Positions 1 through 64,000 of a DNA stretch of 64,000 nucleotides are shown here, in pieces (the first letter of the stretch is position 1; each line of letters begins with the position of its first letter). The position numbers and the translations under genes are program-made. This DNA is from Sphingomonas ginsenosidivorax (GTDB lineage: Bacteria > Pseudomonadota > Alphaproteobacteria > Sphingomonadales > Sphingomonadaceae): NCBI RefSeq assembly GCF_007995065.1, contig NZ_VOQR01000001.1, positions 1,987,001-2,051,000 of the forward strand. The letters run 5' to 3'. A model generated the notes under the pieces. It saw nothing but the letters and a program-made list of their open reading frames with translations, did not search any database and had not been told where the DNA came from.

Positions 1-566
1 TTGTCGGTCGCGTCGTTCCGTCGGAGGATCGCCAGCGCATAATGCGCGCGCGCATAGTTCGGCGCCCGGCTCAGCAACGCCTCGTAATGCTCACGCGCTT
101 CCGCAATGCGGCCCGTGAACCCGCAGGCCGCGGCAAGATTGTAGCGAAAGCCGATATCGTCCCCGGCGCGGGCAACCGCGCCCTTGAACGGGACGATAGA
201 TCCTTCGTGGTCGCCCAACCGCGCCAGCACGCAACCGATCGTATCGAGACTGAGCGCATCCTGCGGGTCGAGCGCCAGCGCCGTGCGCGCCGTGCGGCCC
301 GCCTCACCGTCCCGCCGCCCCTGGCTCAGCAACCGCGCATATTGCGAAAGCCGCTGCGGTGTCGGCGACTGCGCGACCGCGCGCTCGACCAGCGGCAGCG
401 CGCGCGAGATGCGGCCAGAAGCGGCCTCGACCAGCCCGAGCAGATACCCGCCATCGGACAGATCCGGCCGCTCGTTGCTCAGCGCGGCAGCAAGCCCCGC
501 CGCCTGCGCGATATCGCCCCGTTCGAGCGCTTTCTCAGCCGCCGAAACGCGCGCCTCGTACGTCAA
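1..566 (-). CDS. Tetratricopeptide-repeat protein, partial (C-terminus outside window)
   Basis: The frame is open from the left edge to a TTG codon at 566, the first possible start after an upstream stop; no convincing Shine-Dalgarno precedes it, so the start is uncertain. The visible residues form several helical TPR-like repeats, ending with the pattern FRYNLAAACGFTGRIAEA followed by HYEALLSRAPNYARAHYALA and then LRRND. This spacing resembles TPR-sulfotransferase fusions, where a sulfotransferase domain follows the repeats, but that part is outside the window. No signal peptide is visible. It reads away from the UrcA gene. A TPR scaffold is fairly sure; the sulfotransferase assignment is a guess. 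Confidence 0.6.
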   Translation of the reverse strand, partial: MTYEARVSAAEKALERGDIAQAAGLAAALSNERPDLSDGGYLLGLVEAASGRISRALPLVERAVAQSPTPQRLSQYARLLSQGRRDGEAGRTARTALALDPQDALSLDTIGCVLARLGDHEGSIVPFKGAVARAGDDIGFRYNLAAACGFTGRIAEAREHYEALLSRAPNYARAHYALAILRRNDATD

Positions 567-846
567 GCGAACACGACGCGCGGCAAGGTCACATCCGCAT
601 GCAGCGCACGCCGTTCCGAAAGTCTCATGCTGCCCGTACCTTCGGCTGATCGACGACGAAAATCCCGGTTACCCAGGCCGTCCCGACAGGCTAGCGGGCA
701 CAGGCGGCATCGTGAAGCCATTCGCTGCGCGCAAGGCGCGACCAGCCGACGCGAGCCGAGCGCCGGCCCGCGTCGGTTGCCACATCGTCGTTCAGGCTAG
801 CAAACTCCCCCGTGATCCCATCAGGTCACGCGGCCGTCCGTCAACC

Positions 847-1185
847 TCAGCGCATCGCGAGTTGCGTCCCGCGCGATCCCTCGACACTGGCCGTCCGCGC
901 CTCGATCCGCGAGCGGACATCGTCGGCGACGGCGGCGCGGCACGAACGCGCCTGCGCTTCCATCGCGAGATGGATCCGGTCGAGCCGGTCGCCGCAGACA
1001 TCGCGAGCGGCATGATCCACGCGGATCGCCAGCGTCCGCTGCCCTTCCACGGTCGCCAGGTCGATGTTCCGGAGGTCCAGCACCACCGACTCCTTCGCGA
1101 ACGGGTTCTGCTGGGCCATCGCAGCCGTCGCGGGCGCCAGGGCGAGGACGGCGAGCGATCCCAAAGCCAATTTCAACATCATCAT
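847..1185 (-). CDS. UrcA family protein, exported
   Basis: A protein of about 112 residues starting with a Met run and a Sec signal peptide ending near AAMAQQ. The mature part carries the UrcA pattern: VVLDLRNIDLATVEGQ, then RVDHAARDVCGDR, with the conserved Asp-Leu-Ala-Thr segment and an Ala-rich stretch before a conserved Cys. A second Cys follows (RSCRAAV). UrcA proteins are small periplasmic proteins of unknown function, common in sphingomonads and caulobacters. Four ATG codons lie at 1179-1197; AGGAG just upstream of 1185 favours one of the three consecutive ATGs (1185, 1182 or 1179) over 1197. Monocistronic and divergent from the next gene. Confidence 0.85.
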   Translation of the reverse strand: MMMLKLALGSLAVLALAPATAAMAQQNPFAKESVVLDLRNIDLATVEGQRTLAIRVDHAARDVCGDRLDRIHLAMEAQARSCRAAVADDVRSRIEARTASVEGSRGTQLAMR

Positions 1186-1378
1186 CTTCTCCTGCATCGT
1201 AGCAAGATCGTTCTCCGACGACCTGATACCAACGCTACAGCAACGCACGCGCGACGACAAACGACCCATCGCGCGCGCGAATACCGTCACATCCGCTCGC
1301 GCACGCTGCCAACGGCCATCACCGGCTACGTCAAAGTGCGTATGGGGTGTTCCGGCACGATGGCCGATCGTCGCGGAC

Positions 1379-1756
1379 ATGGTGCCATTTCCCCTTCGCC
1401 TTGGCGCGCTCGCCGCCGCAATCCTGACGGCAACCACAGCGTCTGCCGCGCCACGGATCGACGCCCGCTCCCGCCTGGAACATTGTGGCAGCGCGACCTG
1501 CCTGATGGTGACCGGGCACCGCGCCGACGCCACCGCTCCCGTCATGCTCGCCGGCCACCCCGTCACGGTGCTCGGTGGGCGAAAGTGGCGCGTTTCCGTG
1601 CCGATCGAAACCGTACGGGCCTGGTTTCCGACCCGCGCGCGGGTCATCGCGGTGCGGCTCGGCGGTGTCGACGGCGAGGAGGTCGCCGTGCCGCTACCGA
1701 TCGGCATGCTGGGTTCCAGTATAGAACTCGCCTCGCTCGAGGTGCGCGCCCGCTAG
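1379..1756 (+). CDS. Small secreted protein of unknown function
   Basis: A 125-residue protein with a clear Sec signal peptide (LGALAAAILTATTASAAP). The mature part has two Cys (HCGSATC), which could form a disulfide, and an Arg/Val-rich end containing RVSVPIETVRAWFPTRAR. No family is recognised. The VRAWFPTRAR stretch resembles VRVWFPPRARRSG near the C-terminus of the membrane protein at 62887-63546, which may point to a shared small domain. The ATG at 1379 was chosen because the signal peptide begins there; no strong ribosome binding site is visible. The 193 bases to the UrcA gene should hold divergent promoters, but none stands out. Confidence 0.6.
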   Translation: MVPFPLRLGALAAAILTATTASAAPRIDARSRLEHCGSATCLMVTGHRADATAPVMLAGHPVTVLGGRKWRVSVPIETVRAWFPTRARVIAVRLGGVDGEEVAVPLPIGMLGSSIELASLEVRAR

Positions 1757-1896
1757 CAAACGGACGGGCTCGCAAGGCTCTTCGCGCACCGGCCGGTTGA
1801 ACCGATAGCGGCATCCGAACGACCCACCCTTCCCGAGGTACCCGGTCCGCGTACCGGGCTGCCTATACCGAACATCGACGTCCTTCAGGAGTGACC

Positions 1897-2907
1897 GTGA
1901 TCGCAAAGTCCTATCGCCGCAACCTGGTCCGCACCGGCGTAGCGATGCTCGCGCTCGCGGCAGTCGGGGCCTCGGCAAGCGCCGCGACCGGTCGCGCCGC
2001 CTCGCCCCCCGTCGTCAGGCCGATGACGGCGTTGAAGATCGCCGCGACGATCCCGATCGGCAAGACCGCGGACTGGGTCGCGATCACAGCGGACCGCGTA
2101 TGGGTCGGCAGCAGCGGCCCGAACTCGGTCAACGCGATCGATCCCAAGACCAACCGCGTCACCACGATCGAACTGCCTGGCCGCCCCTGCGCCGGCATCG
2201 CCGCCGACGCCGACTATGTGTGGGTGCCGCTGTGCGGCCCCGTCCCGAAGCTGGCGAAGGTCGATATCCGGAAACGCGCGCTGGACCGTGTGTTCGATGT
2301 CGGCCCGGTACGCGGCGAGCAGAGCGTCGCGGTCGGCGCGGGCAGCGTCTGGCTGGTGACCGACAAGACCGGAACGCTCGCGCGCATCGACCCGGCTGAC
2401 GGGTCGGTCCGGACCATCCAGGTTCCGCCGGGGTCGTACAATCCGGTGTTCAGCGACGGTTTCGTCTGGGTGACGCGGGTCGAGGATGCCGAAGTCACCG
2501 TCGTCGACGCGAGCACGTCCAAGGTCGTCGAGCATATCGTCGTCGGCAAGTCGCCCCGCTTCGTCACGGCGGGCGCCGGCGCGATCTGGACGCTCAACCA
2601 GGGCGAAGGCGATGTCAGCCGGATCGATATCGCCGCGCGTCGACCCGCGCTTGCCTTGCCACTCCACACGCCCGGTCCGGGCGGGGACATCGCCTATGGC
2701 GCGGGCCGCGTCTGGACGACGATGATGAAGACGCCGCTGACCGCGATCGATGCCGCGACCTCCACCGTGCTGTGCCAGTGGACGGGAGACGGTGGCGATT
2801 CCCTGTCCGTCGGCCACGGCGCCGTGTGGCTCACGAACCTTCACGCCGGGACGGTCTCGCGCATCGCGCTGAACGACCTGCCGAAGGATTGTCGCCCCCG
2901 ACGCTGA
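1897..2907 (+). CDS. YncE/Vgb-like beta-propeller protein, exported
   Basis: About 336 residues with a signal peptide (LVRTGVAMLALAAVGASASA) and then six or seven repeats of about 40 residues with the pattern V(A/G)xGxxxVWV...DP. Examples are ITADRVWVGSSGPNSV, VGAGSVWLVTDKTGTLARID, AGAGAIWTLNQGEGDVSRID and YGAGRVWTTMMKTPLTAID. This repeat marks YVTN/Vgb-type seven-bladed propellers, periplasmic proteins that bind ligands or partners and are rarely catalytic. Two GTG codons are in frame at 1891 and 1897; AGGAG at 1887-1891 overlaps the first, so 1897 is the likely start. It ends convergently with the esterase at 2965. Role unknown. Confidence 0.8.
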   Translation: MIAKSYRRNLVRTGVAMLALAAVGASASAATGRAASPPVVRPMTALKIAATIPIGKTADWVAITADRVWVGSSGPNSVNAIDPKTNRVTTIELPGRPCAGIAADADYVWVPLCGPVPKLAKVDIRKRALDRVFDVGPVRGEQSVAVGAGSVWLVTDKTGTLARIDPADGSVRTIQVPPGSYNPVFSDGFVWVTRVEDAEVTVVDASTSKVVEHIVVGKSPRFVTAGAGAIWTLNQGEGDVSRIDIAARRPALALPLHTPGPGGDIAYGAGRVWTTMMKTPLTAIDAATSTVLCQWTGDGGDSLSVGHGAVWLTNLHAGTVSRIALNDLPKDCRPRR

Positions 2908-2964
2908 GCGCATGTCCGGCGCCGGCTTTCGCGCAATCCCGACCGACGGCGAGCTTCCTCCGCC

Positions 2965-4062
2965 TTACGGCTTCCTCAGCCCCGCGGCACGCAACGCGTC
3001 CTCGATCACCCGCCCCGGATCGAAGGACCGCGCGGCGGCACGCGTCTGGCGGGGGGCCGCTGGTACAGGCGCCTCCGTCGAGGACCGTGCCCGGGTCGGC
3101 GCCATGGCCGGCACGATGCCCCACGACGCTGCGATACGGTACGTCGACGATATCCCGGCCTCGAGCATGTGGGGACCCGGAACGCCATAGGCTTCGTCGC
3201 CCGACGTTGCGATCGGCGTACCATGACCGAGCCCGGACACGGCATACTCCTCGACGACCGGACGGCCCGCCTTGTCGTGCCATTTCCTGTGCACCTGCCC
3301 GTCGACCCGCTCGGTTACCGGCGGCGTTTCCACGCCGTGGATCCCCCGCCATTGCTCGACGATCAACGCAGCATTGGTTGCGTTCACCGTCCTGTCCGCG
3401 GTTCCATGCCAGACCGATACGGCAGGCCATGGTCCCCCGTGCGCCGAGGCGGCACGAACGCGGTCCCGCAGCCCTGCCCGATCATGACCTTGCCCCCGCA
3501 TCCGCTCGAGCGCCTCCGGTATGGTGTTCGCGGTGCCATAGGGAAGCCCTGCGATGATCGCGCCAGCGGCGAACATCTCGGGGTGCGTCGCCAGCATCAC
3601 CGACGTCATCGCGCCACCCGCGGACAGGCCGGTCACGAAAACCCGTGCGGCATCCAGCCGGTGGCGTTCGACCGCGGCGACGACCATTTCGCGGATCGAC
3701 TCGGCTTCCCCGCCACCCCGTCGGGTGTCCGCGGGGAAGAACCAGTTGAAGCAGAGGTTGGGGTTATTGCCGCGTTGCTGTTCCGGGTAGAGAACCGCGA
3801 AACCGAAGCGATCGGCCAGCGCCGACCACCCCGACCCCTGATCATAGGCACCCGCCGACTGCGTGCAGCCGTGCAGGACGACGACGAGCGGCGCCCCCGA
3901 TGGCAACCCTGCCGGAACGTGAATCAGCGCGCGCAGCTCTCCCGGGTTGCGCCCGAACGCCTCCATCGGGACGAGGCTACTCGCATCGGCGGTATCGCTT
4001 GCTGACGGAAGCCCGGCACTGAAGCGCTGGAATTTTGCGATGGTATCAGAGATCGATGGCAC
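2965..4062 (-). CDS. PHB-depolymerase-family esterase
   Basis: A 365-residue alpha/beta hydrolase of the TIGR01840/Esterase_PHB type. The family motif VVLHGCTQSA is near residue 61, the lipase box GLSAGG has its Ser at about 147, a likely acid Asp sits in WHGTADRTVN and the His in GLGHGTPI. The family hydrolyses polyhydroxyalkanoate oligomers, feruloyl esters or other short esters. No signal peptide is present with the chosen GTG start at 4062, which has GAAGG six bases upstream; an upstream start would add a Pro/Arg-rich extension unlike the family. It is divergent from the type B esterase at 4261. Substrate unknown. Confidence 0.88.
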   Translation of the reverse strand: MPSISDTIAKFQRFSAGLPSASDTADASSLVPMEAFGRNPGELRALIHVPAGLPSGAPLVVVLHGCTQSAGAYDQGSGWSALADRFGFAVLYPEQQRGNNPNLCFNWFFPADTRRGGGEAESIREMVVAAVERHRLDAARVFVTGLSAGGAMTSVMLATHPEMFAAGAIIAGLPYGTANTIPEALERMRGQGHDRAGLRDRVRAASAHGGPWPAVSVWHGTADRTVNATNAALIVEQWRGIHGVETPPVTERVDGQVHRKWHDKAGRPVVEEYAVSGLGHGTPIATSGDEAYGVPGPHMLEAGISSTYRIAASWGIVPAMAPTRARSSTEAPVPAAPRQTRAAARSFDPGRVIEDALRAAGLRKP

Positions 4063-4260
4063 GGCAGCCCTTCTCGGCGACAGTGGAAAACGCGGAGGGA
4101 TGCGACTGCCGCGCAATCCGGCGTTGTGCAGTGCAACATAGCTGGGTGTTCGGGGTGCGACCTGCAAGCGTTAGCGAAAAGGTTCGAGAACGCCGGTCGT
4201 GGCGTTCGCCAAAACGCGCTAGGAATGGACCATCAACCGTCCTTACAGCGGCGGACAGGG

Positions 4261-5700
4261 ATGGGATCGAAAGAAATGGGCTTGGCATCGTACCGTTGGA
4301 TCGGCCTCGTGGGCCTCGTCCTAGCCAGCAATGCTGCCGCACGCGGCGAACCCGAAATCGTCACGATCGACACGGGCATCACGCGCGGGGCGATCGCGGG
4401 TGACGTCGTTTCCTGGAAGGGCATTCCCTTCGCCGCACCCCCCGTCGGCGCGCTCCGGTGGCGTGCGCCGCAACCGGCCGCACCCTGGACCGGGGTGCGC
4501 GACGCGCTCGCCTACGGCCATGACTGCATGCAACTCCCCTTCCCGAGCGACGCCGCGCCGCTCGGCACGCCGCCCGCGGAGGATTGCCTCTACGCGAACG
4601 TCTGGAAACCCGTGGCGGGCAAGCGCAGGCTGCCCGTGCTGGTCTGGATCTATGGCGGCGGGTTCGTCAACGGCGGGTCGTCGCCGCCGACGTATGCCGG
4701 GACCGATCTCGCCAGGCAGGGAATCATGGTCGTCAGCTTCAACTATCGCCTGGGGCGTTTCGGCACCTTCGCGCACCCGCAGCTGAACGCATTGCGCGAG
4801 GATGGCCCACCGTCCGCGAACTTCGGCTATATGGACCAGGTCGCTGCGCTGCGCTGGGTACAGCGCAACATCGCCGCGCTCGGTGGCGACCCCGCGAACG
4901 TCACGATCGTCGGCGAGAGTGCGGGTGGCGTCTCGGTGCACGCCCTCGTCACGAGCCCGATCACCAAGGGGCTCTTCGCGCGCGCGGTGGTCCAGTCCGG
5001 CGGGCCGATCGCGCTGGGCGAGGCGACGCCCGCCGCCGCCGAGGCCGCCGGGGTCGCGTTCGCCGCCAGCAAGGGAATAGCCCCCGACGATCCTCACGCC
5101 CTCGCCAGGCTGCGCGCGCTCTCGGCGGATGCGGTGACGGACGGCCTCAACCTCGCGAACCGGCCGACGACGACGCCGGTGACGTACACGCCGCCGGTCG
5201 TCGACGGCCGCTACGCCGTCGACAGTCTCGCGGCCTACCGAACGGGGGTGTTCGCCAGGGTGCCGATCATGGTCGGGGCGACCAGCGACGATATCGGCGG
5301 ACGCAACGGACCGATGACGCTCGGCGCCCGCGCGATCGCCGGCATCCTCGCTGCGCAGAACGTGCCCGTCTATTACTACCGCTTCTCCTACGTCGCGACG
5401 TCGGCGCGCACGACCGAGACGAAGGGCGCCGCGCACGCGACCGACATCCCGTTCTTCTTCGATACGGCCGCGATCAAATACGGCGCCGCCACCACCCCCA
5501 CCGACCGCGCCGCCGCGCGGCTCGCCAGCGGCTACCTGGTCAATTTCGCCAAGACCGGCAACCCGAACGCGCGCGGCGACCGCACCAGCATCCCGCCGCC
5601 TCTCTGGCCGACCTATGACGACCGCCGCCGCCCGATGCTCGACCTGGACGCCACGGGCGGCGCGTCGGTCGGCAGGGACCCATGGGACACAGCGAACTGA
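4261..5700 (+). CDS. Type B carboxylesterase
   Basis: About 479 residues of the carboxylesterase/para-nitrobenzyl esterase family. Seen in order: a short hydrophobic N-terminus (likely Sec signal), the entry motif WKGIPFAAPPVGALRW, EDCLYANVW, the oxyanion motif YGGGFVNGG, the nucleophile GESAGG (Ser about 220), an acidic position in TSDDIGG (Asp where many members have Glu) and the His in AHATDIPFFF. The family cleaves carboxylic esters. Two starts are possible, 4261 and 4276, neither with a strong ribosome binding site. It lies outside the block of genes sharing the 34-base element. Two paralogues of the same fold are at 23653 and 41454. Confidence 0.9.
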   Translation: MGSKEMGLASYRWIGLVGLVLASNAAARGEPEIVTIDTGITRGAIAGDVVSWKGIPFAAPPVGALRWRAPQPAAPWTGVRDALAYGHDCMQLPFPSDAAPLGTPPAEDCLYANVWKPVAGKRRLPVLVWIYGGGFVNGGSSPPTYAGTDLARQGIMVVSFNYRLGRFGTFAHPQLNALREDGPPSANFGYMDQVAALRWVQRNIAALGGDPANVTIVGESAGGVSVHALVTSPITKGLFARAVVQSGGPIALGEATPAAAEAAGVAFAASKGIAPDDPHALARLRALSADAVTDGLNLANRPTTTPVTYTPPVVDGRYAVDSLAAYRTGVFARVPIMVGATSDDIGGRNGPMTLGARAIAGILAAQNVPVYYYRFSYVATSARTTETKGAAHATDIPFFFDTAAIKYGAATTPTDRAAARLASGYLVNFAKTGNPNARGDRTSIPPPLWPTYDDRRRPMLDLDATGGASVGRDPWDTAN

Positions 5701-5739
5701 CGATCGGACCCGTTCTCGGATAGCGGCGTTGGTCCGTCC

Positions 5740-6441
5740 ATGAACAGTCCCCGCATCATCTGCCTAATGACCGCGTCGATCGACGGCGGTCTGCATCCCA
5801 GCCGCTATACCCAGAGCCCCGACGGAACGCTCGAGGACTGGACCCGTGCCTATGAAGGCCTCCACGACAGGCTCGACGCCGACGGCTGGATCGTCGGACG
5901 CGTCACCATGGCCGAAATGGCCAAGGGCGAACCTCGCGCACCGACGACCACGGACGCGCCCGCGCGTCCGCTGCTGCTCCAGGCGCGCGACGCGTCGTCC
6001 TTCGCGATCACGATCGATCGCTCCGGCAAGCTGCGGTTCGCCAAGCCGGACATAGGCGGCGATCATGTCGTCGTTGCCTTGGGGCGCAGCGTCGACGACT
6101 CCCACCTCGCAGAACTCGCCGCCAACGGCGTATCCTACATCGTGTCCGAGACGGACGACATCGACCTCGCCGCACTACTGGCGACCCTGCACCGAGAGCT
6201 CGGAATCAAGACAGTGCTGCTGGAAGGCGGCGCAGGAATCAACGGTGCGTTCCTCTCCGCCGGGCTCGTCGACGAACTCAGTGTCGTGGTGACGCCGACC
6301 CTGGACGGCGGCGTCGATGCCGAGCGGATCGTGGCAGCAGGCGACGGATTAAAAGGAAAAGTCACACTATGCCTGCTAGGCTGCGAACCCCTGGCCGCAG
6401 GCGCCGTACACCTTCGCTACGCGGTCCACGCATCCGGCTGA
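5740..6441 (+). CDS. RibD C-terminal-domain reductase (DHFR-like)
   Basis: A 233-residue protein with only the RibD_C/dihydrofolate-reductase-like fold. Seen: IICLMTASIDGGLHPSR at the N-terminus, VGRVTMAEM, a nucleotide-binding strand pattern, then KTVLLEGGAGINGAFLSAGLVDEL, the family's glycine motif and helix. Members reduce pyrimidine intermediates of riboflavin synthesis or unrelated substrates with NADPH. Without the deaminase half and away from other rib genes, the role is more likely an accessory reductase. It follows the esterase by 39 bases in the same direction and may be cotranscribed. No signal peptide. Confidence 0.85.
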   Translation: MNSPRIICLMTASIDGGLHPSRYTQSPDGTLEDWTRAYEGLHDRLDADGWIVGRVTMAEMAKGEPRAPTTTDAPARPLLLQARDASSFAITIDRSGKLRFAKPDIGGDHVVVALGRSVDDSHLAELAANGVSYIVSETDDIDLAALLATLHRELGIKTVLLEGGAGINGAFLSAGLVDELSVVVTPTLDGGVDAERIVAAGDGLKGKVTLCLLGCEPLAAGAVHLRYAVHASG

Positions 6442-6640
6442 GCGTCGGATCGCCTGGGTTCGCCCCGCGACGCTTGCTATGACCGATCCGCCTTTGCGCC
6501 CGCGATACGGCGTGTGCCGATCTCGCGGTATGAACGCTCGCCGCTAGGCAGGGCTGCCGGCCGTCGTTCGTCGTAGGTTTGGCGGTCGACAAGGTAGCGT
6601 TCGAAATCTCGCGCTACCGCGGGCATCCCAGCGGCATCGG
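6442..6640. other. Gap between convergent genes
   Basis: About 199 bases between the RibD-C gene and the end of the alcohol dehydrogenase. No promoter, RNA or clear terminator is visible. The minus strand holds an open stretch ending at 6477 whose last 50 or so codons look protein-like (for example VARDFERYLVDRQTYDERR). It has no start or family match that I recognise, so it is left as a possible gene remnant. Confidence 0.3.
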
Positions 6641-7765
6641 TCAATCGAAGCGGATGACTTGGCGCACTGCGCGCCCGGCGTGCAGCTCGTCGAACCCGGC
6701 GTTGATGTCGGCCAGCGTCAGGTATCCGCTGACCAACCGGTCCACCGGCAGCCGTCCGGCGCGGTACAAGGCGATGTAGCGTGGGATGTCGCGCGTCGGC
6801 ACGCAGGTGCCGATATAGCTGCCCTTGAGCGTACGCTCGTCGGCCACCAGCGCGACGACGTTGACCGCGAGCGCCGCGTCGGGCGGCGGCAGGCCGGCGG
6901 TCACGGTGGTGCCGCCCCGCCGCGTCATCGCGACCGCGCTTTCGAGTGCGCGGACCGAGCCCGCCATTTCCAGCACCACGTCGCACCCGCCGGCGGTCAG
7001 TGCACGCACAGTGGCGACCGCATCGGCGCCCGCCTTTACCACCGCGGTCGCGCCGAGTTCCGTCGCCAGCGCGAGCTTGTCGTCGGCAAGATCCACCGCG
7101 ACCACCTGCGCCGCGCCTGCCGCGATCGCCCCAAGCACCGCCGCCAGCCCGACGCCGCCGAGCCCGATCACCGCGACGGTCTGCCCCGCCTTGACGCCGG
7201 CGGTGTTGACCACCGCGCCGACGCCGGTCAGCACCGCGCAGCCGAACAGCGCGGCCTCGTGCAGCGGCAGGTCGGGATCGACCTTCACCAGCGATCGGCG
7301 CGATACCACGGCATGGCTGGCGAAGGCCGACACACCCAGATGATGGTGCACGCTGCCGTCATCGTCGTGCATCCGCACCCCGTCGCCCAGCAGGGTCCCC
7401 GCCCCGTTCGCCGCCGCGCCCGGCGCGCACAGGGCCGGGCGACCCTCGGCGCAGGGCAGGCAATGCCCGCAGCTCGGCATGAAGATCATCACGACATGAT
7501 CGCCGACCGCGAGATCGGTGACGTCCGCGCCCAGCGCTTCGACCACGCCCGCCGCCTCGTGCCCTAGCGCCATCGGCAAAGGCCGCGGCCGGTCGCCGTT
7601 GATCACTGACAGGTCGGAATGACACAGGCCCGCCGCGGCGATCCGGACCAGCACCTCGCCCTTGCCGGGCGGATCGAGATCGAGCGTCTCGATCCGCAGG
7701 GGCCGGCTTTCGGCATAGGGCAGGCTCGCGCCACGGGTGCGCAGGACGGCAGCTTCGATCTTCAT
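6641..7765 (-). CDS. Zinc-dependent alcohol dehydrogenase (MDR superfamily)
   Basis: 374 residues with all medium-chain dehydrogenase landmarks. Catalytic zinc ligands are Cys in AAGLCHSD, His in LGHEAAG and Cys in ALFGCAVLTGVGAV; the structural zinc loop is CGHCLPCAEGRPALC; the Rossmann motif is VIGLGGVGLAAV with an acidic residue after it (VAVDLAD), indicating NAD rather than NADP. The overall pattern resembles class III/benzyl alcohol dehydrogenases. It oxidises an alcohol to an aldehyde in the cytoplasm; substrate unknown. It is divergent from the thioesterase at 7916, and the shared 150-base gap holds an inverted repeat. Confidence 0.9.
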   Translation of the reverse strand: MKIEAAVLRTRGASLPYAESRPLRIETLDLDPPGKGEVLVRIAAAGLCHSDLSVINGDRPRPLPMALGHEAAGVVEALGADVTDLAVGDHVVMIFMPSCGHCLPCAEGRPALCAPGAAANGAGTLLGDGVRMHDDDGSVHHHLGVSAFASHAVVSRRSLVKVDPDLPLHEAALFGCAVLTGVGAVVNTAGVKAGQTVAVIGLGGVGLAAVLGAIAAGAAQVVAVDLADDKLALATELGATAVVKAGADAVATVRALTAGGCDVVLEMAGSVRALESAVAMTRRGGTTVTAGLPPPDAALAVNVVALVADERTLKGSYIGTCVPTRDIPRYIALYRAGRLPVDRLVSGYLTLADINAGFDELHAGRAVRQVIRFD

Positions 7766-7830
7766 GGGCGCATCATTCCCGCTGGCGCGCGATCGACCAA
7801 GGAGAAAGCGGCAGGACGCACGCTGGAACG

Positions 7831-7854
7831 GCGAAATCGCGTGACCGATTTTCG
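7831..7854. promoter_or_regulatory. Inverted repeat between divergent ADH and thioesterase genes
   Basis: GCGAAATCG is followed after a short spacer by CGATTTTCGC, its near-perfect inverse. It lies 66 bases upstream of the ADH start and 61 bases upstream of the thioesterase start, a typical place for a shared operator. It does not match the 34-base element of the catabolic block. Confidence 0.35.
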
Positions 7855-7915
7855 CGACCGGGGTGCCAGCAACGCCGTCCTGCGCCTATACGACGAGACG
7901 CAGACCGGAAGGACC

Positions 7916-8359
7916 ATGATGCCCCAGACGCCCCTCCGTCCCCGCGCGCATTATGTCGCCTGGATGCCGATCACGACTCGGTGGAGCGACAACGACGCGT
8001 ATGGGCACGTCAACAACGCCATCTATTACCACTGGTTCGACACCGCGGTGAACGCGTGGCTGATCGCGGCGGGGCTGCTCGACATCGCGCAGGGCGACCC
8101 GATCGGCCTCGTGGTCGATACGCGCTGTCGCTATGCGCGCTCGGTCGCCTATCCCGAGCCGGTCGAGATCGGGCTCGCGCTCGGTCGGCTCGGCCGTTCC
8201 AGCGTGACCTACGAACTCGGCGCCTTCCGCATCGGCGAGGATCAGCCCGTCGCGGAGGCCGCCTTCACCCATGTCTATGTCGGACGCGCCAGCCGGCGCC
8301 CGACACCGCTGCCCGACGACTGGCGGAGCAAGCTCGAGACGCTCGCCCCGCCCCTTTGA
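7916..8359 (+). CDS. Acyl-CoA thioesterase, 4HBT hotdog fold
   Basis: 147 residues. The single-hotdog 4-hydroxybenzoyl-CoA thioesterase signature is clear: TRWSDNDAYGHVNNAIYYHWFDTA, in which the Asp of the DAYGHVNN segment is the expected catalytic residue. The rest fits the fold (RCRYARSVAYPEPVEIGL, then VAEAAFTHVYVGR). It hydrolyses acyl- or aroyl-CoA thioesters in the cytoplasm. GGAAGGACC precedes two adjacent ATG codons, so the start is 7916 or 7919. It ends 13 bases from the convergent crotonase gene. It may release product from a CoA pathway, but it is not in that operon and carries no copy of the shared operator. Confidence 0.88.
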   Translation: MMPQTPLRPRAHYVAWMPITTRWSDNDAYGHVNNAIYYHWFDTAVNAWLIAAGLLDIAQGDPIGLVVDTRCRYARSVAYPEPVEIGLALGRLGRSSVTYELGAFRIGEDQPVAEAAFTHVYVGRASRRPTPLPDDWRSKLETLAPPL

Positions 8360-8372
8360 TGACCACGCTCCC

Positions 8373-9176
8373 TCAGCGCCCCGTAAACCGGGCGGGGCGC
8401 TTCTCCAGTAGCGCCGCGACGGCTTCCTTCTGGTCGGCGGTGTGCTGGACGATCGCCTGATAGGCGGCCGACAATTCCAGGCAGCTGGCCAGATCGAGAC
8501 TCATCGACTTGCGCATGAGCCGCTTGTTGAGCCGCGCGCTTCGCGGCGGGAAGGCCGTGATGGTACGCGCCATCTCCATCGCGGTGTCGAGTAGCGCATC
8601 GGCCTCCACGACATGCGTTACCAGGCCCCATGCCTTGGCCTCGTCAGCCTCGATCATGCGGCAGGTCAGCGCCATCTCGATCGCCCGCGGATAGCCCACG
8701 ACGCGGGGCAGGAACCACGCGCCGCCATCGCCCGAAACCAGGCCGACGCGCAGGAAGCTCTCGGCGAACTTCGCGCGGGTCGCCCCGATCCGGATGTCGC
8801 ACATACAGGTGATGTCGCACCCGGCGCCGACCGCGACGCCGTTCACCGCCGCGATCGCCGGTACGTCGAGCGCGTCGAACAGCGCCGGGATGCGCTGGAT
8901 ACCCGCGCGGAAGGCTTCCTGGATCCGGTCGGGCGTGCCGGCGAACTGTGGATCCGTGCCCTCCTGCATGTCCTTGATATTGCCGCCCGAACAAAAGGCG
9001 CCGCCTGCCCCGGTCAGGACGATGCAGCCAAGGCTCTCGTCCGCGTTCGCGCCTTCGAGAAACGCGACCAGCCCGGCGACGACGGCGGGCGACAGCGCGT
9101 TGCGCGTCTCGGGGTCGTTCAGCGTGACCAGCGCGATCGGCCCGTGCCGTTCGATCAGTACCTTGGCGTCGGTCAT
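8373..9176 (-). CDS. Enoyl-CoA hydratase/isomerase (crotonase) family
   Basis: 267 residues of crotonase fold. Oxyanion-hole segments are GAFCSGGNIKDM and NGVAVGAGCDITCMCDI. The classical catalytic Glu after GGGC is Asp here, and the second classical Glu position is Phe within FAESFLRVGL. Instead an Asp sits in VSGDGGAWFLPRVVG, as in PaaG/isomerase-type members. It may therefore be an isomerase or an atypical hydratase rather than a textbook enoyl-CoA hydratase. Last gene of a five-gene operon (14107 to 8373), starting on an ATGA overlap with the gene before it. It acts on a CoA thioester in the cytoplasm. Confidence 0.88.
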   Translation of the reverse strand: MTDAKVLIERHGPIALVTLNDPETRNALSPAVVAGLVAFLEGANADESLGCIVLTGAGGAFCSGGNIKDMQEGTDPQFAGTPDRIQEAFRAGIQRIPALFDALDVPAIAAVNGVAVGAGCDITCMCDIRIGATRAKFAESFLRVGLVSGDGGAWFLPRVVGYPRAIEMALTCRMIEADEAKAWGLVTHVVEADALLDTAMEMARTITAFPPRSARLNKRLMRKSMSLDLASCLELSAAYQAIVQHTADQKEAVAALLEKRPARFTGR

Positions 9177-10114
9177 GCTGTTGTCCTCGTTTCGATGGTG
9201 TCGATACCGCAGTCCGGCAGCGTGGCACCACGCAGGAACGCGTCGATCGCGTCCGCCGCGACAGCGGTCGCGTCGTGATGCAGGTTGTGCCCGGTATCGG
9301 CCACGCGCCGCACCGTCAGATCGGGGAAGAAGGCGGCACGGCGCGATACCTCGGCGGCGTCGGCGGTCGCGGCGCCCGGCTGCGGATCGCTGGAGAGCAG
9401 CGCCAGTACGGGCATCGTTATCCGCTGCCAGCACGCCCCCCATTCGGCGACGCTGTGCAGCGTGGGATAGGATCGATGGAAACGGGGGTCGTGTGGCCAC
9501 GTCACGCCCCCCTGTGGCAACGAGCGCGCGGATGCGTCGGCAAGGAACAGCGCACGCGGACGATCGAGCCGGCGGTTCTGGTGCTGGAGCCGGTCGGCCA
9601 GCGCGGCCACATCGGCATAGCGGCGAAAGCGCGCGGCATGATCCTGCTGTGCGAGGATTTTCGCCAGCTCGTCCGCGATCGCGACCGGATTCTGGTCGGG
9701 TCGGCTGCCGAGCGAATCCAACAGCACCAGCTTGCTGACGCGCGCGGGGCGTATCGCCGCGAACAGCGCGGCGATGTTGCCGCCCATCGAATGACCGACG
9801 ACCGCCACGGCCTGTCCCGGGACAAGATCGTCCGCGAGCCGGTCGAGGTCGAGAAGGAAATCGCTCAGCCAATAGCTGCCAGGCGTCCAGCTGGAGCCGC
9901 CATGCCCGCGCCAGTCGGGGGCGATGACGCGGTAGGTCCCGCGCAGGGAGTCGACGAGAAACTGGAAGGTCGCGGCCGTGTCGCGCGAGCCGTGGAGCAG
10001 CACCAGTGGCGGGGCGTCGACCGGTCCCCAGCGCCGCACGCGGTAGTCCACGCCGCGCACGTGCGCGCGCGTCGTCTCGGATACGATCCGCGGCACATAG
10101 GCAGGCTCGCTCAC
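9173..10114 (-). CDS. Alpha/beta-fold hydrolase
   Basis: 313 residues of the classical alpha/beta hydrolase family. Seen: oxyanion motif LVLLHGSRDTAATF, DWRGHGGSS, nucleophile elbow VGHSMGGN (Ser about 109), candidate Asp in LSSDPQPG or FPDLTV, and catalytic His in VADTGHNLHHD. No signal peptide, so cytoplasmic. The family includes C-C bond hydrolases, lactonases and esterases. The start is GTG at 10114, overlapping the stop of the iron-type dehydrogenase, with AGGTGG just upstream; its own stop overlaps the crotonase start by four bases. Tight coupling implies a step between dehydrogenase and crotonase in one pathway. Confidence 0.87.
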   Translation of the reverse strand: MSEPAYVPRIVSETTRAHVRGVDYRVRRWGPVDAPPLVLLHGSRDTAATFQFLVDSLRGTYRVIAPDWRGHGGSSWTPGSYWLSDFLLDLDRLADDLVPGQAVAVVGHSMGGNIAALFAAIRPARVSKLVLLDSLGSRPDQNPVAIADELAKILAQQDHAARFRRYADVAALADRLQHQNRRLDRPRALFLADASARSLPQGGVTWPHDPRFHRSYPTLHSVAEWGACWQRITMPVLALLSSDPQPGAATADAAEVSRRAAFFPDLTVRRVADTGHNLHHDATAVAADAIDAFLRGATLPDCGIDTIETRTTA

Positions 10115-11268
10115 CAGACCACCTGCAAAAGCGCGACCACGTCCGCCGCGCTCACGGCACGCGGGTTCTGCGTGATAAACCAGTCCTGCGCGGCGTCGGC
10201 GGCGATCAGCGGCAATGCTTCTTCCGGGACGCCGAGGTCGCGCAAGCGGGAGGGCACGTCGAGCGATGCGAAGAACGCGGTGCAGGTGCCGGCAAGTGCG
10301 TTCGCATCGCCACCGCTGCCCGGTTCCAGCGCGTTTGCCAGTTCGGCCAGCCGCCCTTGGGTTGCAGCGCTATTGAAGACGAGAGTGTGCGGCAGCACGA
10401 CCGCCTTGGCGTGTCCGTTGCCGACGGCGCAGCGCGCGCCGATCGCATGGCCGATCGCGGACGCCATGCCGGCACCGACGAAATCAGTGCCCTGCCCGAT
10501 CAGTTGCGCGGCGAGTACCAGGTCGCGCCGCGCCGCATCGCTGTCGCCATCCCTGGCATCGTCCAGCGACTGCCGTATCAGCCGCACGCCGTGGATCAGC
10601 AGCGCATCCGCCAGCGGCTCACGCCGCGCAGACTCAAGACCCTGAACACCCTGTGCGAAGGCGTCGAGCGCTGCATCGAGCGTCAGCCGCCACGGCGTCG
10701 CGCGCAGGAACGCGGGATGGACGAACAGCGCCTGCACGCGCGCCTTCGGATCGAACAGCGCCAGGCGGCGACCGTCCTCCACCGTCACCGCAGCACCGCT
10801 TTTCGCGAAGGCGGTGGTCGGCGTCGTCGGGATCACGAATTGCGGCAGCTTGGGGTTGGCAAGCCTGGGGCTCTTGGGGGCTGCGCCGGGCGTGAACACG
10901 GTGCAAAGATCGCGAATGTCGCCGCCCTCGCCGTACAGGATGCTCGCCGCGCGCGCGGTGACGACCGCCGAACCGCCGCCGATCGCGACGACCGCATCCG
11001 CGTCGCGTTCGGCCAGCAGGCGCGCCGCTGCCTCGACCGAAGGCAGGGGCGACTGTTCGGCGACGCCCGTGAACGCACCGACGCAGAACTCGCCGAGCGC
11101 CGCACGCACGGTCTCCAGCCCCGGTTCGGATCGCGCGATCGTGTTCCCGCAGAAGACGACCGCGCGCTTCGCACCGACCCGGCGCAGCTCGGCGGACAGC
11201 TGGCCCAGGCAATCCTCGCCGTAGAGGATCCGCGAGCCAGGGTCGAAATGACGAAAGCTTCGTGACAT
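10111..11268 (-). CDS. Iron-type alcohol dehydrogenase / maleylacetate reductase-like
   Basis: 385 residues of the group III (iron-containing) dehydrogenase fold. The dinucleotide motif GGGSAVVTAR is near residue 98, followed by IPTTPTTAFAKSG. The metal-site region reads LTLDAALDAFAQGVQG, AIGHAIGARC and GNGHAKAVVLPHTL. Fe-ADHs use Asp and three His; here the Asp and two His are present, but the first His (D-x3-H) is Gln. Maleylacetate reductases of the same fold may work without metal, so the enzyme could reduce an enol or keto acid rather than oxidise an alcohol. It lies 57 bases downstream of the acyl-CoA ligase and overlaps the hydrolase that follows. Cytoplasmic. Confidence 0.87.
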   Translation of the reverse strand: MSRSFRHFDPGSRILYGEDCLGQLSAELRRVGAKRAVVFCGNTIARSEPGLETVRAALGEFCVGAFTGVAEQSPLPSVEAAARLLAERDADAVVAIGGGSAVVTARAASILYGEGGDIRDLCTVFTPGAAPKSPRLANPKLPQFVIPTTPTTAFAKSGAAVTVEDGRRLALFDPKARVQALFVHPAFLRATPWRLTLDAALDAFAQGVQGLESARREPLADALLIHGVRLIRQSLDDARDGDSDAARRDLVLAAQLIGQGTDFVGAGMASAIGHAIGARCAVGNGHAKAVVLPHTLVFNSAATQGRLAELANALEPGSGGDANALAGTCTAFFASLDVPSRLRDLGVPEEALPLIAADAAQDWFITQNPRAVSAADVVALLQVVW

Positions 11269-11325
11269 TGGGCAGATCCGTGAATGAAAGGAGCAAAGCG
11301 GGGAGCGGACGCGACGGTCGCCTGT

Positions 11326-12906
11326 TTAGCCGGTCGTCACGGCCGCACGAGCCTCCGCGATCACCGCCGCCTTGTCGATCTTGCCCGTCGCATTGACGGG
11401 CAGCGCGTCCTCCTGGAACCGCCACCAGGACGGCACCGAGAAGGAGGCGAGCGTCGCGCGTACCGCCTGACGGATCGCGTCCTGCGACGCGCCCGGCTCG
11501 ATCACGACGACCGCCGCCACTTCCTCGCCGAGATCGGCATGCGGCAGACCGAAGACGACCGCTTCGCGTACCGCGGGTGCAGCGACCAGAGCTCGTTCCA
11601 CCGCCGCGGGCGCGACATTCTCGCCGCCGCGGATGATCAGCTCCTTCGAGCGTCCGGTGATCCAGAGATAGCCGTCATCGTCCAGCTTCCCGAGATCGCC
11701 CGTCGCGAGCCAGCCCTCGGCATCGATGGGCGTTTCGGCGACGCCGTAATATTCCGACATCTGCGTCGGCGCGCGGATGACGATCTCGCCGTCGGGCAGG
11801 CCGGCACGCGGCACGATCTTGACCTCGGTCAGCGGCAGCGCGCGCCCGCTCGTGCCGGGCCGCCGGACGGTGTCGCCGTCCGACGCGGCGGTCGCCTGCC
11901 CGCCATTTTCCGACAGGCCATAGCCGGTCGCGATCCGTGCCTCGGCGCCGGGAAGCCCGGTACGGATCCGCTGCTGCAGATCGGGGTGGAGCAGCGCGCC
12001 GCCCAATGTGACGGCTTTCAGGCTGGAGAGATCGCGGCTGCCGATACCCGGATGTTCGAGCACGCGCGAAATCATCGTCGGTACCGCGGACCAGCGGTTG
12101 ATCTTCCACGTCTCGACCAGTTCGAGCAGCTCGCCCGGATCGAAGCGCCCGCGCGGCATCACCAGCGTGTTGCCGACCGTTACCGCGCGCAGCATCGCCT
12201 GCGCGCCGCCGATGTGGAACAACGGTCCGGTGTGCAGCGCGACGTCGGGCGACGGCGACTGGTGCGGCAGCCGCTTCGACATCACCAGCAGCATCTGCAG
12301 GTTCGACAGCAGGGCGCGGTGCGACAGCACGACGGCCTTTGGCTTGCCCGAGGTGCCCGAAGTGAAGATGATGACGCCCGGCGCGTTCTCGTCGATGAGC
12401 GCGGGGCCGGCGACAGGCTCGGCCAGCGGCGCGTCGCTCGTCTCCCACGACCCGGTCGCCCAGCCGCCCGGGATCTTCGTGGCACAGCGCGCATCCGCCA
12501 GCACCAGTACCGGCGCCAGCAATTCGAGCGCGTCGGCAACCTCCGCCTCGCTCCACCAGGTATTGACCAGCACCGGCACACCGCCGGCCTTCAGCACCGC
12601 CCAGTAATTGACGACATAGTCCGGGCTGTTCCACCCCATCAGGAAAACGCGGTCGCCCCCGCCGATGCCGAGCCCGACCAGCTCCGACGTCTTGCGGTCG
12701 ACCAGCCCGATCAGGTCGTCGAACGACAGGACACGATCGCCCTGCACGATATGCGGCTGCGCACCCCAGCGTGGTGCGAGCGCCAGCAGGTGTTCGAGGC
12801 GCTTGGGCCGCTCCGCATACAGGCGGTAGGGAATGCCGCCCACATCCTCGACGACGATCTCGGTCCCCCAGCGCGGTTCCGTCGTGCCGACCTGCGACGC
12901 ATCCAT
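11326..12906 (-). CDS. AMP-dependent acyl-CoA synthetase/ligase
   Basis: 526 residues of the ANL superfamily. The phosphate-binding loop FTSGTSGKPKAVV begins near residue 181. Also present are GYGLSENGG (adenine binding), GWLATGDLG, GRSKELIIRGGENVAP (hinge) and the C-terminal catalytic Lys in NATGKIDK. It activates a carboxylic acid with ATP to an acyl-adenylate, then to the CoA thioester. No signal peptide; cytoplasmic. It starts one base after the stop of the MaoC-type hydratase in the same operon, so the CoA ester it makes is a likely precursor of that hydratase's substrate. The acid it recognises cannot be read from the sequence. Confidence 0.92.
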   Translation of the reverse strand: MDASQVGTTEPRWGTEIVVEDVGGIPYRLYAERPKRLEHLLALAPRWGAQPHIVQGDRVLSFDDLIGLVDRKTSELVGLGIGGGDRVFLMGWNSPDYVVNYWAVLKAGGVPVLVNTWWSEAEVADALELLAPVLVLADARCATKIPGGWATGSWETSDAPLAEPVAGPALIDENAPGVIIFTSGTSGKPKAVVLSHRALLSNLQMLLVMSKRLPHQSPSPDVALHTGPLFHIGGAQAMLRAVTVGNTLVMPRGRFDPGELLELVETWKINRWSAVPTMISRVLEHPGIGSRDLSSLKAVTLGGALLHPDLQQRIRTGLPGAEARIATGYGLSENGGQATAASDGDTVRRPGTSGRALPLTEVKIVPRAGLPDGEIVIRAPTQMSEYYGVAETPIDAEGWLATGDLGKLDDDGYLWITGRSKELIIRGGENVAPAAVERALVAAPAVREAVVFGLPHADLGEEVAAVVVIEPGASQDAIRQAVRATLASFSVPSWWRFQEDALPVNATGKIDKAAVIAEARAAVTTG

Positions 12907-12907
12907 G

Positions 12908-14107
12908 TCAGGCCGCCTGGAACTTGGCGATGCCGCTCGGCAGGATCGTCTCGCCGCCGGCGCCCTTGTACGGCAGCGAGACCACCGCGGTGCCCGGCAT
13001 CACGTTCTGGTCGCGCTGGTTATAGGCCCAGGTTTCCAGCGTAACGACATGATCGCCGTCCGCGTCGATCTCCTTCGAGACGACCTTGCCGCCGACCTTC
13101 ACCGCGTCCGACAGATAGACGTGCGCGCGATACTGGCCGAACAGCGCCTTCACGAAGCCCGTATCGCCGGCCCAGTTGGTCAGCGCATGGATGCCCCAGC
13201 AGGTCCGCTGGATCCCGACGTCATACGCGATCTGCGCGCCCTGCAGCGCGGCGGCATAGTCATTATAGTGCACCGAATAGACGGGCTCGAGCGCGTTCGT
13301 CCGCGGGTCGCGAAACGCCCAGGCAGGGTGGCGGCGGTATCGCTGCAGCGAGATGCGGTGTGCTGCGATCCGCGGAATCGGAGCCGCCCCGCCCGCGATG
13401 AACGCGATGAAGTCGGTCAGGCCGAGCGGCCCCTTGGTGATGACGTCGAGCTCGTCGCCGACGGCCACGTCCTCCCAGAAGCGCGGGGTCGCGCCACGCG
13501 GGGTCTCGGCCAGCGCGGCGTCTTCGAGTGCCACGATCTGCTCCTCGGTCCAGGGATGCGGCAGCTCGATCTTTCGCGTCTCGCGGCGCTTCTGCATCTC
13601 GCCGCGCTCGAAGCGCATCCGAGAACAGATGAAGGTCGCCACCAGTTCGCCGTCCTGGTTCCAATATTCCTGGCGGATGAAGTCCTTGATGCGGCGGCCC
13701 CCGAACTGGCTCTCGGTCGGGCCTTCGAAGCCGTCGAACACCACGCGCGGGGTGATGCGGTCGCCCAGCTTGATGGGGGCGTGAAAATTCATCGTCGTCT
13801 CGGCATGGAAGCCGCCGAGCCCTGCCCAGCCGAACTGCACGGACGCCATGCAGGCGAAGATGAAGCTGGGCGGCGCGATCGTCTCGCCGAACAGCGATGC
13901 CGGGCCGTAGCTCGGGTCGATCCAGAGCGGGTTGTCGTCGCCGATCCCTTCGCAGAAGCGGATGATCGCCATCCGGTCGGCGATCTCGTTGTTGACGCAA
14001 CCGTCGGTGCGCAGTTCGGTGCCGATGCGCGAGCGCATATTGTCAAGCATCGCGTCGGTGAAGGATGCCCGGGCGAGTTGCTTGCTGATCCCCGTATCTT
14101 CGCTCAT
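12908..14107 (-). CDS. MaoC-family acyl-CoA hydratase with N-terminal FAS1-like dehydratase domain (paralogue 1)
   Basis: 399 residues with two hotdog halves: an N-terminal MaoC_dehydrat_N/FAS1-like half (through CEGIGDDNPLW, APPSFIFACMA, FHAPIKLGDRI) and a C-terminal MaoC half (RFWEDVAVGDELDVITKG, LTDFIAFIAGGAAPIPRIAAH). The family hydrates or dehydrates enoyl-/hydroxyacyl-CoA thioesters. A close paralogue is encoded at 29410-30582; most of the core is identical by eye. First gene of the operon with ligase, dehydrogenase, hydrolase and crotonase. The shared 34-base operator begins only six bases upstream of the ATG, so the operator must overlap the promoter or leader. Cytoplasmic. Confidence 0.85.
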   Translation of the reverse strand: MSEDTGISKQLARASFTDAMLDNMRSRIGTELRTDGCVNNEIADRMAIIRFCEGIGDDNPLWIDPSYGPASLFGETIAPPSFIFACMASVQFGWAGLGGFHAETTMNFHAPIKLGDRITPRVVFDGFEGPTESQFGGRRIKDFIRQEYWNQDGELVATFICSRMRFERGEMQKRRETRKIELPHPWTEEQIVALEDAALAETPRGATPRFWEDVAVGDELDVITKGPLGLTDFIAFIAGGAAPIPRIAAHRISLQRYRRHPAWAFRDPRTNALEPVYSVHYNDYAAALQGAQIAYDVGIQRTCWGIHALTNWAGDTGFVKALFGQYRAHVYLSDAVKVGGKVVSKEIDADGDHVVTLETWAYNQRDQNVMPGTAVVSLPYKGAGGETILPSGIAKFQAA

Positions 14108-14112
14108 GTTTG

Positions 14113-14146
14113 TTCGCCTATATGAACTCTTGATCGTATCTACGAC
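14113..14146 (+). promoter_or_regulatory. Shared regulon element, site A (MaoC-ligase operon)
   Basis: Two 14-base boxes with a six-base spacer: TTCGCCTATATGAA and ATCGTATCTACGAC. They match the consensus TTCGNATATNCGAA derived from nine sites. It lies immediately upstream of the minus-strand operon starting at 14107. Confidence 0.7.
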
Positions 14147-14223
14147 GTGAATACGCGTCGCTGGTCGGAAGTGTCAACCCGGCTGCCGGCGCTCGACGGC
14201 CGGTCCATGCCTAACCGCCGGTC

Positions 14224-17181
14224 TCACAGTTTGAACCTGACCCCTGCGCGCAAGACGGGACCGTCGACATCGTAGATCACTGCGGTGTTCGCGCCGTTGC
14301 CGAACGCGTTCCCCGCCGCGGTCAGGCCGGGATCGCGATTGGTCAGATTGCGTGCGTTGAAGAACACCGACATGTCCTTCACCGGCCCGATGCTCAGATC
14401 GTAGCTGATCGCGAAATCGAGATAGACGCGCCCGGGCAGGTAATTGTCGTTGACGGTGGGGTTCTGCGACGTGCTCGCCGGGCAGGACGCGGTGCATTCG
14501 ACGAAGTTGGAGAATTGCTTGCCCGACGCGAATGCGCGCGCGGTCAGCGAGGTGCGCAGGCCGTCGAGATGATAGCCGAGCGTCACGTTCGTCCGCCAGC
14601 GCGGCGGATAGATGCTGCTGATCTCACCGACGAAGTCGTTCGGCGCGCTGACCCCGTTGTCGATCGTGTCCTCGAGATATTTGGTGAAGTTGGCGTGCAG
14701 ATCGACGCTGCCCGGCAGACCGAGCCCGGTCAGCTCGCTGCGGTAGCTCGCCTCGAAATCGAGCCCGCGCACCTTCTCGCTGGCGATGTTGATGTTCTGG
14801 CTGATGACCTGGCTGACCACGCCGTTGACGCGGGTGATGTTGTTGCACAGCGCCGGATCGGACCCGTCGAAGCACAGCAGCAGCACGTCGGCGGGCTGGA
14901 TGATCGAGATCGCGTCGGCGACCTTGATGCTCCAATAGTCGACCGAGGCACTGAACCCAGGGAAGAAGGACGGGGTGAAGACCGCGCCGACGCCCAGCGT
15001 ATCCGCCTTTTCCGGGCGCAGATTGCGGTTGCCCGTGGTGGTCTGGTCGAACGCCGGCGTGGTGTTGGTGAAGGGATCGAAGATCGAGCGGCGGGCGGTG
15101 GACGCCGGCAGGAAGGTCTCCTGCAGATTGGGCGCGCGGATGTCGCGCGAGCGCGTTGCACGGAACGTCAGGTCGGCGACCGGGGAATAGGTCGTGCCGA
15201 GCTTCCAGGTGGTGACGTTGCCCGCCAGACTGTAGCTGGTGAAGCGCACCGCACCGTTGATGTCCCAGGAATCCGCCCAGCTCAGCTTCTTGGCGAGCGG
15301 GATGATCGTCTCGAACGCACCTTCCTTGACGTTGGTCGAGCCGTCGATTGCGGTGTAGTTGGCGTAGATGTGATCGACCGCGAGTGAGCCGGCATCGACG
15401 ACCGACTTCGCCTGGTCCTTGCGATATTCACCCGACAGCGCGACCGACACCGGGCCCGCCCAGGTCGAGAACGGCTCGCCCGACAACGAGGCCGCCAGGA
15501 CGGTCTGCTCGACCTTCAGCCTGGACCGGCTCGCCGAGCGGATGAAGTTCACCGCGGCACCGTCCGGATCGTTCACGCCGAAGCCCAGCGCGTTGTACGG
15601 CGAACAGCCATTGTTCGGCGAGGTCAGCGTCGAGCGGCAGACTATAGCGCCGGTCGCGGGATTGCGGACCGCGTCGACCGCGAGCGCATAATTGGTGCGC
15701 GAGATGTTGGTCGGAAACGTCACCAGGTTGCGGCTGACGCCGTACTGGCCATAGGCATCCCATTGCCAGTCGCCGCCCAGCATCTGGAACTTGCCGTTGC
15801 CGCCGAGCTGATAGGACTGCGCCTTGCGGTCGGTGATCTGGTAGGTGATGCCCAGATCCCGGTTGAGCGTGCCGATGCGGATCGACGACAGGCCGGCGGC
15901 GACCATCCGCGCGCGCACGTCGGCGGGCAGATAGGCGTTGTCGCGCTGGATCACCGGGCCGCTCGACCCGATCATGTAGACGGTGGTGAGGTCCGCCTGC
16001 GTCTTGGCGCGGACATAGGAGCCTTGCGCGTACAGGTTCAGCGCGTCGGACACTTCGTAGTTCGCGCGTGCATAGGCGGTCTGGCGGCTTTCCGACGGCG
16101 CGACCGCGTTGGTACGGCGCAGGTCGTTCTGCTCCCAGTCGCCGCCGCGCATGAAGGGGTCGGCCTGGATGTCGCCGTAATTCTGCTGATAGGTCTGCCC
16201 GCCCTGGCCGAACGCGGTGCCGCGCAGCGGTCCCGAATACACCACGCCGCCGGGCGACGAGGTCATGTAGCCGACATTGCCGAGGATCAGCCGCTGCGGC
16301 TGGCCGTTTGTCGCGGTGTAGGCAGGGTTGGCCAGCAGTTGAACGCCGCGCCGGTTCCAGTCGCGGCGGTTCGCGCCGATGCCTTCGTCATGCACCTGCT
16401 CGAGCGCGACGACGACATGACCGCGATCGTCTGCGAACTTGGTGCCGCCGGCGAGGCTGATCTTGTAGTTCTCACCGTCGCCGTAGGTCGTGGCGCCGCC
16501 CGAGACTTCGCCCTTCAGGCCGGTCAACGACCGGTCGAGGACGAAGTTGACGACGCCGGCCACCGCGTCCGAGCCGTAGGTTGCCGACGCGCCCCCGGTC
16601 ACGACGTCGACGCGCGAGATCAGGATCTGCGGGATCGCGTTGACGTCGACCACACCGGTGGACAGCGCCGGCGTTACGCGGTGACCATCGAGCAGCACGA
16701 GCGTGCGGTTGGCGCCGAGCGCACGCAGGTTCAGCGAATTGACGCCGGCCGAACCGTTGGAGCCGGTAGTCGTGCTGGAGCGCGTGCTGGCCGATCCGGC
16801 GAACGCCGGCAGGTTGGTGACGAACTGCGCGATATTGGCGTTCGCGTTGGTGGCGAGCTGTTCGGTGCCGATCACCGACATCGGCGTCGGCGCCTGGTAC
16901 CCGTCGCGGACGATGCGCGAGCCGGTGACGATGATGTCCTGCGTCGATGTCGATTCAGGCTCCTGCGTCACGGCTTGCGTGACGGTCGCCTCCGCGGTCG
17001 GGGGCGGTGCGCCATCGGTCGGCACCGTGGGGCTGGGCGAAGGCGAAGCGGCGGGCGCGGTCTGCGCGGACACCGCGTTCAGCGACAACGCGAACGCCGC
17101 GCTGGTCGACAGCAGGGCCAGCAGGACGCGGCGATGTGCCGATCCGCGGGTGGTCGAATCCGAGTTCAAATGAGCGTTCAT
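14224..17181 (-). CDS. TonB-dependent outer-membrane receptor 1
   Basis: 985 residues. Start at 17181 with GGAGGGG six bases upstream, followed by a signal peptide (VLLALLSTSAAFALSLNAVSAQ) and a Pro/Ser/Thr-rich linker. The plug begins at the TonB-box-like DIIVTGSRI (about residue 90) and contains NLRALGANRTLVLLDGHRV and GGASATYGSDAVAGVVNF. The long barrel ends in the aromatic-type C-terminus LRAGVRFKL. The pattern matches the large sphingomonad receptor subclass. It imports an unknown ligand across the outer membrane with TonB energy. Alone in its transcript, with shared element B 55 bases upstream. Probably the main uptake porin for the catabolic block, because the second receptor is interrupted. 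Confidence 0.93.
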   Translation of the reverse strand: MNAHLNSDSTTRGSAHRRVLLALLSTSAAFALSLNAVSAQTAPAASPSPSPTVPTDGAPPPTAEATVTQAVTQEPESTSTQDIIVTGSRIVRDGYQAPTPMSVIGTEQLATNANANIAQFVTNLPAFAGSASTRSSTTTGSNGSAGVNSLNLRALGANRTLVLLDGHRVTPALSTGVVDVNAIPQILISRVDVVTGGASATYGSDAVAGVVNFVLDRSLTGLKGEVSGGATTYGDGENYKISLAGGTKFADDRGHVVVALEQVHDEGIGANRRDWNRRGVQLLANPAYTATNGQPQRLILGNVGYMTSSPGGVVYSGPLRGTAFGQGGQTYQQNYGDIQADPFMRGGDWEQNDLRRTNAVAPSESRQTAYARANYEVSDALNLYAQGSYVRAKTQADLTTVYMIGSSGPVIQRDNAYLPADVRARMVAAGLSSIRIGTLNRDLGITYQITDRKAQSYQLGGNGKFQMLGGDWQWDAYGQYGVSRNLVTFPTNISRTNYALAVDAVRNPATGAIVCRSTLTSPNNGCSPYNALGFGVNDPDGAAVNFIRSASRSRLKVEQTVLAASLSGEPFSTWAGPVSVALSGEYRKDQAKSVVDAGSLAVDHIYANYTAIDGSTNVKEGAFETIIPLAKKLSWADSWDINGAVRFTSYSLAGNVTTWKLGTTYSPVADLTFRATRSRDIRAPNLQETFLPASTARRSIFDPFTNTTPAFDQTTTGNRNLRPEKADTLGVGAVFTPSFFPGFSASVDYWSIKVADAISIIQPADVLLLCFDGSDPALCNNITRVNGVVSQVISQNINIASEKVRGLDFEASYRSELTGLGLPGSVDLHANFTKYLEDTIDNGVSAPNDFVGEISSIYPPRWRTNVTLGYHLDGLRTSLTARAFASGKQFSNFVECTASCPASTSQNPTVNDNYLPGRVYLDFAISYDLSIGPVKDMSVFFNARNLTNRDPGLTAAGNAFGNGANTAVIYDVDGPVLRAGVRFKL

Positions 17182-17236
17182 GCAATCCCCTCCGTATCGC
17201 CTGCAGCGATGCGATGATGCGAGTCGCCAGCCTTTG

Positions 17237-17270
17237 TTCGCAAATACGAATGACTGATCGTAATGACGAC
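17237..17270 (+). promoter_or_regulatory. Shared regulon element, site B (receptor 1)
   Basis: Boxes TTCGCAAATACGAA and ATCGTAATGACGAC with a six-base spacer. The first has perfect TTCG/CGAA arms. It lies 55 bases upstream of the receptor start at 17181. The rest of the 270-base gap to 17451 shows no other feature. Confidence 0.75.
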
Positions 17271-17451
17271 AATGATTTAGGTTTGGTGGGTTGTCAATCA
17301 TGTGCGGCGAGAACGCTGCGATAGGGGGCGCTATGGTCCGCGCGTGGACCTGACGCGGACAGGAATCCCGCCGCTGGCAACGGCGACGAGGAGCGGGCTT
17401 CGGGCATAAGCGAGGGCGAAGGCGGCCTGTCGAGGCACGCGGCGCGCCAAA

Positions 17452-19653
17452 TCAGGCGATCGGCGGCAGCCTGTCCAGATAGGTGTCCAGCGTGATGGGA
17501 AAATCACGCACGCGGGCCCCGGTGGCGTTGTAGACCGCGTTGGCGATCGCCGCGCCGATCCCGGTCATGCCGAGCTCGCCCACTCCCTTGGCCTTCATCG
17601 GTGAGATGGTCGGGTCGACCTCATCGATGAAGATCGCCTCGGTATGCGGGATGTCGGCATGGACGGGCACCTCATAGCTGGCGAGATCGTGGTTCACGAA
17701 GAAGCCGAATCTCTTGTCGATCGCGAGCGCCTCCATCAGCGCGCCCCCTGCCCCCATTGTCATCGCGCCGATCACCTGGCTGCGAGCGGTCTTGGGATTG
17801 AGGATGCGCCCCGCCGCACACACCGCCAGCATCCGCCGCAACCGCAATTCGCCCGTCATCGCGTGGATCGCGACTTCGACGAAATGCGCGCCGAACGCTG
17901 CCTGTTCGTAGGTCTTGCTCATCGCCTCGTCGAATTCGAGGATGTCCTCCGCGACCAGCTCGCCCGCCTTCGCTGCATCGACCAGCGCGACCCGTCGGTT
18001 GCCCGAGCGGACGACGCCGTCGGCGAAATCGACATCGGTGCCGTTGAACCCGAGCCGTTGCGCGACCTGTTCGCGCAGCTTCACGCACGCCGCGTACAAC
18101 GCCGAGGTCGAACTGGTCGCACCGCGCTGGCCGATCGATCCGACCGACAAGGGATAGTCCGAATCACCGAGGCGGACGACGACCCGGTCGAGTTCCACCC
18201 CCATCATCTCGGCCGCGGTCTGGCCCAGGATGGTGTAGCTGCCGGTCCCGATGTCGGTCATGTCGGTTTCGACGATCACGCGGCCGTCGACCGCGAGTCG
18301 CACCCGGGCCGACGAATTCCGCACCCGGGCGCCGCGCACCGCCGCCGCGACCCCCATGCCGATCAGCCAGGCGCCTTCGCGCCGCCCGCCCGGCTTGGCG
18401 ACACGCTTGTCCCACCCGAACCGCGCCGCACCCGTCTGCAGGCACTGCACGAGATTGCGTGTCGAGAACGGCTTGTCGGGCTCGGTCGGGTTGACACGCG
18501 TGTCGTTGCGGATGCGCAGTTCGACCGGGTCCATGCCCAGTTGGTCGGCGAGTTCGTCCATTGCCGATTCGATCGCCAGCATGCCCGGCGCCTCGCCCGG
18601 GGCGCGCATGGCGTTGCCCTCGGGCAGGTCGAGCACCGCCATCCGGTGCTGCGTCGCGCGGTGGTCGCCCGCATACATCAGCGGCGTCGGAATGGTCGCC
18701 GCCTCCGCAGCGCCGTCGGCATGGAGATTGCCGGACCAGCTCTGATGGCCGAACGCGGTGATGCGGCCGTCGGCGGTCGCCCCGATCCGGATGCGCTGCA
18801 CCGTCGCCGGGCGGTGCGTGCCCATGTTGGCGATCAGCGGCCGGCCGATCGCGATCTTGACGGGCCGACCGACGGCGCGCGACGCGAGCGCCGCCATGAC
18901 CGCGTCCGCCAGCACCGACGCCTTGCCGCCGAACCCGCCGCCGACGAACGACGCGACCATGCGGATCCGGTCGATCGGGATGTTCAGGATCTTCGCCAGA
19001 TCGCGGCGCGCCCAGAAGACCACCTGCTGCGAGGTCCACAACGTCACCCGGTCGCCCTGCCAGCTGGCGATCGTGGCATGGGGCTCCATCGCCGCATGGC
19101 TCTGGTCGGGCGTCGTGTATCGGGTGTCGAGCCGGACCGGGGCGTCGGCGAACGCCTTGGCAAAATCGCCGCGCGCGGTATCGGGGAAGCGCGGATGCGC
19201 CACCGCCGTACCGATCTGCGCGGCCAGGTCGAACCGCCCCGACTGCCGGGCGTAATCGACGCGCACGAGGGCGGCGGCGGCGCGCGCCTGTTCGAACGTT
19301 TCTGCGACGACCACCCCGATCGCCTGGTTGTAATGCTGGATATCCGGCCCGCCCAGCACCGTCGCGCGGAACAGCTCGCCGACCCCCATCGGCCCGACGT
19401 CCCGCGCCGTCACGACACCGAGCACGCCGTGCGCCGCCAGCGCATCGCGCGTGTCGAGCGTGCGGATGCGCCCCTTGGCGATCGCGCTGCCGATCACATG
19501 ACCGTACACCGCGTCCGGCACGGCATCGCGGCGTTCATAGGCGTATCGCGCGAGTCCCGTGACCTTGAGCGGCCCGTCGATCCGGTCCTTGGCCTGTCCC
19601 ACGACCTTCATCCGGTCGATCGGGTTGGCGCCTTCCGGCTTGTCGAACTTCAT
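17452..19653 (-). CDS. Xanthine dehydrogenase-family molybdopterin-binding subunit (stand-alone)
   Basis: 733 residues of the large subunit of molybdenum hydroxylases. Seen: the N-terminal a/b-hammerhead domain (VTGLARYAYERRD), molybdopterin-binding segments QQVVFWARRDLAKIL, VASFVGGGFGGKA and NAMRAPGEAPGMLAIE, and the expected catalytic Glu in KGVGELGMTGIGAAIANAV. Such subunits hydroxylate aldehydes or N-heterocycles with water-derived oxygen. They normally work with a 2Fe-2S subunit and a FAD subunit, neither of which is encoded next to it. Start at 19653 after GGGAGAGGGTGG; no signal peptide. Divergent from the serine hydrolase, sharing element C. It must use partner subunits from elsewhere or a different acceptor. 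Confidence 0.9.
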   Translation of the reverse strand: MKFDKPEGANPIDRMKVVGQAKDRIDGPLKVTGLARYAYERRDAVPDAVYGHVIGSAIAKGRIRTLDTRDALAAHGVLGVVTARDVGPMGVGELFRATVLGGPDIQHYNQAIGVVVAETFEQARAAAALVRVDYARQSGRFDLAAQIGTAVAHPRFPDTARGDFAKAFADAPVRLDTRYTTPDQSHAAMEPHATIASWQGDRVTLWTSQQVVFWARRDLAKILNIPIDRIRMVASFVGGGFGGKASVLADAVMAALASRAVGRPVKIAIGRPLIANMGTHRPATVQRIRIGATADGRITAFGHQSWSGNLHADGAAEAATIPTPLMYAGDHRATQHRMAVLDLPEGNAMRAPGEAPGMLAIESAMDELADQLGMDPVELRIRNDTRVNPTEPDKPFSTRNLVQCLQTGAARFGWDKRVAKPGGRREGAWLIGMGVAAAVRGARVRNSSARVRLAVDGRVIVETDMTDIGTGSYTILGQTAAEMMGVELDRVVVRLGDSDYPLSVGSIGQRGATSSTSALYAACVKLREQVAQRLGFNGTDVDFADGVVRSGNRRVALVDAAKAGELVAEDILEFDEAMSKTYEQAAFGAHFVEVAIHAMTGELRLRRMLAVCAAGRILNPKTARSQVIGAMTMGAGGALMEALAIDKRFGFFVNHDLASYEVPVHADIPHTEAIFIDEVDPTISPMKAKGVGELGMTGIGAAIANAVYNATGARVRDFPITLDTYLDRLPPIA

Positions 19654-19706
19654 CCACCCTCTCCCAAGGTCCCGGGCAGTCGTTGACAGCACCCGTCAGC
19701 AGTAAT

Positions 19707-19740
19707 AGCTGATATACGATCGTTCGTTCGATAATGCGAA
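19707..19740 (-). promoter_or_regulatory. Shared regulon element, site C (divergent molybdoenzyme / serine hydrolase)
   Basis: Read on the minus strand: boxes TTCGCATTATCGAA and ATCGTATATCAGCT with a six-base spacer. It sits between divergent genes, 53 bases from the molybdoenzyme start and 65 bases from the serine hydrolase start. The first box resembles the published PcaR-type IclR box GTTCGATAATCGCAC. Confidence 0.75.
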
Positions 19741-19805
19741 CCAGAATTCTGGTCCGGAATCTAGCAGCGAGCGAGCATAGTCAGCCTGGTCGGAGAGGAC
19801 AGCCT

Positions 19806-21257
19806 GTGGTCCGAAAGGACGTCCCGCATCGCCCGATGCACGCGAAGCCCGTCGCGGTCTTGGCCATCCTCGCCGTGACGGTCGCCGCCGCGGCTCAGCG
19901 CGCACCGGGGACCGCACGGCACGGCACCGCGCAATATGCAGGCATGCGCGCCCTGCATCTGTGTACGGGCTATTTCGCGACCGAAGCGCCACGCGCGCTG
20001 ATCGATGCGACGATCGAGGCCAATGCCGGTCCTGCCCCCGCGACCCCGATGCGCACCGAGGTCGACGAACGTGCGCGCACCGTCTCGGTCCGCTACGCCG
20101 CTGACATGCCGCCGCGCATCGCGGTGTCGCGGGCGGGCATGGGCTGCACGATGCTGCCGATCGGTGCGGATGTCGCGCTGGCGAAACAACTGATCCGCGT
20201 CCCGCTCGAGGCACCACGTCTCGACGACCGCTCTTGGCCCATGGGCGACCGCGACGCGCGCGCGCCGCTGCCGGCACGAGACGAAGCGGCGGTCGAGCGC
20301 GTCCTCGACGCCGCCTTCGAGGACGAAAAGGGCGCGTATGGCGGCAAGACCTGGGGCGTGGTCGTGCTGCACGACGGGAAGATCGTCGCCGAACGCTACA
20401 GCCACGGATTTGCACGCCACATCGCTGCGCGGACCAATTCGATGTGCAAGAGTCTGGGCGCCACGCTGGTCGGCGTCGGGGTTCGGACCGGACGCGTCGA
20501 TCTCAACCGCCCCGCGCCACTTGCGGAATGGCGCACGCCGGGCGATCCGCGTGGCGCGATCACCACCGACAATCTGCTGCGGATGACCAGCGGGCTCTAC
20601 AGTGACGGCCCGCAGGACCCGCAGGTCGAGATCTATCGATCCGGCGCGGCGATCGCCGATATCGCCGCCCGCAACATGATGGACGCGCAGCCGGGCACGC
20701 GCTTCGTCTATGCCGGCACCGACACGAACCTGGCGATGCGCGGCCTGCGCCAGGCTCTGTCGGAGGATGCAGCCTACCCCGCCTTCCCGTATCGTGCGCT
20801 GTTGTGGAAGCTCGGCATGACGCGGACGGTCGTTGAGACGGACTGGAACAACGACTTCATCGTGTCGGGTCAATGCTGGAGCACCGCGCGCGACTTTGCG
20901 CGACTGGGGATGCTCTATCTCGCCGACGGGCGCTGGAACGGTGAACGCCTTCTGCCCGCCGGCTGGACGACATACGTGTCGTCGCCCCTCTCCGTGCAAC
21001 CGAAGAGGCCCAGTATCGGCGGCGATGCCGGCTACGGCGCGCAGTTCTGGCTGTTCGGCGGCATGGACGGGCTGCCCAGCGACGCCTTCTCCGCGTTCGG
21101 CGCGATGGGGCAATATGCAGTGATCGTGCCGTCGAGGAACCTGGTCGTCGTCCGCCGCGGGCTCGACCACGATCCGCCGTTCAGGATCCAGAAGTTTGCA
21201 GCCGATGTGATGAACGCAGTGGCGCCGCAACCCGCTTCCAGGAAGGAACTTCGATGA
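19806..21257 (+). CDS. Exported serine hydrolase, class C beta-lactamase / NylB-like
   Basis: About 483 residues. GTG at 19806 was chosen because GGAGAGGA lies six bases upstream; ATG at 19836 is in frame. A signal peptide follows (AVLAILAVTVAAAAQRAP). After an N-terminal region of about 150 residues with two Cys, the penicillin-recognising fold begins: SMCK (Ser-x-x-Lys nucleophile motif), FVYAGTDTNLA at the place of the Tyr motif, and FGAMGQYAVIVPSRNLVVVRRG near the end. The TDTN pattern is closer to NylB-type amidases/esterases than to true beta-lactamases. It probably cleaves an ester or amide in the periplasm. Its stop overlaps the PrpD-like gene by four bases. Confidence 0.85.
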   Translation: MVRKDVPHRPMHAKPVAVLAILAVTVAAAAQRAPGTARHGTAQYAGMRALHLCTGYFATEAPRALIDATIEANAGPAPATPMRTEVDERARTVSVRYAADMPPRIAVSRAGMGCTMLPIGADVALAKQLIRVPLEAPRLDDRSWPMGDRDARAPLPARDEAAVERVLDAAFEDEKGAYGGKTWGVVVLHDGKIVAERYSHGFARHIAARTNSMCKSLGATLVGVGVRTGRVDLNRPAPLAEWRTPGDPRGAITTDNLLRMTSGLYSDGPQDPQVEIYRSGAAIADIAARNMMDAQPGTRFVYAGTDTNLAMRGLRQALSEDAAYPAFPYRALLWKLGMTRTVVETDWNNDFIVSGQCWSTARDFARLGMLYLADGRWNGERLLPAGWTTYVSSPLSVQPKRPSIGGDAGYGAQFWLFGGMDGLPSDAFSAFGAMGQYAVIVPSRNLVVVRRGLDHDPPFRIQKFAADVMNAVAPQPASRKELR

Positions 21258-22768
21258 CCTCTCATCCCCGGCACCGCGCCGGTCTCGACCGGCGCGGTGC
21301 GTTGAAGAGCGCCGGTGGCCTGCTGGCCGTGTCGATGCTCCCCCTCGATACCGCCGCGGCACAGGATGCCGAGGCCACGAAACCGAGAACACCCCCGCGT
21401 GCGCGGCAGTTCCAGGGGCGGACGCTGACCGCCACGGTCGCCGACTATGCCGCCGCCACCTCGCTCGCCAGGATTCCGCCAGAGGTGCTCGATCGAGCCA
21501 GGAAGGTGGTGTTCGACGAAATGGCCTGCGCCTATTTCGGTTGCACAAGTCCGGGCGCCACCGCCGCGACGCGCCACGTTGCCGGCTGCGGCAGCCCGGG
21601 AGAGGCGCGTATCTATGGCACAGCGCTGCGCGCCTCCGCGCCCTATGCGGCGATGGCCAACGGCACGGCGGGCCACGGCTATGAGGTCGATGGTACGCAT
21701 GTCGTCGGCGGCCATCCCGGCGCCTCGATCGTCCACACCGTCACCGCGATCGCGGAGAAGCAGAATGCATCGGGCGCGGAGCTGCTCAACGCGGTGATCC
21801 TAGCCTACGATGTCGGCGTGCGCATCGTCGAGGCGTGCGGCGGCAAGTTCAGTGTGCGCGATCGCCGGCACCTCACGAGCGACTTCTTCTACGCGATGGG
21901 CGGCACCGCCGCGGCCGCGCGTATCCTCAAGCTTTCGCCGACGCGCCATCGCCATGCATTGGCGCTGGTCACGTTCCAGACAAACGGCCTGTACGCGCTG
22001 TATGCGGAGAAGGACCACATCAGCAAATCCTTCTGCAACGGCCAATACGCCTTCGCCGCGATCAGTTCGGCGCAGATGGCGCAGGCCGGGCTGGAGGGGA
22101 ACGAGGACATCATCGGCTCGGCCGAGGGCGTGCTCGACGCCTGGGGCGACGGCCGGCACGACGACGCGGTCGTCGCGGGTCTCGGTCGCGATTTCAAGAT
22201 CATGGGCGCCAACTTCAAGTTCTACAACGCGGGCTACCCGATCCATACGCCGATCGAGGCGGTCCAGACGATCATCAGGCAGAATGCCATCGCCAACGAC
22301 GCGATCCAGTCGATCCTGATCGGCATGCCGCAGAACGCGATGAAGGTCGTCGACAACCGCGAGATGCACAATATCTCGGTCCAGGACATGGTCGCCGCCA
22401 ATCTCGCCAAGGGCGGATTGAAGCTGGTCGACGAACCCTTCCCGGCGATCCTGTCCGACCCGACCTACAAGAGGCTGCGCACGCTGATCTCGGTGGCGGT
22501 CGACCCCGAGCTGCAGAGCGAATTCCCCAACGGGCGCGGCGCGCGGGTCACCATCGTCACCCGGGACGGCAAACGCCACGTCCTGCGGATCGACAATCCC
22601 CGCGGGCACAGCCTGCGCGGTGATGTCTCGTGGGACGATCTCGCCGAGAAATGGCGCGGCTCACTGCCCAATTGCGACCCCGGCCGAGCGCTGGAGATCG
22701 CCCGGAACCTCGACAAGCTGACGAGCGCGAAGGATCTGTTCGCGGCCTTTGCGGGGACCAACGGCTAA
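21254..22768 (+). CDS. MmgE/PrpD-family protein with Tat signal
   Basis: 504 residues. The N-terminus LDRRGALKSAGGLLAVSM has twin Arg before a hydrophobic stretch and a likely cleavage after DTAAAQ, so it appears exported by Tat. The mature part is MmgE/PrpD: TVADYAAATSLARIPPEVLDRARKVVFDEM, ANGTAGHGYEVDGTH, GAILAYDVG-like helix (AVILAYDVGVRIVEACG) and YPIHTPIEAVQ. The family includes 2-methylcitrate dehydratase and other dehydratases or decarboxylases, which normally act in the cytoplasm. Translation is coupled to the serine hydrolase by ATGA overlap with AAGGA upstream, suggesting they act in sequence in the periplasm. The reaction is not known. Confidence 0.87.
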   Translation: MTSHPRHRAGLDRRGALKSAGGLLAVSMLPLDTAAAQDAEATKPRTPPRARQFQGRTLTATVADYAAATSLARIPPEVLDRARKVVFDEMACAYFGCTSPGATAATRHVAGCGSPGEARIYGTALRASAPYAAMANGTAGHGYEVDGTHVVGGHPGASIVHTVTAIAEKQNASGAELLNAVILAYDVGVRIVEACGGKFSVRDRRHLTSDFFYAMGGTAAAARILKLSPTRHRHALALVTFQTNGLYALYAEKDHISKSFCNGQYAFAAISSAQMAQAGLEGNEDIIGSAEGVLDAWGDGRHDDAVVAGLGRDFKIMGANFKFYNAGYPIHTPIEAVQTIIRQNAIANDAIQSILIGMPQNAMKVVDNREMHNISVQDMVAANLAKGGLKLVDEPFPAILSDPTYKRLRTLISVAVDPELQSEFPNGRGARVTIVTRDGKRHVLRIDNPRGHSLRGDVSWDDLAEKWRGSLPNCDPGRALEIARNLDKLTSAKDLFAAFAGTNG

Positions 22769-22790
22769 CGGGGATACAGACGGTATTGCA

Positions 22791-22824
22791 ATCGGTCATT
22801 TTCGGCTATGTCCGCCATTACGAA
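22791..22824 (-). promoter_or_regulatory. Degenerate copy of the shared element upstream of iclR
   Basis: Minus strand: TTCGTAATGGCGGA is a fair box; CGAAAATGACCGAT, at the correct 20-base phase, is poor. It lies 22 bases upstream of the IclR start codon in a 77-base gap after the PrpD-like gene. Possible weak autoregulatory site. Confidence 0.3.
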
Positions 22825-22845
22825 CAAGGGGTTGGCAGAACGGCA

Positions 22846-23643
22846 ATGACTAAAGACGATGACGGTGTGGCAGAAGCGCTGGATTCCGGGGACGAGACCA
22901 CGCGGCAGCCGCAGCACCACCGCACCGTGGACCGCGTTACGCAGATCCTCGAAGAGGTCGTCTATCATCCGGGTCTGACCTTCGCCGAACTCGCGCGGAC
23001 ACTCGGCGCGCCGAAGAGTTCGGTCTATGGCTTCATGCAGGGGCTGCTGGCGACCGGTTGGCTCTACGAACAGGACCGACGCTATTATCTGGGGCCCGCG
23101 GTACACGGGCTGACGCTCGCCAGCGGCCAGGTGCGCGCGGGGCTGGTGAGCCAGGACGTGCTGGTCGACCTGCACCGCGAGACCGGGCTTCCGGTTTTCC
23201 TGGGCGTCGAGGCGGGCGACCACCTGATCTACATCGCCGAGGCCGGCGGGGACTCGATCGCCGATATCGAGGCGCGACGGAACATCCGCCGAACGCTTCT
23301 CGCCACCGCGACCGGCAAGGCGCTGCTCGCGGCGCGTCCGCAGGACGAACTGAAAGCGTTCCTGCGCCGGCACAGCCGCAGCGACGCCGCGCTCGTCGAA
23401 TCCTTCCTCAGCGAATATGACGAGATCAAGCGCACGGGCATCGCGACGAACGTCCGGCTGTCGGGCACGCGCTACGCGATCGCCACGGTGGTGCCGAGCA
23501 TCTCGGGCAAGGCGCCCGCAGCCGTCGCGCTTGTCGGCGCGACTACCAAGGTCAAGCCGCGCGCGAAGAAGCTCGCCGACCTGCTGCTCGAGCGGGTCGC
23601 GACCTGGGCCAACCACCCTGCCACCGCGCGCGAGGCGATCTAG
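22846..23643 (+). CDS. IclR-family transcriptional regulator
   Basis: 265 residues. The N-terminal winged helix-turn-helix spans about residues 25-85 (HRTVDRVTQILEEVVYH, TFAELARTLGAPKSSVYGF, WLYEQDRRYYLGPAV). The C-terminal effector domain follows, with GLPVFLGVEAGDHLIYIAEA, the IclR signature around RRTLLATATGKALLAA and GTRYAIATVVPSISG. IclR proteins bind paired palindromes as dimers of dimers and sense aromatic or other small acids. It is the only regulator in the 8.4-43.1 kb block and the natural candidate to bind the nine shared elements. It follows the PrpD-like gene by 77 bases, so it may be read through from site C as well as from a local promoter. No strong Shine-Dalgarno is seen. Confidence 0.93.
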   Translation: MTKDDDGVAEALDSGDETTRQPQHHRTVDRVTQILEEVVYHPGLTFAELARTLGAPKSSVYGFMQGLLATGWLYEQDRRYYLGPAVHGLTLASGQVRAGLVSQDVLVDLHRETGLPVFLGVEAGDHLIYIAEAGGDSIADIEARRNIRRTLLATATGKALLAARPQDELKAFLRRHSRSDAALVESFLSEYDEIKRTGIATNVRLSGTRYAIATVVPSISGKAPAAVALVGATTKVKPRAKKLADLLLERVATWANHPATAREAI

Positions 23644-23652
23644 CGATCGGCG

Positions 23653-25308
23653 CTATGCCGCAGGGTGGACGAGCGGGCCGTTGGTGACGTCGAACGTCGA
23701 CTGCGGCGCGAGCGTCTCGCCGATCTGCCGCCGGGCGGCATGGAGGTCGTTCACCACCCGGCAGGTCTCATCGATCAGCATGCTGGGGCGCCGCGCGAGA
23801 TCATAGGCGGGCCAAGCCGGCATGTTCGGGTTCTGCGGCGTACCGGAGGTGGCGAACGCGACATAGGCAGCCAACAGGTTGCGCGATGCCGCCGCCGCCC
23901 GGGCTCCGCCGCCCGCCGTCAGCCGGTCCTTGTCGAGCGTGCCGAACGCGAACGGAACGTCGATCGCGTGCGGCCCGCCCCAGATTCCGTTCTCGACCGG
24001 CGACCGCCAGTCGAACCCGGCGAGATAGACGGGCTGCTTGCCCGTCGCTGCTCGTGCCTCGGTCGCCTTGCGCATCGGCGCCCGCATCAGCGCGTCGCTA
24101 GCGACATCGACGAGCACGTCCCAAGCCGACCGCTTCGGGCCATCTTGGCGATACGCAGCGATCACGTCCTGTGCGCGCGCCTCGTCTATGCCGAACTGCG
24201 CTTGGATGCGGGTCGCGAGCTCCCGTTCGGTGACCGCCAGATTGGTGCGATCCCGCAACAGCCATGGCGTCGCCTCGGTCGCGGTGCAGCTCATGATGCC
24301 CGGCTTGGCCGCCTGCATTGCCCAGCCGGCGGCGGACTGCGGTGCGTGGATGATGTTGCGGCCGTCGACGACGGGACGCAACTGGTCGGCCTTGAGATTG
24401 GCGAGTGCCGTCACGTTCGCCGCGTATAGCCGGGCCACCGGCACTGCCTGGAGACGGCGGAGATCGCCCTTCCCCAGTCCCAGCACCCGGAGCAGTTCGT
24501 CGGTCGGATCACGCAGTTCCTGGCTCGGCCGCAGGAAGAACGCGCCAGAACCGCTCATGTTGATCGAATTGCGGAACAGCGGATCGGCTGCCGGCATCAC
24601 CGACAGCGCGACGATCTTGGCACCGCCGCCCGATTCTCCGAACACGGTGACGCGGTGCGGATCGCCTCCGAACGCGGCGATATTGGTCTGCACCCACTGC
24701 AAGGCCGCGATCAGGTCGAGCTGCCCCGCGTTCCCGGCATCCACAAAATCGGGATCGAGACCGCCGAGATTGGCATAGCCGAAGACGTTGAGACGGTGGT
24801 TGAGCGTGACGACCACGACGTCCCCGCCGCGCGCCAGCGCTGTGCCGTCGAGCGTTGCGCCATCCCCGCTGCCGCCCTGGAAACCGCCGCCATGGATATA
24901 CACCATGACGGGCCGAGCAGCGTCACGGCCCGCGCCGGGCGTGTAGACGTTGAGGACGCAGCAATCCTCCCCTTGCGGCGGCACGGGCGGAGCGACGATT
25001 TCTCGCCCGCCCGCACGCCGAGCCTGGGGGCAGCGATCGCCGAACGCCAGCGCATCGCGCACGCCGGCCCATTTCGCCACCGGTCGCGGCGCCATGAACC
25101 GATTGCGCCCGCTCGTGTCGGCGGCATAGGGCACCCCCTTGAAGCTGACGACGCCGTCCCGGGCCGCACCGCGCAGCTTGCCATCCGCGGTCTCGACGAC
25201 CGTCCCGTCGGCTGCCGCGGCGCGCGCGACCGAGAAGGCCGGCAACGCCAGCAGCACCGCCGCGCCCGACAGGAAGGTGCGACGGGTCGCGGGGCCTGTG
25301 TCGTCCAT
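23653..25308 (-). CDS. Type B carboxylesterase with Tat signal
   Basis: 551 residues. Tat-type N-terminus TRRTFLSGAAVLLALPAF with likely cleavage near RAAAADG. Family motifs: FKGVPYAADTSGRNRF, EDCCVLNVYTP, IHGGGFQGGSG (oxyanion), GESGGG (nucleophile Ser), a candidate Glu in TATEATPW and the His in GGPHAIDVPFAFG. Exported and expected to hydrolyse an ester in the periplasm. GGAGAG lies upstream of the ATG at 25308. It shares element D with the divergent CMD-cupin gene and ends nine bases from the convergent iclR. It is distant in sequence from the other two type B esterases here (loop GESGGG rather than GESAGG). Confidence 0.92.
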   Translation of the reverse strand: MDDTGPATRRTFLSGAAVLLALPAFSVARAAAADGTVVETADGKLRGAARDGVVSFKGVPYAADTSGRNRFMAPRPVAKWAGVRDALAFGDRCPQARRAGGREIVAPPVPPQGEDCCVLNVYTPGAGRDAARPVMVYIHGGGFQGGSGDGATLDGTALARGGDVVVVTLNHRLNVFGYANLGGLDPDFVDAGNAGQLDLIAALQWVQTNIAAFGGDPHRVTVFGESGGGAKIVALSVMPAADPLFRNSINMSGSGAFFLRPSQELRDPTDELLRVLGLGKGDLRRLQAVPVARLYAANVTALANLKADQLRPVVDGRNIIHAPQSAAGWAMQAAKPGIMSCTATEATPWLLRDRTNLAVTERELATRIQAQFGIDEARAQDVIAAYRQDGPKRSAWDVLVDVASDALMRAPMRKATEARAATGKQPVYLAGFDWRSPVENGIWGGPHAIDVPFAFGTLDKDRLTAGGGARAAAASRNLLAAYVAFATSGTPQNPNMPAWPAYDLARRPSMLIDETCRVVNDLHAARRQIGETLAPQSTFDVTNGPLVHPAA

Positions 25309-25365
25309 CGATCACTCTCCATCGTCGCGATCGTCGTCGATCGGCGTTGCTCGCTTTGCGAGTCT

Positions 25366-25399
25366 TCCATATATACGCATAATCGATCGTATCTGGAAA
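25366..25399 (+). promoter_or_regulatory. Shared regulon element, site D (divergent esterase / CMD-cupin)
   Basis: Boxes TCCATATATACGCA and ATCGTATCTGGAAA with a six-base spacer. It lies 57 bases upstream of the esterase start (25308) and 75 bases upstream of the CMD-cupin start (25475), so one element can serve both directions. Confidence 0.7.
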
Positions 25400-25474
25400 T
25401 ATGCGGCGGCAATGATGACCGGTGGACGGCAACCATCGCGTGCTGGCACCATAGCCGGATCAAGGAGACTGCAA

Positions 25475-26659
25475 GTGAACCGTGCCTGCGCCACCGCCTT
25501 CATCCTCGTCCTCGCTACGCCCGTCGCGGCGCAGCAGAAACGTCCCTCGGTGGCACCCAAGGCGATGCAGGAGGTCGCGCCGCAGCTCGCCACCTATACC
25601 GACGACGTACTGTTCGGCGATGTCTGGGTCCGCTCGCAGCTGAGCCCGCGCGATCGCAGCATGGTCACGCTGACCGTGCTCATCGGTACGGGCAAGAGTG
25701 CGCAGCTCGCCGGGCATCTCAACCGCGCGCTCGACAATGGCGTGACGCCGGCCGAGGTGTCGGGCCTCGTCACGCAGCTGGCCTTCTACACCGGCTGGCC
25801 CAACGCCGTTTCCGCGCTGGCGGTGATCGCGCCCGAATTCACGAAGCGCAAGATCGACACGGCGGCGTTACGCGCCGCGGTGTCGGCTGCCGCGCTGGCA
25901 CCCGAACAGCCGGCGACCGCCCGCGACAGCAACCCCGCCATGGCGAAGGGCGCACCCAAGTTCGAGGCGCTGACTGCCAACGTCATCTACGGCGACCTCT
26001 GGCGCCGCACCGACCTCACCCCGCGCGACCGCAGCCTGGTCACCATCATCGCGCTCGCCGCGAACGGTGACGAGGCGCAGCTCGCGTCGCACATGGGGCG
26101 CAGCGCAGCGTACGGACTGACCCGCGCCGATCTCGTCGAGGCGCTGACGCATCTGGCCTTCTACGCCGGCTGGCCCAAGGCCAACAGCGCGATCCGGCTG
26201 GCGATCGCCGATCAGGGCAAGCCCGCCGAGCCGGTCGTATCCGCCGATGCCGCACCACCGCTGACGGTGACTCCGCCAAGGCAGGACCCGAGCCGCGGCC
26301 CGGCCGAGCATTTCACCGGGCAGGTCACCGTCACCTCGCCGTTCAAGGCCAGTGGCGGATCGCGGCTGGGCGGCGCGACGGTCAGCTTTGCGAAGGGCGC
26401 ACGGACCAACTGGCACACGCATCCGACCGGCCAGTTGCTGGTCGTCACCACGGGCCGCGGCTGGGTGCAGGCGGCGGGTGAACCCGTACGTGTCGTCGGC
26501 CCGGGCGATATCGTCTGGACCGCCCCGGGCGTCCGTCACTGGCACGGCGCGACCGCGACCAGCGCGATGACGCATGTCGCGGCGTCCGAATCCAGAGAGG
26601 GCACCAGCGTCACCTGGATGGAGCCCGTATCCGCCGCGCAATACACGGGCCCGCGCTGA
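25475..26659 (+). CDS. Exported tandem carboxymuconolactone-decarboxylase-like / cupin fusion
   Basis: 394 residues from GTG 25475, with AAGGAGA six bases upstream. A signal peptide ends near VAAQQ. Two CMD-like repeats follow (about residues 30-125 and 160-250), each with LSPRDRSMVTL- or LTPRDRSLVTI-type helices and the matching ends LAFYTGWPNA and LAFYAGWPKA. A C-terminal cupin spans about 285-385, with the metal-ligand pattern NWHTHPTGQLLVVTTGRG and PGVRHWHGAT. No CxxC is present, so this is not an AhpD-type peroxidase; it is nearer to gamma-carboxymuconolactone decarboxylase-like proteins. Export to the periplasm is unusual for a decarboxylase. It heads an apparent two-gene operon. Reaction unknown. 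Confidence 0.87.
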   Translation: MNRACATAFILVLATPVAAQQKRPSVAPKAMQEVAPQLATYTDDVLFGDVWVRSQLSPRDRSMVTLTVLIGTGKSAQLAGHLNRALDNGVTPAEVSGLVTQLAFYTGWPNAVSALAVIAPEFTKRKIDTAALRAAVSAAALAPEQPATARDSNPAMAKGAPKFEALTANVIYGDLWRRTDLTPRDRSLVTIIALAANGDEAQLASHMGRSAAYGLTRADLVEALTHLAFYAGWPKANSAIRLAIADQGKPAEPVVSADAAPPLTVTPPRQDPSRGPAEHFTGQVTVTSPFKASGGSRLGGATVSFAKGARTNWHTHPTGQLLVVTTGRGWVQAAGEPVRVVGPGDIVWTAPGVRHWHGATATSAMTHVAASESREGTSVTWMEPVSAAQYTGPR

Positions 26660-26721
26660 TCCTTCATTTGCGGCACGCATATCCGAAGCCGGCAGAAGTC
26701 CGGCGAGTTGGGGAGAAGAAC

Positions 26722-27810
26722 ATGCTTCGATCGGCCTTTGCAACGCACAGGGTACGGCGGATGGCTCTGTCGCTCGTTGCCGTCTCCGCCGCGATGGCGC
26801 TGACGGCGAGGGATATGCGCGCGCAAACCTCCCCGCCCTCCCCGCCCTCCCCGCCCTCCCCGATCTGCGGCACCGAAGGCGGTGCGCAGCTGCTGTGCGG
26901 CGTTTCGAAGCCGGAGGACCTGTTCCGCGTTGAGGGAACGGACTGGATCGTCACGACGTCGCTCGCCGGCGGCATCCATATCCTGAACACGCGGGACAAG
27001 CGGCCCGTCCCGCTCTACCCGGCGGCCAATGCGCGCGAGACGTTCGACAGGCGGACCTATGCGAGTTGCGCCGGGCCGCCGGACGCCGCGGCAAAGGCGC
27101 ATTTCTCGACGCTGGGGCTGCACATCCGGCCGCTCGGACGCGGCCTGCACCGGCTGTACGTCACGCGCTATCCGGGCCCCAGCGGCGTGGACGTGTTCGA
27201 TCTCGACGTCCGTGCGAAACCCCGCGCGACATGGATCGGATGCGTGCCGTCGCCGGGCACCGTCCTCGCCAACTCGATCGTCGGACTGCGCGATGGCGGG
27301 TTCATCGTCTCGAGCTTCTACGAGACCGGCGCGAATTCGCAGGCATCGCGGGCAAAGGCCCTCGACGGCGGCATCACCGGTGCACTGTGGTCCTGGCACC
27401 CGAAAACGGGCTGGGCGCAGATCCCCGGCACCGAGTCCGCCGGCCCGAACGGCATCGAGCTCTCGCCCGACGGACGCCATGCCTATGTCAATCAATGGGG
27501 CTCGCGCACCTTCATGCGCGTGACGCTGGGCGCGGTGCCGCCCCGCCGCGACATCGTGCCGATGGGATTCCGCCCCGACAATCTTCACTGGGCGCCCGAC
27601 GGGATGCTGCTCATCGCCGGGCATACCGATACCGCCGGCTATCTCGCGAAGATCGATCCCGTATCGCTCAAGGTGACGCCGTTACTGAGCCGGCCGGACA
27701 CGCCGCGATTCGTCCACGTCTCCGGCGCGATCCAGATCGGGTCGGACTATTGGGTAGGGTCGTCGCGGTCCGATCATTTGGCGATCTTTCCCGCTTTGGA
27801 CAAACGCTAG
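26722..27810 (+). CDS. Exported SMP-30/beta-propeller-like protein
   Basis: 362 residues from ATG 26722 with GGGGAGAAG upstream. The signal peptide (MALSLVAVSAAMALTA) is followed by a Pro-Pro-Ser repeat, TSPPSPPSPPSP, encoded by a nine-base tandem repeat. The rest has propeller-like strands and SMP-30/gluconolactonase-type signatures: GPNGIELSPDGRHAYVNQWG, RPDNLHWAPDGMLLIAGH and SSRSDHLAIF. Four or so Cys are present near the N-terminal half. Members hydrolyse lactones or bind ligands using a metal. It lies 62 bases downstream of the CMD-cupin gene and is probably cotranscribed from site D; together they would suit periplasmic lactone chemistry, which is inference. Confidence 0.75.
   Translation: MLRSAFATHRVRRMALSLVAVSAAMALTARDMRAQTSPPSPPSPPSPICGTEGGAQLLCGVSKPEDLFRVEGTDWIVTTSLAGGIHILNTRDKRPVPLYPAANARETFDRRTYASCAGPPDAAAKAHFSTLGLHIRPLGRGLHRLYVTRYPGPSGVDVFDLDVRAKPRATWIGCVPSPGTVLANSIVGLRDGGFIVSSFYETGANSQASRAKALDGGITGALWSWHPKTGWAQIPGTESAGPNGIELSPDGRHAYVNQWGSRTFMRVTLGAVPPRRDIVPMGFRPDNLHWAPDGMLLIAGHTDTAGYLAKIDPVSLKVTPLLSRPDTPRFVHVSGAIQIGSDYWVGSSRSDHLAIFPALDKR
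26831..26861 (+). repeat. Nine-base tandem repeat inside the SMP-30-like gene
   Basis: CCCCGCCCT is repeated three times and begun a fourth time, encoding the Pro-Pro-Ser linker. Nine-base units keep the frame, so copy number could vary between strains without breaking the gene. Confidence 0.8.
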
Positions 27811-27816
27811 CCGCGA

Positions 27817-27846
27817 GACGGGGGCGGCGATCCGCCCGCCCCCGTC
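27817..27846. terminator. Hairpin between convergent genes
   Basis: GACGGGGGCGG pairs with its complement ending in CCCCCGTC around a short loop. It lies between the SMP-30-like gene and the convergent CoA-transferase. There is no U-tract, so terminator function is likely but not certain. Confidence 0.5.
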
Positions 27847-27864
27847 GCCGTCCGAGGGCATTCG

Positions 27865-29148
27865 CTACAGGATCGTTTCCGCGGCCCGCCACTCGGCGAT
27901 CTCCTCGGCGGAATGGCCGAGCCAGGTGCCGAGGATCTCGTCGTTGGCCGCCCCCAGCGGCAGGCTCGGTTCGAGTTCGCGCCGTGCGACGCCCTCGAAG
28001 GTGAAGGGCGAGTGCGGCAGCACGACGCGGCCGAGGTCGGGATGCTCGACCCATTGCAGGCTGCCGCGGGCGTGCATGTTCCGGTCGACGATAACCTCGC
28101 CGAGATGGCGCACCGCGGAACACGGCACCTTCACAGCGAGCAGCCGGTCGGCGATCTCGTGGCGGCCGTGCTGGCGCGTCCATGCCTCCATCAGGGCGTC
28201 CACCGCCGCCATGTTGCGGACCCGATCGGTGCGCGTGCGGAACTGCGGATCGTCGGCGAGATCCGACCGCCCCATGACATCGAGGATCGAGCGGAAATGG
28301 CTGTCGCCGGGCGAGTTGATCACCACATAGCCATCGGTCGTCGGATAGACGTTGTAGGGCGAAACGCCGAGCCCGCCATGGCGATTGCCGGTCCGCGGCG
28401 GCGCCGCCGCGCCGCGCGCGTGCAACATGCCGAGGTTGGACGCGAGCGAGCAATAGGCGGCATCCTGCATCGATACTTCGAGCACGCGAGCGACGCCGGT
28501 GCGCTCGCGCTCGTACAGCGCCGTCATGATCGCCCCGTAGAGATGGATGCCGGCCAGAAAGTCGCACAGCGCCGCGCCCGACTTGACCGGAGGCTGGTCT
28601 GCGAACCCGGTCGAATCGATGATGCCGCACATCGCCTGCATCACCAGGTCCATCGCCGGATAGTCCTTGTAGGGGCCGTCCTTGCCGTACCCCGAACTCG
28701 ACGCATAGATCAGCCGCGGATTGACCGCGCGCAGCACCTCGGCGCCGACGCCGAGACGATCGAGCACGCCCGGTGCGAAATTCTCGACCAGAACGTCGGC
28801 ACGCGCGACCATCTCCTTCAGCAGCGTACGGCCCTGTTCGGACTTCAGGTTGAGCGTCACCGGCTTCTTGTTGGAATTGAGCATCGCGTAGGAGAAATCG
28901 GCGCCGCCCATATCGCCGCGGCTGCGCAACGTCTCGCCGTGCAGCGGCTCCACCTTGATCACGGTCGCGCCGCTCAGCGCCATCAGGAAGGTAGCGTAGG
29001 GACCGTTATAGACATGCGACAGATCGATCACCGTGATGCCCGACAGGGGGTAGCGGGCATCCCCCGCCGGCAGCGCGTCCTCGAGCCCGCTGTCGTCACC
29101 GCGCGCCGCGCCATCGTTCAACCGTTCAGCCATTCTGTCCTCGTCCAT
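27865..29148 (-). CDS. Class III CoA-transferase (CaiB/BaiF family)
   Basis: 427 residues. Family landmarks: GITVIDLSHVYNGPYATFLMALSGATVIKVE at the N-terminus, NSNKKPVTLNLKSEQG, LVENFAPGVLDRLG and the catalytic Asp in YPAMDLVMQA (Asp expected to form the acyl/CoA anhydride). Also present are GSGYGKDGPYK-like text (SSGYGKDGPYK) and the C-terminal HPDLGRVVLPHSPFTF. It moves CoA from a donor thioester to a carboxylic acid in the cytoplasm. Single gene with shared element E 170 bases upstream. Together with the AMP-ligase it gives the block two routes to CoA esters, suggesting two acids formed after ester cleavage. Confidence 0.92.
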   Translation of the reverse strand: MDEDRMAERLNDGAARGDDSGLEDALPAGDARYPLSGITVIDLSHVYNGPYATFLMALSGATVIKVEPLHGETLRSRGDMGGADFSYAMLNSNKKPVTLNLKSEQGRTLLKEMVARADVLVENFAPGVLDRLGVGAEVLRAVNPRLIYASSSGYGKDGPYKDYPAMDLVMQAMCGIIDSTGFADQPPVKSGAALCDFLAGIHLYGAIMTALYERERTGVARVLEVSMQDAAYCSLASNLGMLHARGAAAPPRTGNRHGGLGVSPYNVYPTTDGYVVINSPGDSHFRSILDVMGRSDLADDPQFRTRTDRVRNMAAVDALMEAWTRQHGRHEIADRLLAVKVPCSAVRHLGEVIVDRNMHARGSLQWVEHPDLGRVVLPHSPFTFEGVARRELEPSLPLGAANDEILGTWLGHSAEEIAEWRAAETIL

Positions 29149-29318
29149 GTCTCTGTTATGCCACGACGATTGCGACGCAAGCGCGTGTCCGATTACGATC
29201 GACTCCCGGTGCTCCGCGGCTTGGCGGCAGTGGCACCGGGTAGGGCCAGTTGACCCTCCCGCACCGACTGATCACGGCTCGATCCATCTGCCCTCCCCCG
29301 CCAGCCCCCGCATAAATA

Positions 29319-29352
29319 TTCGTATATGCGATATGCTGATCGTATATAGCAA
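29319..29352 (+). promoter_or_regulatory. Shared regulon element, site E (CoA-transferase)
   Basis: Boxes TTCGTATATGCGAT and ATCGTATATAGCAA with a six-base spacer, in the 261-base gap between the CoA-transferase start (29148) and the end of MaoC paralogue 2. It is 170 bases from the start codon, the longest distance of the nine; nothing else is visible in the gap. Confidence 0.72.
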
Positions 29353-29409
29353 CCGTATCGGATCGCGTTTCCTTGTCAAGCGAATGCGCCGCGAACGCGA
29401 CGCGCGCCG

Positions 29410-30582
29410 CTAAGCGGGACCACGGCGGGGGAGCGCGATGATCGCCGTGCCGGGCATCACATTCTGGCCGCGCTGGTTCTGCGCCCAGGTCGTCAGCCGC
29501 AGCACCGCGTCGCCCGCGGCATCGATCTCCTTGCCGTCGACCCGCGCGCCGAGCCGCACGACGTCGGAGAGATAGACGTGCGACCGATACTGGCCGGTAA
29601 TCCGCTTGAGCCTGCCTGTGTCGCCCATCCAGTTGGTGAGCGAGTGGATCTGCCAGCTGGTCCGCTGGATGCCGACGTCATAGGCGATCTGCGCGCCCTG
29701 CAGCCCCGCCGCATAATCGTTGTAGTGCACCGAATAGACCGGTTCCAGCGCGTGCGTCCGGGGATCGCGGAACGCCCATTTGGGATGCTTGTGATACCGG
29801 CGCAGCGATACCGAATGCGCCGCCACGCGGGGGATCGGCGCCGCGCCCCCGGCGATAAAGGCGATGAAGTCGGTCAGACCCAGCGGCCCCTTGGTGATCA
29901 CGTCGATCTCGTCGCCGATCGCGACGTCTTCCCAGTAACGCGGGGTCGCACCGCGCGGCGCTTCCTTCAGAACTTCCGCCTCGATTGCCGCGACCTCTTC
30001 GTCGGTCCAGGGATGCGGCACGGTGATCGTCCGCGTCTCGGCCCGCTTCTGCATCTCGCCGCGCTCGAAGCGCATGCGCGAGCAGATGAAATCGGCGACC
30101 AGCGCGCCGTCCTGGTTGGTGTATTGCTGCAGGATATAGTCCTTGATCCGCCTCCCACCAAACTGGCTCTGCTCGATCGGGCCGTCGAACCCCTGGAACT
30201 CGCAGCGGCAATCGATCCTGTCGCCGACGCCGATCGGAGCATGGAAATCGATCGTCGTCTCGCAATGGAACCCGCCCAGCCCCGGCCAGCCGACCTGGAT
30301 GCCGGCCAGGCAGGCGAAGATGAAGCTCGGCGGTGCGATCAGCCTGCCGTGCGGCGTCGCCTCGGCATAGTCCGTATCGGTCCACAGCGGATTGTCGTCG
30401 CCGATCCCTTCGCAGAACCGCAGGATCGCGGTCCGCGTTGCATATTCGTTGTTGATGCTCGCCGCCGTGCGCAGGTTGGTGCCGATCAGCGCCCGCATCG
30501 ACTCCAGCATGTCGTCGGTAAATTTACCGGTCGCCAGCTCGCGCGCGATGGGCGCGTCGGGTTCGGTCACGGGGTTTGTCAT
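29410..30582 (-). CDS. MaoC-family acyl-CoA hydratase with N-terminal FAS1-like domain (paralogue 2)
   Basis: 390 residues from ATG 30582; an upstream in-frame start would run through the operator and is rejected. It has the same two-hotdog layout as paralogue 1, with long identical stretches such as FCEGIGDDNPLW, ICSRMRFERGEMQKR, LGLTDFIAFIAGGAAPIPR and EPVYSVHYNDYAA. Differences cluster in the N-terminal half and near TSWQIHSLTNWMGD. It is transcribed alone from element F, divergent from the transporter. Two such paralogues under the same control could form a heteromer or act on successive CoA intermediates. Cytoplasmic enoyl-CoA hydratase or dehydratase. Confidence 0.85.
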   Translation of the reverse strand: MTNPVTEPDAPIARELATGKFTDDMLESMRALIGTNLRTAASINNEYATRTAILRFCEGIGDDNPLWTDTDYAEATPHGRLIAPPSFIFACLAGIQVGWPGLGGFHCETTIDFHAPIGVGDRIDCRCEFQGFDGPIEQSQFGGRRIKDYILQQYTNQDGALVADFICSRMRFERGEMQKRAETRTITVPHPWTDEEVAAIEAEVLKEAPRGATPRYWEDVAIGDEIDVITKGPLGLTDFIAFIAGGAAPIPRVAAHSVSLRRYHKHPKWAFRDPRTHALEPVYSVHYNDYAAGLQGAQIAYDVGIQRTSWQIHSLTNWMGDTGRLKRITGQYRSHVYLSDVVRLGARVDGKEIDAAGDAVLRLTTWAQNQRGQNVMPGTAIIALPRRGPA

Positions 30583-30637
30583 GATCGGGGTCTCTTCGCG
30601 TCTATGCCGGTCCCAGCAGATGTATCTGGCGATGCTG

Positions 30638-30671
30638 TGCGTATATACGTCTATCGTTTTCCATAAACGAA
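30638..30671 (-). promoter_or_regulatory. Shared regulon element, site F (divergent MaoC 2 / transporter)
   Basis: Minus strand: boxes TTCGTTTATGGAAA and GACGTATATACGCA with a six-base spacer. It lies almost exactly midway, 56 bases from the MaoC start (30582) and 57 bases from the transporter start (30728). Confidence 0.7.
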
Positions 30672-30727
30672 CTTGTGGCCCGGGAGCAGCTGTGTCAACC
30701 ATCCGGAAAACACAATGAGGATGGCGA

Positions 30728-32008
30728 ATGCCGGAAGCACCTACATGGAGAAGCGCGCGCTGGGCGGCCGCGGCGGTCTTGATGATCGTCTACACGCTGC
30801 ATTCGCTGGACCGCTACGTGTTCGGCGTGATCATCGAGCCGCTGCGCCACGAATTCCATTTCACCGACAGCCAGCTCGGCGCGATCGGCGGCACCGCGCA
30901 TGCGATCGGCTTCTGCGTCTGCGTGCTGCCCGTCGGCTGGCTGATGGACCGTACCAACCGCGTCAAGTTCCTGGCGACGATGCTTGGCATCTGGAGCGCC
31001 GTCTCCGGTCTCGGCGCGCTCGCGACCGGATACTGGTCGCTCTTCGCGATGCGTACGGTCGTCGGCGCCGCGGAATCGTCGACGGCCGCGGGCACCCAGT
31101 CGCTCGTTGCCAGCATCTTCCCGGCGAAGGAGCGCGCCAGCGCGATGGGCATCGTCCATTCCGGACTGGCGCTGGGCACCGGGCTCGCCTTCGTCATCGG
31201 CGGCTTCGTCGCGCAGCATTGGGGCTGGCGCGCGGTGTTCCTGGTGGTCGGGCTTCCCGGCGTCATTCTGGCGGCCCTGATGTGGCTGCGCTTCCCCGAG
31301 CCCCCGAAGAGCAATGAAAGCAGCGACGCCGGACAGGCCGTGCCGATGTGGCAGGTCGCGAAATTCTTCGTGCGCACCCGTGCCGTCTTCTTCAACACGA
31401 TCGGCCTCGCCATCGTCGCGATGAACATCGCGTCGATCTGGATCTGGATCACGCCGATCCTGGTGCGCGAACACGGTTTCAGCCTGTCCGCCGCGGGCCT
31501 GGTCGTCGGCATCGCCGCGGGCGTCCTGAAATTCGCGTCGACCGCGCTGTCCGGCTTCCTGGCGGACTGGATTGCCAAGGGACGGGTCGACCGGCTCTGG
31601 GTTGTGCCGTCCTGTGCGTTGACGCTGTCGGTGCCGGCCGCGTTCGGCATCGCGTTCGCGCCCTCGCCGGCGATCGCGGTCGTGCTGGTGTTCGTGCTCG
31701 GCCTGACGCTCGGCACGCATTATTCGGCGCCAAAGGCCGCCATCATGACCGCCACCCCGCCGCGGATGCGCGGCTCGGTCGCGGCGATGCAGGAACTCGT
31801 CGCCAATCTCGGCGGCGCGGCGATCGGTCCGTTGATCACCGGTATCATCTCGGACAAGCTGGGCGGCGCGAACTCCGTGAGCCTTGCGCTCGGCGCAACC
31901 GTCAGCCTGAACTTGGTCGCCGCGGCGAGCTTCTGGTTCGGGATCCGGGGCACCTCACGCAGCCCTGCCGTTGCCGACGCCTCGAGCGGAATGATCACCC
32001 CGCGCTGA
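30728..32008 (+). CDS. MFS transporter, spinster-like
   Basis: 426 residues with about 12 hydrophobic segments. The N-terminus has LHSLDRYVFGVIIEPLRHEF, the TM2-3 loop is GWLMDRTNRVKFLA (MFS motif A region), and TM5 has SGLALGTGLAFVIGGFVAQHWGWRAVF. The pattern fits spinster-type and aromatic-acid/organic-acid carriers of sphingomonads. It would import the product released in the periplasm or export a waste acid. ATG 30728 with GAGGAT six bases upstream; the ATG at 30721 is in another frame. It is probably cotranscribed with the Tat-exported hydrolase that starts 26 bases after its stop. Confidence 0.9.
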   Translation: MPEAPTWRSARWAAAAVLMIVYTLHSLDRYVFGVIIEPLRHEFHFTDSQLGAIGGTAHAIGFCVCVLPVGWLMDRTNRVKFLATMLGIWSAVSGLGALATGYWSLFAMRTVVGAAESSTAAGTQSLVASIFPAKERASAMGIVHSGLALGTGLAFVIGGFVAQHWGWRAVFLVVGLPGVILAALMWLRFPEPPKSNESSDAGQAVPMWQVAKFFVRTRAVFFNTIGLAIVAMNIASIWIWITPILVREHGFSLSAAGLVVGIAAGVLKFASTALSGFLADWIAKGRVDRLWVVPSCALTLSVPAAFGIAFAPSPAIAVVLVFVLGLTLGTHYSAPKAAIMTATPPRMRGSVAAMQELVANLGGAAIGPLITGIISDKLGGANSVSLALGATVSLNLVAAASFWFGIRGTSRSPAVADASSGMITPR

Positions 32009-32034
32009 TCGCGACGCTATTGAAGGAAGGCACG

Positions 32035-33135
32035 ATGTCCAATCCAACCGTTTCCAGGCGTTCGCTGCTGATCGGCACCGGGCTGTCCGCGGCAGCCACC
32101 GCGGTGCCCGATGCGTTCGCGGAAACGCCGGCGGCTGGCCGACCCGCGCCGCTCGTCATCCAGGAACAGGGCAGCTTCGCGGTCGGCGGCACGGTGGTGG
32201 CTCAGCCTGGAATCTTCGATCCCTACGGGCAAGGCGCCGACGGCCAGACGCTGCACGGCGACCACGCCTATGTCTTCTACCAGATTCCGGTACGGGCGAA
32301 AAAGCACCCGCTCGTGATGTGGCACGGCATCGGTCAATTCTCGAAGACATGGGAGACGACGCCCGACGGCCGCGAGGGATATCAGACGATCTTCCTGCGC
32401 CGCGGACACGGTGTCTACATCATCGACCAGCCGCGGCGCGGCAATGCCGGGCGCACCACCGTTGCGGCGCCCGTCCCGACCACGCCCGACGACCAGAAAT
32501 GGTTCAACATCTTCCGCGTGGGCCTATGGCCGGACTATTTCCCAGGCGTCCAGTTCGCGCGCGATCCCGAGACGCTGAACCAGTATTTTCGGCAGATGGC
32601 GCCCGATACCGGCCCCATCGATATCGAAGTGAACGCGACCGCGGTCGCCGCCCTGTTCGACAGGATCGGTCCGGGCGTGCTCGTCACGCATTCGCACAGC
32701 GGCGGCATGGGCTGGCAGGCGGCGGTGAAGGCACCGAACATCCGCGGCATCGTCGCCTACGAACCCGGCAGCAATTTCGTCTTTCCCGAAGGCGAGGTCC
32801 CGCCGCCGCAGACCGCCACGCCGGCCGCGATCACCGCGATCGGCACACCGCTGTCGAACTTCATGAAGCTCACCCGCGTGCCGATCCTCATCGTCTATGG
32901 CGACAACATTCCGGCCAAGCCGGTGGACAACCCCGGACAGGATGGATGGCGCGCACGGCTGGCGATGGCGCGGCTGTGGCGCGATGCGGTCAACCGGCGC
33001 GGGGGCGACGTCACCGTCGTCCACCTCCCCGAGATCGGCATCCGCGGCAACACGCATTTTCCCTTTTCGGACCTCAACAACGTGCAGATCGCGGATCACA
33101 TGTCCGCCTTCCTGCGCGCCAAACATCTCGATTAG
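32035..33135 (+). CDS. Tat-exported alpha/beta hydrolase
   Basis: 366 residues. Tat-like N-terminus VSRRSLLIGTGLSAAATAVP. Core motifs: PLVMWHGIGQFSKTWE (oxyanion), GVYIIDQPRRGNAGR, nucleophile elbow THSHSGGMGW (Ser between His and Gly), EPGSNFVFPEG, YGDNIPAKP (acid region) and a late His in GNTHFPFSDLNN. This resembles secreted esterase/lipase-like hydrolases of Pseudomonadota with unknown substrates. The ribosome binding site GAAGGAAGG precedes ATG 32035. Expressed with the MFS transporter under element F, which suggests hydrolysis in the periplasm followed by uptake of the product. Confidence 0.87.
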   Translation: MSNPTVSRRSLLIGTGLSAAATAVPDAFAETPAAGRPAPLVIQEQGSFAVGGTVVAQPGIFDPYGQGADGQTLHGDHAYVFYQIPVRAKKHPLVMWHGIGQFSKTWETTPDGREGYQTIFLRRGHGVYIIDQPRRGNAGRTTVAAPVPTTPDDQKWFNIFRVGLWPDYFPGVQFARDPETLNQYFRQMAPDTGPIDIEVNATAVAALFDRIGPGVLVTHSHSGGMGWQAAVKAPNIRGIVAYEPGSNFVFPEGEVPPPQTATPAAITAIGTPLSNFMKLTRVPILIVYGDNIPAKPVDNPGQDGWRARLAMARLWRDAVNRRGGDVTVVHLPEIGIRGNTHFPFSDLNNVQIADHMSAFLRAKHLD

Positions 33136-33158
33136 GCCTGCGACTACGGTCGCGGCCT
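33134..33158. terminator. Hairpin at convergent gene ends
   Basis: AGGCC(T)GCGAC and (G)GTCGCGGCCT form an inverted repeat spanning the two stop codons of the hydrolase and the SRPBCC gene. No U-tract; possible bidirectional termination. Confidence 0.35.
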
Positions 33159-33686
33159 GCCGCTCTCCACGATCGCCTTCATCCGCTGCAAGGCGGGCAT
33201 CAGCCGCGCGCGTCGCGCCGCGAATTCGACCTCGCGCTGCGCCGGCGGGACGACGGAATTGTCCCAGAAGAACGAATAGACGATCCGAGACTTGCCGGCA
33301 TCGGCGGCGCGGACTTCCAGCGTGTTGTGCTGCATCGTGTAGGGCACGCCGATACGCACGGGAAACGCATAGGTGTAGGACATCGGTGTGGTGGCCACGA
33401 TCGCTTCGATCGTCCCGCCGGCCAGCGTCCGCACCGCGCCGAGTTCGCCCTCCGTTCCGGAGGTGATCGTGCAATCGCGCGGCAGCCATTCCTCGAGATC
33501 GCAGAAGCGGCCGATCCGCGCCCACGTCTCGGCCGCGGGCCGGTCGACCACGATCTCCAGCCGTTGCGTCACATAGTTCGGCGCCGCGATCGCCAGCGGT
33601 GTGGTCGGCGGCGCGGATGGCGACAGCTGACCCCAGGCAACGGTGGCGGACAGAAGGCAGGACACGAAAAGGCTGGTGCGGATCAT
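33144..33686 (-). CDS. Exported SRPBCC/START-like lipid-fold protein
   Basis: 180 residues from ATG 33686 with GGAG five bases upstream. Signal peptide FVSCLLSATVAWGQ. The mature part has the polyketide-cyclase/SRPBCC pattern: TQRLEIVVDRPAAETWARIG, FCDLEEWLP, CTITSGTEGELGAVRTL, and SRIVYSFFWDN. SRPBCC proteins bind hydrophobic ligands in a deep cavity; some are cyclases or hydroxylase components, most are unknown. It is the last gene of the receptor 2 - GH3 - SRPBCC transcript, so a periplasmic ligand-binding role for the same compound is plausible but unproven. Confidence 0.8.
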   Translation of the reverse strand: MIRTSLFVSCLLSATVAWGQLSPSAPPTTPLAIAAPNYVTQRLEIVVDRPAAETWARIGRFCDLEEWLPRDCTITSGTEGELGAVRTLAGGTIEAIVATTPMSYTYAFPVRIGVPYTMQHNTLEVRAADAGKSRIVYSFFWDNSVVPPAQREVEFAARRARLMPALQRMKAIVESGRPRP

Positions 33687-33730
33687 GGCATGCTCCGTGC
33701 TGCGAACGGCGGGCGCGACGGACTTTGCCG

Positions 33731-35884
33731 TCAGGGTGCGATCGTGCGCGCCGCCAGGCGCACGGTCGTCGTGGCCCCGAGGTCCTCCGCCGACCGCCCG
33801 ATCGCGAACGCGTAGTTGCCCGCGTCGAGCGCCCACCCCGTGCCCGACCATCGGGACAGCAACCGCGGATCGATCGCCATCGTCACGGCCCGCGTTTCAC
33901 CGGGTTGGAGCTCGACCCTCGCAAAACCGGCGAGACGGCGCAGCACTTGGCCGTTGCGGCGTGTCAGATAGAGTTGGACCACGTCGGCGCCGGCCCGCGC
34001 CCCGGTGTTGGTGACCGTGACCCGGGCGCTCAGACGACGGCCATCGACGGCCGGCTGGCTGTGACGAAATTGCGTGTAGCTGAGCCCGTGCCCGAAGGCG
34101 AACAGCGGCTTGCGCGACTGCCCCGCGTACCAGCGATAGCCCACGTCCGCGCCCTCGACATAGTCGACCCCGAACTGGTGCGTTCCGTCATCGGGAAGCC
34201 CGAGACCTTCCGGACGCGCACGGGGCGCCTGCGCGGCGGTCGCCGGGAAGGTGATCGGCAGCCGGCCCGACGGATTGACCCTGCCGGTCAGGACGTCGGC
34301 GATCGCCGCCCCGCCCTCCTGCCCCGAATACCACGCCTCGACGACCGCGCGCACCTTGCCGAGCCAGGGCATCGCGACGGGGTTGCCCGTTTCCAGCACC
34401 ACGACGGCGTTCGGATTGGCCGCCGCGACCAGTTCGATCAGCCGATCCTGTCCGTCGGGCAGCGCGAGCGACGGATTGTCGATGCTCTCGACCTGCCATT
34501 GATTGGCGAAGACGAGGACGAGATCGGCATGCGCGGCGCGCGCCGCCGCCAGCTCGGGCGAATAGCCGGGATCGAATTCGATCGTCGCACCCGGCAGCTG
34601 CGCCCGGAGCGCGTCGAGCGGCGAGGACGGCATCAACACCTGATAGCCACTGACCTCGAGAAACGGGCTGCCACCGAACGGCAGCCGTACCAGCGGTCCG
34701 CCGACCGGGGTCACCTGACTCGATCCCCCACCCGACCAAATGCCACGATTGGCGTAGCGCCCGACGATCAGGATCGTCTTCGCGGTCGTCGCAAGCGGCA
34801 GCACGCCGTCGTTCTTGAGCAGGACGATCCCGGCCCCCGCGGCCTCGCGCGCGACCCGCGCGTTCGCGGCATAGTCGATCGGTGTTTCCGCCAGCGGTGC
34901 GTCGGCGCCCACCGCGTACAGCGAGCGCAGGATGCGCCGGACCGATGTCGGCAAGGCCTCGCGCGGGACCGTCTTGCCGAGCGCCGCGCGGAGTGGCTTG
35001 TCGAACCACACCTGCGAGTCGAGCTGGGCGCCCGACTGCTGGTCGAGTCCCGCCGCCATGTCGGTGGGGCCGTGCGTCGCGCCCCAGTCCGACATGACAT
35101 AGCCCTTGAACCCCCAGTCGCCGCGCAGCACGCGGTTCAGCAGCCAGTCGTTCGCGCAGCTATGTGCCGCGTTGATCTTGTTGTACGCGCACATGATCGC
35201 GCCCGGCCGTCCACGCTCGAGGGCGATCTCGAACGCGAGCAGGTCGGATTCACGCAGTTCCGCCTCGGCGATCCGCGCGTCGATCGAATGCCGCAGCGTT
35301 TCCTGCGCATTCAGCACGAGGTGCTTGGCAGTCGAGACGACGCGCTGCGACTGGATGCCGCGGATCGATTCCCCCGCCAGCACGCCGGCCAGCAGCGGAT
35401 CCTCGCCGAGATACTCGAAATTGCGCCCGCCGAACCAGTCGCGCGTCAGGTTGACGCCGCCCGCCAGCAGGACGTTGAACCCCTTCGCGCGCGCCTCGCC
35501 GCCGATCATTGCGCCCGTCCGCCGCGCCAGGTCGGGGTCGAAGCTGGCAGCGAGCGCGAGCCCGGAGGGCAGCGCGGTGGCGACGTCGCCGATCCGGCTC
35601 ATCTTCGGGTTGGTGACGCCCAGGCTCGCGTCGGTTTCGTAGATGCCGGGAAAATCGAGCCGCGGGATCGGCGGATAATAACCCGCCGCCGGCTTCACAT
35701 ACGCGGGCGTCGGCGCCGGCCCCCTTCGCGACGCTACCGGCATATACCCCCAGACGAGCGAGAAGCGTTCCTCCTCGGTCATCTGCCGCTCGACCGCCGC
35801 CGCCCGCGCGTCCGGATCCGCGGTCTGCGCGTGCGCCTGCCCTGCCGCCGCAACCAGCCAGGCCAGCATCGCGATATGCTTCAT
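33731..35884 (-). CDS. Glycoside hydrolase family 3 (beta-glucosidase type), exported
   Basis: 717 residues with a signal peptide (MLAWLVAAAGQAHAQ). GH3 N-domain motifs: FPGIYETDASLGV, ALPSGLALAASFDPDLA, STAKHLVLNAQE, ARIAEAELRESDLLAFE, and the nucleophile Asp (about 266) in GYVMSDWGATHG. The C-domain includes GIVLLKNDGVLPL and WYSGQEGGAAIADVL, and a fibronectin-III-like end follows (LFAFGHGLSYTQF, VTVTNTGARAGADVVQLYL). It removes terminal beta-linked sugars in the periplasm. Second gene of the transcript led by receptor 2. The presence of a glycosidase suggests that the imported compound is, or includes, a glycoside. The start at 35884 is chosen for the signal peptide. Confidence 0.93.
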   Translation of the reverse strand: MKHIAMLAWLVAAAGQAHAQTADPDARAAAVERQMTEEERFSLVWGYMPVASRRGPAPTPAYVKPAAGYYPPIPRLDFPGIYETDASLGVTNPKMSRIGDVATALPSGLALAASFDPDLARRTGAMIGGEARAKGFNVLLAGGVNLTRDWFGGRNFEYLGEDPLLAGVLAGESIRGIQSQRVVSTAKHLVLNAQETLRHSIDARIAEAELRESDLLAFEIALERGRPGAIMCAYNKINAAHSCANDWLLNRVLRGDWGFKGYVMSDWGATHGPTDMAAGLDQQSGAQLDSQVWFDKPLRAALGKTVPREALPTSVRRILRSLYAVGADAPLAETPIDYAANARVAREAAGAGIVLLKNDGVLPLATTAKTILIVGRYANRGIWSGGGSSQVTPVGGPLVRLPFGGSPFLEVSGYQVLMPSSPLDALRAQLPGATIEFDPGYSPELAAARAAHADLVLVFANQWQVESIDNPSLALPDGQDRLIELVAAANPNAVVVLETGNPVAMPWLGKVRAVVEAWYSGQEGGAAIADVLTGRVNPSGRLPITFPATAAQAPRARPEGLGLPDDGTHQFGVDYVEGADVGYRWYAGQSRKPLFAFGHGLSYTQFRHSQPAVDGRRLSARVTVTNTGARAGADVVQLYLTRRNGQVLRRLAGFARVELQPGETRAVTMAIDPRLLSRWSGTGWALDAGNYAFAIGRSAEDLGATTTVRLAARTIAP

Positions 35885-35960
35885 CTCGTCGACCCCGATC
35901 CGTCGCTGATACAAAAAATGAACCTGCGGTCCGCGTGCGGCCGCAGGTTCAGGAGGAGGA

Positions 35961-38255
35961 TCAGAACTTGAAGCCGGCGCGTACGCCATAGGTCCGCGGG
36001 TCGGCGACCTGCACGCTGGCACGCGCGCCCACCACGACGGTCGATACGGTCACCGCATCCTCGAGGTTCTTGACGTAGCCCTGGACGTAGAAGCGCGCGT
36101 CCGGTGCATTGTAGGTCAGCGTCAGGTCGGTCTTCATGAAGCTCGGCTGGCGGTAGAAGTTGCGCGAGCCGATGATGAACAGCGAATAGCTGTCGCTGAC
36201 GCGCGTCCGCGCGCCCGCCACCAGTTCGCCGGCACTGCCGAGCGGAATCGTGTACTGCGTTCCCGCGGTGACCACCCAGTCGGGCGAGCGATCCAGCTGC
36301 CGCCCGGCGAAATTGTAAGGCGGCAACGCGAACTCGTCATAATGCGCGTCGAGATAGGCGACCGAGAAGTCCGCGCGGATATAGCGGACCGGGGTCAGCA
36401 CGGTTTCGGCCTCGATCCCGCTGACCTTTGCCCGGCCACCGTTCGTGGTGACGAGGCAGGACAGGCCGCCGCCGCAATCGCTGACGAGCTACGACAGCTG
36501 CAGGTTGTTGTAGTCATAGTGGAACGCCGACGCGTCCAGCCGGACCGCATTGTCGAGGAACCGGGTCTTGATGCCCGCCTCGTAGGAGGTCAGCGTTTCC
36601 GGATCGTAATAGAGCGCGTCGGCGGTGAGGGTGCAGCCCGTGCCAGTCCCGCGCTCGCACCCGTCGTTGAAGCCGCCCGCCTTGTAGCCCGTCGAAACGG
36701 TACCGTAGAGCAGCGTCGTCGGGGTAAGGTCGTAATCCAGGCCGAGCCGCCAGGTCGTCTTGGCGAACGTCGCCGACGCATTGTTGTTCGGCACGGCGTT
36801 CGCCGGCCGTGCGCAGGTGAAGAACGATGCGCAGGTGACCGTGTACCCGACACGCGACTTGTCGTCGTGCGAGTAGCGCGCGCCGGCCGTGAAGCGGAGC
36901 GAGTCCGTCAACGCGTACGTACCCTGTCCGAAGAAGGCGTAGGACTTCGCCTTGGTGGGATCCTGAAAGAAGGCCAGCGTCGTGCCGTCGCCGGTGCGCC
37001 CCGGATTGGCCGTGCCGATCAGCCCCTTGAGAACAATGTCCGAATCTTCCTTGAAGAAATAGCCGCCGCCCTGCAGCGTCAGCGGGCCGCCGCCGTTGGT
37101 CGCGAGGCGCAGTTCGTGCGACTGCTGGCGGTAATGGCCGTCATAGGAATAATGATAGGCCAGCGCCGCATCGGGGGAGATGCGCGCATCCTCCTCGTCT
37201 CGCTTGAACCGGCGATAGGAGCCGACATAGGAGACCGTGATCGGGCCGACATCCTGCGTCAGTTCGCCGCCGATGCCCCAGCTGTAGTTGCGACGATACA
37301 GGTCCCAGCCGATGTTCGCGTTCTCGGTCATGTAGGCGCGGCGCGATCGCTTGAGCCGGATCGGATCGATGCCGGTGGGGGTGTCGGCATAGAAGTTGCG
37401 GATCGGCAGCAGATCGAAGACGTGGCCGCCAATATCCGAATAGTCGCCGCGCAGCAGCAGGTTGCCGCTGTTCCATTTATACAGACCCGACACGCGCCCG
37501 GACAGGTTCTTGCGGAACGGATCGCTTCGGCCCGTCACCTGCGGACCGAAGCGCGTGAAGGTGTCGCGCTGGTCGAAATTGCCGGCGACGCGGAAGGCCA
37601 GGTTCTGACTGACCGGCAGATTGACCGCGGCACTTGCCTGGCACGCATCGTAATTGCCGTAACCGACGTCCACCGAGCCGCCGAACCGATCGAATGTCGG
37701 GCGGTTCGAGATCACGTTGATCAGCCCTGCGGTGGTGTTGCGGCCGTAGAGAGTGCCCTGCGGGCCGCGCAGCACTTCGACGCGGGCGACGTCGAAGAAG
37801 CTGACTTCCTGCGCCTGCGGGCGTGCGATGTAGACGCCGTCGGCCAGGAACGCCGCAGACGGATCGCCGCGCTCCGACACGTCGGTGCTCGTCACGCCGC
37901 GGATGGTGACCTGAACGCCGCCGCTGTTGCGATCGATCGAGATGTTGGGGACCTGGTCCGCCAGCGCGGTCGGGTTGGTGATGCCCGCCGCGCGCAAGCC
38001 GTCGCCCGTGATCGCCGAAATCGCGACCGGCGTCTTCGACAGCAGCGATTCGGTGCGGTTCGCGGTGACGATGATGTCCTGTGCATCGGTCGGATCGGTG
38101 GTCGGCGCCTGCCCCGCTGCCGCTTGGCCCGTTGCCGTCTGGCCCGCTGCCGTTTGGCCTGCTGCCGTCTGGCCCGTCGACTGCTCCTGGGCAAACGCCG
38201 GAACCGTCGTCAACGCCAATGCCGAAGCAGTGCAAAAATATGAAACGAGCTTCAC
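35961..38255 (-). pseudogene. TonB-dependent receptor 2, interrupted by an in-frame amber codon
   Basis: The reading frame from GTG 38255 (GGGGGAGG upstream) to the stop at 35961 would encode 764 residues, but a TAG at 36489-36491 stops it after 588. The same frame continues directly (LVSDCGGGLSC, then AETVLTPVRYIRADF) to a proper barrel end, YGVRAGFKF. A single base change from TAC would restore it. Other features are normal: a signal peptide, a Gly-Gln-Thr-Ala repeat linker, TonB box DIIVTANR, plug motifs SIDRNSGGVQVTIRGV and VLRGPQGTLYGRNTTAG. Possible causes are a real null allele, a sequencing error, or rare suppression. Leads the transcript with GH3 and SRPBCC genes under element G. Confidence 0.85.
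38113..38177 (-). repeat. Tandem 15-base repeat encoding a Gly-Gln-Thr-Ala-Ala linker
   Basis: About four copies of a 15-base unit near the start of receptor 2 encode GQTAAGQTAAGQTATGQAAA. The units keep frame and lie between signal peptide and TonB box, where length can vary. Confidence 0.8.
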
Positions 38256-38294
38256 GTGACCTCCCCCATGATGTGGACTCCCATCCACTATCTG

Positions 38295-38328
38295 TTCGCA
38301 TATCCGATCTATCGGTCGTATTTATGCA
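38295..38328 (+). promoter_or_regulatory. Shared regulon element, site G (receptor 2 operon)
   Basis: Boxes TTCGCATATCCGAT and GTCGTATTTATGCA with a six-base spacer, 39 bases upstream of the receptor 2 start at 38255. Confidence 0.72.
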
Positions 38329-38595
38329 TACTCTGGCGTCTTCATATTTTCCGTTCTCCTGTCTGTCAATGCGGTTTCAACTTGGTGCGCGCAGACGATA
38401 CCGGTGATCACCGCTGGTTGGACTTGATCCGGGGACACTTGCCGCGTGTTCGCGTGGCCACAGTAGAATAGAGCGCGGCTCGAACGGGCGGCTTTGCTAC
38501 GACTAATCTGGCGAACCCTGTAGTGGGTTTGGCAGCATAGCTGACCTAACTGCGCGATGAGTTTCGTGCTTGACCGCCCCCACAACCGAATTATG

Positions 38596-38629
38596 TTCCC
38601 GCATACAAAGCATGGTTCGTATTTACGGA
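38596..38629 (+). promoter_or_regulatory. Shared regulon element, site H (PQQ dehydrogenase)
   Basis: Boxes TTCCCGCATACAAA (weaker) and TTCGTATTTACGGA (strong) with a six-base spacer, 70 bases upstream of the dehydrogenase start at 38700. Confidence 0.65.
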
Positions 38630-38699
38630 ATACGTTACGGCGGCGGCACCGGAATTCGATGCCGAAACCGCTTTCGCATGGTCGAATTGGGAATGATCG

Positions 38700-41114
38700 A
38701 TGATCGATGATGAGCGTCCAGCGGTTTCGGCCGGGAAAGTTGGAACGTCCCGCGGTTCGCCATGGGCGACGCTGGCCTTGGGTATGCTCGGGCTCGTCTT
38801 CCTCGCAATCGGCCTGTTCATGCTCGTCGGCGGGATCCGCCTGGCGTCGCTGGGCGGGTCGCTGTACTTCGCGCCGGCCGGGCTCGGACTGATCATCGCC
38901 GGCGGACTGACGATGCTGCGCCGTCCGCTGGGCGCGGTGCTCTATCTCGTCGTGTTCGCGGCCACCATCGTCTGGGCTCTCGTGGATGCCGGGGTCGCCT
39001 TCTGGCCGCTCTTCTCGCGCCTGTTCGCGCCCGCCGTGCTCGCGGTGCCGACGCTGTTGCTGCTGCCCGCCTTCCGCTATCGCGCGCCCCGTCCGTTTCC
39101 ACGCGTCGCCCTGGCCGCCGCGGTGCTGGTCGTGCTGGGGCTCGTCGCCACGGGCTATGCGGCGTTCCAGCCGCGGATGATCGTCGCCGCGCAGGACGCA
39201 CCGGCACCACGCCCGGGCAAGGCCGTCGATGGTGCACCCGCTGGTGAGTGGCCGGCCTGGGGTCGGACCAACGCCGGCACGCGCTATTCGCCGCTGGACC
39301 AGATCACCCCCGCCAATGTCGCGAAGCTGGCGGTCGCGTGGACCTATCGGACCGGCGATATTCCCAAGGGCGGCCAGGCGCATGTCGTCACGCCGCTGCA
39401 GGTCGGCGGAAAGCTCTATGGCTGCACGCCGACCAGCCGGGTGTTCGCGCTCGATGCCGAGAGCGGCCGGCAAATATGGGCGTTCGACCCCAAGGCGACC
39501 GGCATCCGGTTCCCCCGCTGCCGCGGCGTTGCCTATTTCGACGCGACGACAGGCGGCAGCGGGGAACCGGGCCTCGCGCAGACCGACGAATGCGCGCAGC
39601 GGATCCTGTCGACGACGGTCGACGCGCGCCTGCTCGCCGTCGATGCGCGCACCGGCCGTGCCTGCTCGAATTTCGGTATCGAAGGGCAGGTCGACCTGAC
39701 GCGCGACATGGGACTGATCCGCTCGGGTATGCTGTTCCAGACCTCCGCACCGCTGGTGGCGCGCGGACTGGTGATCATGGGCGGGCGGATCAACGACAAC
39801 CAGGATGTCGACGTGCCGTCCGGCGTGATCCGCGCGTTCAGCGCGCGGACCGGGGAGCTTGTCTGGGCCTGGGACCTCGGCAATCCGGCGATCACCAAGC
39901 GGCCGCCCGAGGGCCAGACCTATACGCGTTCGACCCCCAATGTCTGGGCGCCGCCCGCCTATGACGATACGCTGGGGCTGCTCTATCTGCCGATGGGCAA
40001 TTCCTCGCCCGACTTCTGGGCCGGGCGGCGCAGCCCGGTGGCCGATGCCTATTCGTCCGCGATCGTCGCGCTCGATATCGGCACGGGGCGCGAGCGCTGG
40101 AAGTTCAACACCGTCCATCACGACGTCTGGGACTACGACATCCCTGCGCAGCCCGCATTGTACGACGTGCCTAACGGCCAGGGTGGATCGACCCCGGCGC
40201 TGTTGCAGGTGACCAAGCGCGGGCAGATCTTCCTGCTCGACCGCCGCAACGGGCGTCCGATCGCACCGGTTGCGGAACGCCCCGTACCGCAAGGCGCGGC
40301 GCCCGGCGACTGGCTGTCGCGCACGCAGCCCTATTCGGTCGGCATGCCGTCGATCGGCACGGAGCGGCTGTCGGAATCGCGGATGTGGGGCGCGACGCTG
40401 CTCGACCAGCTGCTGTGCCGCATCGCGTTCCGCAAGGTACGCTACGACGGCGACTTCACGCCACAGACGACGCAGGGCACGCTCCAATGGCCCGGCTGGT
40501 CGGGCGGGATGAACTGGGGTTCGGCCTCGATCGCCGAGAATCTCGGCTATGTCATCGTCAACGACATCCGCGTCCCGATGATCAACCGGCTGGTCCCCCG
40601 CGCGGACTATGCCGCGCGCGAAAAGGCCAAGGTGAAGGGCGACATCTTCTCGCCGCAGGCGGACACGCCGTTCGGGCTGCTGCAGACGCGGTTCATGTCG
40701 CCGATCGGGGTTCCGTGCCAGGAACCGCCCTATGGCACGATCACCGCGATCGACCTTGCCACGCGGAAGATCGCCTGGTCGAAGCCGCTGGGCACGGTGC
40801 AGGATACCGGCCCCCTCGGCATCGCCACGGGGCTGCAGGTCCCGATCGGCATGCCGACGCTGGGTGGACCCATCACCACCGCGTCGGGGCTGATATTCAT
40901 GGCGGGGACGCAGGATTACTATCTCCGCGCGCTCGACCTGCGCTCGGGCAGGGAATTGTGGAAGGGGCGGCTGCCGGTCGGCGGCGAGACCACGCCGATG
41001 ACCTATGTCGCGCCGCGCAGCGGACGGCAGTTCGTGCTGATCAGCGCCGGCGGAAACCGCTCGACGGAAATCCGCGGGGACTACGTCATCGCCTACGCCC
41101 TGCCGGGGCGATAG
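38700..41114 (+). CDS. Membrane-bound PQQ-dependent dehydrogenase (glucose/quinate/shikimate family)
   Basis: 804 residues. The first 150 contain five hydrophobic segments (for example LGMLGLVFLAIGLFMLVGG, LYLVVFAATIVWALVDAG), the quinone-reducing membrane anchor of this family. From about residue 170 comes the PQQ propeller: WPAWGRTNAGTRYSPLDQITPANVAKL, GCTPTSRVFALDAESGRQIW, HHDVWDYDIPAQP, FLLDRRNGRPI and GGPITTASGLIFMAGTQDYYLRALD. It oxidises a sugar or cyclic polyol on the periplasmic face and passes electrons to ubiquinone. PQQ synthesis genes are not in the window. Under element H. It may oxidise the sugar freed by the GH3 enzyme, or a quinate-like moiety freed by an esterase; the sequence cannot decide. 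Confidence 0.92.
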   Translation: MIDDERPAVSAGKVGTSRGSPWATLALGMLGLVFLAIGLFMLVGGIRLASLGGSLYFAPAGLGLIIAGGLTMLRRPLGAVLYLVVFAATIVWALVDAGVAFWPLFSRLFAPAVLAVPTLLLLPAFRYRAPRPFPRVALAAAVLVVLGLVATGYAAFQPRMIVAAQDAPAPRPGKAVDGAPAGEWPAWGRTNAGTRYSPLDQITPANVAKLAVAWTYRTGDIPKGGQAHVVTPLQVGGKLYGCTPTSRVFALDAESGRQIWAFDPKATGIRFPRCRGVAYFDATTGGSGEPGLAQTDECAQRILSTTVDARLLAVDARTGRACSNFGIEGQVDLTRDMGLIRSGMLFQTSAPLVARGLVIMGGRINDNQDVDVPSGVIRAFSARTGELVWAWDLGNPAITKRPPEGQTYTRSTPNVWAPPAYDDTLGLLYLPMGNSSPDFWAGRRSPVADAYSSAIVALDIGTGRERWKFNTVHHDVWDYDIPAQPALYDVPNGQGGSTPALLQVTKRGQIFLLDRRNGRPIAPVAERPVPQGAAPGDWLSRTQPYSVGMPSIGTERLSESRMWGATLLDQLLCRIAFRKVRYDGDFTPQTTQGTLQWPGWSGGMNWGSASIAENLGYVIVNDIRVPMINRLVPRADYAAREKAKVKGDIFSPQADTPFGLLQTRFMSPIGVPCQEPPYGTITAIDLATRKIAWSKPLGTVQDTGPLGIATGLQVPIGMPTLGGPITTASGLIFMAGTQDYYLRALDLRSGRELWKGRLPVGGETTPMTYVAPRSGRQFVLISAGGNRSTEIRGDYVIAYALPGR

Positions 41115-41453
41115 GGTTCGCTGCAGCGCGACCCGGTATCGGCATCAGGTCCCCGCCAAGCGGGGCAAACATTGCCGAACGGACGAGCGGCGGCGGCGAC
41201 ACCCGGTCCGCGTCCTCGCCCTCCGTCACCATCGGCGCCCTTTCCCTTGCCGGTGGAACAGCGGCAACGGCGCCTCACCGAACGTAGTTTTCTACGCGGG
41301 GGCTTCTCAAAGCCTATTGCCGCAACGCACCGCCCCCGCATGCCAACTATGATCCGCCGCGCGAAAGACATTTGCCAATAGCCGATCCTTGCCATACCTT
41401 CTTTATATACGACTCGAAGATCGTAAATAGGAACTAACAGGGAGAGGAAGACC
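41115..41453. other. 339-base intergenic region
   Basis: Between the PQQ dehydrogenase and the lipoprotein esterase. A short CCCCGCC/GGCGGGG-type hairpin lies near 41152-41166 after the dehydrogenase, and shared element I lies near the right end. A small Pro/Arg-rich open frame at 41172-41381 has no start signal or family resemblance and is not called. Confidence 0.6.
41400..41433 (+). promoter_or_regulatory. Shared regulon element, site I (lipoprotein esterase)
   Basis: Boxes TCTTTATATACGAC and ATCGTAAATAGGAA with a six-base spacer, 20 bases upstream of the esterase ATG and abutting its GGGAGAGG ribosome binding site, so it must overlap the promoter or transcription start. Confidence 0.65.
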
Positions 41454-43103
41454 ATGAAGAGAACTCTCGGCGCTTGTCTGTGGGCTAGCGCGGCGATTGT
41501 CCTGCTGTCGGGGTGCGGCTCGGACGACGACGACGTCTTGGCCCCGCCCGTCGGGACCGCCCCGGCGCCTACCCCAACCCCGACACCGGCCCCCGATCCC
41601 CAGATCGTCCAGACCACGCTAGGCGCGGTCCGCGGCGCGACCGAGGCGGGCGTGCAGAGCTTCAAGGGCATCCCCTATGCCGCGCCGCCAATCGGCGCCA
41701 ATCGTTGGCGTCCGACCCAGGCTGCGCTGCCCTGGACCGGTGAACGCGACGGGACCCGGTTCGGTTCGGACTGCGCACAGGCGGTACGCGGCACGCCGCC
41801 GACGCAGGGCGTCTCGGAGGACTGCCTGTTCCTCAACATCTGGCGCCCGGCGGACACCGCGGCGACCGCGCGACTGCCGGTGATGGTGTGGATTCACGGT
41901 GGCGGCTTCGTCGCGGGGAGCGGCGCACAGCCGGATTTCACGGGCAACCAGTTCGCGCGCCAGGGCGTCATCCTGATCACCATCAATTACCGGCTCGGAC
42001 GCCTCGGCTTCTTCGCCTTTCCCGGGCTCGCGACGGCTGGCGAGGTCGAGGGCAATTACGGCTATCTCGACCAGATCGGCGCGCTGCAATGGGTGCGGAC
42101 CAACATCGCCGCGTTCGGGGGGAATCCCGACAACGTGACAATCTTCGGGGAATCGGCGGGCGGCGTCTCGGTGCACACGCTGTTGACGTCGCCGCTGGCG
42201 CGCGGCCTGTTCCACAAGGCGATCATCCAATCCGGCGGCGGACGCGACGGCGTGCTGACCGGCCGGCCGATCCGCAGCGAAGGGACCGATTCCTTCTACC
42301 CGGTCTCGGCAGAGTCGGTGGGCATCAATTTCGCAAGGCGCTACGGCATTGAAGGCCGCGACGCGGCCGCGCTCGCCCGTGTACGCGCGCTCGACACCGC
42401 GCAGGTGGTCGACAACGGGCAGGAGAGCGCGGGCGCCGGCGGGCCGATCACCTATCCGGGGCCGATCCTCGACGGCCGGCTCGCGGTCGAGACCGCGGAG
42501 AGCGCCTATCGCGCCGGACGACAGGCCCGCGTTCCGCTGCTGATCGGCACCAACAGCAACGACTTCATCGGCTTCGTGTCGGCAGCGAACAAGGACGAGC
42601 TGTTCGCGCAGTTCGGCGCCAACGCGGCGCGGGCGCGTGCTGCATACGATCCCGACGGAACCCTGCCCTTCCAGCGCGTGCTGCAATCGGTCGGGATCGA
42701 CCGCGCGCAGGCCGAGCCCGCGCGCTTCACCGCCAACACCTTCGCGGCCACGGGCGTCCCGACCTATCTCTATCGCTTCTCCTACGTGCCGACCGCGCGC
42801 CGCGCGCAGTCGCCGGACGGCGTATCGCATGCAGCCGAGATACCGTTCGTGTTCGACACGCTTCCCGCCACGCGGACCGCAGAGGACAGCAGTGTCTCGC
42901 GCATCACCAATACCTATTGGGCGAATTTCGCGCGGACCGGCGACCCGAACGGCGGCACGGTGCCCGGCTGGCCGCGCCACGGGGTCAGTATCGACGTGAT
43001 CTTCGACTTCCGCGCCAACGGAACCCCCGGCGCCGGCCCCGATCCCCGCAAGGATCGGCTCGACCTGGCCGAGGCTGTGGGCGGACTGCCCCGGCCACGA
43101 TGA
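41454..43103 (+). CDS. Type B carboxylesterase, predicted lipoprotein
   Basis: 549 residues. The N-terminus ends in the lipobox LLSGC, followed by a run of Asp and a Pro/Thr linker, so it is predicted to be lipid-anchored. Catalytic motifs: [38 protein letters not shown], nucleophile GESAGG (Ser about 231), acidic region in [10 protein letters not shown] and His in [11 protein letters not shown]. The typical Glu before the helix is Asp here, as in the esterase at 4261. A membrane-tethered esterase next to the receptors would cleave an incoming ester at the envelope. Single gene under element I, ended by a strong terminator hairpin. Confidence 0.93.
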
Positions 43104-43110
43104 CGAAGCG

Positions 43111-43147
43111 GAGGGGGCCGGCTAGAGGCCGCCCCCTCATTTCTTCC
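43111..43147 (+). terminator. Rho-independent terminator after the lipoprotein esterase
   Basis: GAGGGGGC and GCCCCCTC form an eight-pair stem with further internal pairing, followed by ATTTCTT. It marks the right end of the catabolic block. Confidence 0.75.
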
Positions 43148-43356
43148 ACACCGTACGCCGGGAGATGGACGCGTTAGTCCATGTGCCAGCGCCAGCGGCG
43201 AACCGCTGGCGGGGATGTGACTGGCGAGACCGGCCCGAACCTGCTCCACCACTTCCGTACAAGCTCAGCGGGAAGCAGACGGCCATCGGCACACCCCGCC
43301 AGGAACGTGCCCGTTCCCGGGTTCGTTCGCTTTTTCTTATGGCTTTGTAGACCGAT

Positions 43357-43446
<90 letters not shown>

Positions 43447-43581
43447 GCGAGGTCATCGGACGCTGTCGAAACAGCGCTGTCGATCGGTCGAGGGGCGCCT
43501 CTAGCGCACTGATCCGGCGGGCACAAGCACCTCTCGACGCGTTCTGCTTGTGTGGCACAAAAGAACCATTAGATTGCATCC

Positions 43582-43959
43582 ATGCCCCGTCACGACATCC
43601 CTGAAGCTCCCGTTGCCGACATCACCGCACCGCCGATCGCGCATGCCGATTTCTCGATCGGCGACATCGTCCGCCACCGCGTGTTCGATTTCCGCGGGGT
43701 GATCTTCGACGTCGATCCCGTCTTCGCCAACAGCGACGAATGGTACGAGGCGATCCCCGAGCACATCCGCCCGAAGAAGGACCAGCCCTTCTACCACCTG
43801 CTCGCCGAGAACCGCGAGTCGAGCTACGTCGCCTATGTCAGCCAGCAGAACCTGGTGCCCGACGACAGTGACGAGCCGATCGACCATCCGGCGATCGCGG
43901 GGCTGTTCACGGGGCTGGAGGACGGCCGCTATCGCCTTCGGCAGCAGCACCGGCACTGA
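43582..43959 (+). CDS. hspQ: Heat shock protein HspQ
   Basis: 125 residues. The HspQ/YccV core runs from ADFSIGDIVRHRVFDFRGVIFDVDP through WYEAIPEHIRPKKDQPFYHLLAE to SYVAYVSQQNL, then an acidic tail (PDDSDEPIDHP) and a short C-terminal helix. The N-terminal 20 residues extend beyond the usual core. HspQ binds hemimethylated DNA in some enterics and acts as a protease specificity factor for Lon. Monocistronic, followed by a palindromic repeat pair. A heat-shock promoter could not be identified with confidence in the 135 bases upstream. Confidence 0.92.
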   Translation: MPRHDIPEAPVADITAPPIAHADFSIGDIVRHRVFDFRGVIFDVDPVFANSDEWYEAIPEHIRPKKDQPFYHLLAENRESSYVAYVSQQNLVPDDSDEPIDHPAIAGLFTGLEDGRYRLRQQHRH

Positions 43960-43967
43960 GCCACCCT

Positions 43968-44057
43968 CCGTCATGCTGAACTTGGTTCAGCATCCGCCGC
44001 ACCACGGACGATAGCGTTCGTAGCCAGGTGGATCCTGAACGCGTTCAGGGTGACGAT
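43968..44057. repeat. Palindromic repeat pair (REP-like)
   Basis: The arm CCGTCATGCTGAACTTGG and a following TTCAGCATCC form one hairpin; an inverted relative ending in TCAGGGTGACG lies about 60 bases on. The same pair recurs at 46917-47004. It is between hspQ and rplS and may stabilise or separate transcripts. Confidence 0.8.
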
Positions 44058-44091
44058 CGGGTAAGAGACGCTGGCGGGTCTTGCCGCCCAA

Positions 44092-44132
44092 AACGAAAAA
44101 GGGCGCGGAGACCATGGTCCCCGCGCCCTTTT
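44092..44132 (-). terminator. Rho-independent terminator after rplS
   Basis: On the minus strand GGGCGCGG pairs with CCGCGCCC (loop region itself palindromic around CCATGG), followed by TTTTT. It ends the trmD-rplS transcript. Confidence 0.85.
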
Positions 44133-44152
44133 CGCGTGTCGCTGCGAACCGA

Positions 44153-44545
44153 TTACTCGGCGGCGGCGGTGCCCTTGGCCGGACGCGTGTCGCGACGCTC
44201 GGCGATACGTGCTGCCTTGCCGGTGCGGCCACGCAGATAATAGAGCTTCGCGCGACGCACGGCGCCCTTGCGGACGACTTCGATCGAATCGACGTTCGGC
44301 GAATAGAGCGGGAAGACGCGCTCGACGCCCTCGCCGAAGCTGATCTTCCGAACGGTGAAGTTCGAGCCCATGCCCTTGTTCGAGCGCGCGATGCACACGC
44401 CCTCATAGTTCTGAATACGCGTGCGCTCGCCTTCGACGACCTTCACGCCGACCTTCAGCGTGTCGCCGGGACGGAAATCGGGGATCGTCTTGGTGGCCAG
44501 GAACTTCGCAATGTTCTCGGCTTCGATCGTCTGCAACAGGTTCAT
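44153..44545 (-). CDS. rplS: Ribosomal protein bL19
   Basis: 130 residues, full length for bL19: [80 protein letters not shown] and [15 protein letters not shown], with a short Ala/Glu tail. Component of the 50S subunit at the subunit interface. Its start overlaps the trmD stop by four bases (ATGA), the usual coupling in this operon. Confidence 0.98.
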
Positions 44546-45273
44546 GTCGTCTTCCTCGTACGCTGCGCGCCAGAGGGCGGTCCGACCCGAGCGCCCTCAT
44601 GGCGCTCCCAAAGGTCCGGCCGCCTTAGCCGTGTATCGGTCTCCGCCTGAGCCTTGCGCCAGGCGGCGATCCTCGCATGATCCCCCGATCGCAGCACTTG
44701 CGGGATCATGCGCCCTTCCCATTCCGGAGGTCGGGTATATTGCGGGTATTCGAGAAGGCCGCTTTCGAAGCTCTCGTCATCCCCGCTGGAAGCCGCGCCC
44801 ATTACGCCGGGGAGCAGCCGAATGCAAGCATCGAGCAGCACCAGCGCGCCCATCTCGCCGCCCGAGAGGATATAGTCGCCGATCGACACCTGCTCGATGT
44901 CGCGGCCCTCGAACAGGCGCTCGTCGAACCCCTCGAACCGCCCGCACAGGATCGTCACGCCGGGGCCCGCCGCGAGGTCACGGACGCGGGCTTGCGTCAG
45001 CGGTTTCCCGCGCGGCGTCATCGCCAGCACCGGGCGACCCGGCGCCTGCGCGTCGAGCGCCGCGGCGAGAACGTCGGCACGCAGGACCATCCCAGCCCCG
45101 CCCCCCGCCGGCGTGTCGTCGACCGAGCGATGCTTGTCGGTCGTATAGTCGCGGATCTGCACGGGCTCGCAGGACCACCGTCCCTCACCTAGCGCACGGC
45201 CTGCGAGCGACGTGCCGAGCGGGCCAGGGAACATCTCCGGATAGAGCGTCAGGATAGTGGCGGCGAAGATCAT
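44542..45273 (-). CDS. trmD: tRNA (guanine-N1-)-methyltransferase TrmD
   Basis: 243 residues. SPOUT trefoil-knot motifs: [61 protein letters not shown], then the C-terminal helical domain. It methylates G37 in tRNAs with SAM to prevent +1 frameshifting. Upstream, its start overlaps the vapC stop (ATGA), so trmD translation may be coupled to the toxin gene; downstream it overlaps rplS. In most relatives rimM or rpsP lies directly upstream; here vapBC and a divergent oxidoreductase separate it from rimM. Confidence 0.98.
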
Positions 45274-45653
45274 AGCGTCCAGTTCTCGATGCGAAGGCCG
45301 TCAACATCGGCGAAGTCGCGTTCGTTGTTCGTTACTAGCGTAAGGCCGAGCGCGAGCGCGTGCCCCGCGATCAGCCGATCGAACCGTCCGCGCCGGAACG
45401 GAACGCGGCGATACGCGATCGCTGCGTCGGGACCGAACGGTTCAATTGCGACCACGCCGAACAACCGTCCCGCCGCGTCCGCCTTCGACCGATCGCCGCC
45501 GGGTACACCGCGCATTAGTTCGGCATAGGCAATAGCCGATGTCACCAGTTCACCGGGCTCGCACGTCTCGATCCTGTGCCGTAATCGCTCGGATGTGCCC
45601 TGCAACAGATAGATAAGAACGTTGGAGTCGAGCAGATACCGCGGCTCACTCAC
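45270..45653 (-). CDS. vapC: VapC-type PIN-domain toxin
   Basis: 127 residues. PIN-domain acidic residues are visible: [12 protein letters not shown] (first Asp), [12 protein letters not shown] (Glu), [17 protein letters not shown] (Asp) and [10 protein letters not shown] (Asp). PIN toxins are Mg-dependent RNases that cut tRNA or rRNA. The gene starts inside the antitoxin gene (eight-base overlap) and its TGA overlaps the trmD ATG by four bases. The placement puts a toxin directly upstream of an essential tRNA-modification gene. Confidence 0.9.
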
Positions 45654-45918
45654 GGTCCAGCAACGCCCCGTCCCAGTCGAGATCGCGCGGCTCCATGACC
45701 CGATCCTCGTCGGTGAGCAGCTTCATGTCAGGGATCGACCCGTAAATACCTGTCAGATCAATCGTCTTGCGCGCGACAGGCGCGGGTTCGAACGCGAATT
45801 TCCCCGCGTCCTCACGCAGCAGCATCTCGTCGCCATCGCTGAGACCGAGAGCCTTCGGCAGCCGCAAGGCAACCGAATTACCCGACTTGAAGACCTTCGC
45901 ACGATATTCCTTCGTCAT
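45646..45918 (-). CDS. vapB: VapB-type antitoxin with AbrB/MazE-like DNA-binding domain
   Basis: 90 residues from ATG 45918 with GGAGGG upstream. The N-terminal swapped-hairpin domain is typical: YRAKVFKSGNSVALRLPKALGL then DGDEMLLRED. The C-terminal half (ARKTIDLTGIYGSIPDMKLL, ending in DRVMEPRDLDWDG) would wrap and inhibit the toxin. Cognate toxin overlaps immediately downstream. Autoregulation by the VapBC complex is expected; a ten-base palindrome lies just upstream. Confidence 0.9.
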   Translation of the reverse strand: MTKEYRAKVFKSGNSVALRLPKALGLSDGDEMLLREDAGKFAFEPAPVARKTIDLTGIYGSIPDMKLLTDEDRVMEPRDLDWDGALLDRE

Positions 45919-45940
45919 CGCACCCTCCGTATCTACTGTC

Positions 45941-45950
45941 TGTATATACA
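45941..45950. promoter_or_regulatory. Candidate VapB operator
   Basis: TGTATATACA, a perfect ten-base palindrome 22 bases upstream of the vapB start, where an autoregulatory operator would be expected. The divergent oxidoreductase starts 54 bases away. Confidence 0.4.
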
Positions 45951-46004
45951 TCGATCGGAAGAACCCGACAAGGAACGTCCGCCCCGCGCGCGCGCTTTGC
46001 GGCG

Positions 46005-46910
46005 ATGGACGATTGCATCATCATCGGCGCCGGCCCCGCGGGGCTGACCGCCGCGATCTATCTCGCGCGATTTCACCTTTCGATCCGGCTGCTTGATTGT
46101 GGGAGCAGTCGTGCGGCGCTGATCCCGCTGACGCGCAACCATGCGGGCTATCCCGATGGCATCAAGGGCACTGACCTGCTCGCGGACATGCTCGCGCAGG
46201 CGGAAAAGTACGGCGCGGTCCGCGAGGGTGTCACGGTCGACGCGATCGAGCCGCTGGACGAGGGGTTCGCGGTCATCGCCGACGGACGTCGCCTGCTCGC
46301 GCGCAGCGTGCTGCTGGCGACCGGCGTCGTCAACAACCGGCCTTCGGGCTTGGCGGACGACGTCCACGACGCGGCGCTGGCAAAGGGCCTGCTGCGCTAT
46401 TGCCCGATCTGCGACGCCTACGAGGTCACCGACAAGCGCGTCGGCGTGATCGGCACGGGCGATCACGGCATGCGCGAGGCGCTGTTCCTGCTCGGCTACA
46501 CGCGCGACCTGACGCTGATCGCGCCCGACGTGCACGATCTCGACCCCGCGTGCGAAGCCGCACTGGACGAGGCCGGGGTCGTCCGCGTCGACGGCCCGTG
46601 CGGCGGGTACGCGATCGAGGGTGACCAGTTCGTGGTCGAAACGGCGGAAGGCCTGCTTCGGTTCGACAGCGTGTATCCGGCGCTGGGATCCGTGATCCGC
46701 TCGCACCTCGCGGTCGCGGCCGGTGCGCGCGCGTCGGATGACGGCTGCCTGGAGGTCGACGACCACCAGCGCACATCGGTGCCGGGGCTGTTCGCGGCCG
46801 GGGATGTCGTGAAGGGGCTCGACCAGATTTCCCACGCAATGGGCGAGGCCGGAGTCGCGGCGACGACGATCCGCAACATGCTGGCGGAGAAGGTGCCGCT
46901 GAGGCGGTAG
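46005..46910 (+). CDS. Thioredoxin-reductase-like FAD/NAD(P) oxidoreductase
   Basis: 301 residues. FAD motif IIIGAGPAGLTAAIYLARF at the N-terminus, the redox pair YCPICDAYEV (CPIC) at about residue 135, NAD(P) motif VGVIGTGDHGMREA and the C-terminal FAD segment SVPGLFAAGDVVKGLDQ. Layout and length match low-molecular-weight thioredoxin reductase relatives, but CPIC replaces the canonical CATC and no thioredoxin is nearby. Such paralogues can reduce other disulfides or act as peroxide-linked reductases. It is on the opposite strand and splits the usual rimM-trmD neighbourhood, so it was probably inserted together with vapBC. Confidence 0.88.
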   Translation: MDDCIIIGAGPAGLTAAIYLARFHLSIRLLDCGSSRAALIPLTRNHAGYPDGIKGTDLLADMLAQAEKYGAVREGVTVDAIEPLDEGFAVIADGRRLLARSVLLATGVVNNRPSGLADDVHDAALAKGLLRYCPICDAYEVTDKRVGVIGTGDHGMREALFLLGYTRDLTLIAPDVHDLDPACEAALDEAGVVRVDGPCGGYAIEGDQFVVETAEGLLRFDSVYPALGSVIRSHLAVAAGARASDDGCLEVDDHQRTSVPGLFAAGDVVKGLDQISHAMGEAGVAATTIRNMLAEKVPLRR

Positions 46911-46916
46911 CGCCCC

Positions 46917-47004
46917 CGTCATGCTGAACTTGGTTCAGCATCCACCGCAAAACGGGTGGCAACGATTGCGGGAACGTGGACCCTGAAACAAGTTCAGGGT
47001 GACG
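46917..47004. repeat. Palindromic repeat pair (REP-like)
   Basis: CCCGTCATGCTGAACTTGG with TTCAGCATCC, then an inverted partner containing CCTGAAACAAGTTCAGG and GTGACGG. Same family as 43968-44057, between convergent genes. Confidence 0.8.
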
Positions 47005-47009
47005 GTTGC

Positions 47010-47627
47010 TCAGACTTCGATGAAGTCCACGGCAACGACCAACCGCTCGGCATCCCATTCCGGAACCGCCTCGACCCGCATCGGCACCATGAAGCGCTTG
47101 CCGGGCTTGCCGTCCTCGCCGGCCGGGCGTTCGATCTCGATCACGTCGCCGGCACCGAAATCGTCGATCGCGACGACTCGGCCGACCGGCTCGCCGTCGC
47201 TCGACACGACCGCCAGACCCATCAGGTCCGCGTGATAATATTCGCCCTCTTCGAGCGGCGGCAGCGACGCGCGCGGCACCGTCAGTTCGGTTCCGCGCAA
47301 CGCCTCGGCGGCGTTACGATCGAGCACTTCGGCGAAGCGCGCGATCGTGCCGTTGCTGCCCGCCCGCGCAGACTTCAACGTCAGCGTACCGCCGTTGAAG
47401 CTGCTGTATCCGGACAGGCTCTCGCCGAAGATCTTCAGCCGCACCTCGCCACCGATACCGTGCGCACCGATGACCGCGGCCAGCGTCACCGACGGCTCGC
47501 CCGTCGCGTCACCCTTTGGCGGAACCGGCATCTGGGGCGACGTCGGCGCCTTCTGCGGGCTCATCGGCGGAGACGCCTTCGTTGGGCGCGGTTTCGTGCC
47601 CGTCGGTCTTGGCGGCGTCTGCGTCAT
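47010..47627 (-). CDS. rimM: Ribosome maturation factor RimM
   Basis: Up to 205 residues. The conserved protein begins at VTLAAVIGAHGIGGEVRLKIF and runs through RFAEVLDRNAAEALRGTELTV, EGEYYHADLMGLAV and the PRC-barrel end GDVIEIERP, FMVPMRVEAVPEWD. RimM assists 30S maturation and binds uS19. The region before VTLAAV is Pro/Lys-rich and not part of the family; starts at ATG 47627, ATG 47531 or GTG 47489 are all possible and none has a good ribosome binding site. A strong one lies in front of a different-frame ORF just upstream (next entry), so the true start or a frameshift needs checking. Confidence 0.92.
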   Translation of the reverse strand: MTQTPPRPTGTKPRPTKASPPMSPQKAPTSPQMPVPPKGDATGEPSVTLAAVIGAHGIGGEVRLKIFGESLSGYSSFNGGTLTLKSARAGSNGTIARFAEVLDRNAAEALRGTELTVPRASLPPLEEGEYYHADLMGLAVVSSDGEPVGRVVAIDDFGAGDVIEIERPAGEDGKPGKRFMVPMRVEAVPEWDAERLVVAVDFIEV

Positions 47628-47658
47628 CGGGTGCGGTTCTCGGATCTGGTGGGGTCAT
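47509..47658 (-). other. Short open frame with strong ribosome binding site overlapping the rimM 5' end
   Basis: AGGAG six bases before ATG 47658 starts a 49-residue Asp/Ala/Pro/Glu-rich frame beginning MTPPDPRTAP and ending at TGA 47509-47511, inside the long rimM frame. Either it is a leader peptide that couples translation to rimM, or one base is missing or extra and the acidic segment is the real rimM N-terminus. Confidence 0.4.
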
Positions 47659-47709
47659 CATGCGCTCCTGAGTTGAACCCGAAGAACGCATGACGACCCG
47701 ATCGGGTGC

Positions 47710-48156
47710 TTACGACGAGGACGTTGCGTCCTCGACCTCGGCAGCGACGACCTGCTCGGTCTCTTCGTTGCTGCCCGACGCCGGCGCGGCGTTGGCGGCA
47801 GCAGCCGCCTCGGCAGCAGCGGCTTCCTTGGTCGCACGCTCTTCGGCGCGCTCGGTGGCCTTCTCGCCCGGCTTGCCCTTGTTCGGGTTGTTGCGCGCGG
47901 TCCGCTCGAGGATGCCGGCAGCATCGAGGAAGCGGGCGACGCGGTCGGTCGGCTGCGCGCCGACGCTCAGCCAATGCTTCGCGCGGTCGCCGTCGAGCTG
48001 GACGCGCTGCTCGTTGTCCTTGGCGAGGAGCGGGTTGTAGTTGCCGATCTTCTCGATGAACTTGCCGTCGCGCGGGCTGCGGGCATCGGCGACGACGATC
48101 TTGTAATAGGGACGCTTCTTGGAGCCACCGCGCGTGAGGCGAATGCTGATTGCCAT
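47710..48156 (-). CDS. rpsP: Ribosomal protein bS16 with extended tail
   Basis: 148 residues. Canonical bS16 covers the first 80 ([63 protein letters not shown]). The remaining 60 or so are an Ala/Glu-rich, low-complexity helix-like tail, common in alphaproteobacteria but longer than average. 30S assembly protein. First of the rpsP-rimM part of the operon; separated from ffh by a repeat pair. Confidence 0.97.
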
Positions 48157-48177
48157 TTTAGTCTTCCTTCTTGAATT

Positions 48178-48262
48178 TCGTCACCCCAGCGAAGGCTGGG
48201 GTCTTGTGGTTGGTAGGTCCCGCCCTCTCACCGAAGACCCCAGCCTGCGCTGGCGTGACGGT
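48178..48262. repeat. Palindromic repeat pair (REP-like)
   Basis: CGTCACCCCAGCGAAGGCTGGGGTC and an inverted partner, GACCCCAGCCTGCGCTGGCGTGACG, flank a 25-base middle between rpsP and ffh. In-line position in an operon suggests a role in mRNA stability or attenuation. Confidence 0.85.
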
Positions 48263-48276
48263 GGGGGGATGGGGGG

Positions 48277-49791
48277 TTATTTCTTCTTCAGAAAATCGTC
48301 GAACCCGGCGGGCATCTGCGGCATCTTGCCGCCGCCCAAGCCCGGCAAGCCGCCGCCCGCCTGGTTCATCATCTCGCCCATCTTGGGGCCGCCGAGCGCG
48401 TTGCCGATGCCGCCGAGACCGCCGCCAAGGCCGCCCTTGCCGAGCATCGCCATCATGCCCTTCATGCCGCCCATCTTCTTGATCTTCTTCATGGCGCCGG
48501 CCATTTCCTGGTGCATCTTCAACAGCTTGTTGACCTCCTGCACCGTCGTGCCCGACCCCTTGGCGATGCGGATCTTGCGCTTGGCGTTGATCAGCTCGGG
48601 CTTGTTCCGCTCCTTGATCGTCATCGACCCGATCATCGCGTCCATATGGACGAGAACCTTGTCGCCGCCTGCACCGGCCACGGCATTCTGCGCCTTCTTC
48701 ATGCCGGGGATCATGCCGGCCAGCGCGCCCAGGCCACCCATGCGCTGCATCTGCGCGAGCTGCGCGCGCAGGTCGTTCATGTCGAACTGACCCTTGGCCA
48801 TCTTGGCGGCCATGCGCTCGGCGTCTTCGACCTGGATCGATTCCGCCGCACGCTCGACCAGGCTGACGACGTCGCCCATGCCCAGGATGCGGCCCGCGAC
48901 GCGCTCCGCATGGAACGCCTCCAGCGCGTCGAGCTTCTCGCCGGTGCCCGCGAACTTGATCGGCTTGCCGGTGACCGCGCGCATCGACAGCGCCGCGCCG
49001 CCGCGAGCGTCGCCGTCCATCCGCGTCAGCACGACGCCGGTTAGCGGCACCTGGTCACTGAAGTTCTGCGCGACGTTGACCGCGTCCTGGCCGGTCAGCG
49101 AATCGACCACCAGCAGGATTTCCGCCGGGTCCGCGACCTCGGCGACCGCCTGCATCTCGGCCATCAGCGCGGCGTCGACGTGCAGGCGCCCCGCGGTGTC
49201 GAGCATCAGCACGTCGAAGCCCTGCAGCTTCGCCGCCTGCAGCGCGCGCCGGGCGATATCGACCGGCTGCTGCCCGGCGATGATCGGCAGCGTCGCGACC
49301 TCGATCTGCGTACCGAGCGTCGCCAGCTGCTCCTGCGCGTTTGGGCGATTGACGTCGAGCGACGCCATCAGCACCTTCTTGCGGTCGCGCCCCATCTGGC
49401 CGCCCGACAGTCGCTTGGCGATCTTGGCGGTCGTCGTCGTCTTGCCCGAGCCCTGCAGGCCGACCATCATGATCACGGCGGGGGGTGTGACGCCCAGCTC
49501 GAGCTCGGCGGTCGCCGCGCCCTCGCCGCCGCCGAGCATCTCGACCAGTGCGTCGTTGACGATCTTGACGACCTGCTGGCCCGGCGTGATCGACCGCAGC
49601 ACGTTCTGCCCGACCGCGGTCTCGGTGATCTTGTCGACGAACGCCCGCGCCACGGGCAATGCGACGTCGGCCTCGAGCAGCGCGACGCGCACTTCGCGCA
49701 TCGCCGCGCGCACATCCGCCTCGGTCAGAGCGCCACGGCCGCGCAGACGGTCGAAGACGCCGCCAAGACGATCGCTCAAGCTGTCGAACAT
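48277..49791 (-). CDS. ffh: Signal recognition particle protein Ffh
   Basis: 504 residues from ATG 49791 (MFDSLSDRLGGVFDRLRG). The N domain is followed by G-domain motifs VGLQGSGKTTTTAKIAKRL (P-loop), DTAGRLHVD, LTRMDGDARGG and GTGEKLDALEAFH. The Met/Gly-rich M domain (RMGGLGALAGMIPGMKKA to MKKIKKMGGMKGMMAM) binds SRP RNA and signal peptides. It works with FtsY (53102) to target membrane proteins. The SRP RNA gene is not in the window. Confidence 0.98.
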   Translation of the reverse strand: MFDSLSDRLGGVFDRLRGRGALTEADVRAAMREVRVALLEADVALPVARAFVDKITETAVGQNVLRSITPGQQVVKIVNDALVEMLGGGEGAATAELELGVTPPAVIMMVGLQGSGKTTTTAKIAKRLSGGQMGRDRKKVLMASLDVNRPNAQEQLATLGTQIEVATLPIIAGQQPVDIARRALQAAKLQGFDVLMLDTAGRLHVDAALMAEMQAVAEVADPAEILLVVDSLTGQDAVNVAQNFSDQVPLTGVVLTRMDGDARGGAALSMRAVTGKPIKFAGTGEKLDALEAFHAERVAGRILGMGDVVSLVERAAESIQVEDAERMAAKMAKGQFDMNDLRAQLAQMQRMGGLGALAGMIPGMKKAQNAVAGAGGDKVLVHMDAMIGSMTIKERNKPELINAKRKIRIAKGSGTTVQEVNKLLKMHQEMAGAMKKIKKMGGMKGMMAMLGKGGLGGGLGGIGNALGGPKMGEMMNQAGGGLPGLGGGKMPQMPAGFDDFLKKK

Positions 49792-50134
49792 AGCCAAAAC
49801 CCTTTCGTGTCGCCAAACGCAAAAGCGCCGGCGGGCGAAACCTCGCCGGCCAGCGTGCACCCTTGGATGCTCGTCATCTGCATTCCGCAACGGAACTGGC
49901 ATCGGCTTTAGGCGAAGACGGCCCGGATCGCAAGCCGCGCCTGCGTCAGCCCCTTCGATCGCCGGCCCGAGGGCATTAACGACTGATAGCGGCGAAAACG
50001 CGGACGATTGGGTTTTGAGCGCCTGCCGTGCGTCAGGATGCCTTCAAAGCACGGCGAAGTGTCGGCACGCCTTAACGGCTCCTACACTTCCACCATGCGA
50101 TACGCAGTGCCGTTCCAGTTTTCACAGGGTCGAC
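49792..50134. other. 343-base divergent intergenic region
   Basis: Between ffh and the GGDEF/EAL gene. A GCCGGCG/CGCCGGC hairpin lies near 49829-49852. I looked for the SRP RNA consensus because of the neighbouring ffh and did not find it. No other feature is supported. Confidence 0.6.
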
Positions 50135-51757
50135 ATGCCGATGATAGTACCGCCGGCGATCTTCCGGCCTGCCAAGCTCGACAGCGAATTCCTGACCGGT
50201 GCCGTCACCGGCGCGGCGACCTTGCTGTTCGTCGGGACCGGCGGCGCGGTGCTGTGGCAGGTGCTGCAGGCGATCGGCAACGACGCCTCGGTCGACCGCA
50301 CCCTGCTGATCGCGATGCTGCTGAACGTCGCGCTGATCATGCTCGGCTGGTTCCGCTACCGCGCGATGACGCTGGCGCTGACCGTGCTGACCGACGCCGG
50401 CGAACAGGCGCGCCATCTCGCGCGTCACGATTCGCTCACCGGCTTCCTCAATCGCCGTTGCTTCGCCGACGAGACGGCGGAGTTGCTCGCGACCACGCAG
50501 CGCCGCGGCAAGGCGGTGGCACTGCTCGCGATCGACATGGACCAGTTCAAGTCGGTCAACGACATGCACGGCCACGCGATCGGCGACGCGCTGCTCGCGC
50601 TGATCGCGGACACGATCCGCCATGCGATCCCGTCGAGCGCACTCGTCGCCCGGCTCGGCGCCGACGAATTCGCCTGCGCCTTCGCCTTCGACGTGCAGCA
50701 TGCCGACACCGTCGATCACGTCGCCGAGCGGCTGATCGCCGACCTGTCGCTCCCCTTCCGCCCCTGTGGCGTCGAGATCCACCCCAGCGCCTCGATCGGC
50801 ATTTCGCGGTCGGACAGCGACGGCGGTGCGATCGACGCGTTGCTTCGCACGTCCGACATCGCGCTCCACGCCGCCAAGGTCGCAGGTCGCAACCGCCACG
50901 CCTGGTTCGACCGCGCGATGGAGCGCTCGATCCAGGCCCGCGCCGAACTCGAAACGGGCCTGCGCATCGCAATTCCCCAGGCGCAGATCGTGCCCTTCTT
51001 CGAACAGCAGGTCGATCTCGCCACCGGCCGCATCACCGGGTTCGAGGTGCTGGCGCGCTGGGAACACCCCACGCGCGGGCTGATCATGCCCGACATGTTC
51101 ATCCCGGTCGCCGAGCAGACCGGCATGATCGGCGAATTGTCGCTGTCGGTGATGCGACAGGCATTCACCGCGGCGCGCGACTGGGATGCCGGGCTGACGC
51201 TGTCGGTCAACATCTCGCCGATCCAGCTGCGCGATGCGTGGCTGGCGCAGAAGATCATCAAGACATTGGTCGAGACCGGCTTCCCCGCCAGCCGGCTCGA
51301 AATCGAGATCACCGAAAGCGCGCTGTTCGAGAACCTCGCGCTCGCGCAGTCGATCGTCGGCAGCCTCAAGAACCAGGGCATCGCGCTCGCGCTCGACGAT
51401 TTCGGCACCGGCTATTCGAGCCTAGCCCATCTCCGCGCGCTGCCCTTCGACCGGATCAAGATCGACAAGAGCTTCGTCGGCTCGATCCTCGACAATGCCG
51501 AGAGCGCGGCGATCGTCAACACGATCGTCCGGCTGGGCGACAGCCTCAACCTGCCGATCACCGCCGAGGGAATCGAGGACGATGCGGTCGAGAAGCGGCT
51601 GTGCGCGATCGGCTGCACCAAGGGTCAGGGCTATCTCTACGGCCGACCGCTCGGCGCCGCGCATGTGCGACGGCTGCTCGCCGAGAAGCGACTGCTGGCG
51701 CAGCACCCCGCCGTCTCGGGGCTCGTCGACACACCGTCGATCCGGTTGGCGCGGTAA
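50135..51757 (+). CDS. Cyclic-di-GMP phosphodiesterase with degenerate GGDEF and intact EAL domain
   Basis: 540 residues. Two N-terminal hydrophobic segments (AVTGAATLLFVGTGGAVLW, LLIAMLLNVALIMLGWF) anchor it in the inner membrane. The GGDEF domain starts at HDSLTGFLNRR, but the signature reads LGADEF, so cyclase activity is doubtful. The EAL domain is complete: EVLARW, SVNISPIQL, LEIEITES, LDDFGTGYSSL, IKIDKSFV, AEGIED and GYLYGRP. It most likely hydrolyses c-di-GMP, perhaps gated by the GGDEF-like domain. ATG 50135 follows CAGGGT. Monocistronic. Confidence 0.93.
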   Translation: MPMIVPPAIFRPAKLDSEFLTGAVTGAATLLFVGTGGAVLWQVLQAIGNDASVDRTLLIAMLLNVALIMLGWFRYRAMTLALTVLTDAGEQARHLARHDSLTGFLNRRCFADETAELLATTQRRGKAVALLAIDMDQFKSVNDMHGHAIGDALLALIADTIRHAIPSSALVARLGADEFACAFAFDVQHADTVDHVAERLIADLSLPFRPCGVEIHPSASIGISRSDSDGGAIDALLRTSDIALHAAKVAGRNRHAWFDRAMERSIQARAELETGLRIAIPQAQIVPFFEQQVDLATGRITGFEVLARWEHPTRGLIMPDMFIPVAEQTGMIGELSLSVMRQAFTAARDWDAGLTLSVNISPIQLRDAWLAQKIIKTLVETGFPASRLEIEITESALFENLALAQSIVGSLKNQGIALALDDFGTGYSSLAHLRALPFDRIKIDKSFVGSILDNAESAAIVNTIVRLGDSLNLPITAEGIEDDAVEKRLCAIGCTKGQGYLYGRPLGAAHVRRLLAEKRLLAQHPAVSGLVDTPSIRLAR

Positions 51758-51842
51758 TCCGCTCGGGCGCCGGCGCGGTCTCCCACGGCGTCCGGATGTA
51801 GCGCGATGGACATCGCCCCTGACCGCCCCTAGATCGCTCGGC

Positions 51843-53105
51843 ATGTCGTCAGCCCCCGCGCCGGCGGTGATCAGCCTGGGTTGCCGCCTCAACATCGCCG
51901 AAAGCGAGACCATCCGCGCGCTCGTCGCCGGGCGGGACATGGTGGTGGTCAACAGCTGCGCCGTCACCAACACCGCGGTCAAGGCGACGCGCGTCGCGAT
52001 CCGTCGCGCCCGGCGCGACCGGCCGGACGCGCAGATCGTCGTGACGGGGTGCGCGGCGCAGATCGACCCCGCCGGCTTCGCCGCGATGCCCGAGGTCGAC
52101 CGCGTGATCGGCAATGCCGACAAGCTGGCGCCCGCCGCCTGGCAGAGCACCGCGCCGGTCGTCGTCAGCGACATCATGCAGGTGCGCGACACCGCCCCAC
52201 ACCTCGCCGCCAGCTTTTCCGCGCATGCCCGCGCGTTCGTCGAGGTCCAGAACGGCTGCGACCATCGCTGCACCTTCTGCGCGATCCCGTTCGGCCGCGG
52301 ACCCAGCCGGTCGGTCCCTGCCGGCGCGGTCGTCGACCGGATCGCGGGGCTGGTTGAGGCCGGCCACCGCGAGATCGTGCTGACCGGCGTCGACCTGACC
52401 AGCTACGGGCCCGACCTGCCCGGCAGCCCGACGCTAGGCCAGCTCGTCGAACGCATCCTGACCCGTGTCCCCGCGCTCGACCGCCTGCGCCTCTCTTCGC
52501 TCGATGGCATCGAGATCGACGACCGGCTGTTCGACCTGCTGACCGGCGAGACGCGGATCATGCCGCACGTCCACCTCTCGCTGCAGGCCGGCGACGACAT
52601 GATCCTCAAGCGCATGAAGCGCCGCCACACCCGCGCCGACAGTGTCGCGCTCGTCGACCGCCTCCACGCCGCCCGCCCGGACATCGCGATCGGCGCCGAC
52701 CTGATCGCGGGCTTCCCGACCGAGACCGAGGCAATGGCGGCAAACACCCGCGCGCTGATCGCCGACTGCGCCATCGTCCACGCGCACATCTTCCCCTATT
52801 CGCTCCGCGCCGGTACCCCCGCCGCGCGGATGCCGCAGGTCGAACCCGAGGTCCGGAAACAGCGCGCAGCCCAACTGCGCGAGACCGCCGCGGCCGCCAC
52901 CGCGGCGTGGCACGAGCGCCTCGTCGGCACCACGCAGCACGTCCTCATTGAAAACCCCGGCGATCGCGGTCATGCGCCCAATTTCGCGGACATACGCCTC
53001 TCCCCGTTCGCTCTGAGCGAAGTCGAAGGGCCCGCGGTTGGGACTGTCGTCCCGGTCGCCATCACCGCCGCCACCGCCACACATCTGACAGGCACGCCCC
53101 TATGA
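51843..53105 (+). CDS. mtaB: tRNA t6A37 methylthiotransferase MtaB
   Basis: 420 residues. First cluster Cys: SLGCRLN, VNSCAVT, VTGCAAQ; radical-SAM motif NGCDHRCTFCAIPFGRG; then HVHLSLQAGDD and GADLIAGFPTE. It inserts sulfur and methyl at ms2t6A37 in tRNAs reading ANN codons. Near the C-terminus the residues LSPFALSEVEGP are encoded by half of a REP-like repeat, so the last part of the TRAM-like region is altered. Its stop overlaps the ftsY start by four bases. Confidence 0.94.
   Translation: MSSAPAPAVISLGCRLNIAESETIRALVAGRDMVVVNSCAVTNTAVKATRVAIRRARRDRPDAQIVVTGCAAQIDPAGFAAMPEVDRVIGNADKLAPAAWQSTAPVVVSDIMQVRDTAPHLAASFSAHARAFVEVQNGCDHRCTFCAIPFGRGPSRSVPAGAVVDRIAGLVEAGHREIVLTGVDLTSYGPDLPGSPTLGQLVERILTRVPALDRLRLSSLDGIEIDDRLFDLLTGETRIMPHVHLSLQAGDDMILKRMKRRHTRADSVALVDRLHAARPDIAIGADLIAGFPTETEAMAANTRALIADCAIVHAHIFPYSLRAGTPAARMPQVEPEVRKQRAAQLRETAAAATAAWHERLVGTTQHVLIENPGDRGHAPNFADIRLSPFALSEVEGPAVGTVVPVAITAATATHLTGTPL
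53005..53031 (+). repeat. REP-like half-repeat inside mtaB coding sequence
   Basis: CGTTCGCTCTGAGCGAAGTC and its continuation GAAGGGC match the arm of the repeat pair at 54059-54131 and read in frame through mtaB. Confidence 0.7.
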
Positions 53106-54037
53106 GCACATCCTCCACCTGGCACGACAAGCTCCTCGGCGGCTTCAAGCGCACCTCGGACCGCCTCGTCGGCAACCTCGCCGGCCTCGGCGCCGCGCGG
53201 CTCGACGACGATACGCTCGACGATATCGAGGAGGCGCTGATCGCGTCCGACCTCGGCCCCGAGACCGCGGGCCGGATCCGCGCGCGGCTCGCCGACGGCG
53301 CGTTCGAGCGCAACATGGAGGAGCTGGGCATCCGCGTCATCGTCGCGGAGGAGGTCGAGAAGGTCCTCGCCCGCGTCGCCGTCCCGCTCGAGGTCACCGC
53401 CTTCCCGCGCCCGCAGGTGATCCTGGTGATCGGCGTCAACGGGTCGGGCAAGACCACCACCATCGCCAAGCTCGCGCACCTGCTGATGGAACAGGATTAC
53501 GGCGTCATGCTTGCCGCCGGCGACACCTTCCGCGCCGCGGCGATCGGCCAGCTGCGCACCTGGGCCGACCGCGTCGGCGTGCCGATCGTCACCGGGCCCG
53601 AGGGCGGCGACGCCGCGGGCGTGGTCTGGGACGCGGTCAAGAAGGCGACCGAGACCGGCATCGACGTGCTGATCGTCGACACCGCCGGCCGCCTGCAGAA
53701 CAAGCGCGAGCTGATGGACGAGCTGGCGAAGATCCGCCGCGTACTCGGCCGCATCAACCCGGCAAGCCCGCACGACATCGTCCTCGTCCTCGACGCGACC
53801 ACCGGCCAGAACGCGCTGCAGCAGATCGAGGTGTTCAAGGAGGTGGCGGGCGTCACCGGCCTCGTCATGACCAAGCTCGACGGTACCGCGCGCGGCGGCG
53901 TGCTGGTCGCCGCGGCGGAGAAATACGGCCTGCCGATTCACGCGATCGGCATCGGCGAGGGCATGACCGACCTGCGCCCGTTCGACGCGAACGAGGTCAG
54001 CCGGATCATTGCGGGCGTCGAGGGCGTTCGGAAGTAG
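53102..54037 (+). CDS. ftsY: Signal recognition particle receptor FtsY
   Basis: 311 residues, NG core only: helices with RTSDRLVGNLAGLG, then VIGVNGSGKTTTIAKLAHLL, GDTFRAAAIGQLRTW, DTAGRLQNKRELMDEL, TKLDGTARGGVLVAAAEKY and IGIGEGMTDLRPF. The acidic A domain seen in enteric FtsY is absent, as is common in alphaproteobacteria. Docks SRP-ribosome complexes at the membrane. Translationally coupled to mtaB (ATGA overlap). Confidence 0.98.
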   Translation: MSTSSTWHDKLLGGFKRTSDRLVGNLAGLGAARLDDDTLDDIEEALIASDLGPETAGRIRARLADGAFERNMEELGIRVIVAEEVEKVLARVAVPLEVTAFPRPQVILVIGVNGSGKTTTIAKLAHLLMEQDYGVMLAAGDTFRAAAIGQLRTWADRVGVPIVTGPEGGDAAGVVWDAVKKATETGIDVLIVDTAGRLQNKRELMDELAKIRRVLGRINPASPHDIVLVLDATTGQNALQQIEVFKEVAGVTGLVMTKLDGTARGGVLVAAAEKYGLPIHAIGIGEGMTDLRPFDANEVSRIIAGVEGVRK

Positions 54038-54058
54038 CGCGGGGCACGTACCGCCCCC

Positions 54059-54131
54059 CGTTCGTCCTGAGCGCAGTCGAAGGACAGGTCAGCTCGTGGC
54101 AAGGTCCTTCGACTACGCTCAGGACGAACGG
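54059..54131. repeat. Palindromic repeat pair (REP-like)
   Basis: CGTTCGTCCTGAGCGCAGTC plus GAAGGAC, and the inverted GTCCTTCGACTACGCTCAGG plus ACGAACG, about 20 bases apart, between ftsY and yciB. It could form a long cruciform or hairpin. Confidence 0.88.
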
Positions 54132-54157
54132 CGATTGGCCATATTTTGGATGACACA

Positions 54158-54760
54158 GTGACCAAATCCCCCTCCCCCGGCCTGCGCATGGCGATCGACT
54201 ACGGTCCGCTCGCGATCTTCTTCGCGGTGAACTTCCTCACCCCCGGCCTCCCGATCGTCCGCGTGATCGCCGCGACCACCGCGTTCGTCGTCGCCACCGT
54301 GATCGCGATGATCGTGTCGAAGGTGAAGGCCGGACACATCTCGCCGATGCTGTGGATGTCGGGCGCGCTGGTCGTCGTGTTCGGCGGGCTGACGATCTAT
54401 TTCCACGACGAACGCTTCATCAAGATGAAGCCGACGATCGTCTACGCGATGTTCTCGGCGATCCTGACCTTCGGGCTGGTCACCGGACGCCCGCTGCTCC
54501 AGTCGCTGCTCGAGACCGCCTATCCCGGCCTGACGCCCGAGGGCTGGCGCAAGCTCACGCGCAACTGGGCGATCTTCTTCGCCTTCATGGCGGTGCTGAA
54601 CGAAGCGGTGTGGCGCAACACGACCTGGGATTTCTGGGTCGGCTTCAAGCTTTGGGGGGCGATCCCGCTGACCCTGCTGTTCGCGTTCGCCAACATCCCG
54701 ATGCTGCTCAAGCACGGCCTGCAGACCGGCGAGAAGCTCGACCTGCCGCCCGCCGACTGA
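54158..54760 (+). CDS. yciB: Inner membrane septation protein YciB/IspZ family
   Basis: About 200 residues with five or six membrane segments: DYGPLAIFFAVNFL, VRVIAATTAFVVATVIAMI, PMLWMSGALVVVFGGLTIYFHD, NWAIFFAFMAVLNEAVWR and LWGAIPLTLLFAFANIPML. The family motif around FHDERFIKMKPTIVYAMFS is present. Roles in septation and envelope synthesis are reported for homologues. GTG 54158 with TTTTGGA upstream is preferred over TTG 54146; the ATG at 54150 is out of frame. Confidence 0.93.
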   Translation: MTKSPSPGLRMAIDYGPLAIFFAVNFLTPGLPIVRVIAATTAFVVATVIAMIVSKVKAGHISPMLWMSGALVVVFGGLTIYFHDERFIKMKPTIVYAMFSAILTFGLVTGRPLLQSLLETAYPGLTPEGWRKLTRNWAIFFAFMAVLNEAVWRNTTWDFWVGFKLWGAIPLTLLFAFANIPMLLKHGLQTGEKLDLPPAD

Positions 54761-54807
54761 GACCCGCCGCACGGACCAACCTGTACCGCAGCCGACAACT
54801 CCGTTCA

Positions 54808-54833
54808 GGAACGATGTCGTTTCATAACCGTAT
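54808..54833 (+). promoter_or_regulatory. EcfG-type (general stress sigma factor) promoter
   Basis: GGAAC at 54808-54812, 16 bases, then CGTAT at 54829. The alphaproteobacterial EcfG consensus is GGAAC-N16/17-CGTT, so one mismatch. It lies 43 bases upstream of the secreted Arg-rich protein gene. Confidence 0.6.
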
Positions 54834-54875
54834 CACCCGTCACAGCCCGATACTCGGGTCCGAAGGGAATACCGC

Positions 54876-55157
54876 ATGAAGTTCACCCAGCTGCTCGCCG
54901 CCGGCCTCGCTTTCGCCACGCTGAGCATCGGGGCCACCGCCCCGGCCGAAGCGCAGCGCCACGACCGTGGCTATAGCCGCGACCACCGCGGCAACCATTA
55001 CGGCAACGACCGTCGCGACGACCGCCGTTTCCGGCATGACCGCCACGACCGCCGCGACGACCGTCGCTATCGCGGGCGCGACGATCGCCGCAACGGCTAC
55101 AGCCAGCGCTGCCGTTTCGAGACGCGCGGCGGCCAGCGCATCCAGCGCTGCCGTTGA
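54876..55157 (+). CDS. Small secreted Arg/Asp/His-rich protein
   Basis: 93 residues. Signal peptide LLAAGLAFATLSIGATAPAEAQ. The mature part is dominated by Arg, Asp and His in repeats such as RRDDRRF, RHDRHDRRDDRR and RGRDDRR, ending in RCRFETRGGQRIQRCR with two Cys. No family function is known; similar short charged proteins are often stress-induced in sphingomonads. The EcfG-like promoter upstream agrees with stress induction. The repeats could bind nucleic acid, polyphosphate or metal, which is only a guess. Confidence 0.8.
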   Translation: MKFTQLLAAGLAFATLSIGATAPAEAQRHDRGYSRDHRGNHYGNDRRDDRRFRHDRHDRRDDRRYRGRDDRRNGYSQRCRFETRGGQRIQRCR

Positions 55158-55164
55158 TCAAATC

Positions 55165-55193
55165 GCGGGCGGTGGCATGATGTCGCCGCCCGC
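55165..55193 (+). terminator. Hairpin after the Arg-rich protein gene
   Basis: GCGGGCGGTGG and its inverse ending CCGCCCGC form a stem with a short loop; no U-tract. It may attenuate transcription into the next gene. Confidence 0.45.
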
Positions 55194-55216
55194 ACGTTGA
55201 TGTGAAAGGACCCACG

Positions 55217-55762
55217 ATGCGCCTGCCCGTCACCCTCTCTCTGATCGCTGCGACCTGCCTCGGGGCTGCCGCCCCCGTGCTCGCCCAGAGCACCGCCGAC
55301 GACGCCCGCTTCGCGCAGGCACAGAGCCGGTTCGACCGCGAATACCAGCTCTATCGCCAGGAAGCCGACCGCTACCGCTCCGCGCGCGGCGGTTACCAGA
55401 CCCAGGGATCGACTGGCCCGTACCGCCAGGCGCCCGATGCCCGCTACGACACCCAGGTTTACGCCGACGAACGCGACGAGGGCAATTACGACCCCGCGCG
55501 CGACTATCGCGTCGGCCCGAACTATCGCGAGCGCGTGCTGAGCAACGACGACCGCGTCTATGCGGGGCAGGACGGCCGTTATTACTGCAAGCGCAGCGAC
55601 GGCACGACGGGCCTGATCGTCGGCGCGGCGGGCGGCGGCATCCTCGGCAACGTCATCGATGGCGGCCGGTCGCGCACCGTCGGCACGCTGCTCGGCGCCG
55701 CGGTCGGCGGTCTCGCCGGTCGTGCGGTCGACCAGAACAACAGCCAGGTCCGCTGCCGCTGA
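55217..55762 (+). CDS. Glycine-zipper 2TM-domain envelope protein
   Basis: 181 residues from ATG 55217 (AAAGGA six bases upstream). Signal peptide LPVTLSLIAATCLGAAAPVLAQ. A charged, Tyr/Arg-rich middle (YQLYRQEADRYRSARGG, YRQAPDARYDTQ) leads to the glycine zipper GLIVGAAGGGILGNVIDGG and GTLLGAAVGGLAGRAVDQ near the end. The family sits in the outer or inner membrane and is often stress-linked. Its TGA shares one base with the ATG of the next gene. Confidence 0.87.
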   Translation: MRLPVTLSLIAATCLGAAAPVLAQSTADDARFAQAQSRFDREYQLYRQEADRYRSARGGYQTQGSTGPYRQAPDARYDTQVYADERDEGNYDPARDYRVGPNYRERVLSNDDRVYAGQDGRYYCKRSDGTTGLIVGAAGGGILGNVIDGGRSRTVGTLLGAAVGGLAGRAVDQNNSQVRCR

Positions 55763-56190
55763 TGCCCCGGGACGGCGAGGTCGACGCGCTGATCGCCCGG
55801 CTCGACCTCGCCCCCCATCCGGAGGGCGGCTTCTACCGCGAGACCTTCCGCCAGCCCGGCTCCGATGGCGGCCGCGCGCTCGCGACGACGATCCTGTTCC
55901 TGCTACCCGCCGGCGCCCGCTCGCACTGGCACCGCGTCGACGCCGCCGAGATGTGGATGTGGCATGCCGGCCACCCGCTCGACCTGCTGATCGACGACGC
56001 GCGACTGCTGCTCGGCGGTGACGTGCTGGCCGGCGAGCAGCCGCAGGGGCTGGTACCGCCTGATGCTTGGCAGTCGGCGGAAGCGAACCATGGCTGGGCG
56101 CTGGTCAGCTGCTTTGTCACCCCCGGCTTCGACTTTGCCGGCTTCGAGCTTGCACCCCCAGGCTGGACGCCACCAGACTCCCTTCCCTGA
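55762..56190 (+). CDS. Cupin-fold protein, DUF985 family
   Basis: 142 residues. DUF985 motifs: LDLAPHPEGGFYRETFRQ, TTILFLLPAGARSHWHRVDAAEMWMWHAG, and the late segment HGWALVSCFVTPGFDFAGFELAPPGW. A metal-binding cupin of unknown reaction; eukaryotic relatives exist. Cytoplasmic. TGATG overlap with the glycine-zipper gene suggests coupled translation, though a functional link is not obvious. Confidence 0.9.
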   Translation: MPRDGEVDALIARLDLAPHPEGGFYRETFRQPGSDGGRALATTILFLLPAGARSHWHRVDAAEMWMWHAGHPLDLLIDDARLLLGGDVLAGEQPQGLVPPDAWQSAEANHGWALVSCFVTPGFDFAGFELAPPGWTPPDSLP

Positions 56191-56284
56191 AAGGGAGGGG
56201 TCGGGGGTGGGTCGGCTTGGGGCGGACGCGACGGTCCCCGTCGGGCCACCCCACCCCCTGCCCCTCCCTTCCAGGGAGGGGAGT
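56174..56284. repeat. Long imperfect inverted repeat between convergent genes
   Basis: AAAGGGAGGGGTCGGGGGTG is mirrored by CACCCCACCCCCTGCCCCTC and CCCTTCC near the right end. It separates the cupin and peptidase genes and could act as a bidirectional terminator. Confidence 0.65.
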
Positions 56285-56289
56285 AAACG

Positions 56290-58395
56290 CTACTTCGCCG
56301 GCCCCATCAGCTTCTGCGCGAAATAGGTCATCTGCAGCGCCTGCAACCGCGCGCCCTGCGCGATGTCCGCATCGCCCGAATGCCCGCCCGCGGTGTCCTC
56401 GTAGAACAGATAGGGCAGCCCATATTCCTTCAGCCGCGCCGCGAACTTGCGCGCGTGCTGCGGCCCGACGCGGTCGTCCTTGGTCGTCGTCCAGATATAG
56501 GGCTCGGGATACGCCACGCCGCGCTTGATGTTCTGATAGGGCGAGATCGTCTCGAGGAACGCCTTCTCCGCGGGCACCGACACCGATCCATATTCGTCGA
56601 CCCACGACGCACCCGCCGCGATCCCCTCGTAGCGGATCATGTCGAGCAGCGGCACCTGGATGGTCACCGCCTTCCACAGGTCGGGATGCTGGTTGAACTC
56701 GACGCCCATCAGCAACCCGCCGTTCGACCCGCCATAGATGCCGAGCTTCGCCGGGCTCGTCAGTTTCCGCGCGACCAGGTTCTTCGCGACCGCCGCGAAA
56801 TCGTCGTAGATGATCTGCCGCTTGGTCTTGCGACCCGCATCGTGCCACGCCGGCCCGAACTCGCCGCCGCCGCGGATGTTGGCGAGCACGTAGGAGCCAC
56901 CACGCTCGAGCCACAGCTTGCCGGTCGACCCCGAATAGCTGGGCGTCATCGACACCTCGAACCCGCCATAGGCGGTCATGATCGTCGGCGTCGTGCCGTC
57001 GAGCACGATGTCCTTCTTGTGGACGATGAAATACGGGATCTTGGTGCCGTCGGTGGAGGTCGCCTCGAACTGCTCGACCACGTCGTTCGATGCATCGAAC
57101 TTGGGCGGCAGCGTCTTGATCGATTTCGGCGCGCCGCCTGCCGCGTCCAGCGTCCAGAGCGAGGTGGGCGTCAGGAAGCCGGTGACGGTCAGATAGGCAT
57201 GGTCGCTGCGATCGCTGCTGCTCGCCACGTCGATCGAGGCGTTGTCGGGGAGCGTCAGCGGCGCGGAGGTCCAGCCCTTGGCGCCGTGCGCAAACACCAT
57301 CGCGCGGCCGCGGACATTGTCAGTGACGACCGCGATCAGCTTCGACTTGGTGCCTGCGACGCCGTCGACCGACTGCCGTGCGTTCGGCGCGAAGATGATC
57401 GTTGGGGTCATCGTGCCGCGCTCGACATCGGCGAGCGGCACCGACGCGATCGCGCCCGCGGGCACCTTGCCCCAGGGCTCGCTGGTCGAGAAGATCACCT
57501 GCCCGTCGACCATAGCGACCGGGAAGGTCCGCGGCGGAAGCGCCATCGGCTTGGTCCCGGACGGCGTCCAGATCAGCTTGTCCGCGCCGAAGAAGGTCGA
57601 GCGGCGCTGGATCACGACCAGCCGGTTCCCCTTGTCGTCGGTCAGCACCGAGGCGGCGGTGCCGCCCTGGTCGGTCGCGGCACCACGATAGACCTCGGTC
57701 GCGGCCGACAAAGGCTGGCCGCGCTTCACCTGCTTCATCACGAACGCATAGCCCGACGCGGTCGTCGTCCCCGCCCCCCAGTCGCGCGCGACGAGCAGCG
57801 TGTCCTTGTCGACCCAGCTCGCATTCTGCTTCGATGTCGGCAGCGTGAAGCCGCCCTCGACGAACTTGCCCGTCGACAGGTCGAACTCGCGATACGTCAC
57901 CGCATCCTCGCCGCCCTCGGACAGCGCGACGAGGCACAACCGCTCCTCGGGCTGCAGGCAGGTCGCGCCCTTCCACACCCATTGCTTGCCCTCGGCCTTG
58001 CCGAGCGCGTCGAGGTCGAGCGCGACCGTCCAGTTGGGCGCAGCGGCGGCATAGTCCGCCTCGCTGGTCCAGCGCCACAGCCCGTGAGGATGCTCGGCAT
58101 CGCGCCAGAAATTGTAGATTCGCCCGAACCGCTGGTCGGGCATCGGGATGCGGTCCTTTGCTGCGGCGATCGCGAGCGCCTCGGCATGGAAGGTCGCATA
58201 GCGCGGGTCGTTCTGCAGCCGCGGCAGGGTGCGGGCGTTCTCCGCCTCGACCCAGGCGAGCGGCTTCGCGCCGTCCTTGTCCTCGAGCCAGATATAGGGG
58301 TCGGTGGCATCGATCTTCGTCATCGCGCCCGTTTGCGCGAGCGCACTGCTGCCCGCAAGCATTGCCGCCACCGTCGTCATCAAGATCTTGCGCAT
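56290..58395 (-). CDS. Prolyl oligopeptidase family serine peptidase (S9A), exported
   Basis: 701 residues. Signal peptide MTTVAAMLAGSSALAQ. The N-terminal propeller begins DPYIWLEDKDGAKPLAWVEAEN; the catalytic domain has TAYGGFEVSMTPSY, RGGGEFGPAWHDAG, nucleophile GIYGGSNGGLLMG (Ser), acid Asp in TTKDDRVGPQHA and His in TAGGHSGDA. It cleaves short proline-containing peptides in the periplasm. The gene is followed by the long inverted repeat and preceded by a repeat pair. Confidence 0.94.
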   Translation of the reverse strand: MRKILMTTVAAMLAGSSALAQTGAMTKIDATDPYIWLEDKDGAKPLAWVEAENARTLPRLQNDPRYATFHAEALAIAAAKDRIPMPDQRFGRIYNFWRDAEHPHGLWRWTSEADYAAAAPNWTVALDLDALGKAEGKQWVWKGATCLQPEERLCLVALSEGGEDAVTYREFDLSTGKFVEGGFTLPTSKQNASWVDKDTLLVARDWGAGTTTASGYAFVMKQVKRGQPLSAATEVYRGAATDQGGTAASVLTDDKGNRLVVIQRRSTFFGADKLIWTPSGTKPMALPPRTFPVAMVDGQVIFSTSEPWGKVPAGAIASVPLADVERGTMTPTIIFAPNARQSVDGVAGTKSKLIAVVTDNVRGRAMVFAHGAKGWTSAPLTLPDNASIDVASSSDRSDHAYLTVTGFLTPTSLWTLDAAGGAPKSIKTLPPKFDASNDVVEQFEATSTDGTKIPYFIVHKKDIVLDGTTPTIMTAYGGFEVSMTPSYSGSTGKLWLERGGSYVLANIRGGGEFGPAWHDAGRKTKRQIIYDDFAAVAKNLVARKLTSPAKLGIYGGSNGGLLMGVEFNQHPDLWKAVTIQVPLLDMIRYEGIAAGASWVDEYGSVSVPAEKAFLETISPYQNIKRGVAYPEPYIWTTTKDDRVGPQHARKFAARLKEYGLPYLFYEDTAGGHSGDADIAQGARLQALQMTYFAQKLMGPAK

Positions 58396-58408
58396 TCAAA
58401 AACCCCAT

Positions 58409-58504
58409 CGTCACCCCGGACTTGTTCCGGGGTCCACCGTGCCGCAAAGCAGCCCGCGTCGAGTGTGCGGCACCATGGACCCCGGAACAAGTCCGCGGTG
58501 ACGG
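58409..58504. repeat. Palindromic repeat pair (REP-like)
   Basis: CGTCACCCCGGACTTGTTCC then GGGGTCCACCGTGCCGC, mirrored by GCGGCACCATGGACCCCGG and AACAAGTCCGCGGTGACGG, in the divergent gap between the peptidase and the MFS gene; the right arm nearly touches the MFS start. Confidence 0.88.
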
Positions 58505-58517
58505 AGTATGGGCGTAG

Positions 58518-59915
58518 ATGAACGACGGCCTTCCCAAACCGCGCCGCTATCTCGCCGTCGCGGCGATCTCGGCGGGGACCGCGCTCACGATCATCGACGG
58601 CGGCATCGCGACCGTCGCGTTGCCGACGATCGCGCGCGACCTGGGCGTCGACAGCAGCGCGGTGGTGACGGTCGTCACCGTCTACCAGCTGATCCTGGCG
58701 ATGGCGTTGCTCCCCTTCTCTGGCCTCGGCGACCGCATCGGGCTGAAGCGGATGTACCAGTACGGCCAGCTGATCTTCACCGTCGCGACGCTGCTCTGCT
58801 TCTTCGCGAAGAGCCTGCCCTTCCTGCTCGTGGTCCGCGCCGCGCAGGCACTGGGCGCCGCCGCCGCACTCAGCGTATCATCGGCGCTGATCCGATCGAT
58901 CTACCCGGCAAAGCAGCTCGGCCGCGGGCTCGGCATCAACTCGGTCGTGGTGTCGAGTTCGGCCGCGCTCGCCCCCACGATCGGCGGCCTCGTGCTCGCG
59001 ATCGCGCCCTGGCCCTGGGTGTTCGCCAGCGCGGTGCCGTTCGCGATCGCCAGCCTCGTGCTCGGTCGCGCGCTGCCGGATCCCGTCCCGCGCGAGGAGA
59101 AGTTCGACGTGCTCGGCGCAGTCATGTGCGCGGCGATGTTCGGACTCGTCATCGGCGGCGCGGAGACCGCGGTGCACGGCAGCAGCCCGGTGGTCTCGGC
59201 CGCAATCGTGCTGACCGGCATGCTGATCGGCTATTTCTTCGTCCGGCGCGAACGCGGCGAGACCAAGCCGATCCTGCCGATCGACCTGCTCGCCCGCCCC
59301 GTCCTCGCACTGTCCGCGATCGGCGCCTATACCGCGTTCATCGCGTCGATGACGTTGCTGCTCTCGACGCCGTTCCGGCTGACGCACGGCTTCGGCTGGG
59401 GAGCAGCCGAGGTCGGCGCGGCGATCGCGCCGTGGCCGCTGACGAACATGATCGTCGCCCCGCTCGCCGGCTGGCTGTCGGATCGCTATCCCGCCGGTAT
59501 CCTGGGCGGGATCGGCATGAGCATCTCGATCACCGCGCTGCTGCTGATCGCGTTCATGCCCGCGGACCCGAGCTATTTCGACGTCGCCTGGCGGATGGCG
59601 CTGTGCGGATCGGGGTTCGGGATGTTCATGCCCCCCAACGCCCGCCTGATCATCGGCAGCGCACCGCGCGAACGCGCTGCCGCTGCCGGCGGGCTCGTCT
59701 CGACGGTCCGTCTGGTTGGGCAGACCACCGGCGCGACGCTGGTCGCCGCGTTGCTGGCGAGCGGGATCGGCGCAGGCATGGCGCCTCCGCTGGTCGCCGC
59801 CGGCCTCGCGCTGATCGCCGGCCTGTGCAGTGTCGCACGCCTCCGCCCCTCGATCCGCAACCCGCCGACCGAGGAAGCAGAGGACGTCCAACCCGCGCAG
59901 ACGACGGTGCGGTAA
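58518..59915 (+). CDS. MFS transporter, DHA2 (drug:H+ antiporter) type
   Basis: 465 residues with 12-14 hydrophobic segments. TM1 holds the DHA2-like ALTIIDGGIATVALPTIARDLG; motif A is SGLGDRIGLKRMYQYG; motif C-like text in TM5 is SSSAALAPTIGGLVLAI; a late motif is VGQTTGATLVAALLASG. Exporters of this class remove toxic compounds or dyes; a few export sugars or siderophores. Monocistronic; no regulator adjacent. Confidence 0.9.
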   Translation: MNDGLPKPRRYLAVAAISAGTALTIIDGGIATVALPTIARDLGVDSSAVVTVVTVYQLILAMALLPFSGLGDRIGLKRMYQYGQLIFTVATLLCFFAKSLPFLLVVRAAQALGAAAALSVSSALIRSIYPAKQLGRGLGINSVVVSSSAALAPTIGGLVLAIAPWPWVFASAVPFAIASLVLGRALPDPVPREEKFDVLGAVMCAAMFGLVIGGAETAVHGSSPVVSAAIVLTGMLIGYFFVRRERGETKPILPIDLLARPVLALSAIGAYTAFIASMTLLLSTPFRLTHGFGWGAAEVGAAIAPWPLTNMIVAPLAGWLSDRYPAGILGGIGMSISITALLLIAFMPADPSYFDVAWRMALCGSGFGMFMPPNARLIIGSAPRERAAAAGGLVSTVRLVGQTTGATLVAALLASGIGAGMAPPLVAAGLALIAGLCSVARLRPSIRNPPTEEAEDVQPAQTTVR

Positions 59916-59935
59916 AGGGAGCCCCCCACCCACTC

Positions 59936-60036
59936 CGTCATCCCCGCGAAGGCGGGGATCCATATCCTCTGCCATCGACACCAATTCGCGACGGCAGCCA
60001 GATCCGTGATTCCCGCGTCCGCGGGAATCACGGATC
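59936..60036. repeat. Palindromic repeats (REP-like)
   Basis: CCGTCATCCCCGCGAAGGCG with GGGATCC, then GATCCGTGATTCCCGCG with TCCGCGGGAATCACGGATC. Two neighbouring hairpins between convergent genes; likely also terminate transcription. Confidence 0.85.
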
Positions 60037-60052
60037 TGGGTTCAGGCAGCCG

Positions 60053-61777
60053 TCAGAACGCCGACGTCGCCTTCGCCTCCCCCATCATCGCCTGGCGCAG
60101 CAACGGGATCGGCGGCCCGCCATAGCTCAGCACCTGGTCGTGGAACGCCTTCCACGCCTTCCGCCCGCCGCGTGTCGCGGTCCAGTCGGTCCGCAGCTTG
60201 CGGATCATCAGCTTGCCGAGCGTATAGTTCAGATACGCCGGATCATAGGTCCCGCGCGCCGCCTGCTGCCGGGCATTGCCCTCGTCCTGGTAGCATTGGT
60301 CGACGAACATCCGAAACGACTGCTCCTGCGTCATCCCGTTCGCGTGCAGCCCGATCGCCGACAGGAACCGGCAGTCGCGTAGCAGCGCGTTCGAGATCTG
60401 CCCGACATGCGTCTCGGGATCGCCGTCATTGAGCCCGGCCTCCCACATCATCTCCTCGGTATAATGCGCCCAGCCCTCGGCGAACGCATAGCCGACGAAC
60501 AACCGGCCGAAGAGCGACGGCGAGCGATTGGCGTGCAGGAACTGCAGGAAATGCCCCGGCATCACCTCGTGCACCGAGGTGAAGAGCAGGTCCTGCTTCC
60601 CCGGCACGAACGCATCCTGCACCGCCTTGGTCCAGCTCGGATCGGGCGGCGAGATGTAATAGACCGACGGCACGCCCTTATCGAACGGCCCCGGCGGATC
60701 GATATAGGCCGAGTTCTGCCGGTTATAGGGCGGGCTCTCCTCGACCAGCGCGGCTTCGGTCCCCGGGATCGTCACCAGGTCGTGATCGACCACGAACTTG
60801 CGCAACGTCGGAATCTGCAGCCGCGCCGCCGCGACCGGCCCGCCGACCGGCTTGTTCGCGTTCATCTTCGCCATGCAGGCGGGGATCGTCGCACCCGGCG
60901 CGAACTTTCCGCACGCCTCCGCCAGCGCCGCCTGGTTGCGCTTCAAATCCGCCTGGCCGACCGCGGTCAGCGTCGCGAGCGGCGTATCCACCCCCTCGGT
61001 CGCCTGGATCATCCGCGCGAACCGATCCGGCCCCAGCGCGAAGTCCTGCGTCGCGGTCGCCCGCTGGCTCTCCAGCCACGCGCCCAGCGCCTTCATCGAT
61101 TTGGACGCTGCCGCCGCCGCGACGTCGAACTGCTTCTGCAGCGCCGGGTCCTTGACGCTGGCGAATGCCGCCTTCGCATCGCCGGTATAATAATCGGCAA
61201 AGCCATTGAACGCCGCCGCGCCGAAATTGACGTAGCTGAGCGGCATCGGCGCCTTAAGGTTCGCGCGGATGTTCGCCGTCGCCGTCGGTACCTTCTCCAG
61301 GAACACGGTCAGCGCCTTCAGCCGCACCGCCGCGGGCGCATAGTTGCGCGCGACATAGACGTTCGGGTCGAGCCCGGCGTTGACGTACCAGGCCGGGTTG
61401 CGATGCGGCTGGTCGGCATCCTCGAGCCAGAACAGCTTCCCTTGCGCGACGGTGATCAGATAATCGCGCTCGAACGCGTCCGCGCCGGTCAGCGCGGTGA
61501 ACCCCTTCGCTCTCGCGATCGACGCGCGCAGGAAATCGCCCTGCACCTTCAACCCGGCGGGGCTCCAGTCGCCCAGCCCCCCGTCGAAATCATGCCGTCC
61601 CTGGTACACCGCCCCAGCCGGGTCGATCCTGAACCAGCCCTCGATGAACCCGTCGCGGAACCCCGCCCAGCTTGCGGCAGGCGTTGCAGCGGACTGGGCG
61701 GCAACAGCCGGCCGCTCGGGCATCGTCGCCCCCACCAGCGCAAGCGCCGCCACCGACAGTGCAAGACCGAGCCGCAT
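60053..61777 (-). CDS. DUF885-family zinc-peptidase-like protein, exported
   Basis: 574 residues from ATG 61777 with CAGGAG upstream (an ATG five bases earlier is out of frame). Signal peptide LALSVAALALVGATMP. Family motifs: SVHEVMPGHFLQFLHANR (a gluzincin-like HEVMPGH), AFAEGWAHYTEEMMWEAG (downstream Glu) and YLNYTLGKLMIRKLR near the end. DUF885 proteins are predicted metallopeptidases of the periplasm. Divergent from the alpha/beta hydrolase at 61910. Confidence 0.9.
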   Translation of the reverse strand: MRLGLALSVAALALVGATMPERPAVAAQSAATPAASWAGFRDGFIEGWFRIDPAGAVYQGRHDFDGGLGDWSPAGLKVQGDFLRASIARAKGFTALTGADAFERDYLITVAQGKLFWLEDADQPHRNPAWYVNAGLDPNVYVARNYAPAAVRLKALTVFLEKVPTATANIRANLKAPMPLSYVNFGAAAFNGFADYYTGDAKAAFASVKDPALQKQFDVAAAAASKSMKALGAWLESQRATATQDFALGPDRFARMIQATEGVDTPLATLTAVGQADLKRNQAALAEACGKFAPGATIPACMAKMNANKPVGGPVAAARLQIPTLRKFVVDHDLVTIPGTEAALVEESPPYNRQNSAYIDPPGPFDKGVPSVYYISPPDPSWTKAVQDAFVPGKQDLLFTSVHEVMPGHFLQFLHANRSPSLFGRLFVGYAFAEGWAHYTEEMMWEAGLNDGDPETHVGQISNALLRDCRFLSAIGLHANGMTQEQSFRMFVDQCYQDEGNARQQAARGTYDPAYLNYTLGKLMIRKLRTDWTATRGGRKAWKAFHDQVLSYGGPPIPLLRQAMMGEAKATSAF

Positions 61778-61909
61778 TCCATTCTCCTGATTCGTCGCGA
61801 ATTCGTCGTCGGGCCGATGCTGGCAGACGCCGGACGGCAGCGCCAGCACCGGAACGCGGGCTGACGCCGACCGTTACCCCCGGACCATCTCCCGAACGAC
61901 GGAGCGACC

Positions 61910-62734
61910 ATGCCCTATATAAAAACCCGCGACGGTACCGACCTTTACGTCAAGGATTGGGGCACCGGCCGCCCGGTTGTCCTCACGCACGGCTGGCCGC
62001 TGTCGTCCGACAGCTGGGACGCGCAGGCGATGGCGCTCGCCGAGGCCGGCTTCCGCGCGATCGCCTATGACCGCCGCGGCTTCGGCCGGTCGGGCCAGCC
62101 CTGGACCGGCTATGACTACGACACCCTTACCGACGATCTCGCCGACGTCATTGAAGCCACCGGCGCGACGCAGGACGTCACGCTCGTCGGCTTCTCGATG
62201 GGCGGCGGCGAAGTCGCGCGCTACATGAGCCGCCATGACGGCAAGGGCGTCATCGCCGCCGGTCTGATCGCCTCGGTCGTCCCCTACATGCTGCAGACCG
62301 ACGACAACCCCGACGGCGTGCCCGAGGCGCAGCTGCAGAGCATCGGCGACGGCATCAAGGAAGACCGCCCCGCCTTCTTCCGCACCTTCCTGCAGCAGTT
62401 CCTCGGCGTCGGGTTCATCACCTCGCCGGTCAGCGACGAAGTCGTCGACTGGGCCTGGCGTCTCGCAATGCAGGCCGGTCTCAAGCCGACGCTCGCTTGT
62501 GCCGAATCCTTCGGCCACACCGACTTCCGCGCCGACCTCGCCGCGTTCCGCGTCCCCACGCTGATCGTCCACGGCACAAGCGACAAGACCGTGCCCATCG
62601 ACGCCACCGGCCGCGCCGCGGCGAAGGGCATCGCCGGCTCGCAGCTCGTCGAATATGATGGTGCACCCCACGGCCTCACCATCACGGAAAGCAACCGTTT
62701 CACCAACGACCTGCTGACCTTCCTGGGGCGCTGA
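61910..62734 (+). CDS. Alpha/beta hydrolase, cofactor-free chloroperoxidase/esterase type
   Basis: 274 residues: MPYIKTRDGTDLYVKDWGTG, oxyanion LTHGWPLSSDSWD, YDRRGFGRSGQPWTGYDYDTL, nucleophile VGFSMGGGEVARY (Ser), acid Asp in HGTSDKTVPIDATG and His in GAPHGLTITES. These match bacterial non-heme chloroperoxidase-like esterases, which hydrolyse aryl esters and show perhydrolase side activity. No signal peptide; cytoplasmic. Monocistronic. Confidence 0.93.
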   Translation: MPYIKTRDGTDLYVKDWGTGRPVVLTHGWPLSSDSWDAQAMALAEAGFRAIAYDRRGFGRSGQPWTGYDYDTLTDDLADVIEATGATQDVTLVGFSMGGGEVARYMSRHDGKGVIAAGLIASVVPYMLQTDDNPDGVPEAQLQSIGDGIKEDRPAFFRTFLQQFLGVGFITSPVSDEVVDWAWRLAMQAGLKPTLACAESFGHTDFRADLAAFRVPTLIVHGTSDKTVPIDATGRAAAKGIAGSQLVEYDGAPHGLTITESNRFTNDLLTFLGR

Positions 62735-62752
62735 CACCGGCCCGCCCCGCGT

Positions 62753-62838
62753 CCGTCATCCCGGGCTCGTCCCGGGATCCAGGGTAACGAGCGACACCGC
62801 CTGTAACTCTGGATCCCGGGACAAGCCCGGGATGACGA
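62753..62838. repeat. Palindromic repeat pair (REP-like)
   Basis: CCGTCATCCCGGGCTCGTCC with CGGGATCCAG, mirrored by CTGGATCCCGGGACAAGC with CCGGGATGACG. Downstream of the hydrolase. Confidence 0.88.
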
Positions 62839-62886
62839 GGGCGGCGCAAGAACCGGAACTTTACGACTTCGGTCCATGAGGGCCGC

Positions 62887-63546
62887 GTGCCCCTCATTTC
62901 TTCAACAATCGGCACCCGCCGCCGGCTACTTCCGTCGCGCCGAGCCTATCGGACCGCGATCGGCACCGCGGTAGCGACCTTCCTGGCATGGATCGTGGTG
63001 ATCAACGCCACCTCGACCATCATCGTGTCGCCGATCAACCCCTGGTTCATCCGTGCAGTAACGACGCTCGGCGGCATGGCAGGACTCAAGATCGGCGTGA
63101 CGATCGGCATGGTGGAGGCCGCCGCCGCCCGCCACCGAGAAAAGGCGCGACCTCGTGCGACCCGCGTCATGTTCGCTGCGCTCGGGTTTTTCTGCGGCGC
63201 CATCGTCGGGAGCACGGTTGCTTACCTGCTTGCCGACGTCGCGCTGTTCTGGAGATCAGACGCGCCCGTCACGGAGGTCGCATTCCCGGTCCGATCCGTC
63301 GGATCGGCAAAGGGTAGTCCCTATCTGTCGATCGGATCCGACGGTGAATCCGACGCCATAGGAATATCGAACCGCGACCACGACGTCCTGGCCGCCGCAG
63401 CCCCGCTTCGCCGGCCGTGGCGCTATTGTGTCTCGCTCCGGCGCCAAGCCAGTTACGAGGCGGTCCGGGTGTGGTTTCCCCCGCGCGCCCGCCGCTCCGG
63501 CCCGCAGACGGTGTTCGCGTGCCCCGCCTATGCGCAGTGGTGGTGA
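62887..63546 (+). CDS. Membrane protein of unknown function
   Basis: 219 residues from GTG 62887 with GAGGG upstream. Two hydrophobic segments, AIGTAVATFLAWIVVINATS and MFAALGFFCGAIVGSTVAYLL, surround a Lys/Arg-rich loop. A Gly/Ser/Asp-rich stretch follows, then a basic C-terminus with YEAVRVWFPPRARRSG and two Cys. The last part resembles VRAWFPTRAR in the small secreted protein at 1379. No family recognised. It ends three bases before convergent ftsB. Confidence 0.55.
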   Translation: MPLISSTIGTRRRLLPSRRAYRTAIGTAVATFLAWIVVINATSTIIVSPINPWFIRAVTTLGGMAGLKIGVTIGMVEAAAARHREKARPRATRVMFAALGFFCGAIVGSTVAYLLADVALFWRSDAPVTEVAFPVRSVGSAKGSPYLSIGSDGESDAIGISNRDHDVLAAAAPLRRPWRYCVSLRRQASYEAVRVWFPPRARRSGPQTVFACPAYAQWW

Positions 63547-63549
63547 ACC

Positions 63550-63873
63550 CTAATTCCCCAGCGGGACGATCACCTCGTCGGGATGCGCGACGTTCAGTTC
63601 CTTGCGGACCATCTCGTCCACCATGTCCGGGTTCGCGTGGTCTGGGTTCAACAATGCGACCCGGTTCTTGAGCACCTCGCGCCGGTGGTCGAGCACGGCG
63701 TAATGCTTCCCGCGCAACGCGAGCTGCCGCTTGTAGTCGCCGTACGCGAACATCCCGTTCGGCCCGAGCACGGCATACGCGCCGAAGAACGCCATCAGCG
63801 TCAGTCCGACCGCAGGCCACACGGCCTTGCGCATCGTCTTGCGGAATTTCGAACTCTTCGTCGCGCGTGCCAT
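63550..63873 (-). CDS. ftsB: Cell division protein FtsB/DivIC family
   Basis: 107 residues. A basic cytoplasmic N-terminus, one membrane segment (VWPAVGLTLMAFFGAYAVLG), then a coiled-coil-like periplasmic part (QLALRGKHYAVLDHRREVLKNRVALL) and the conserved ending NPDHANPDMVDEMVRKELNVAHPDEVIV. Bitopic divisome protein partnering FtsL and FtsQ. Its position just downstream of eno is the usual one. Confidence 0.94.
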   Translation of the reverse strand: MARATKSSKFRKTMRKAVWPAVGLTLMAFFGAYAVLGPNGMFAYGDYKRQLALRGKHYAVLDHRREVLKNRVALLNPDHANPDMVDEMVRKELNVAHPDEVIVPLGN

Positions 63874-63902
63874 GCCCAGCCCTCGTCTCCGGTCTCTCGG
63901 GA

Positions 63903-64000
<98 letters not shown>

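Follow-up and report, generated by a model that had tools for sequence, protein, structure and literature searches.

The locus raises the question of which regulator, acting through which DNA sites and in which mode, controls a cluster of 22 genes within the window, that is, the whole 64,000-nucleotide stretch of DNA analysed here. The cluster is made up of the following genes.

8373..9179, minus strand, enoyl-CoA hydratase/isomerase family
9173..10114, minus strand, alpha/beta hydrolase
10111..11268, minus strand, iron-containing alcohol dehydrogenase
11326..12906, minus strand, AMP-dependent acyl-CoA ligase
12908..14107, minus strand, MaoC/FAS1-type dehydratase 1 (MaoC1)
14224..17181, minus strand, TonB-dependent receptor 1
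17452..19653, minus strand, PaoC-type molybdenum-binding aldehyde oxidoreductase subunit (1210 bits, cut-off 1180)
19809..21257, plus strand, beta-lactamase-fold hydrolase (start codon picked by eye from ribosome-site spacing)
21254..22768, plus strand, MmgE/PrpD family protein
22846..23643, plus strand, IclR-family regulator (iclR)
23653..25308, minus strand, carboxylesterase 1
25475..26659, plus strand, carboxymuconolactone-decarboxylase (CMD) domains fused to a cupin
26722..27810, plus strand, SGL-like beta-propeller protein (weak match, under cut-off)
27865..29148, minus strand, class III CoA-transferase
29410..30582, minus strand, MaoC/FAS1-type dehydratase 2 (MaoC2)
30728..32008, plus strand, MFS transporter
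32035..33135, plus strand, alpha/beta hydrolase
33144..33686, minus strand, SRPBCC (polyketide-cyclase-like) protein
33731..35884, minus strand, family 3 glycoside hydrolase (GH3)
35961..38255, minus strand, TonB-dependent receptor 2 (its reading frame broken by an in-frame TAG, 36489-36491)
38700..41114, plus strand, membrane-bound PQQ-dependent dehydrogenase of the glucose/quinate/shikimate family (981 bits, cut-off 832.65)
41454..43103, plus strand, carboxylesterase 2

Family and structure searches did not fix the substrate of the cluster. Among solved structures, carboxylesterase 2 comes closest to fumonisin B1 esterase (272 bits); this esterase family is broad, and no substrate is named for the cluster. 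The best NCBIfam match of the acyl-CoA ligase is steroid-24-oyl-CoA synthetase, at 384 bits under its cut-off of 750. Horizontal arrival beside the tRNA-Ser gene is likewise not claimed, since neither a boundary nor an integrase was shown. In this context, base composition is even, the left flank as one block is absent from 30 relatives among the matches listed (the longest covering 995 of 3560 bases), and on the right flank the tRNA and trmD parts lie separately in the relatives listed.

The protein encoded at 22846 belongs to the IclR family of transcription factors, and both Pfam domains score above their cut-offs (HTH_IclR, 34.6 bits against 22; IclR_C, 47 bits against 24). Its helix-turn-helix region is strongly conserved among 18 aligned orthologues. 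Family searches recognised no second regulator among the 22 genes, in line with the claim of an earlier sequence-only reading that this protein is the sole regulator in the block. That reading had also described nine intergenic segments, each with two palindromic boxes, as its operators. All nine 34-base segments are present and align without gaps:

Operator 1, 14113..14146, minus strand, precedes the MaoC1, ligase, iron alcohol dehydrogenase, hydrolase and enoyl-CoA hydratase operon; 5 bases from operator edge to start codon
Operator 2, 17237..17270, minus strand, precedes TonB-dependent receptor 1
Operator 3, 19707..19740, unstranded, common to the PaoC-type subunit (minus) and the beta-lactamase-fold, MmgE and possibly iclR genes (plus)
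Operator 4, 25366..25399, unstranded, common to carboxylesterase 1 (minus) and the CMD-cupin and SGL genes (plus)
Operator 5, 29319..29352, minus strand, precedes the class III CoA-transferase; 170 bases from edge to start codon
Operator 6, 30638..30671, unstranded, common to MaoC2 (minus) and the MFS transporter and hydrolase (plus); weakest of the nine with the window matrix
Operator 7, 38295..38328, minus strand, precedes the receptor 2, GH3 and SRPBCC genes; 39 bases from edge to start codon
Operator 8, 38596..38629, plus strand, precedes the membrane PQQ dehydrogenase
Operator 9, 41400..41433, plus strand, precedes carboxylesterase 2

The boxes start 20 bases apart in nine of nine sites, and the three operators common to divergent promoters (19707, 25366 and 30638) are as described. 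Distances to start codons, given earlier as mostly 6-75 bases, were measured as 5-75, with the CoA-transferase as the exception. The iclR promoter had been named as the only one in the block that lacks an operator. This holds with a qualification, in that iclR begins 77 bases downstream of the co-directional MmgE/PrpD gene, so that it may be transcribed by read-through from the promoter at 19707, which bears an operator. One degenerate match, at 22811-22844, ends just ahead of the iclR start codon; with scores of 9.6 (window matrix) and 5.8 (combined matrix), it is too weak for autoregulation through it to be claimed.

Taken alone, the 14-base box is weak, with 25 window matches at up to three mismatches against 13.6 +/- 3.8 expected, and the consensus first given for it lies 2-5 mismatches away from 15 of the 18 boxes and one mismatch from the remaining three. 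The double site is far beyond chance. With leave-one-out matrices, the nine 34-base sites score 19.5-37.5, every left-out site exceeding the best non-site position in the window (11.4-13.3); in 300 block shuffles of the window the maximum averages 9.9, the highest value is 20.3, and a single position overall reached 19.5. A genome-wide scan, named as a check in the sequence-only reading, found the motif confined to the cluster rather than widespread: at up to three mismatches, the 34-base pattern occurs at seven places in the 4.1-Mb genome, all within the cluster, and its reversed control at none. Sites 19707 and 30638 exceed three mismatches, hence the recovery of seven of the nine. A looser 24-base core finds five cluster sites and two other places at up to two mismatches; at three mismatches it gives 78 places in total against 10 for the reversed control, mostly background.

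The nine sites are very probably the operators of the cluster's own IclR protein, a binding predicted from sequence. The mechanism that we infer joins binding, tetramer formation, repression and an inducer. Two IclR dimers, forming a tetramer, would bind the two 14-16-base palindromes, whose centres are 20 bases or about two helical turns apart and would therefore lie on the same face of the helix. The bound protein would block RNA polymerase at the promoters of this uptake-and-degradation cluster until a pathway substrate or intermediate frees it. The cluster would then be switched on as a unit, comprising two TonB receptors, an MFS permease, esterases, a glycosidase, PQQ and molybdenum dehydrogenases, and acyl-CoA enzymes. 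Taken as a whole, we regard this model as highly likely.

The mode of action bears on promoter geometry, for which the following hexamers are relevant.

14172..14177, minus strand, TTGACA, putative -35 of the MaoC1 operon
17292..17297, minus strand, TTGACA, putative -35 of receptor 1
19683..19688, plus strand, TTGACA, putative -35 of the beta-lactamase-fold gene
29374..29379, minus strand, TTGACA, putative -35 of the CoA-transferase gene
30693..30698, minus strand, TTGACA, putative -35 of MaoC2
38364..38369, minus strand, TTGACA, putative -35 of receptor 2
38570..38575, plus strand, TTGACC, putative -35 of the PQQ dehydrogenase

Within a search reaching 50 bases upstream, TTGACA, a hexamer picked after inspecting the sequences, begins 24-41 bases ahead of the operator edge on six of the 12 gene-facing sides, against none of 12 in the wrong-strand control; the P value calculated for this placement takes the whole window as background. 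Judged by sequence, putative -35 hexamers precede the operator on 6 to 8 of the 12 sides. In relatives (57 sites, 114 sides), 38 of 42 TTGAC starts fall at -40 to -21. With a -35 hexamer just upstream, the operator would cover the -10/start region, so that repression is likely; the earlier suggestion that the operator positions favour repression is strengthened by this near-fixed distance, here and in relatives. The IclR protein is most likely a repressor. The same regulator and operators could instead serve mainly inducer-dependent activation, which we consider unlikely. The IclR family does include activators such as PcaU and PobR, and on four of the 12 sides neither TTGAC nor TTGCCA stands at the -35 position. 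This alternative has to contend with the recognisable -35 boxes placed upstream of the operator at near-fixed distance, and with operator 1, whose closeness to the start codon leaves no space for a downstream promoter.

The assignment of the operators to this IclR protein, rather than to a regulator encoded elsewhere with iclR as a bystander, can be weighed in other genomes. The double box occurs at 13 of 16 loci bearing an IclR orthologue, with the bar set at 24.7, the highest value that any locus reached over 50 shuffles; L006, L013 and L018 have no site above it, and several contigs are short. A single-box matrix carries no spacing information, yet the 20-base register re-emerges from orthologue DNA: across 17 loci it yields 28 pairs at 20 bases and at most two at any other distance. 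The consensus from 42 sites is TTCGTATATACGAA-CAATTG-TTCGTATATACGAA, with C or G adjoining the box on the spacer side. Among the 396 genomes of the order, two carry an orthologue (E <= 1e-20), and only these two have at least four matches (seven and four); the others have at most three. In 15 orthologue-bearing genomes there are 37 places against five for reversed controls, the strict pattern being matched in 11 and absent from four. A second order (399 genomes) is mixed and less clear: G482 has the most matches (11), the orthologue-bearing G479 has one, equal to its control, and G701 has four without an orthologue at E <= 1e-40.

The bystander explanation draws on G701, on the four other IclR_C proteins encoded in the genome, and on the fact that IclR-operator binding is here a prediction from sequence. 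It is very improbable, as the sites follow this orthologue across classes and across the 396 genomes, their architecture is the published IclR one, and the cluster genes include no second recognised regulator. The regulon proposed for the protein at 22846 is supported by the cluster-confined sites, by their recurrence beside orthologues and by co-occurrence across the first order. A role as attachment sites, structural repeats or mobile-element ends, for which no support was found, can practically be dismissed, given that all nine palindromes lie in promoter gaps, several of them tied to -35 boxes, and that they have diverged in sequence with a fixed register and recur in different gene contexts.

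Beside orthologues of other classes, the double box keeps its 20-base register. The neighbouring genes in sphingomonads encode esterases, Mo/PQQ dehydrogenases and TonB receptors, and those in other lineages TctC receptors, aldehyde dehydrogenases and thiolase. An Azohydromonas contig has nine strict sites spread over about 116 kb. A broader reading, which we offer tentatively and rate at somewhat below even chances, is that the IclR protein and the double operator act together as a portable regulatory code, preserved in Alpha-, Beta- and Gammaproteobacteria even as the surrounding genes reshuffle, and that catabolic genes join by gaining the 34-base operator beside a -35 box. Regulon size would here range from one or two sites up to nine.

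The degradation cluster of 22 genes now has a regulator, an operator and a likely mode of action assigned to it, and an operator scan locates the same regulon in other bacteria. Moreover, the orthologue set links genes for dehydratases, ligases, CoA-transferases and dehydrogenases whose placement is otherwise difficult. The inducer, once found, would give a lead to the substrate and might provide a sensor with nine natural operators.

Tandem palindromes with centres 18-22 apart occur in 94 of 181 IclR groups, according to Suvorova and Gelfand 2021 (PMC8222616), where tetramer binding is also cited for the family. The two palindromes described here, with centres 20 apart, fall within this rule. 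For group 1 the same source gives the general consensus GKTYCRYW3-4RYGRAMC and a GTNCG-N5-6-CGNAC form; compared by eye, the combined box with its adjoining C/G fits the consensus, and site centres mostly near start codons and catabolic targets are alike. The closest even-length subgroup listed there, NGT-12-ACN, has A in the left half and T in the right, whereas the box here has mostly T/C and A/G, respectively. The proposed resemblance to the PcaR-type box holds for the family, the GTTCG...CGAAC type of half-sites and the group-1 fit; it does not extend to the regulator itself, which lies outside the PcaR/PcaU/PobR model TIGR02431 (42.8 bits, cut-off 284.75). The BhcR model NF045644 likewise gives 57.3 bits against a cut-off of 350. 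In addition, PcaU and PobR sites carry a third half-site, whereas those here are two complete palindromes (PMC8222616). Neither a description of the nine-operator regulon nor the whole box sequence was found in searches of open-access articles; ten letters of the box do occur there as a fragment. PheR of Sphingobium sp. SHPJ-2 (PMC13273656) is also a sphingomonad IclR repressor, its 44-bp footprint (+23 to -21) lying near the operator position suggested here, and TonB receptors rise in its mutant. PheR differs in recognising GCAACG, in that its binding was shown at one operon promoter, and in having phenanthrene as its inducer. TtgV (PDB 2xrn/2xro) belongs to the IclR family like the regulator here, but just 28.7 bits connect the two. 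Collectively, these comparisons place a well supported and apparently new regulon within a paired-palindrome architecture already known for IclR proteins.

The nine intergenic segments described in the sequence-only reading are all present, and they align without gaps as two 14-base palindromic boxes 20 bases apart (34-base putative operators 1 to 9, starting at 14113, 17237, 19707, 25366, 29319, 30638, 38295, 38596, and 41400). That the 34-base double site is real is not in doubt. Leave-one-out scores with a symmetrised matrix are 19.5–37.5 for the nine sites and 11.4–13.3 for the best non-site position in the window; in 300 block shuffles the mean maximum was 9.9, the largest 20.3, and one position in total reached at least 19.5. 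The single 14-base box is weakly enriched (25 matches versus 13.6 ± 3.8 expected in the window with up to three mismatches), and 15 of the 18 boxes differ from the consensus first proposed at two to five positions. A genome-wide pattern scan, of the kind suggested along with that reading, found that the 34-base pattern is not widespread: with up to three mismatches, the 4,135,604-base genome holds seven places, all among the nine sites, while the reversed pattern gives none. A looser 24-base core with up to two mismatches finds five cluster sites and two places elsewhere in the genome. A lone box at 26674–26687 (CACGCATATCCGAA, two mismatches), with no evident partner box, precedes the beta-propeller gene that starts at 26722.

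The operators lie in a cluster in which family searches place 22 genes:
8373–43103, the whole cluster
22846–23643 (+), the single IclR regulator, iclR
17452–19653, PaoC-type molybdenum-binding subunit; with the membrane PQQ dehydrogenase and iron alcohol dehydrogenase, the redox genes
25475–26659, cupin fused to CMD domains
35961–38255 (−), TonB-dependent receptor 2; transport is represented by two such receptors and one MFS transporter
41454–43103, carboxylesterase 2; the hydrolytic genes are two carboxylesterases, two alpha/beta hydrolases, one beta-lactamase-fold hydrolase, and one family 3 glycoside hydrolase
acyl-CoA-type genes: acyl-CoA ligase, class III CoA-transferase, two MaoC-type dehydratases, and enoyl-CoA hydratase
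remaining genes: MmgE/PrpD protein, SRPBCC protein, and beta-propeller protein

None of the cluster genes was recognised as encoding an iron-sulphur or FAD subunit to go with the PaoC-type subunit. The nearest solved relative of carboxylesterase 2 by sequence is fumonisin B1 esterase (8s6d, 272 bits), and the CMD-cupin fusion passes the NCBIfam cut-off for (R)-mandelonitrile lyase (157.3 versus 140). Receptor 2 is interrupted by an in-frame TAG at 36489–36491 (codon 589 of 765). The portion ahead of it is 71% identical to a receptor in locus L005 of another genome, and the frame runs on to 35961 with a tail that still matches the barrel domain; the gene is either broken or carries a sequencing error. 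Near the right end of the cluster lies a tRNA-Ser (cga) gene (43357–43446), and in the relatives listed the block with the tRNA gene lies apart from the trmD block that follows it here.

With gene starts as predicted, every head gene of a same-strand run except iclR is preceded by one of the nine operators, which bears out the earlier claim that they cover all promoter regions but that of iclR. The MmgE/PrpD gene precedes iclR on the same strand by 77 bases. A degenerate double-box match at 22811–22844 ends just ahead of the iclR start codon and, judged from its sequence, is possibly a weak or decayed autoregulatory site. In four loci of other genomes (L005, L010, L011, and L020), sites are located 84–314 bases upstream of iclR.

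The regulator belongs to the IclR family; judged by curated cut-offs, it falls in neither the PcaR/PcaU/PobR nor the BhcR group. Its orthologue is rare: at E ≤ 1e-20 it occurs in one of 150 relatives (the window's own genome) and in two of the order's 396 genomes, and at E ≤ 1e-40 in two of 399 genomes of a second order centred on an Azohydromonas genome. A contig scan yielded 15 orthologous loci (53–77% identity, best segment) and one distant locus, L019 (25%), in records named Sphingobium, Sphingomonas, Xylophilus, Pseudoduganella, Azohydromonas, Acidovorax, Pseudomonas, and Oceanicola, together with several betaproteobacterial metagenome genomes and one labelled Rhodococcus. A 47% relative is carried on a Paracoccus plasmid. 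At the Oceanicola locus, L016, a further IclR protein gene (14329–15120; 47% identical) lies about 3.5 kb away from the first and is read from the other strand.

The double site recurs beside these orthologues. With a matrix built from the window only, 13 of the 16 orthologue loci (L004–L018 and L020) have sites above every shuffle maximum; L006, L013, and L018 have none, nor has the non-orthologue locus L019. Since the orthologue loci are partly short contigs, such absences are weak evidence. A one-box matrix without knowledge of the spacing, applied to 17 loci, gave 28 pairs at distance 20 at threshold 8 and 16 at threshold 11; none of the other distances, examined up to 60, had more than two pairs. 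The nine window sites and 33 sites from this pair search combine to the consensus TTCGTATATACGAACAATTGTTCGTATATACGAA. The MaoC-type dehydratase gene often has a site nearby, 13–45 bases before the start codon in L005, L008, L016, and L021 and 203 in L004; given homology-based starts, a site probably lies near it in L009, L010, and L017 as well.

Co-occurrence was scored with the 34-base pattern and up to three mismatches. At least one match occurs in 79 of the 396 genomes of the order, mostly one or two per genome, as background would give. At least four occur in only two, the window's genome (seven) and G299 (four, all on the single contig that bears the orthologue), and these are the two genomes with an IclR orthologue; the chance of drawing exactly that pair is 1 in 78,210 (arithmetic from 396 genomes). 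The 15 genomes behind the 16 orthologue loci hold 37 places versus five for the reversed control, with matches in 11 of them. G482, the Azohydromonas genome with two orthologues, leads the second order with 11 matches. Nine of these, and more by matrix, lie on one contig at 113–230 kb (C9:113653–229722); both iclR orthologues are on other contigs. From the matches, this stretch of about 116 kb is possibly a very large version of the same regulon. The same order also provides counter-evidence: G479 carries an orthologue, yet its single match equals the count for its control, and G701 reaches four matches although no orthologue passes the cut-off there. This mixed outcome slightly lowers the confidence in the proposed regulon, which stays high.

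The position of putative −35 boxes bears on the mode of action. Six of the window's 12 gene-facing operator sides have an exact TTGACA in the 50 bases ahead of the operator; relative to the operator edge, its first base is at −24 to −31, except for receptor 2 (−41). A seventh side has TTGACC and an eighth TTGCCA, while the other four have neither TTGAC nor TTGCCA there. When the opposite (wrong) strand is read instead, none of the 12 sides has a TTGAC. Across 57 distinct sites in 25 related loci, TTGAC starts 42 times within 70 bases of the operator edge, and 38 of these starts fall between −40 and −21. These related loci and the wrong-strand control weigh more than the P values of hexamer placement, as TTGACA was chosen after inspection and the P values use a whole-window background. 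With a 16–18-base spacer, the −10 box would abut or overlap the operator, so that bound IclR protein would cover the −10 and start region; for receptor 2, the −10 would fall about 12 bases before the operator. Moreover, only 5 bases separate operator 1 from its start codon, which leaves no room for a downstream promoter. On these two grounds, the best reading of the sequence is that the IclR protein represses the operator-bearing promoters.

Among the open-access papers listed by the searches, and in the Results text of PMC8222616, no description turned up of this orthologous group, of the operator or of the gene set. That paper, by Suvorova and Gelfand, describes group-1 IclR palindromes as GKTYCRYW3-4RYGRAMC and tandem sites with centres 18–22 bases apart in 94 of 181 IclR orthologous groups, read as tetramer binding. 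Compared by eye, the double-box motif fits this architecture, described for many IclR regulators, and is therefore of a kind already known. The Sphingobium repressor PheR, also of the IclR family, has a promoter footprint from +23 to −21 (PMC13273656), placed similarly to the operators proposed here for the IclR protein.
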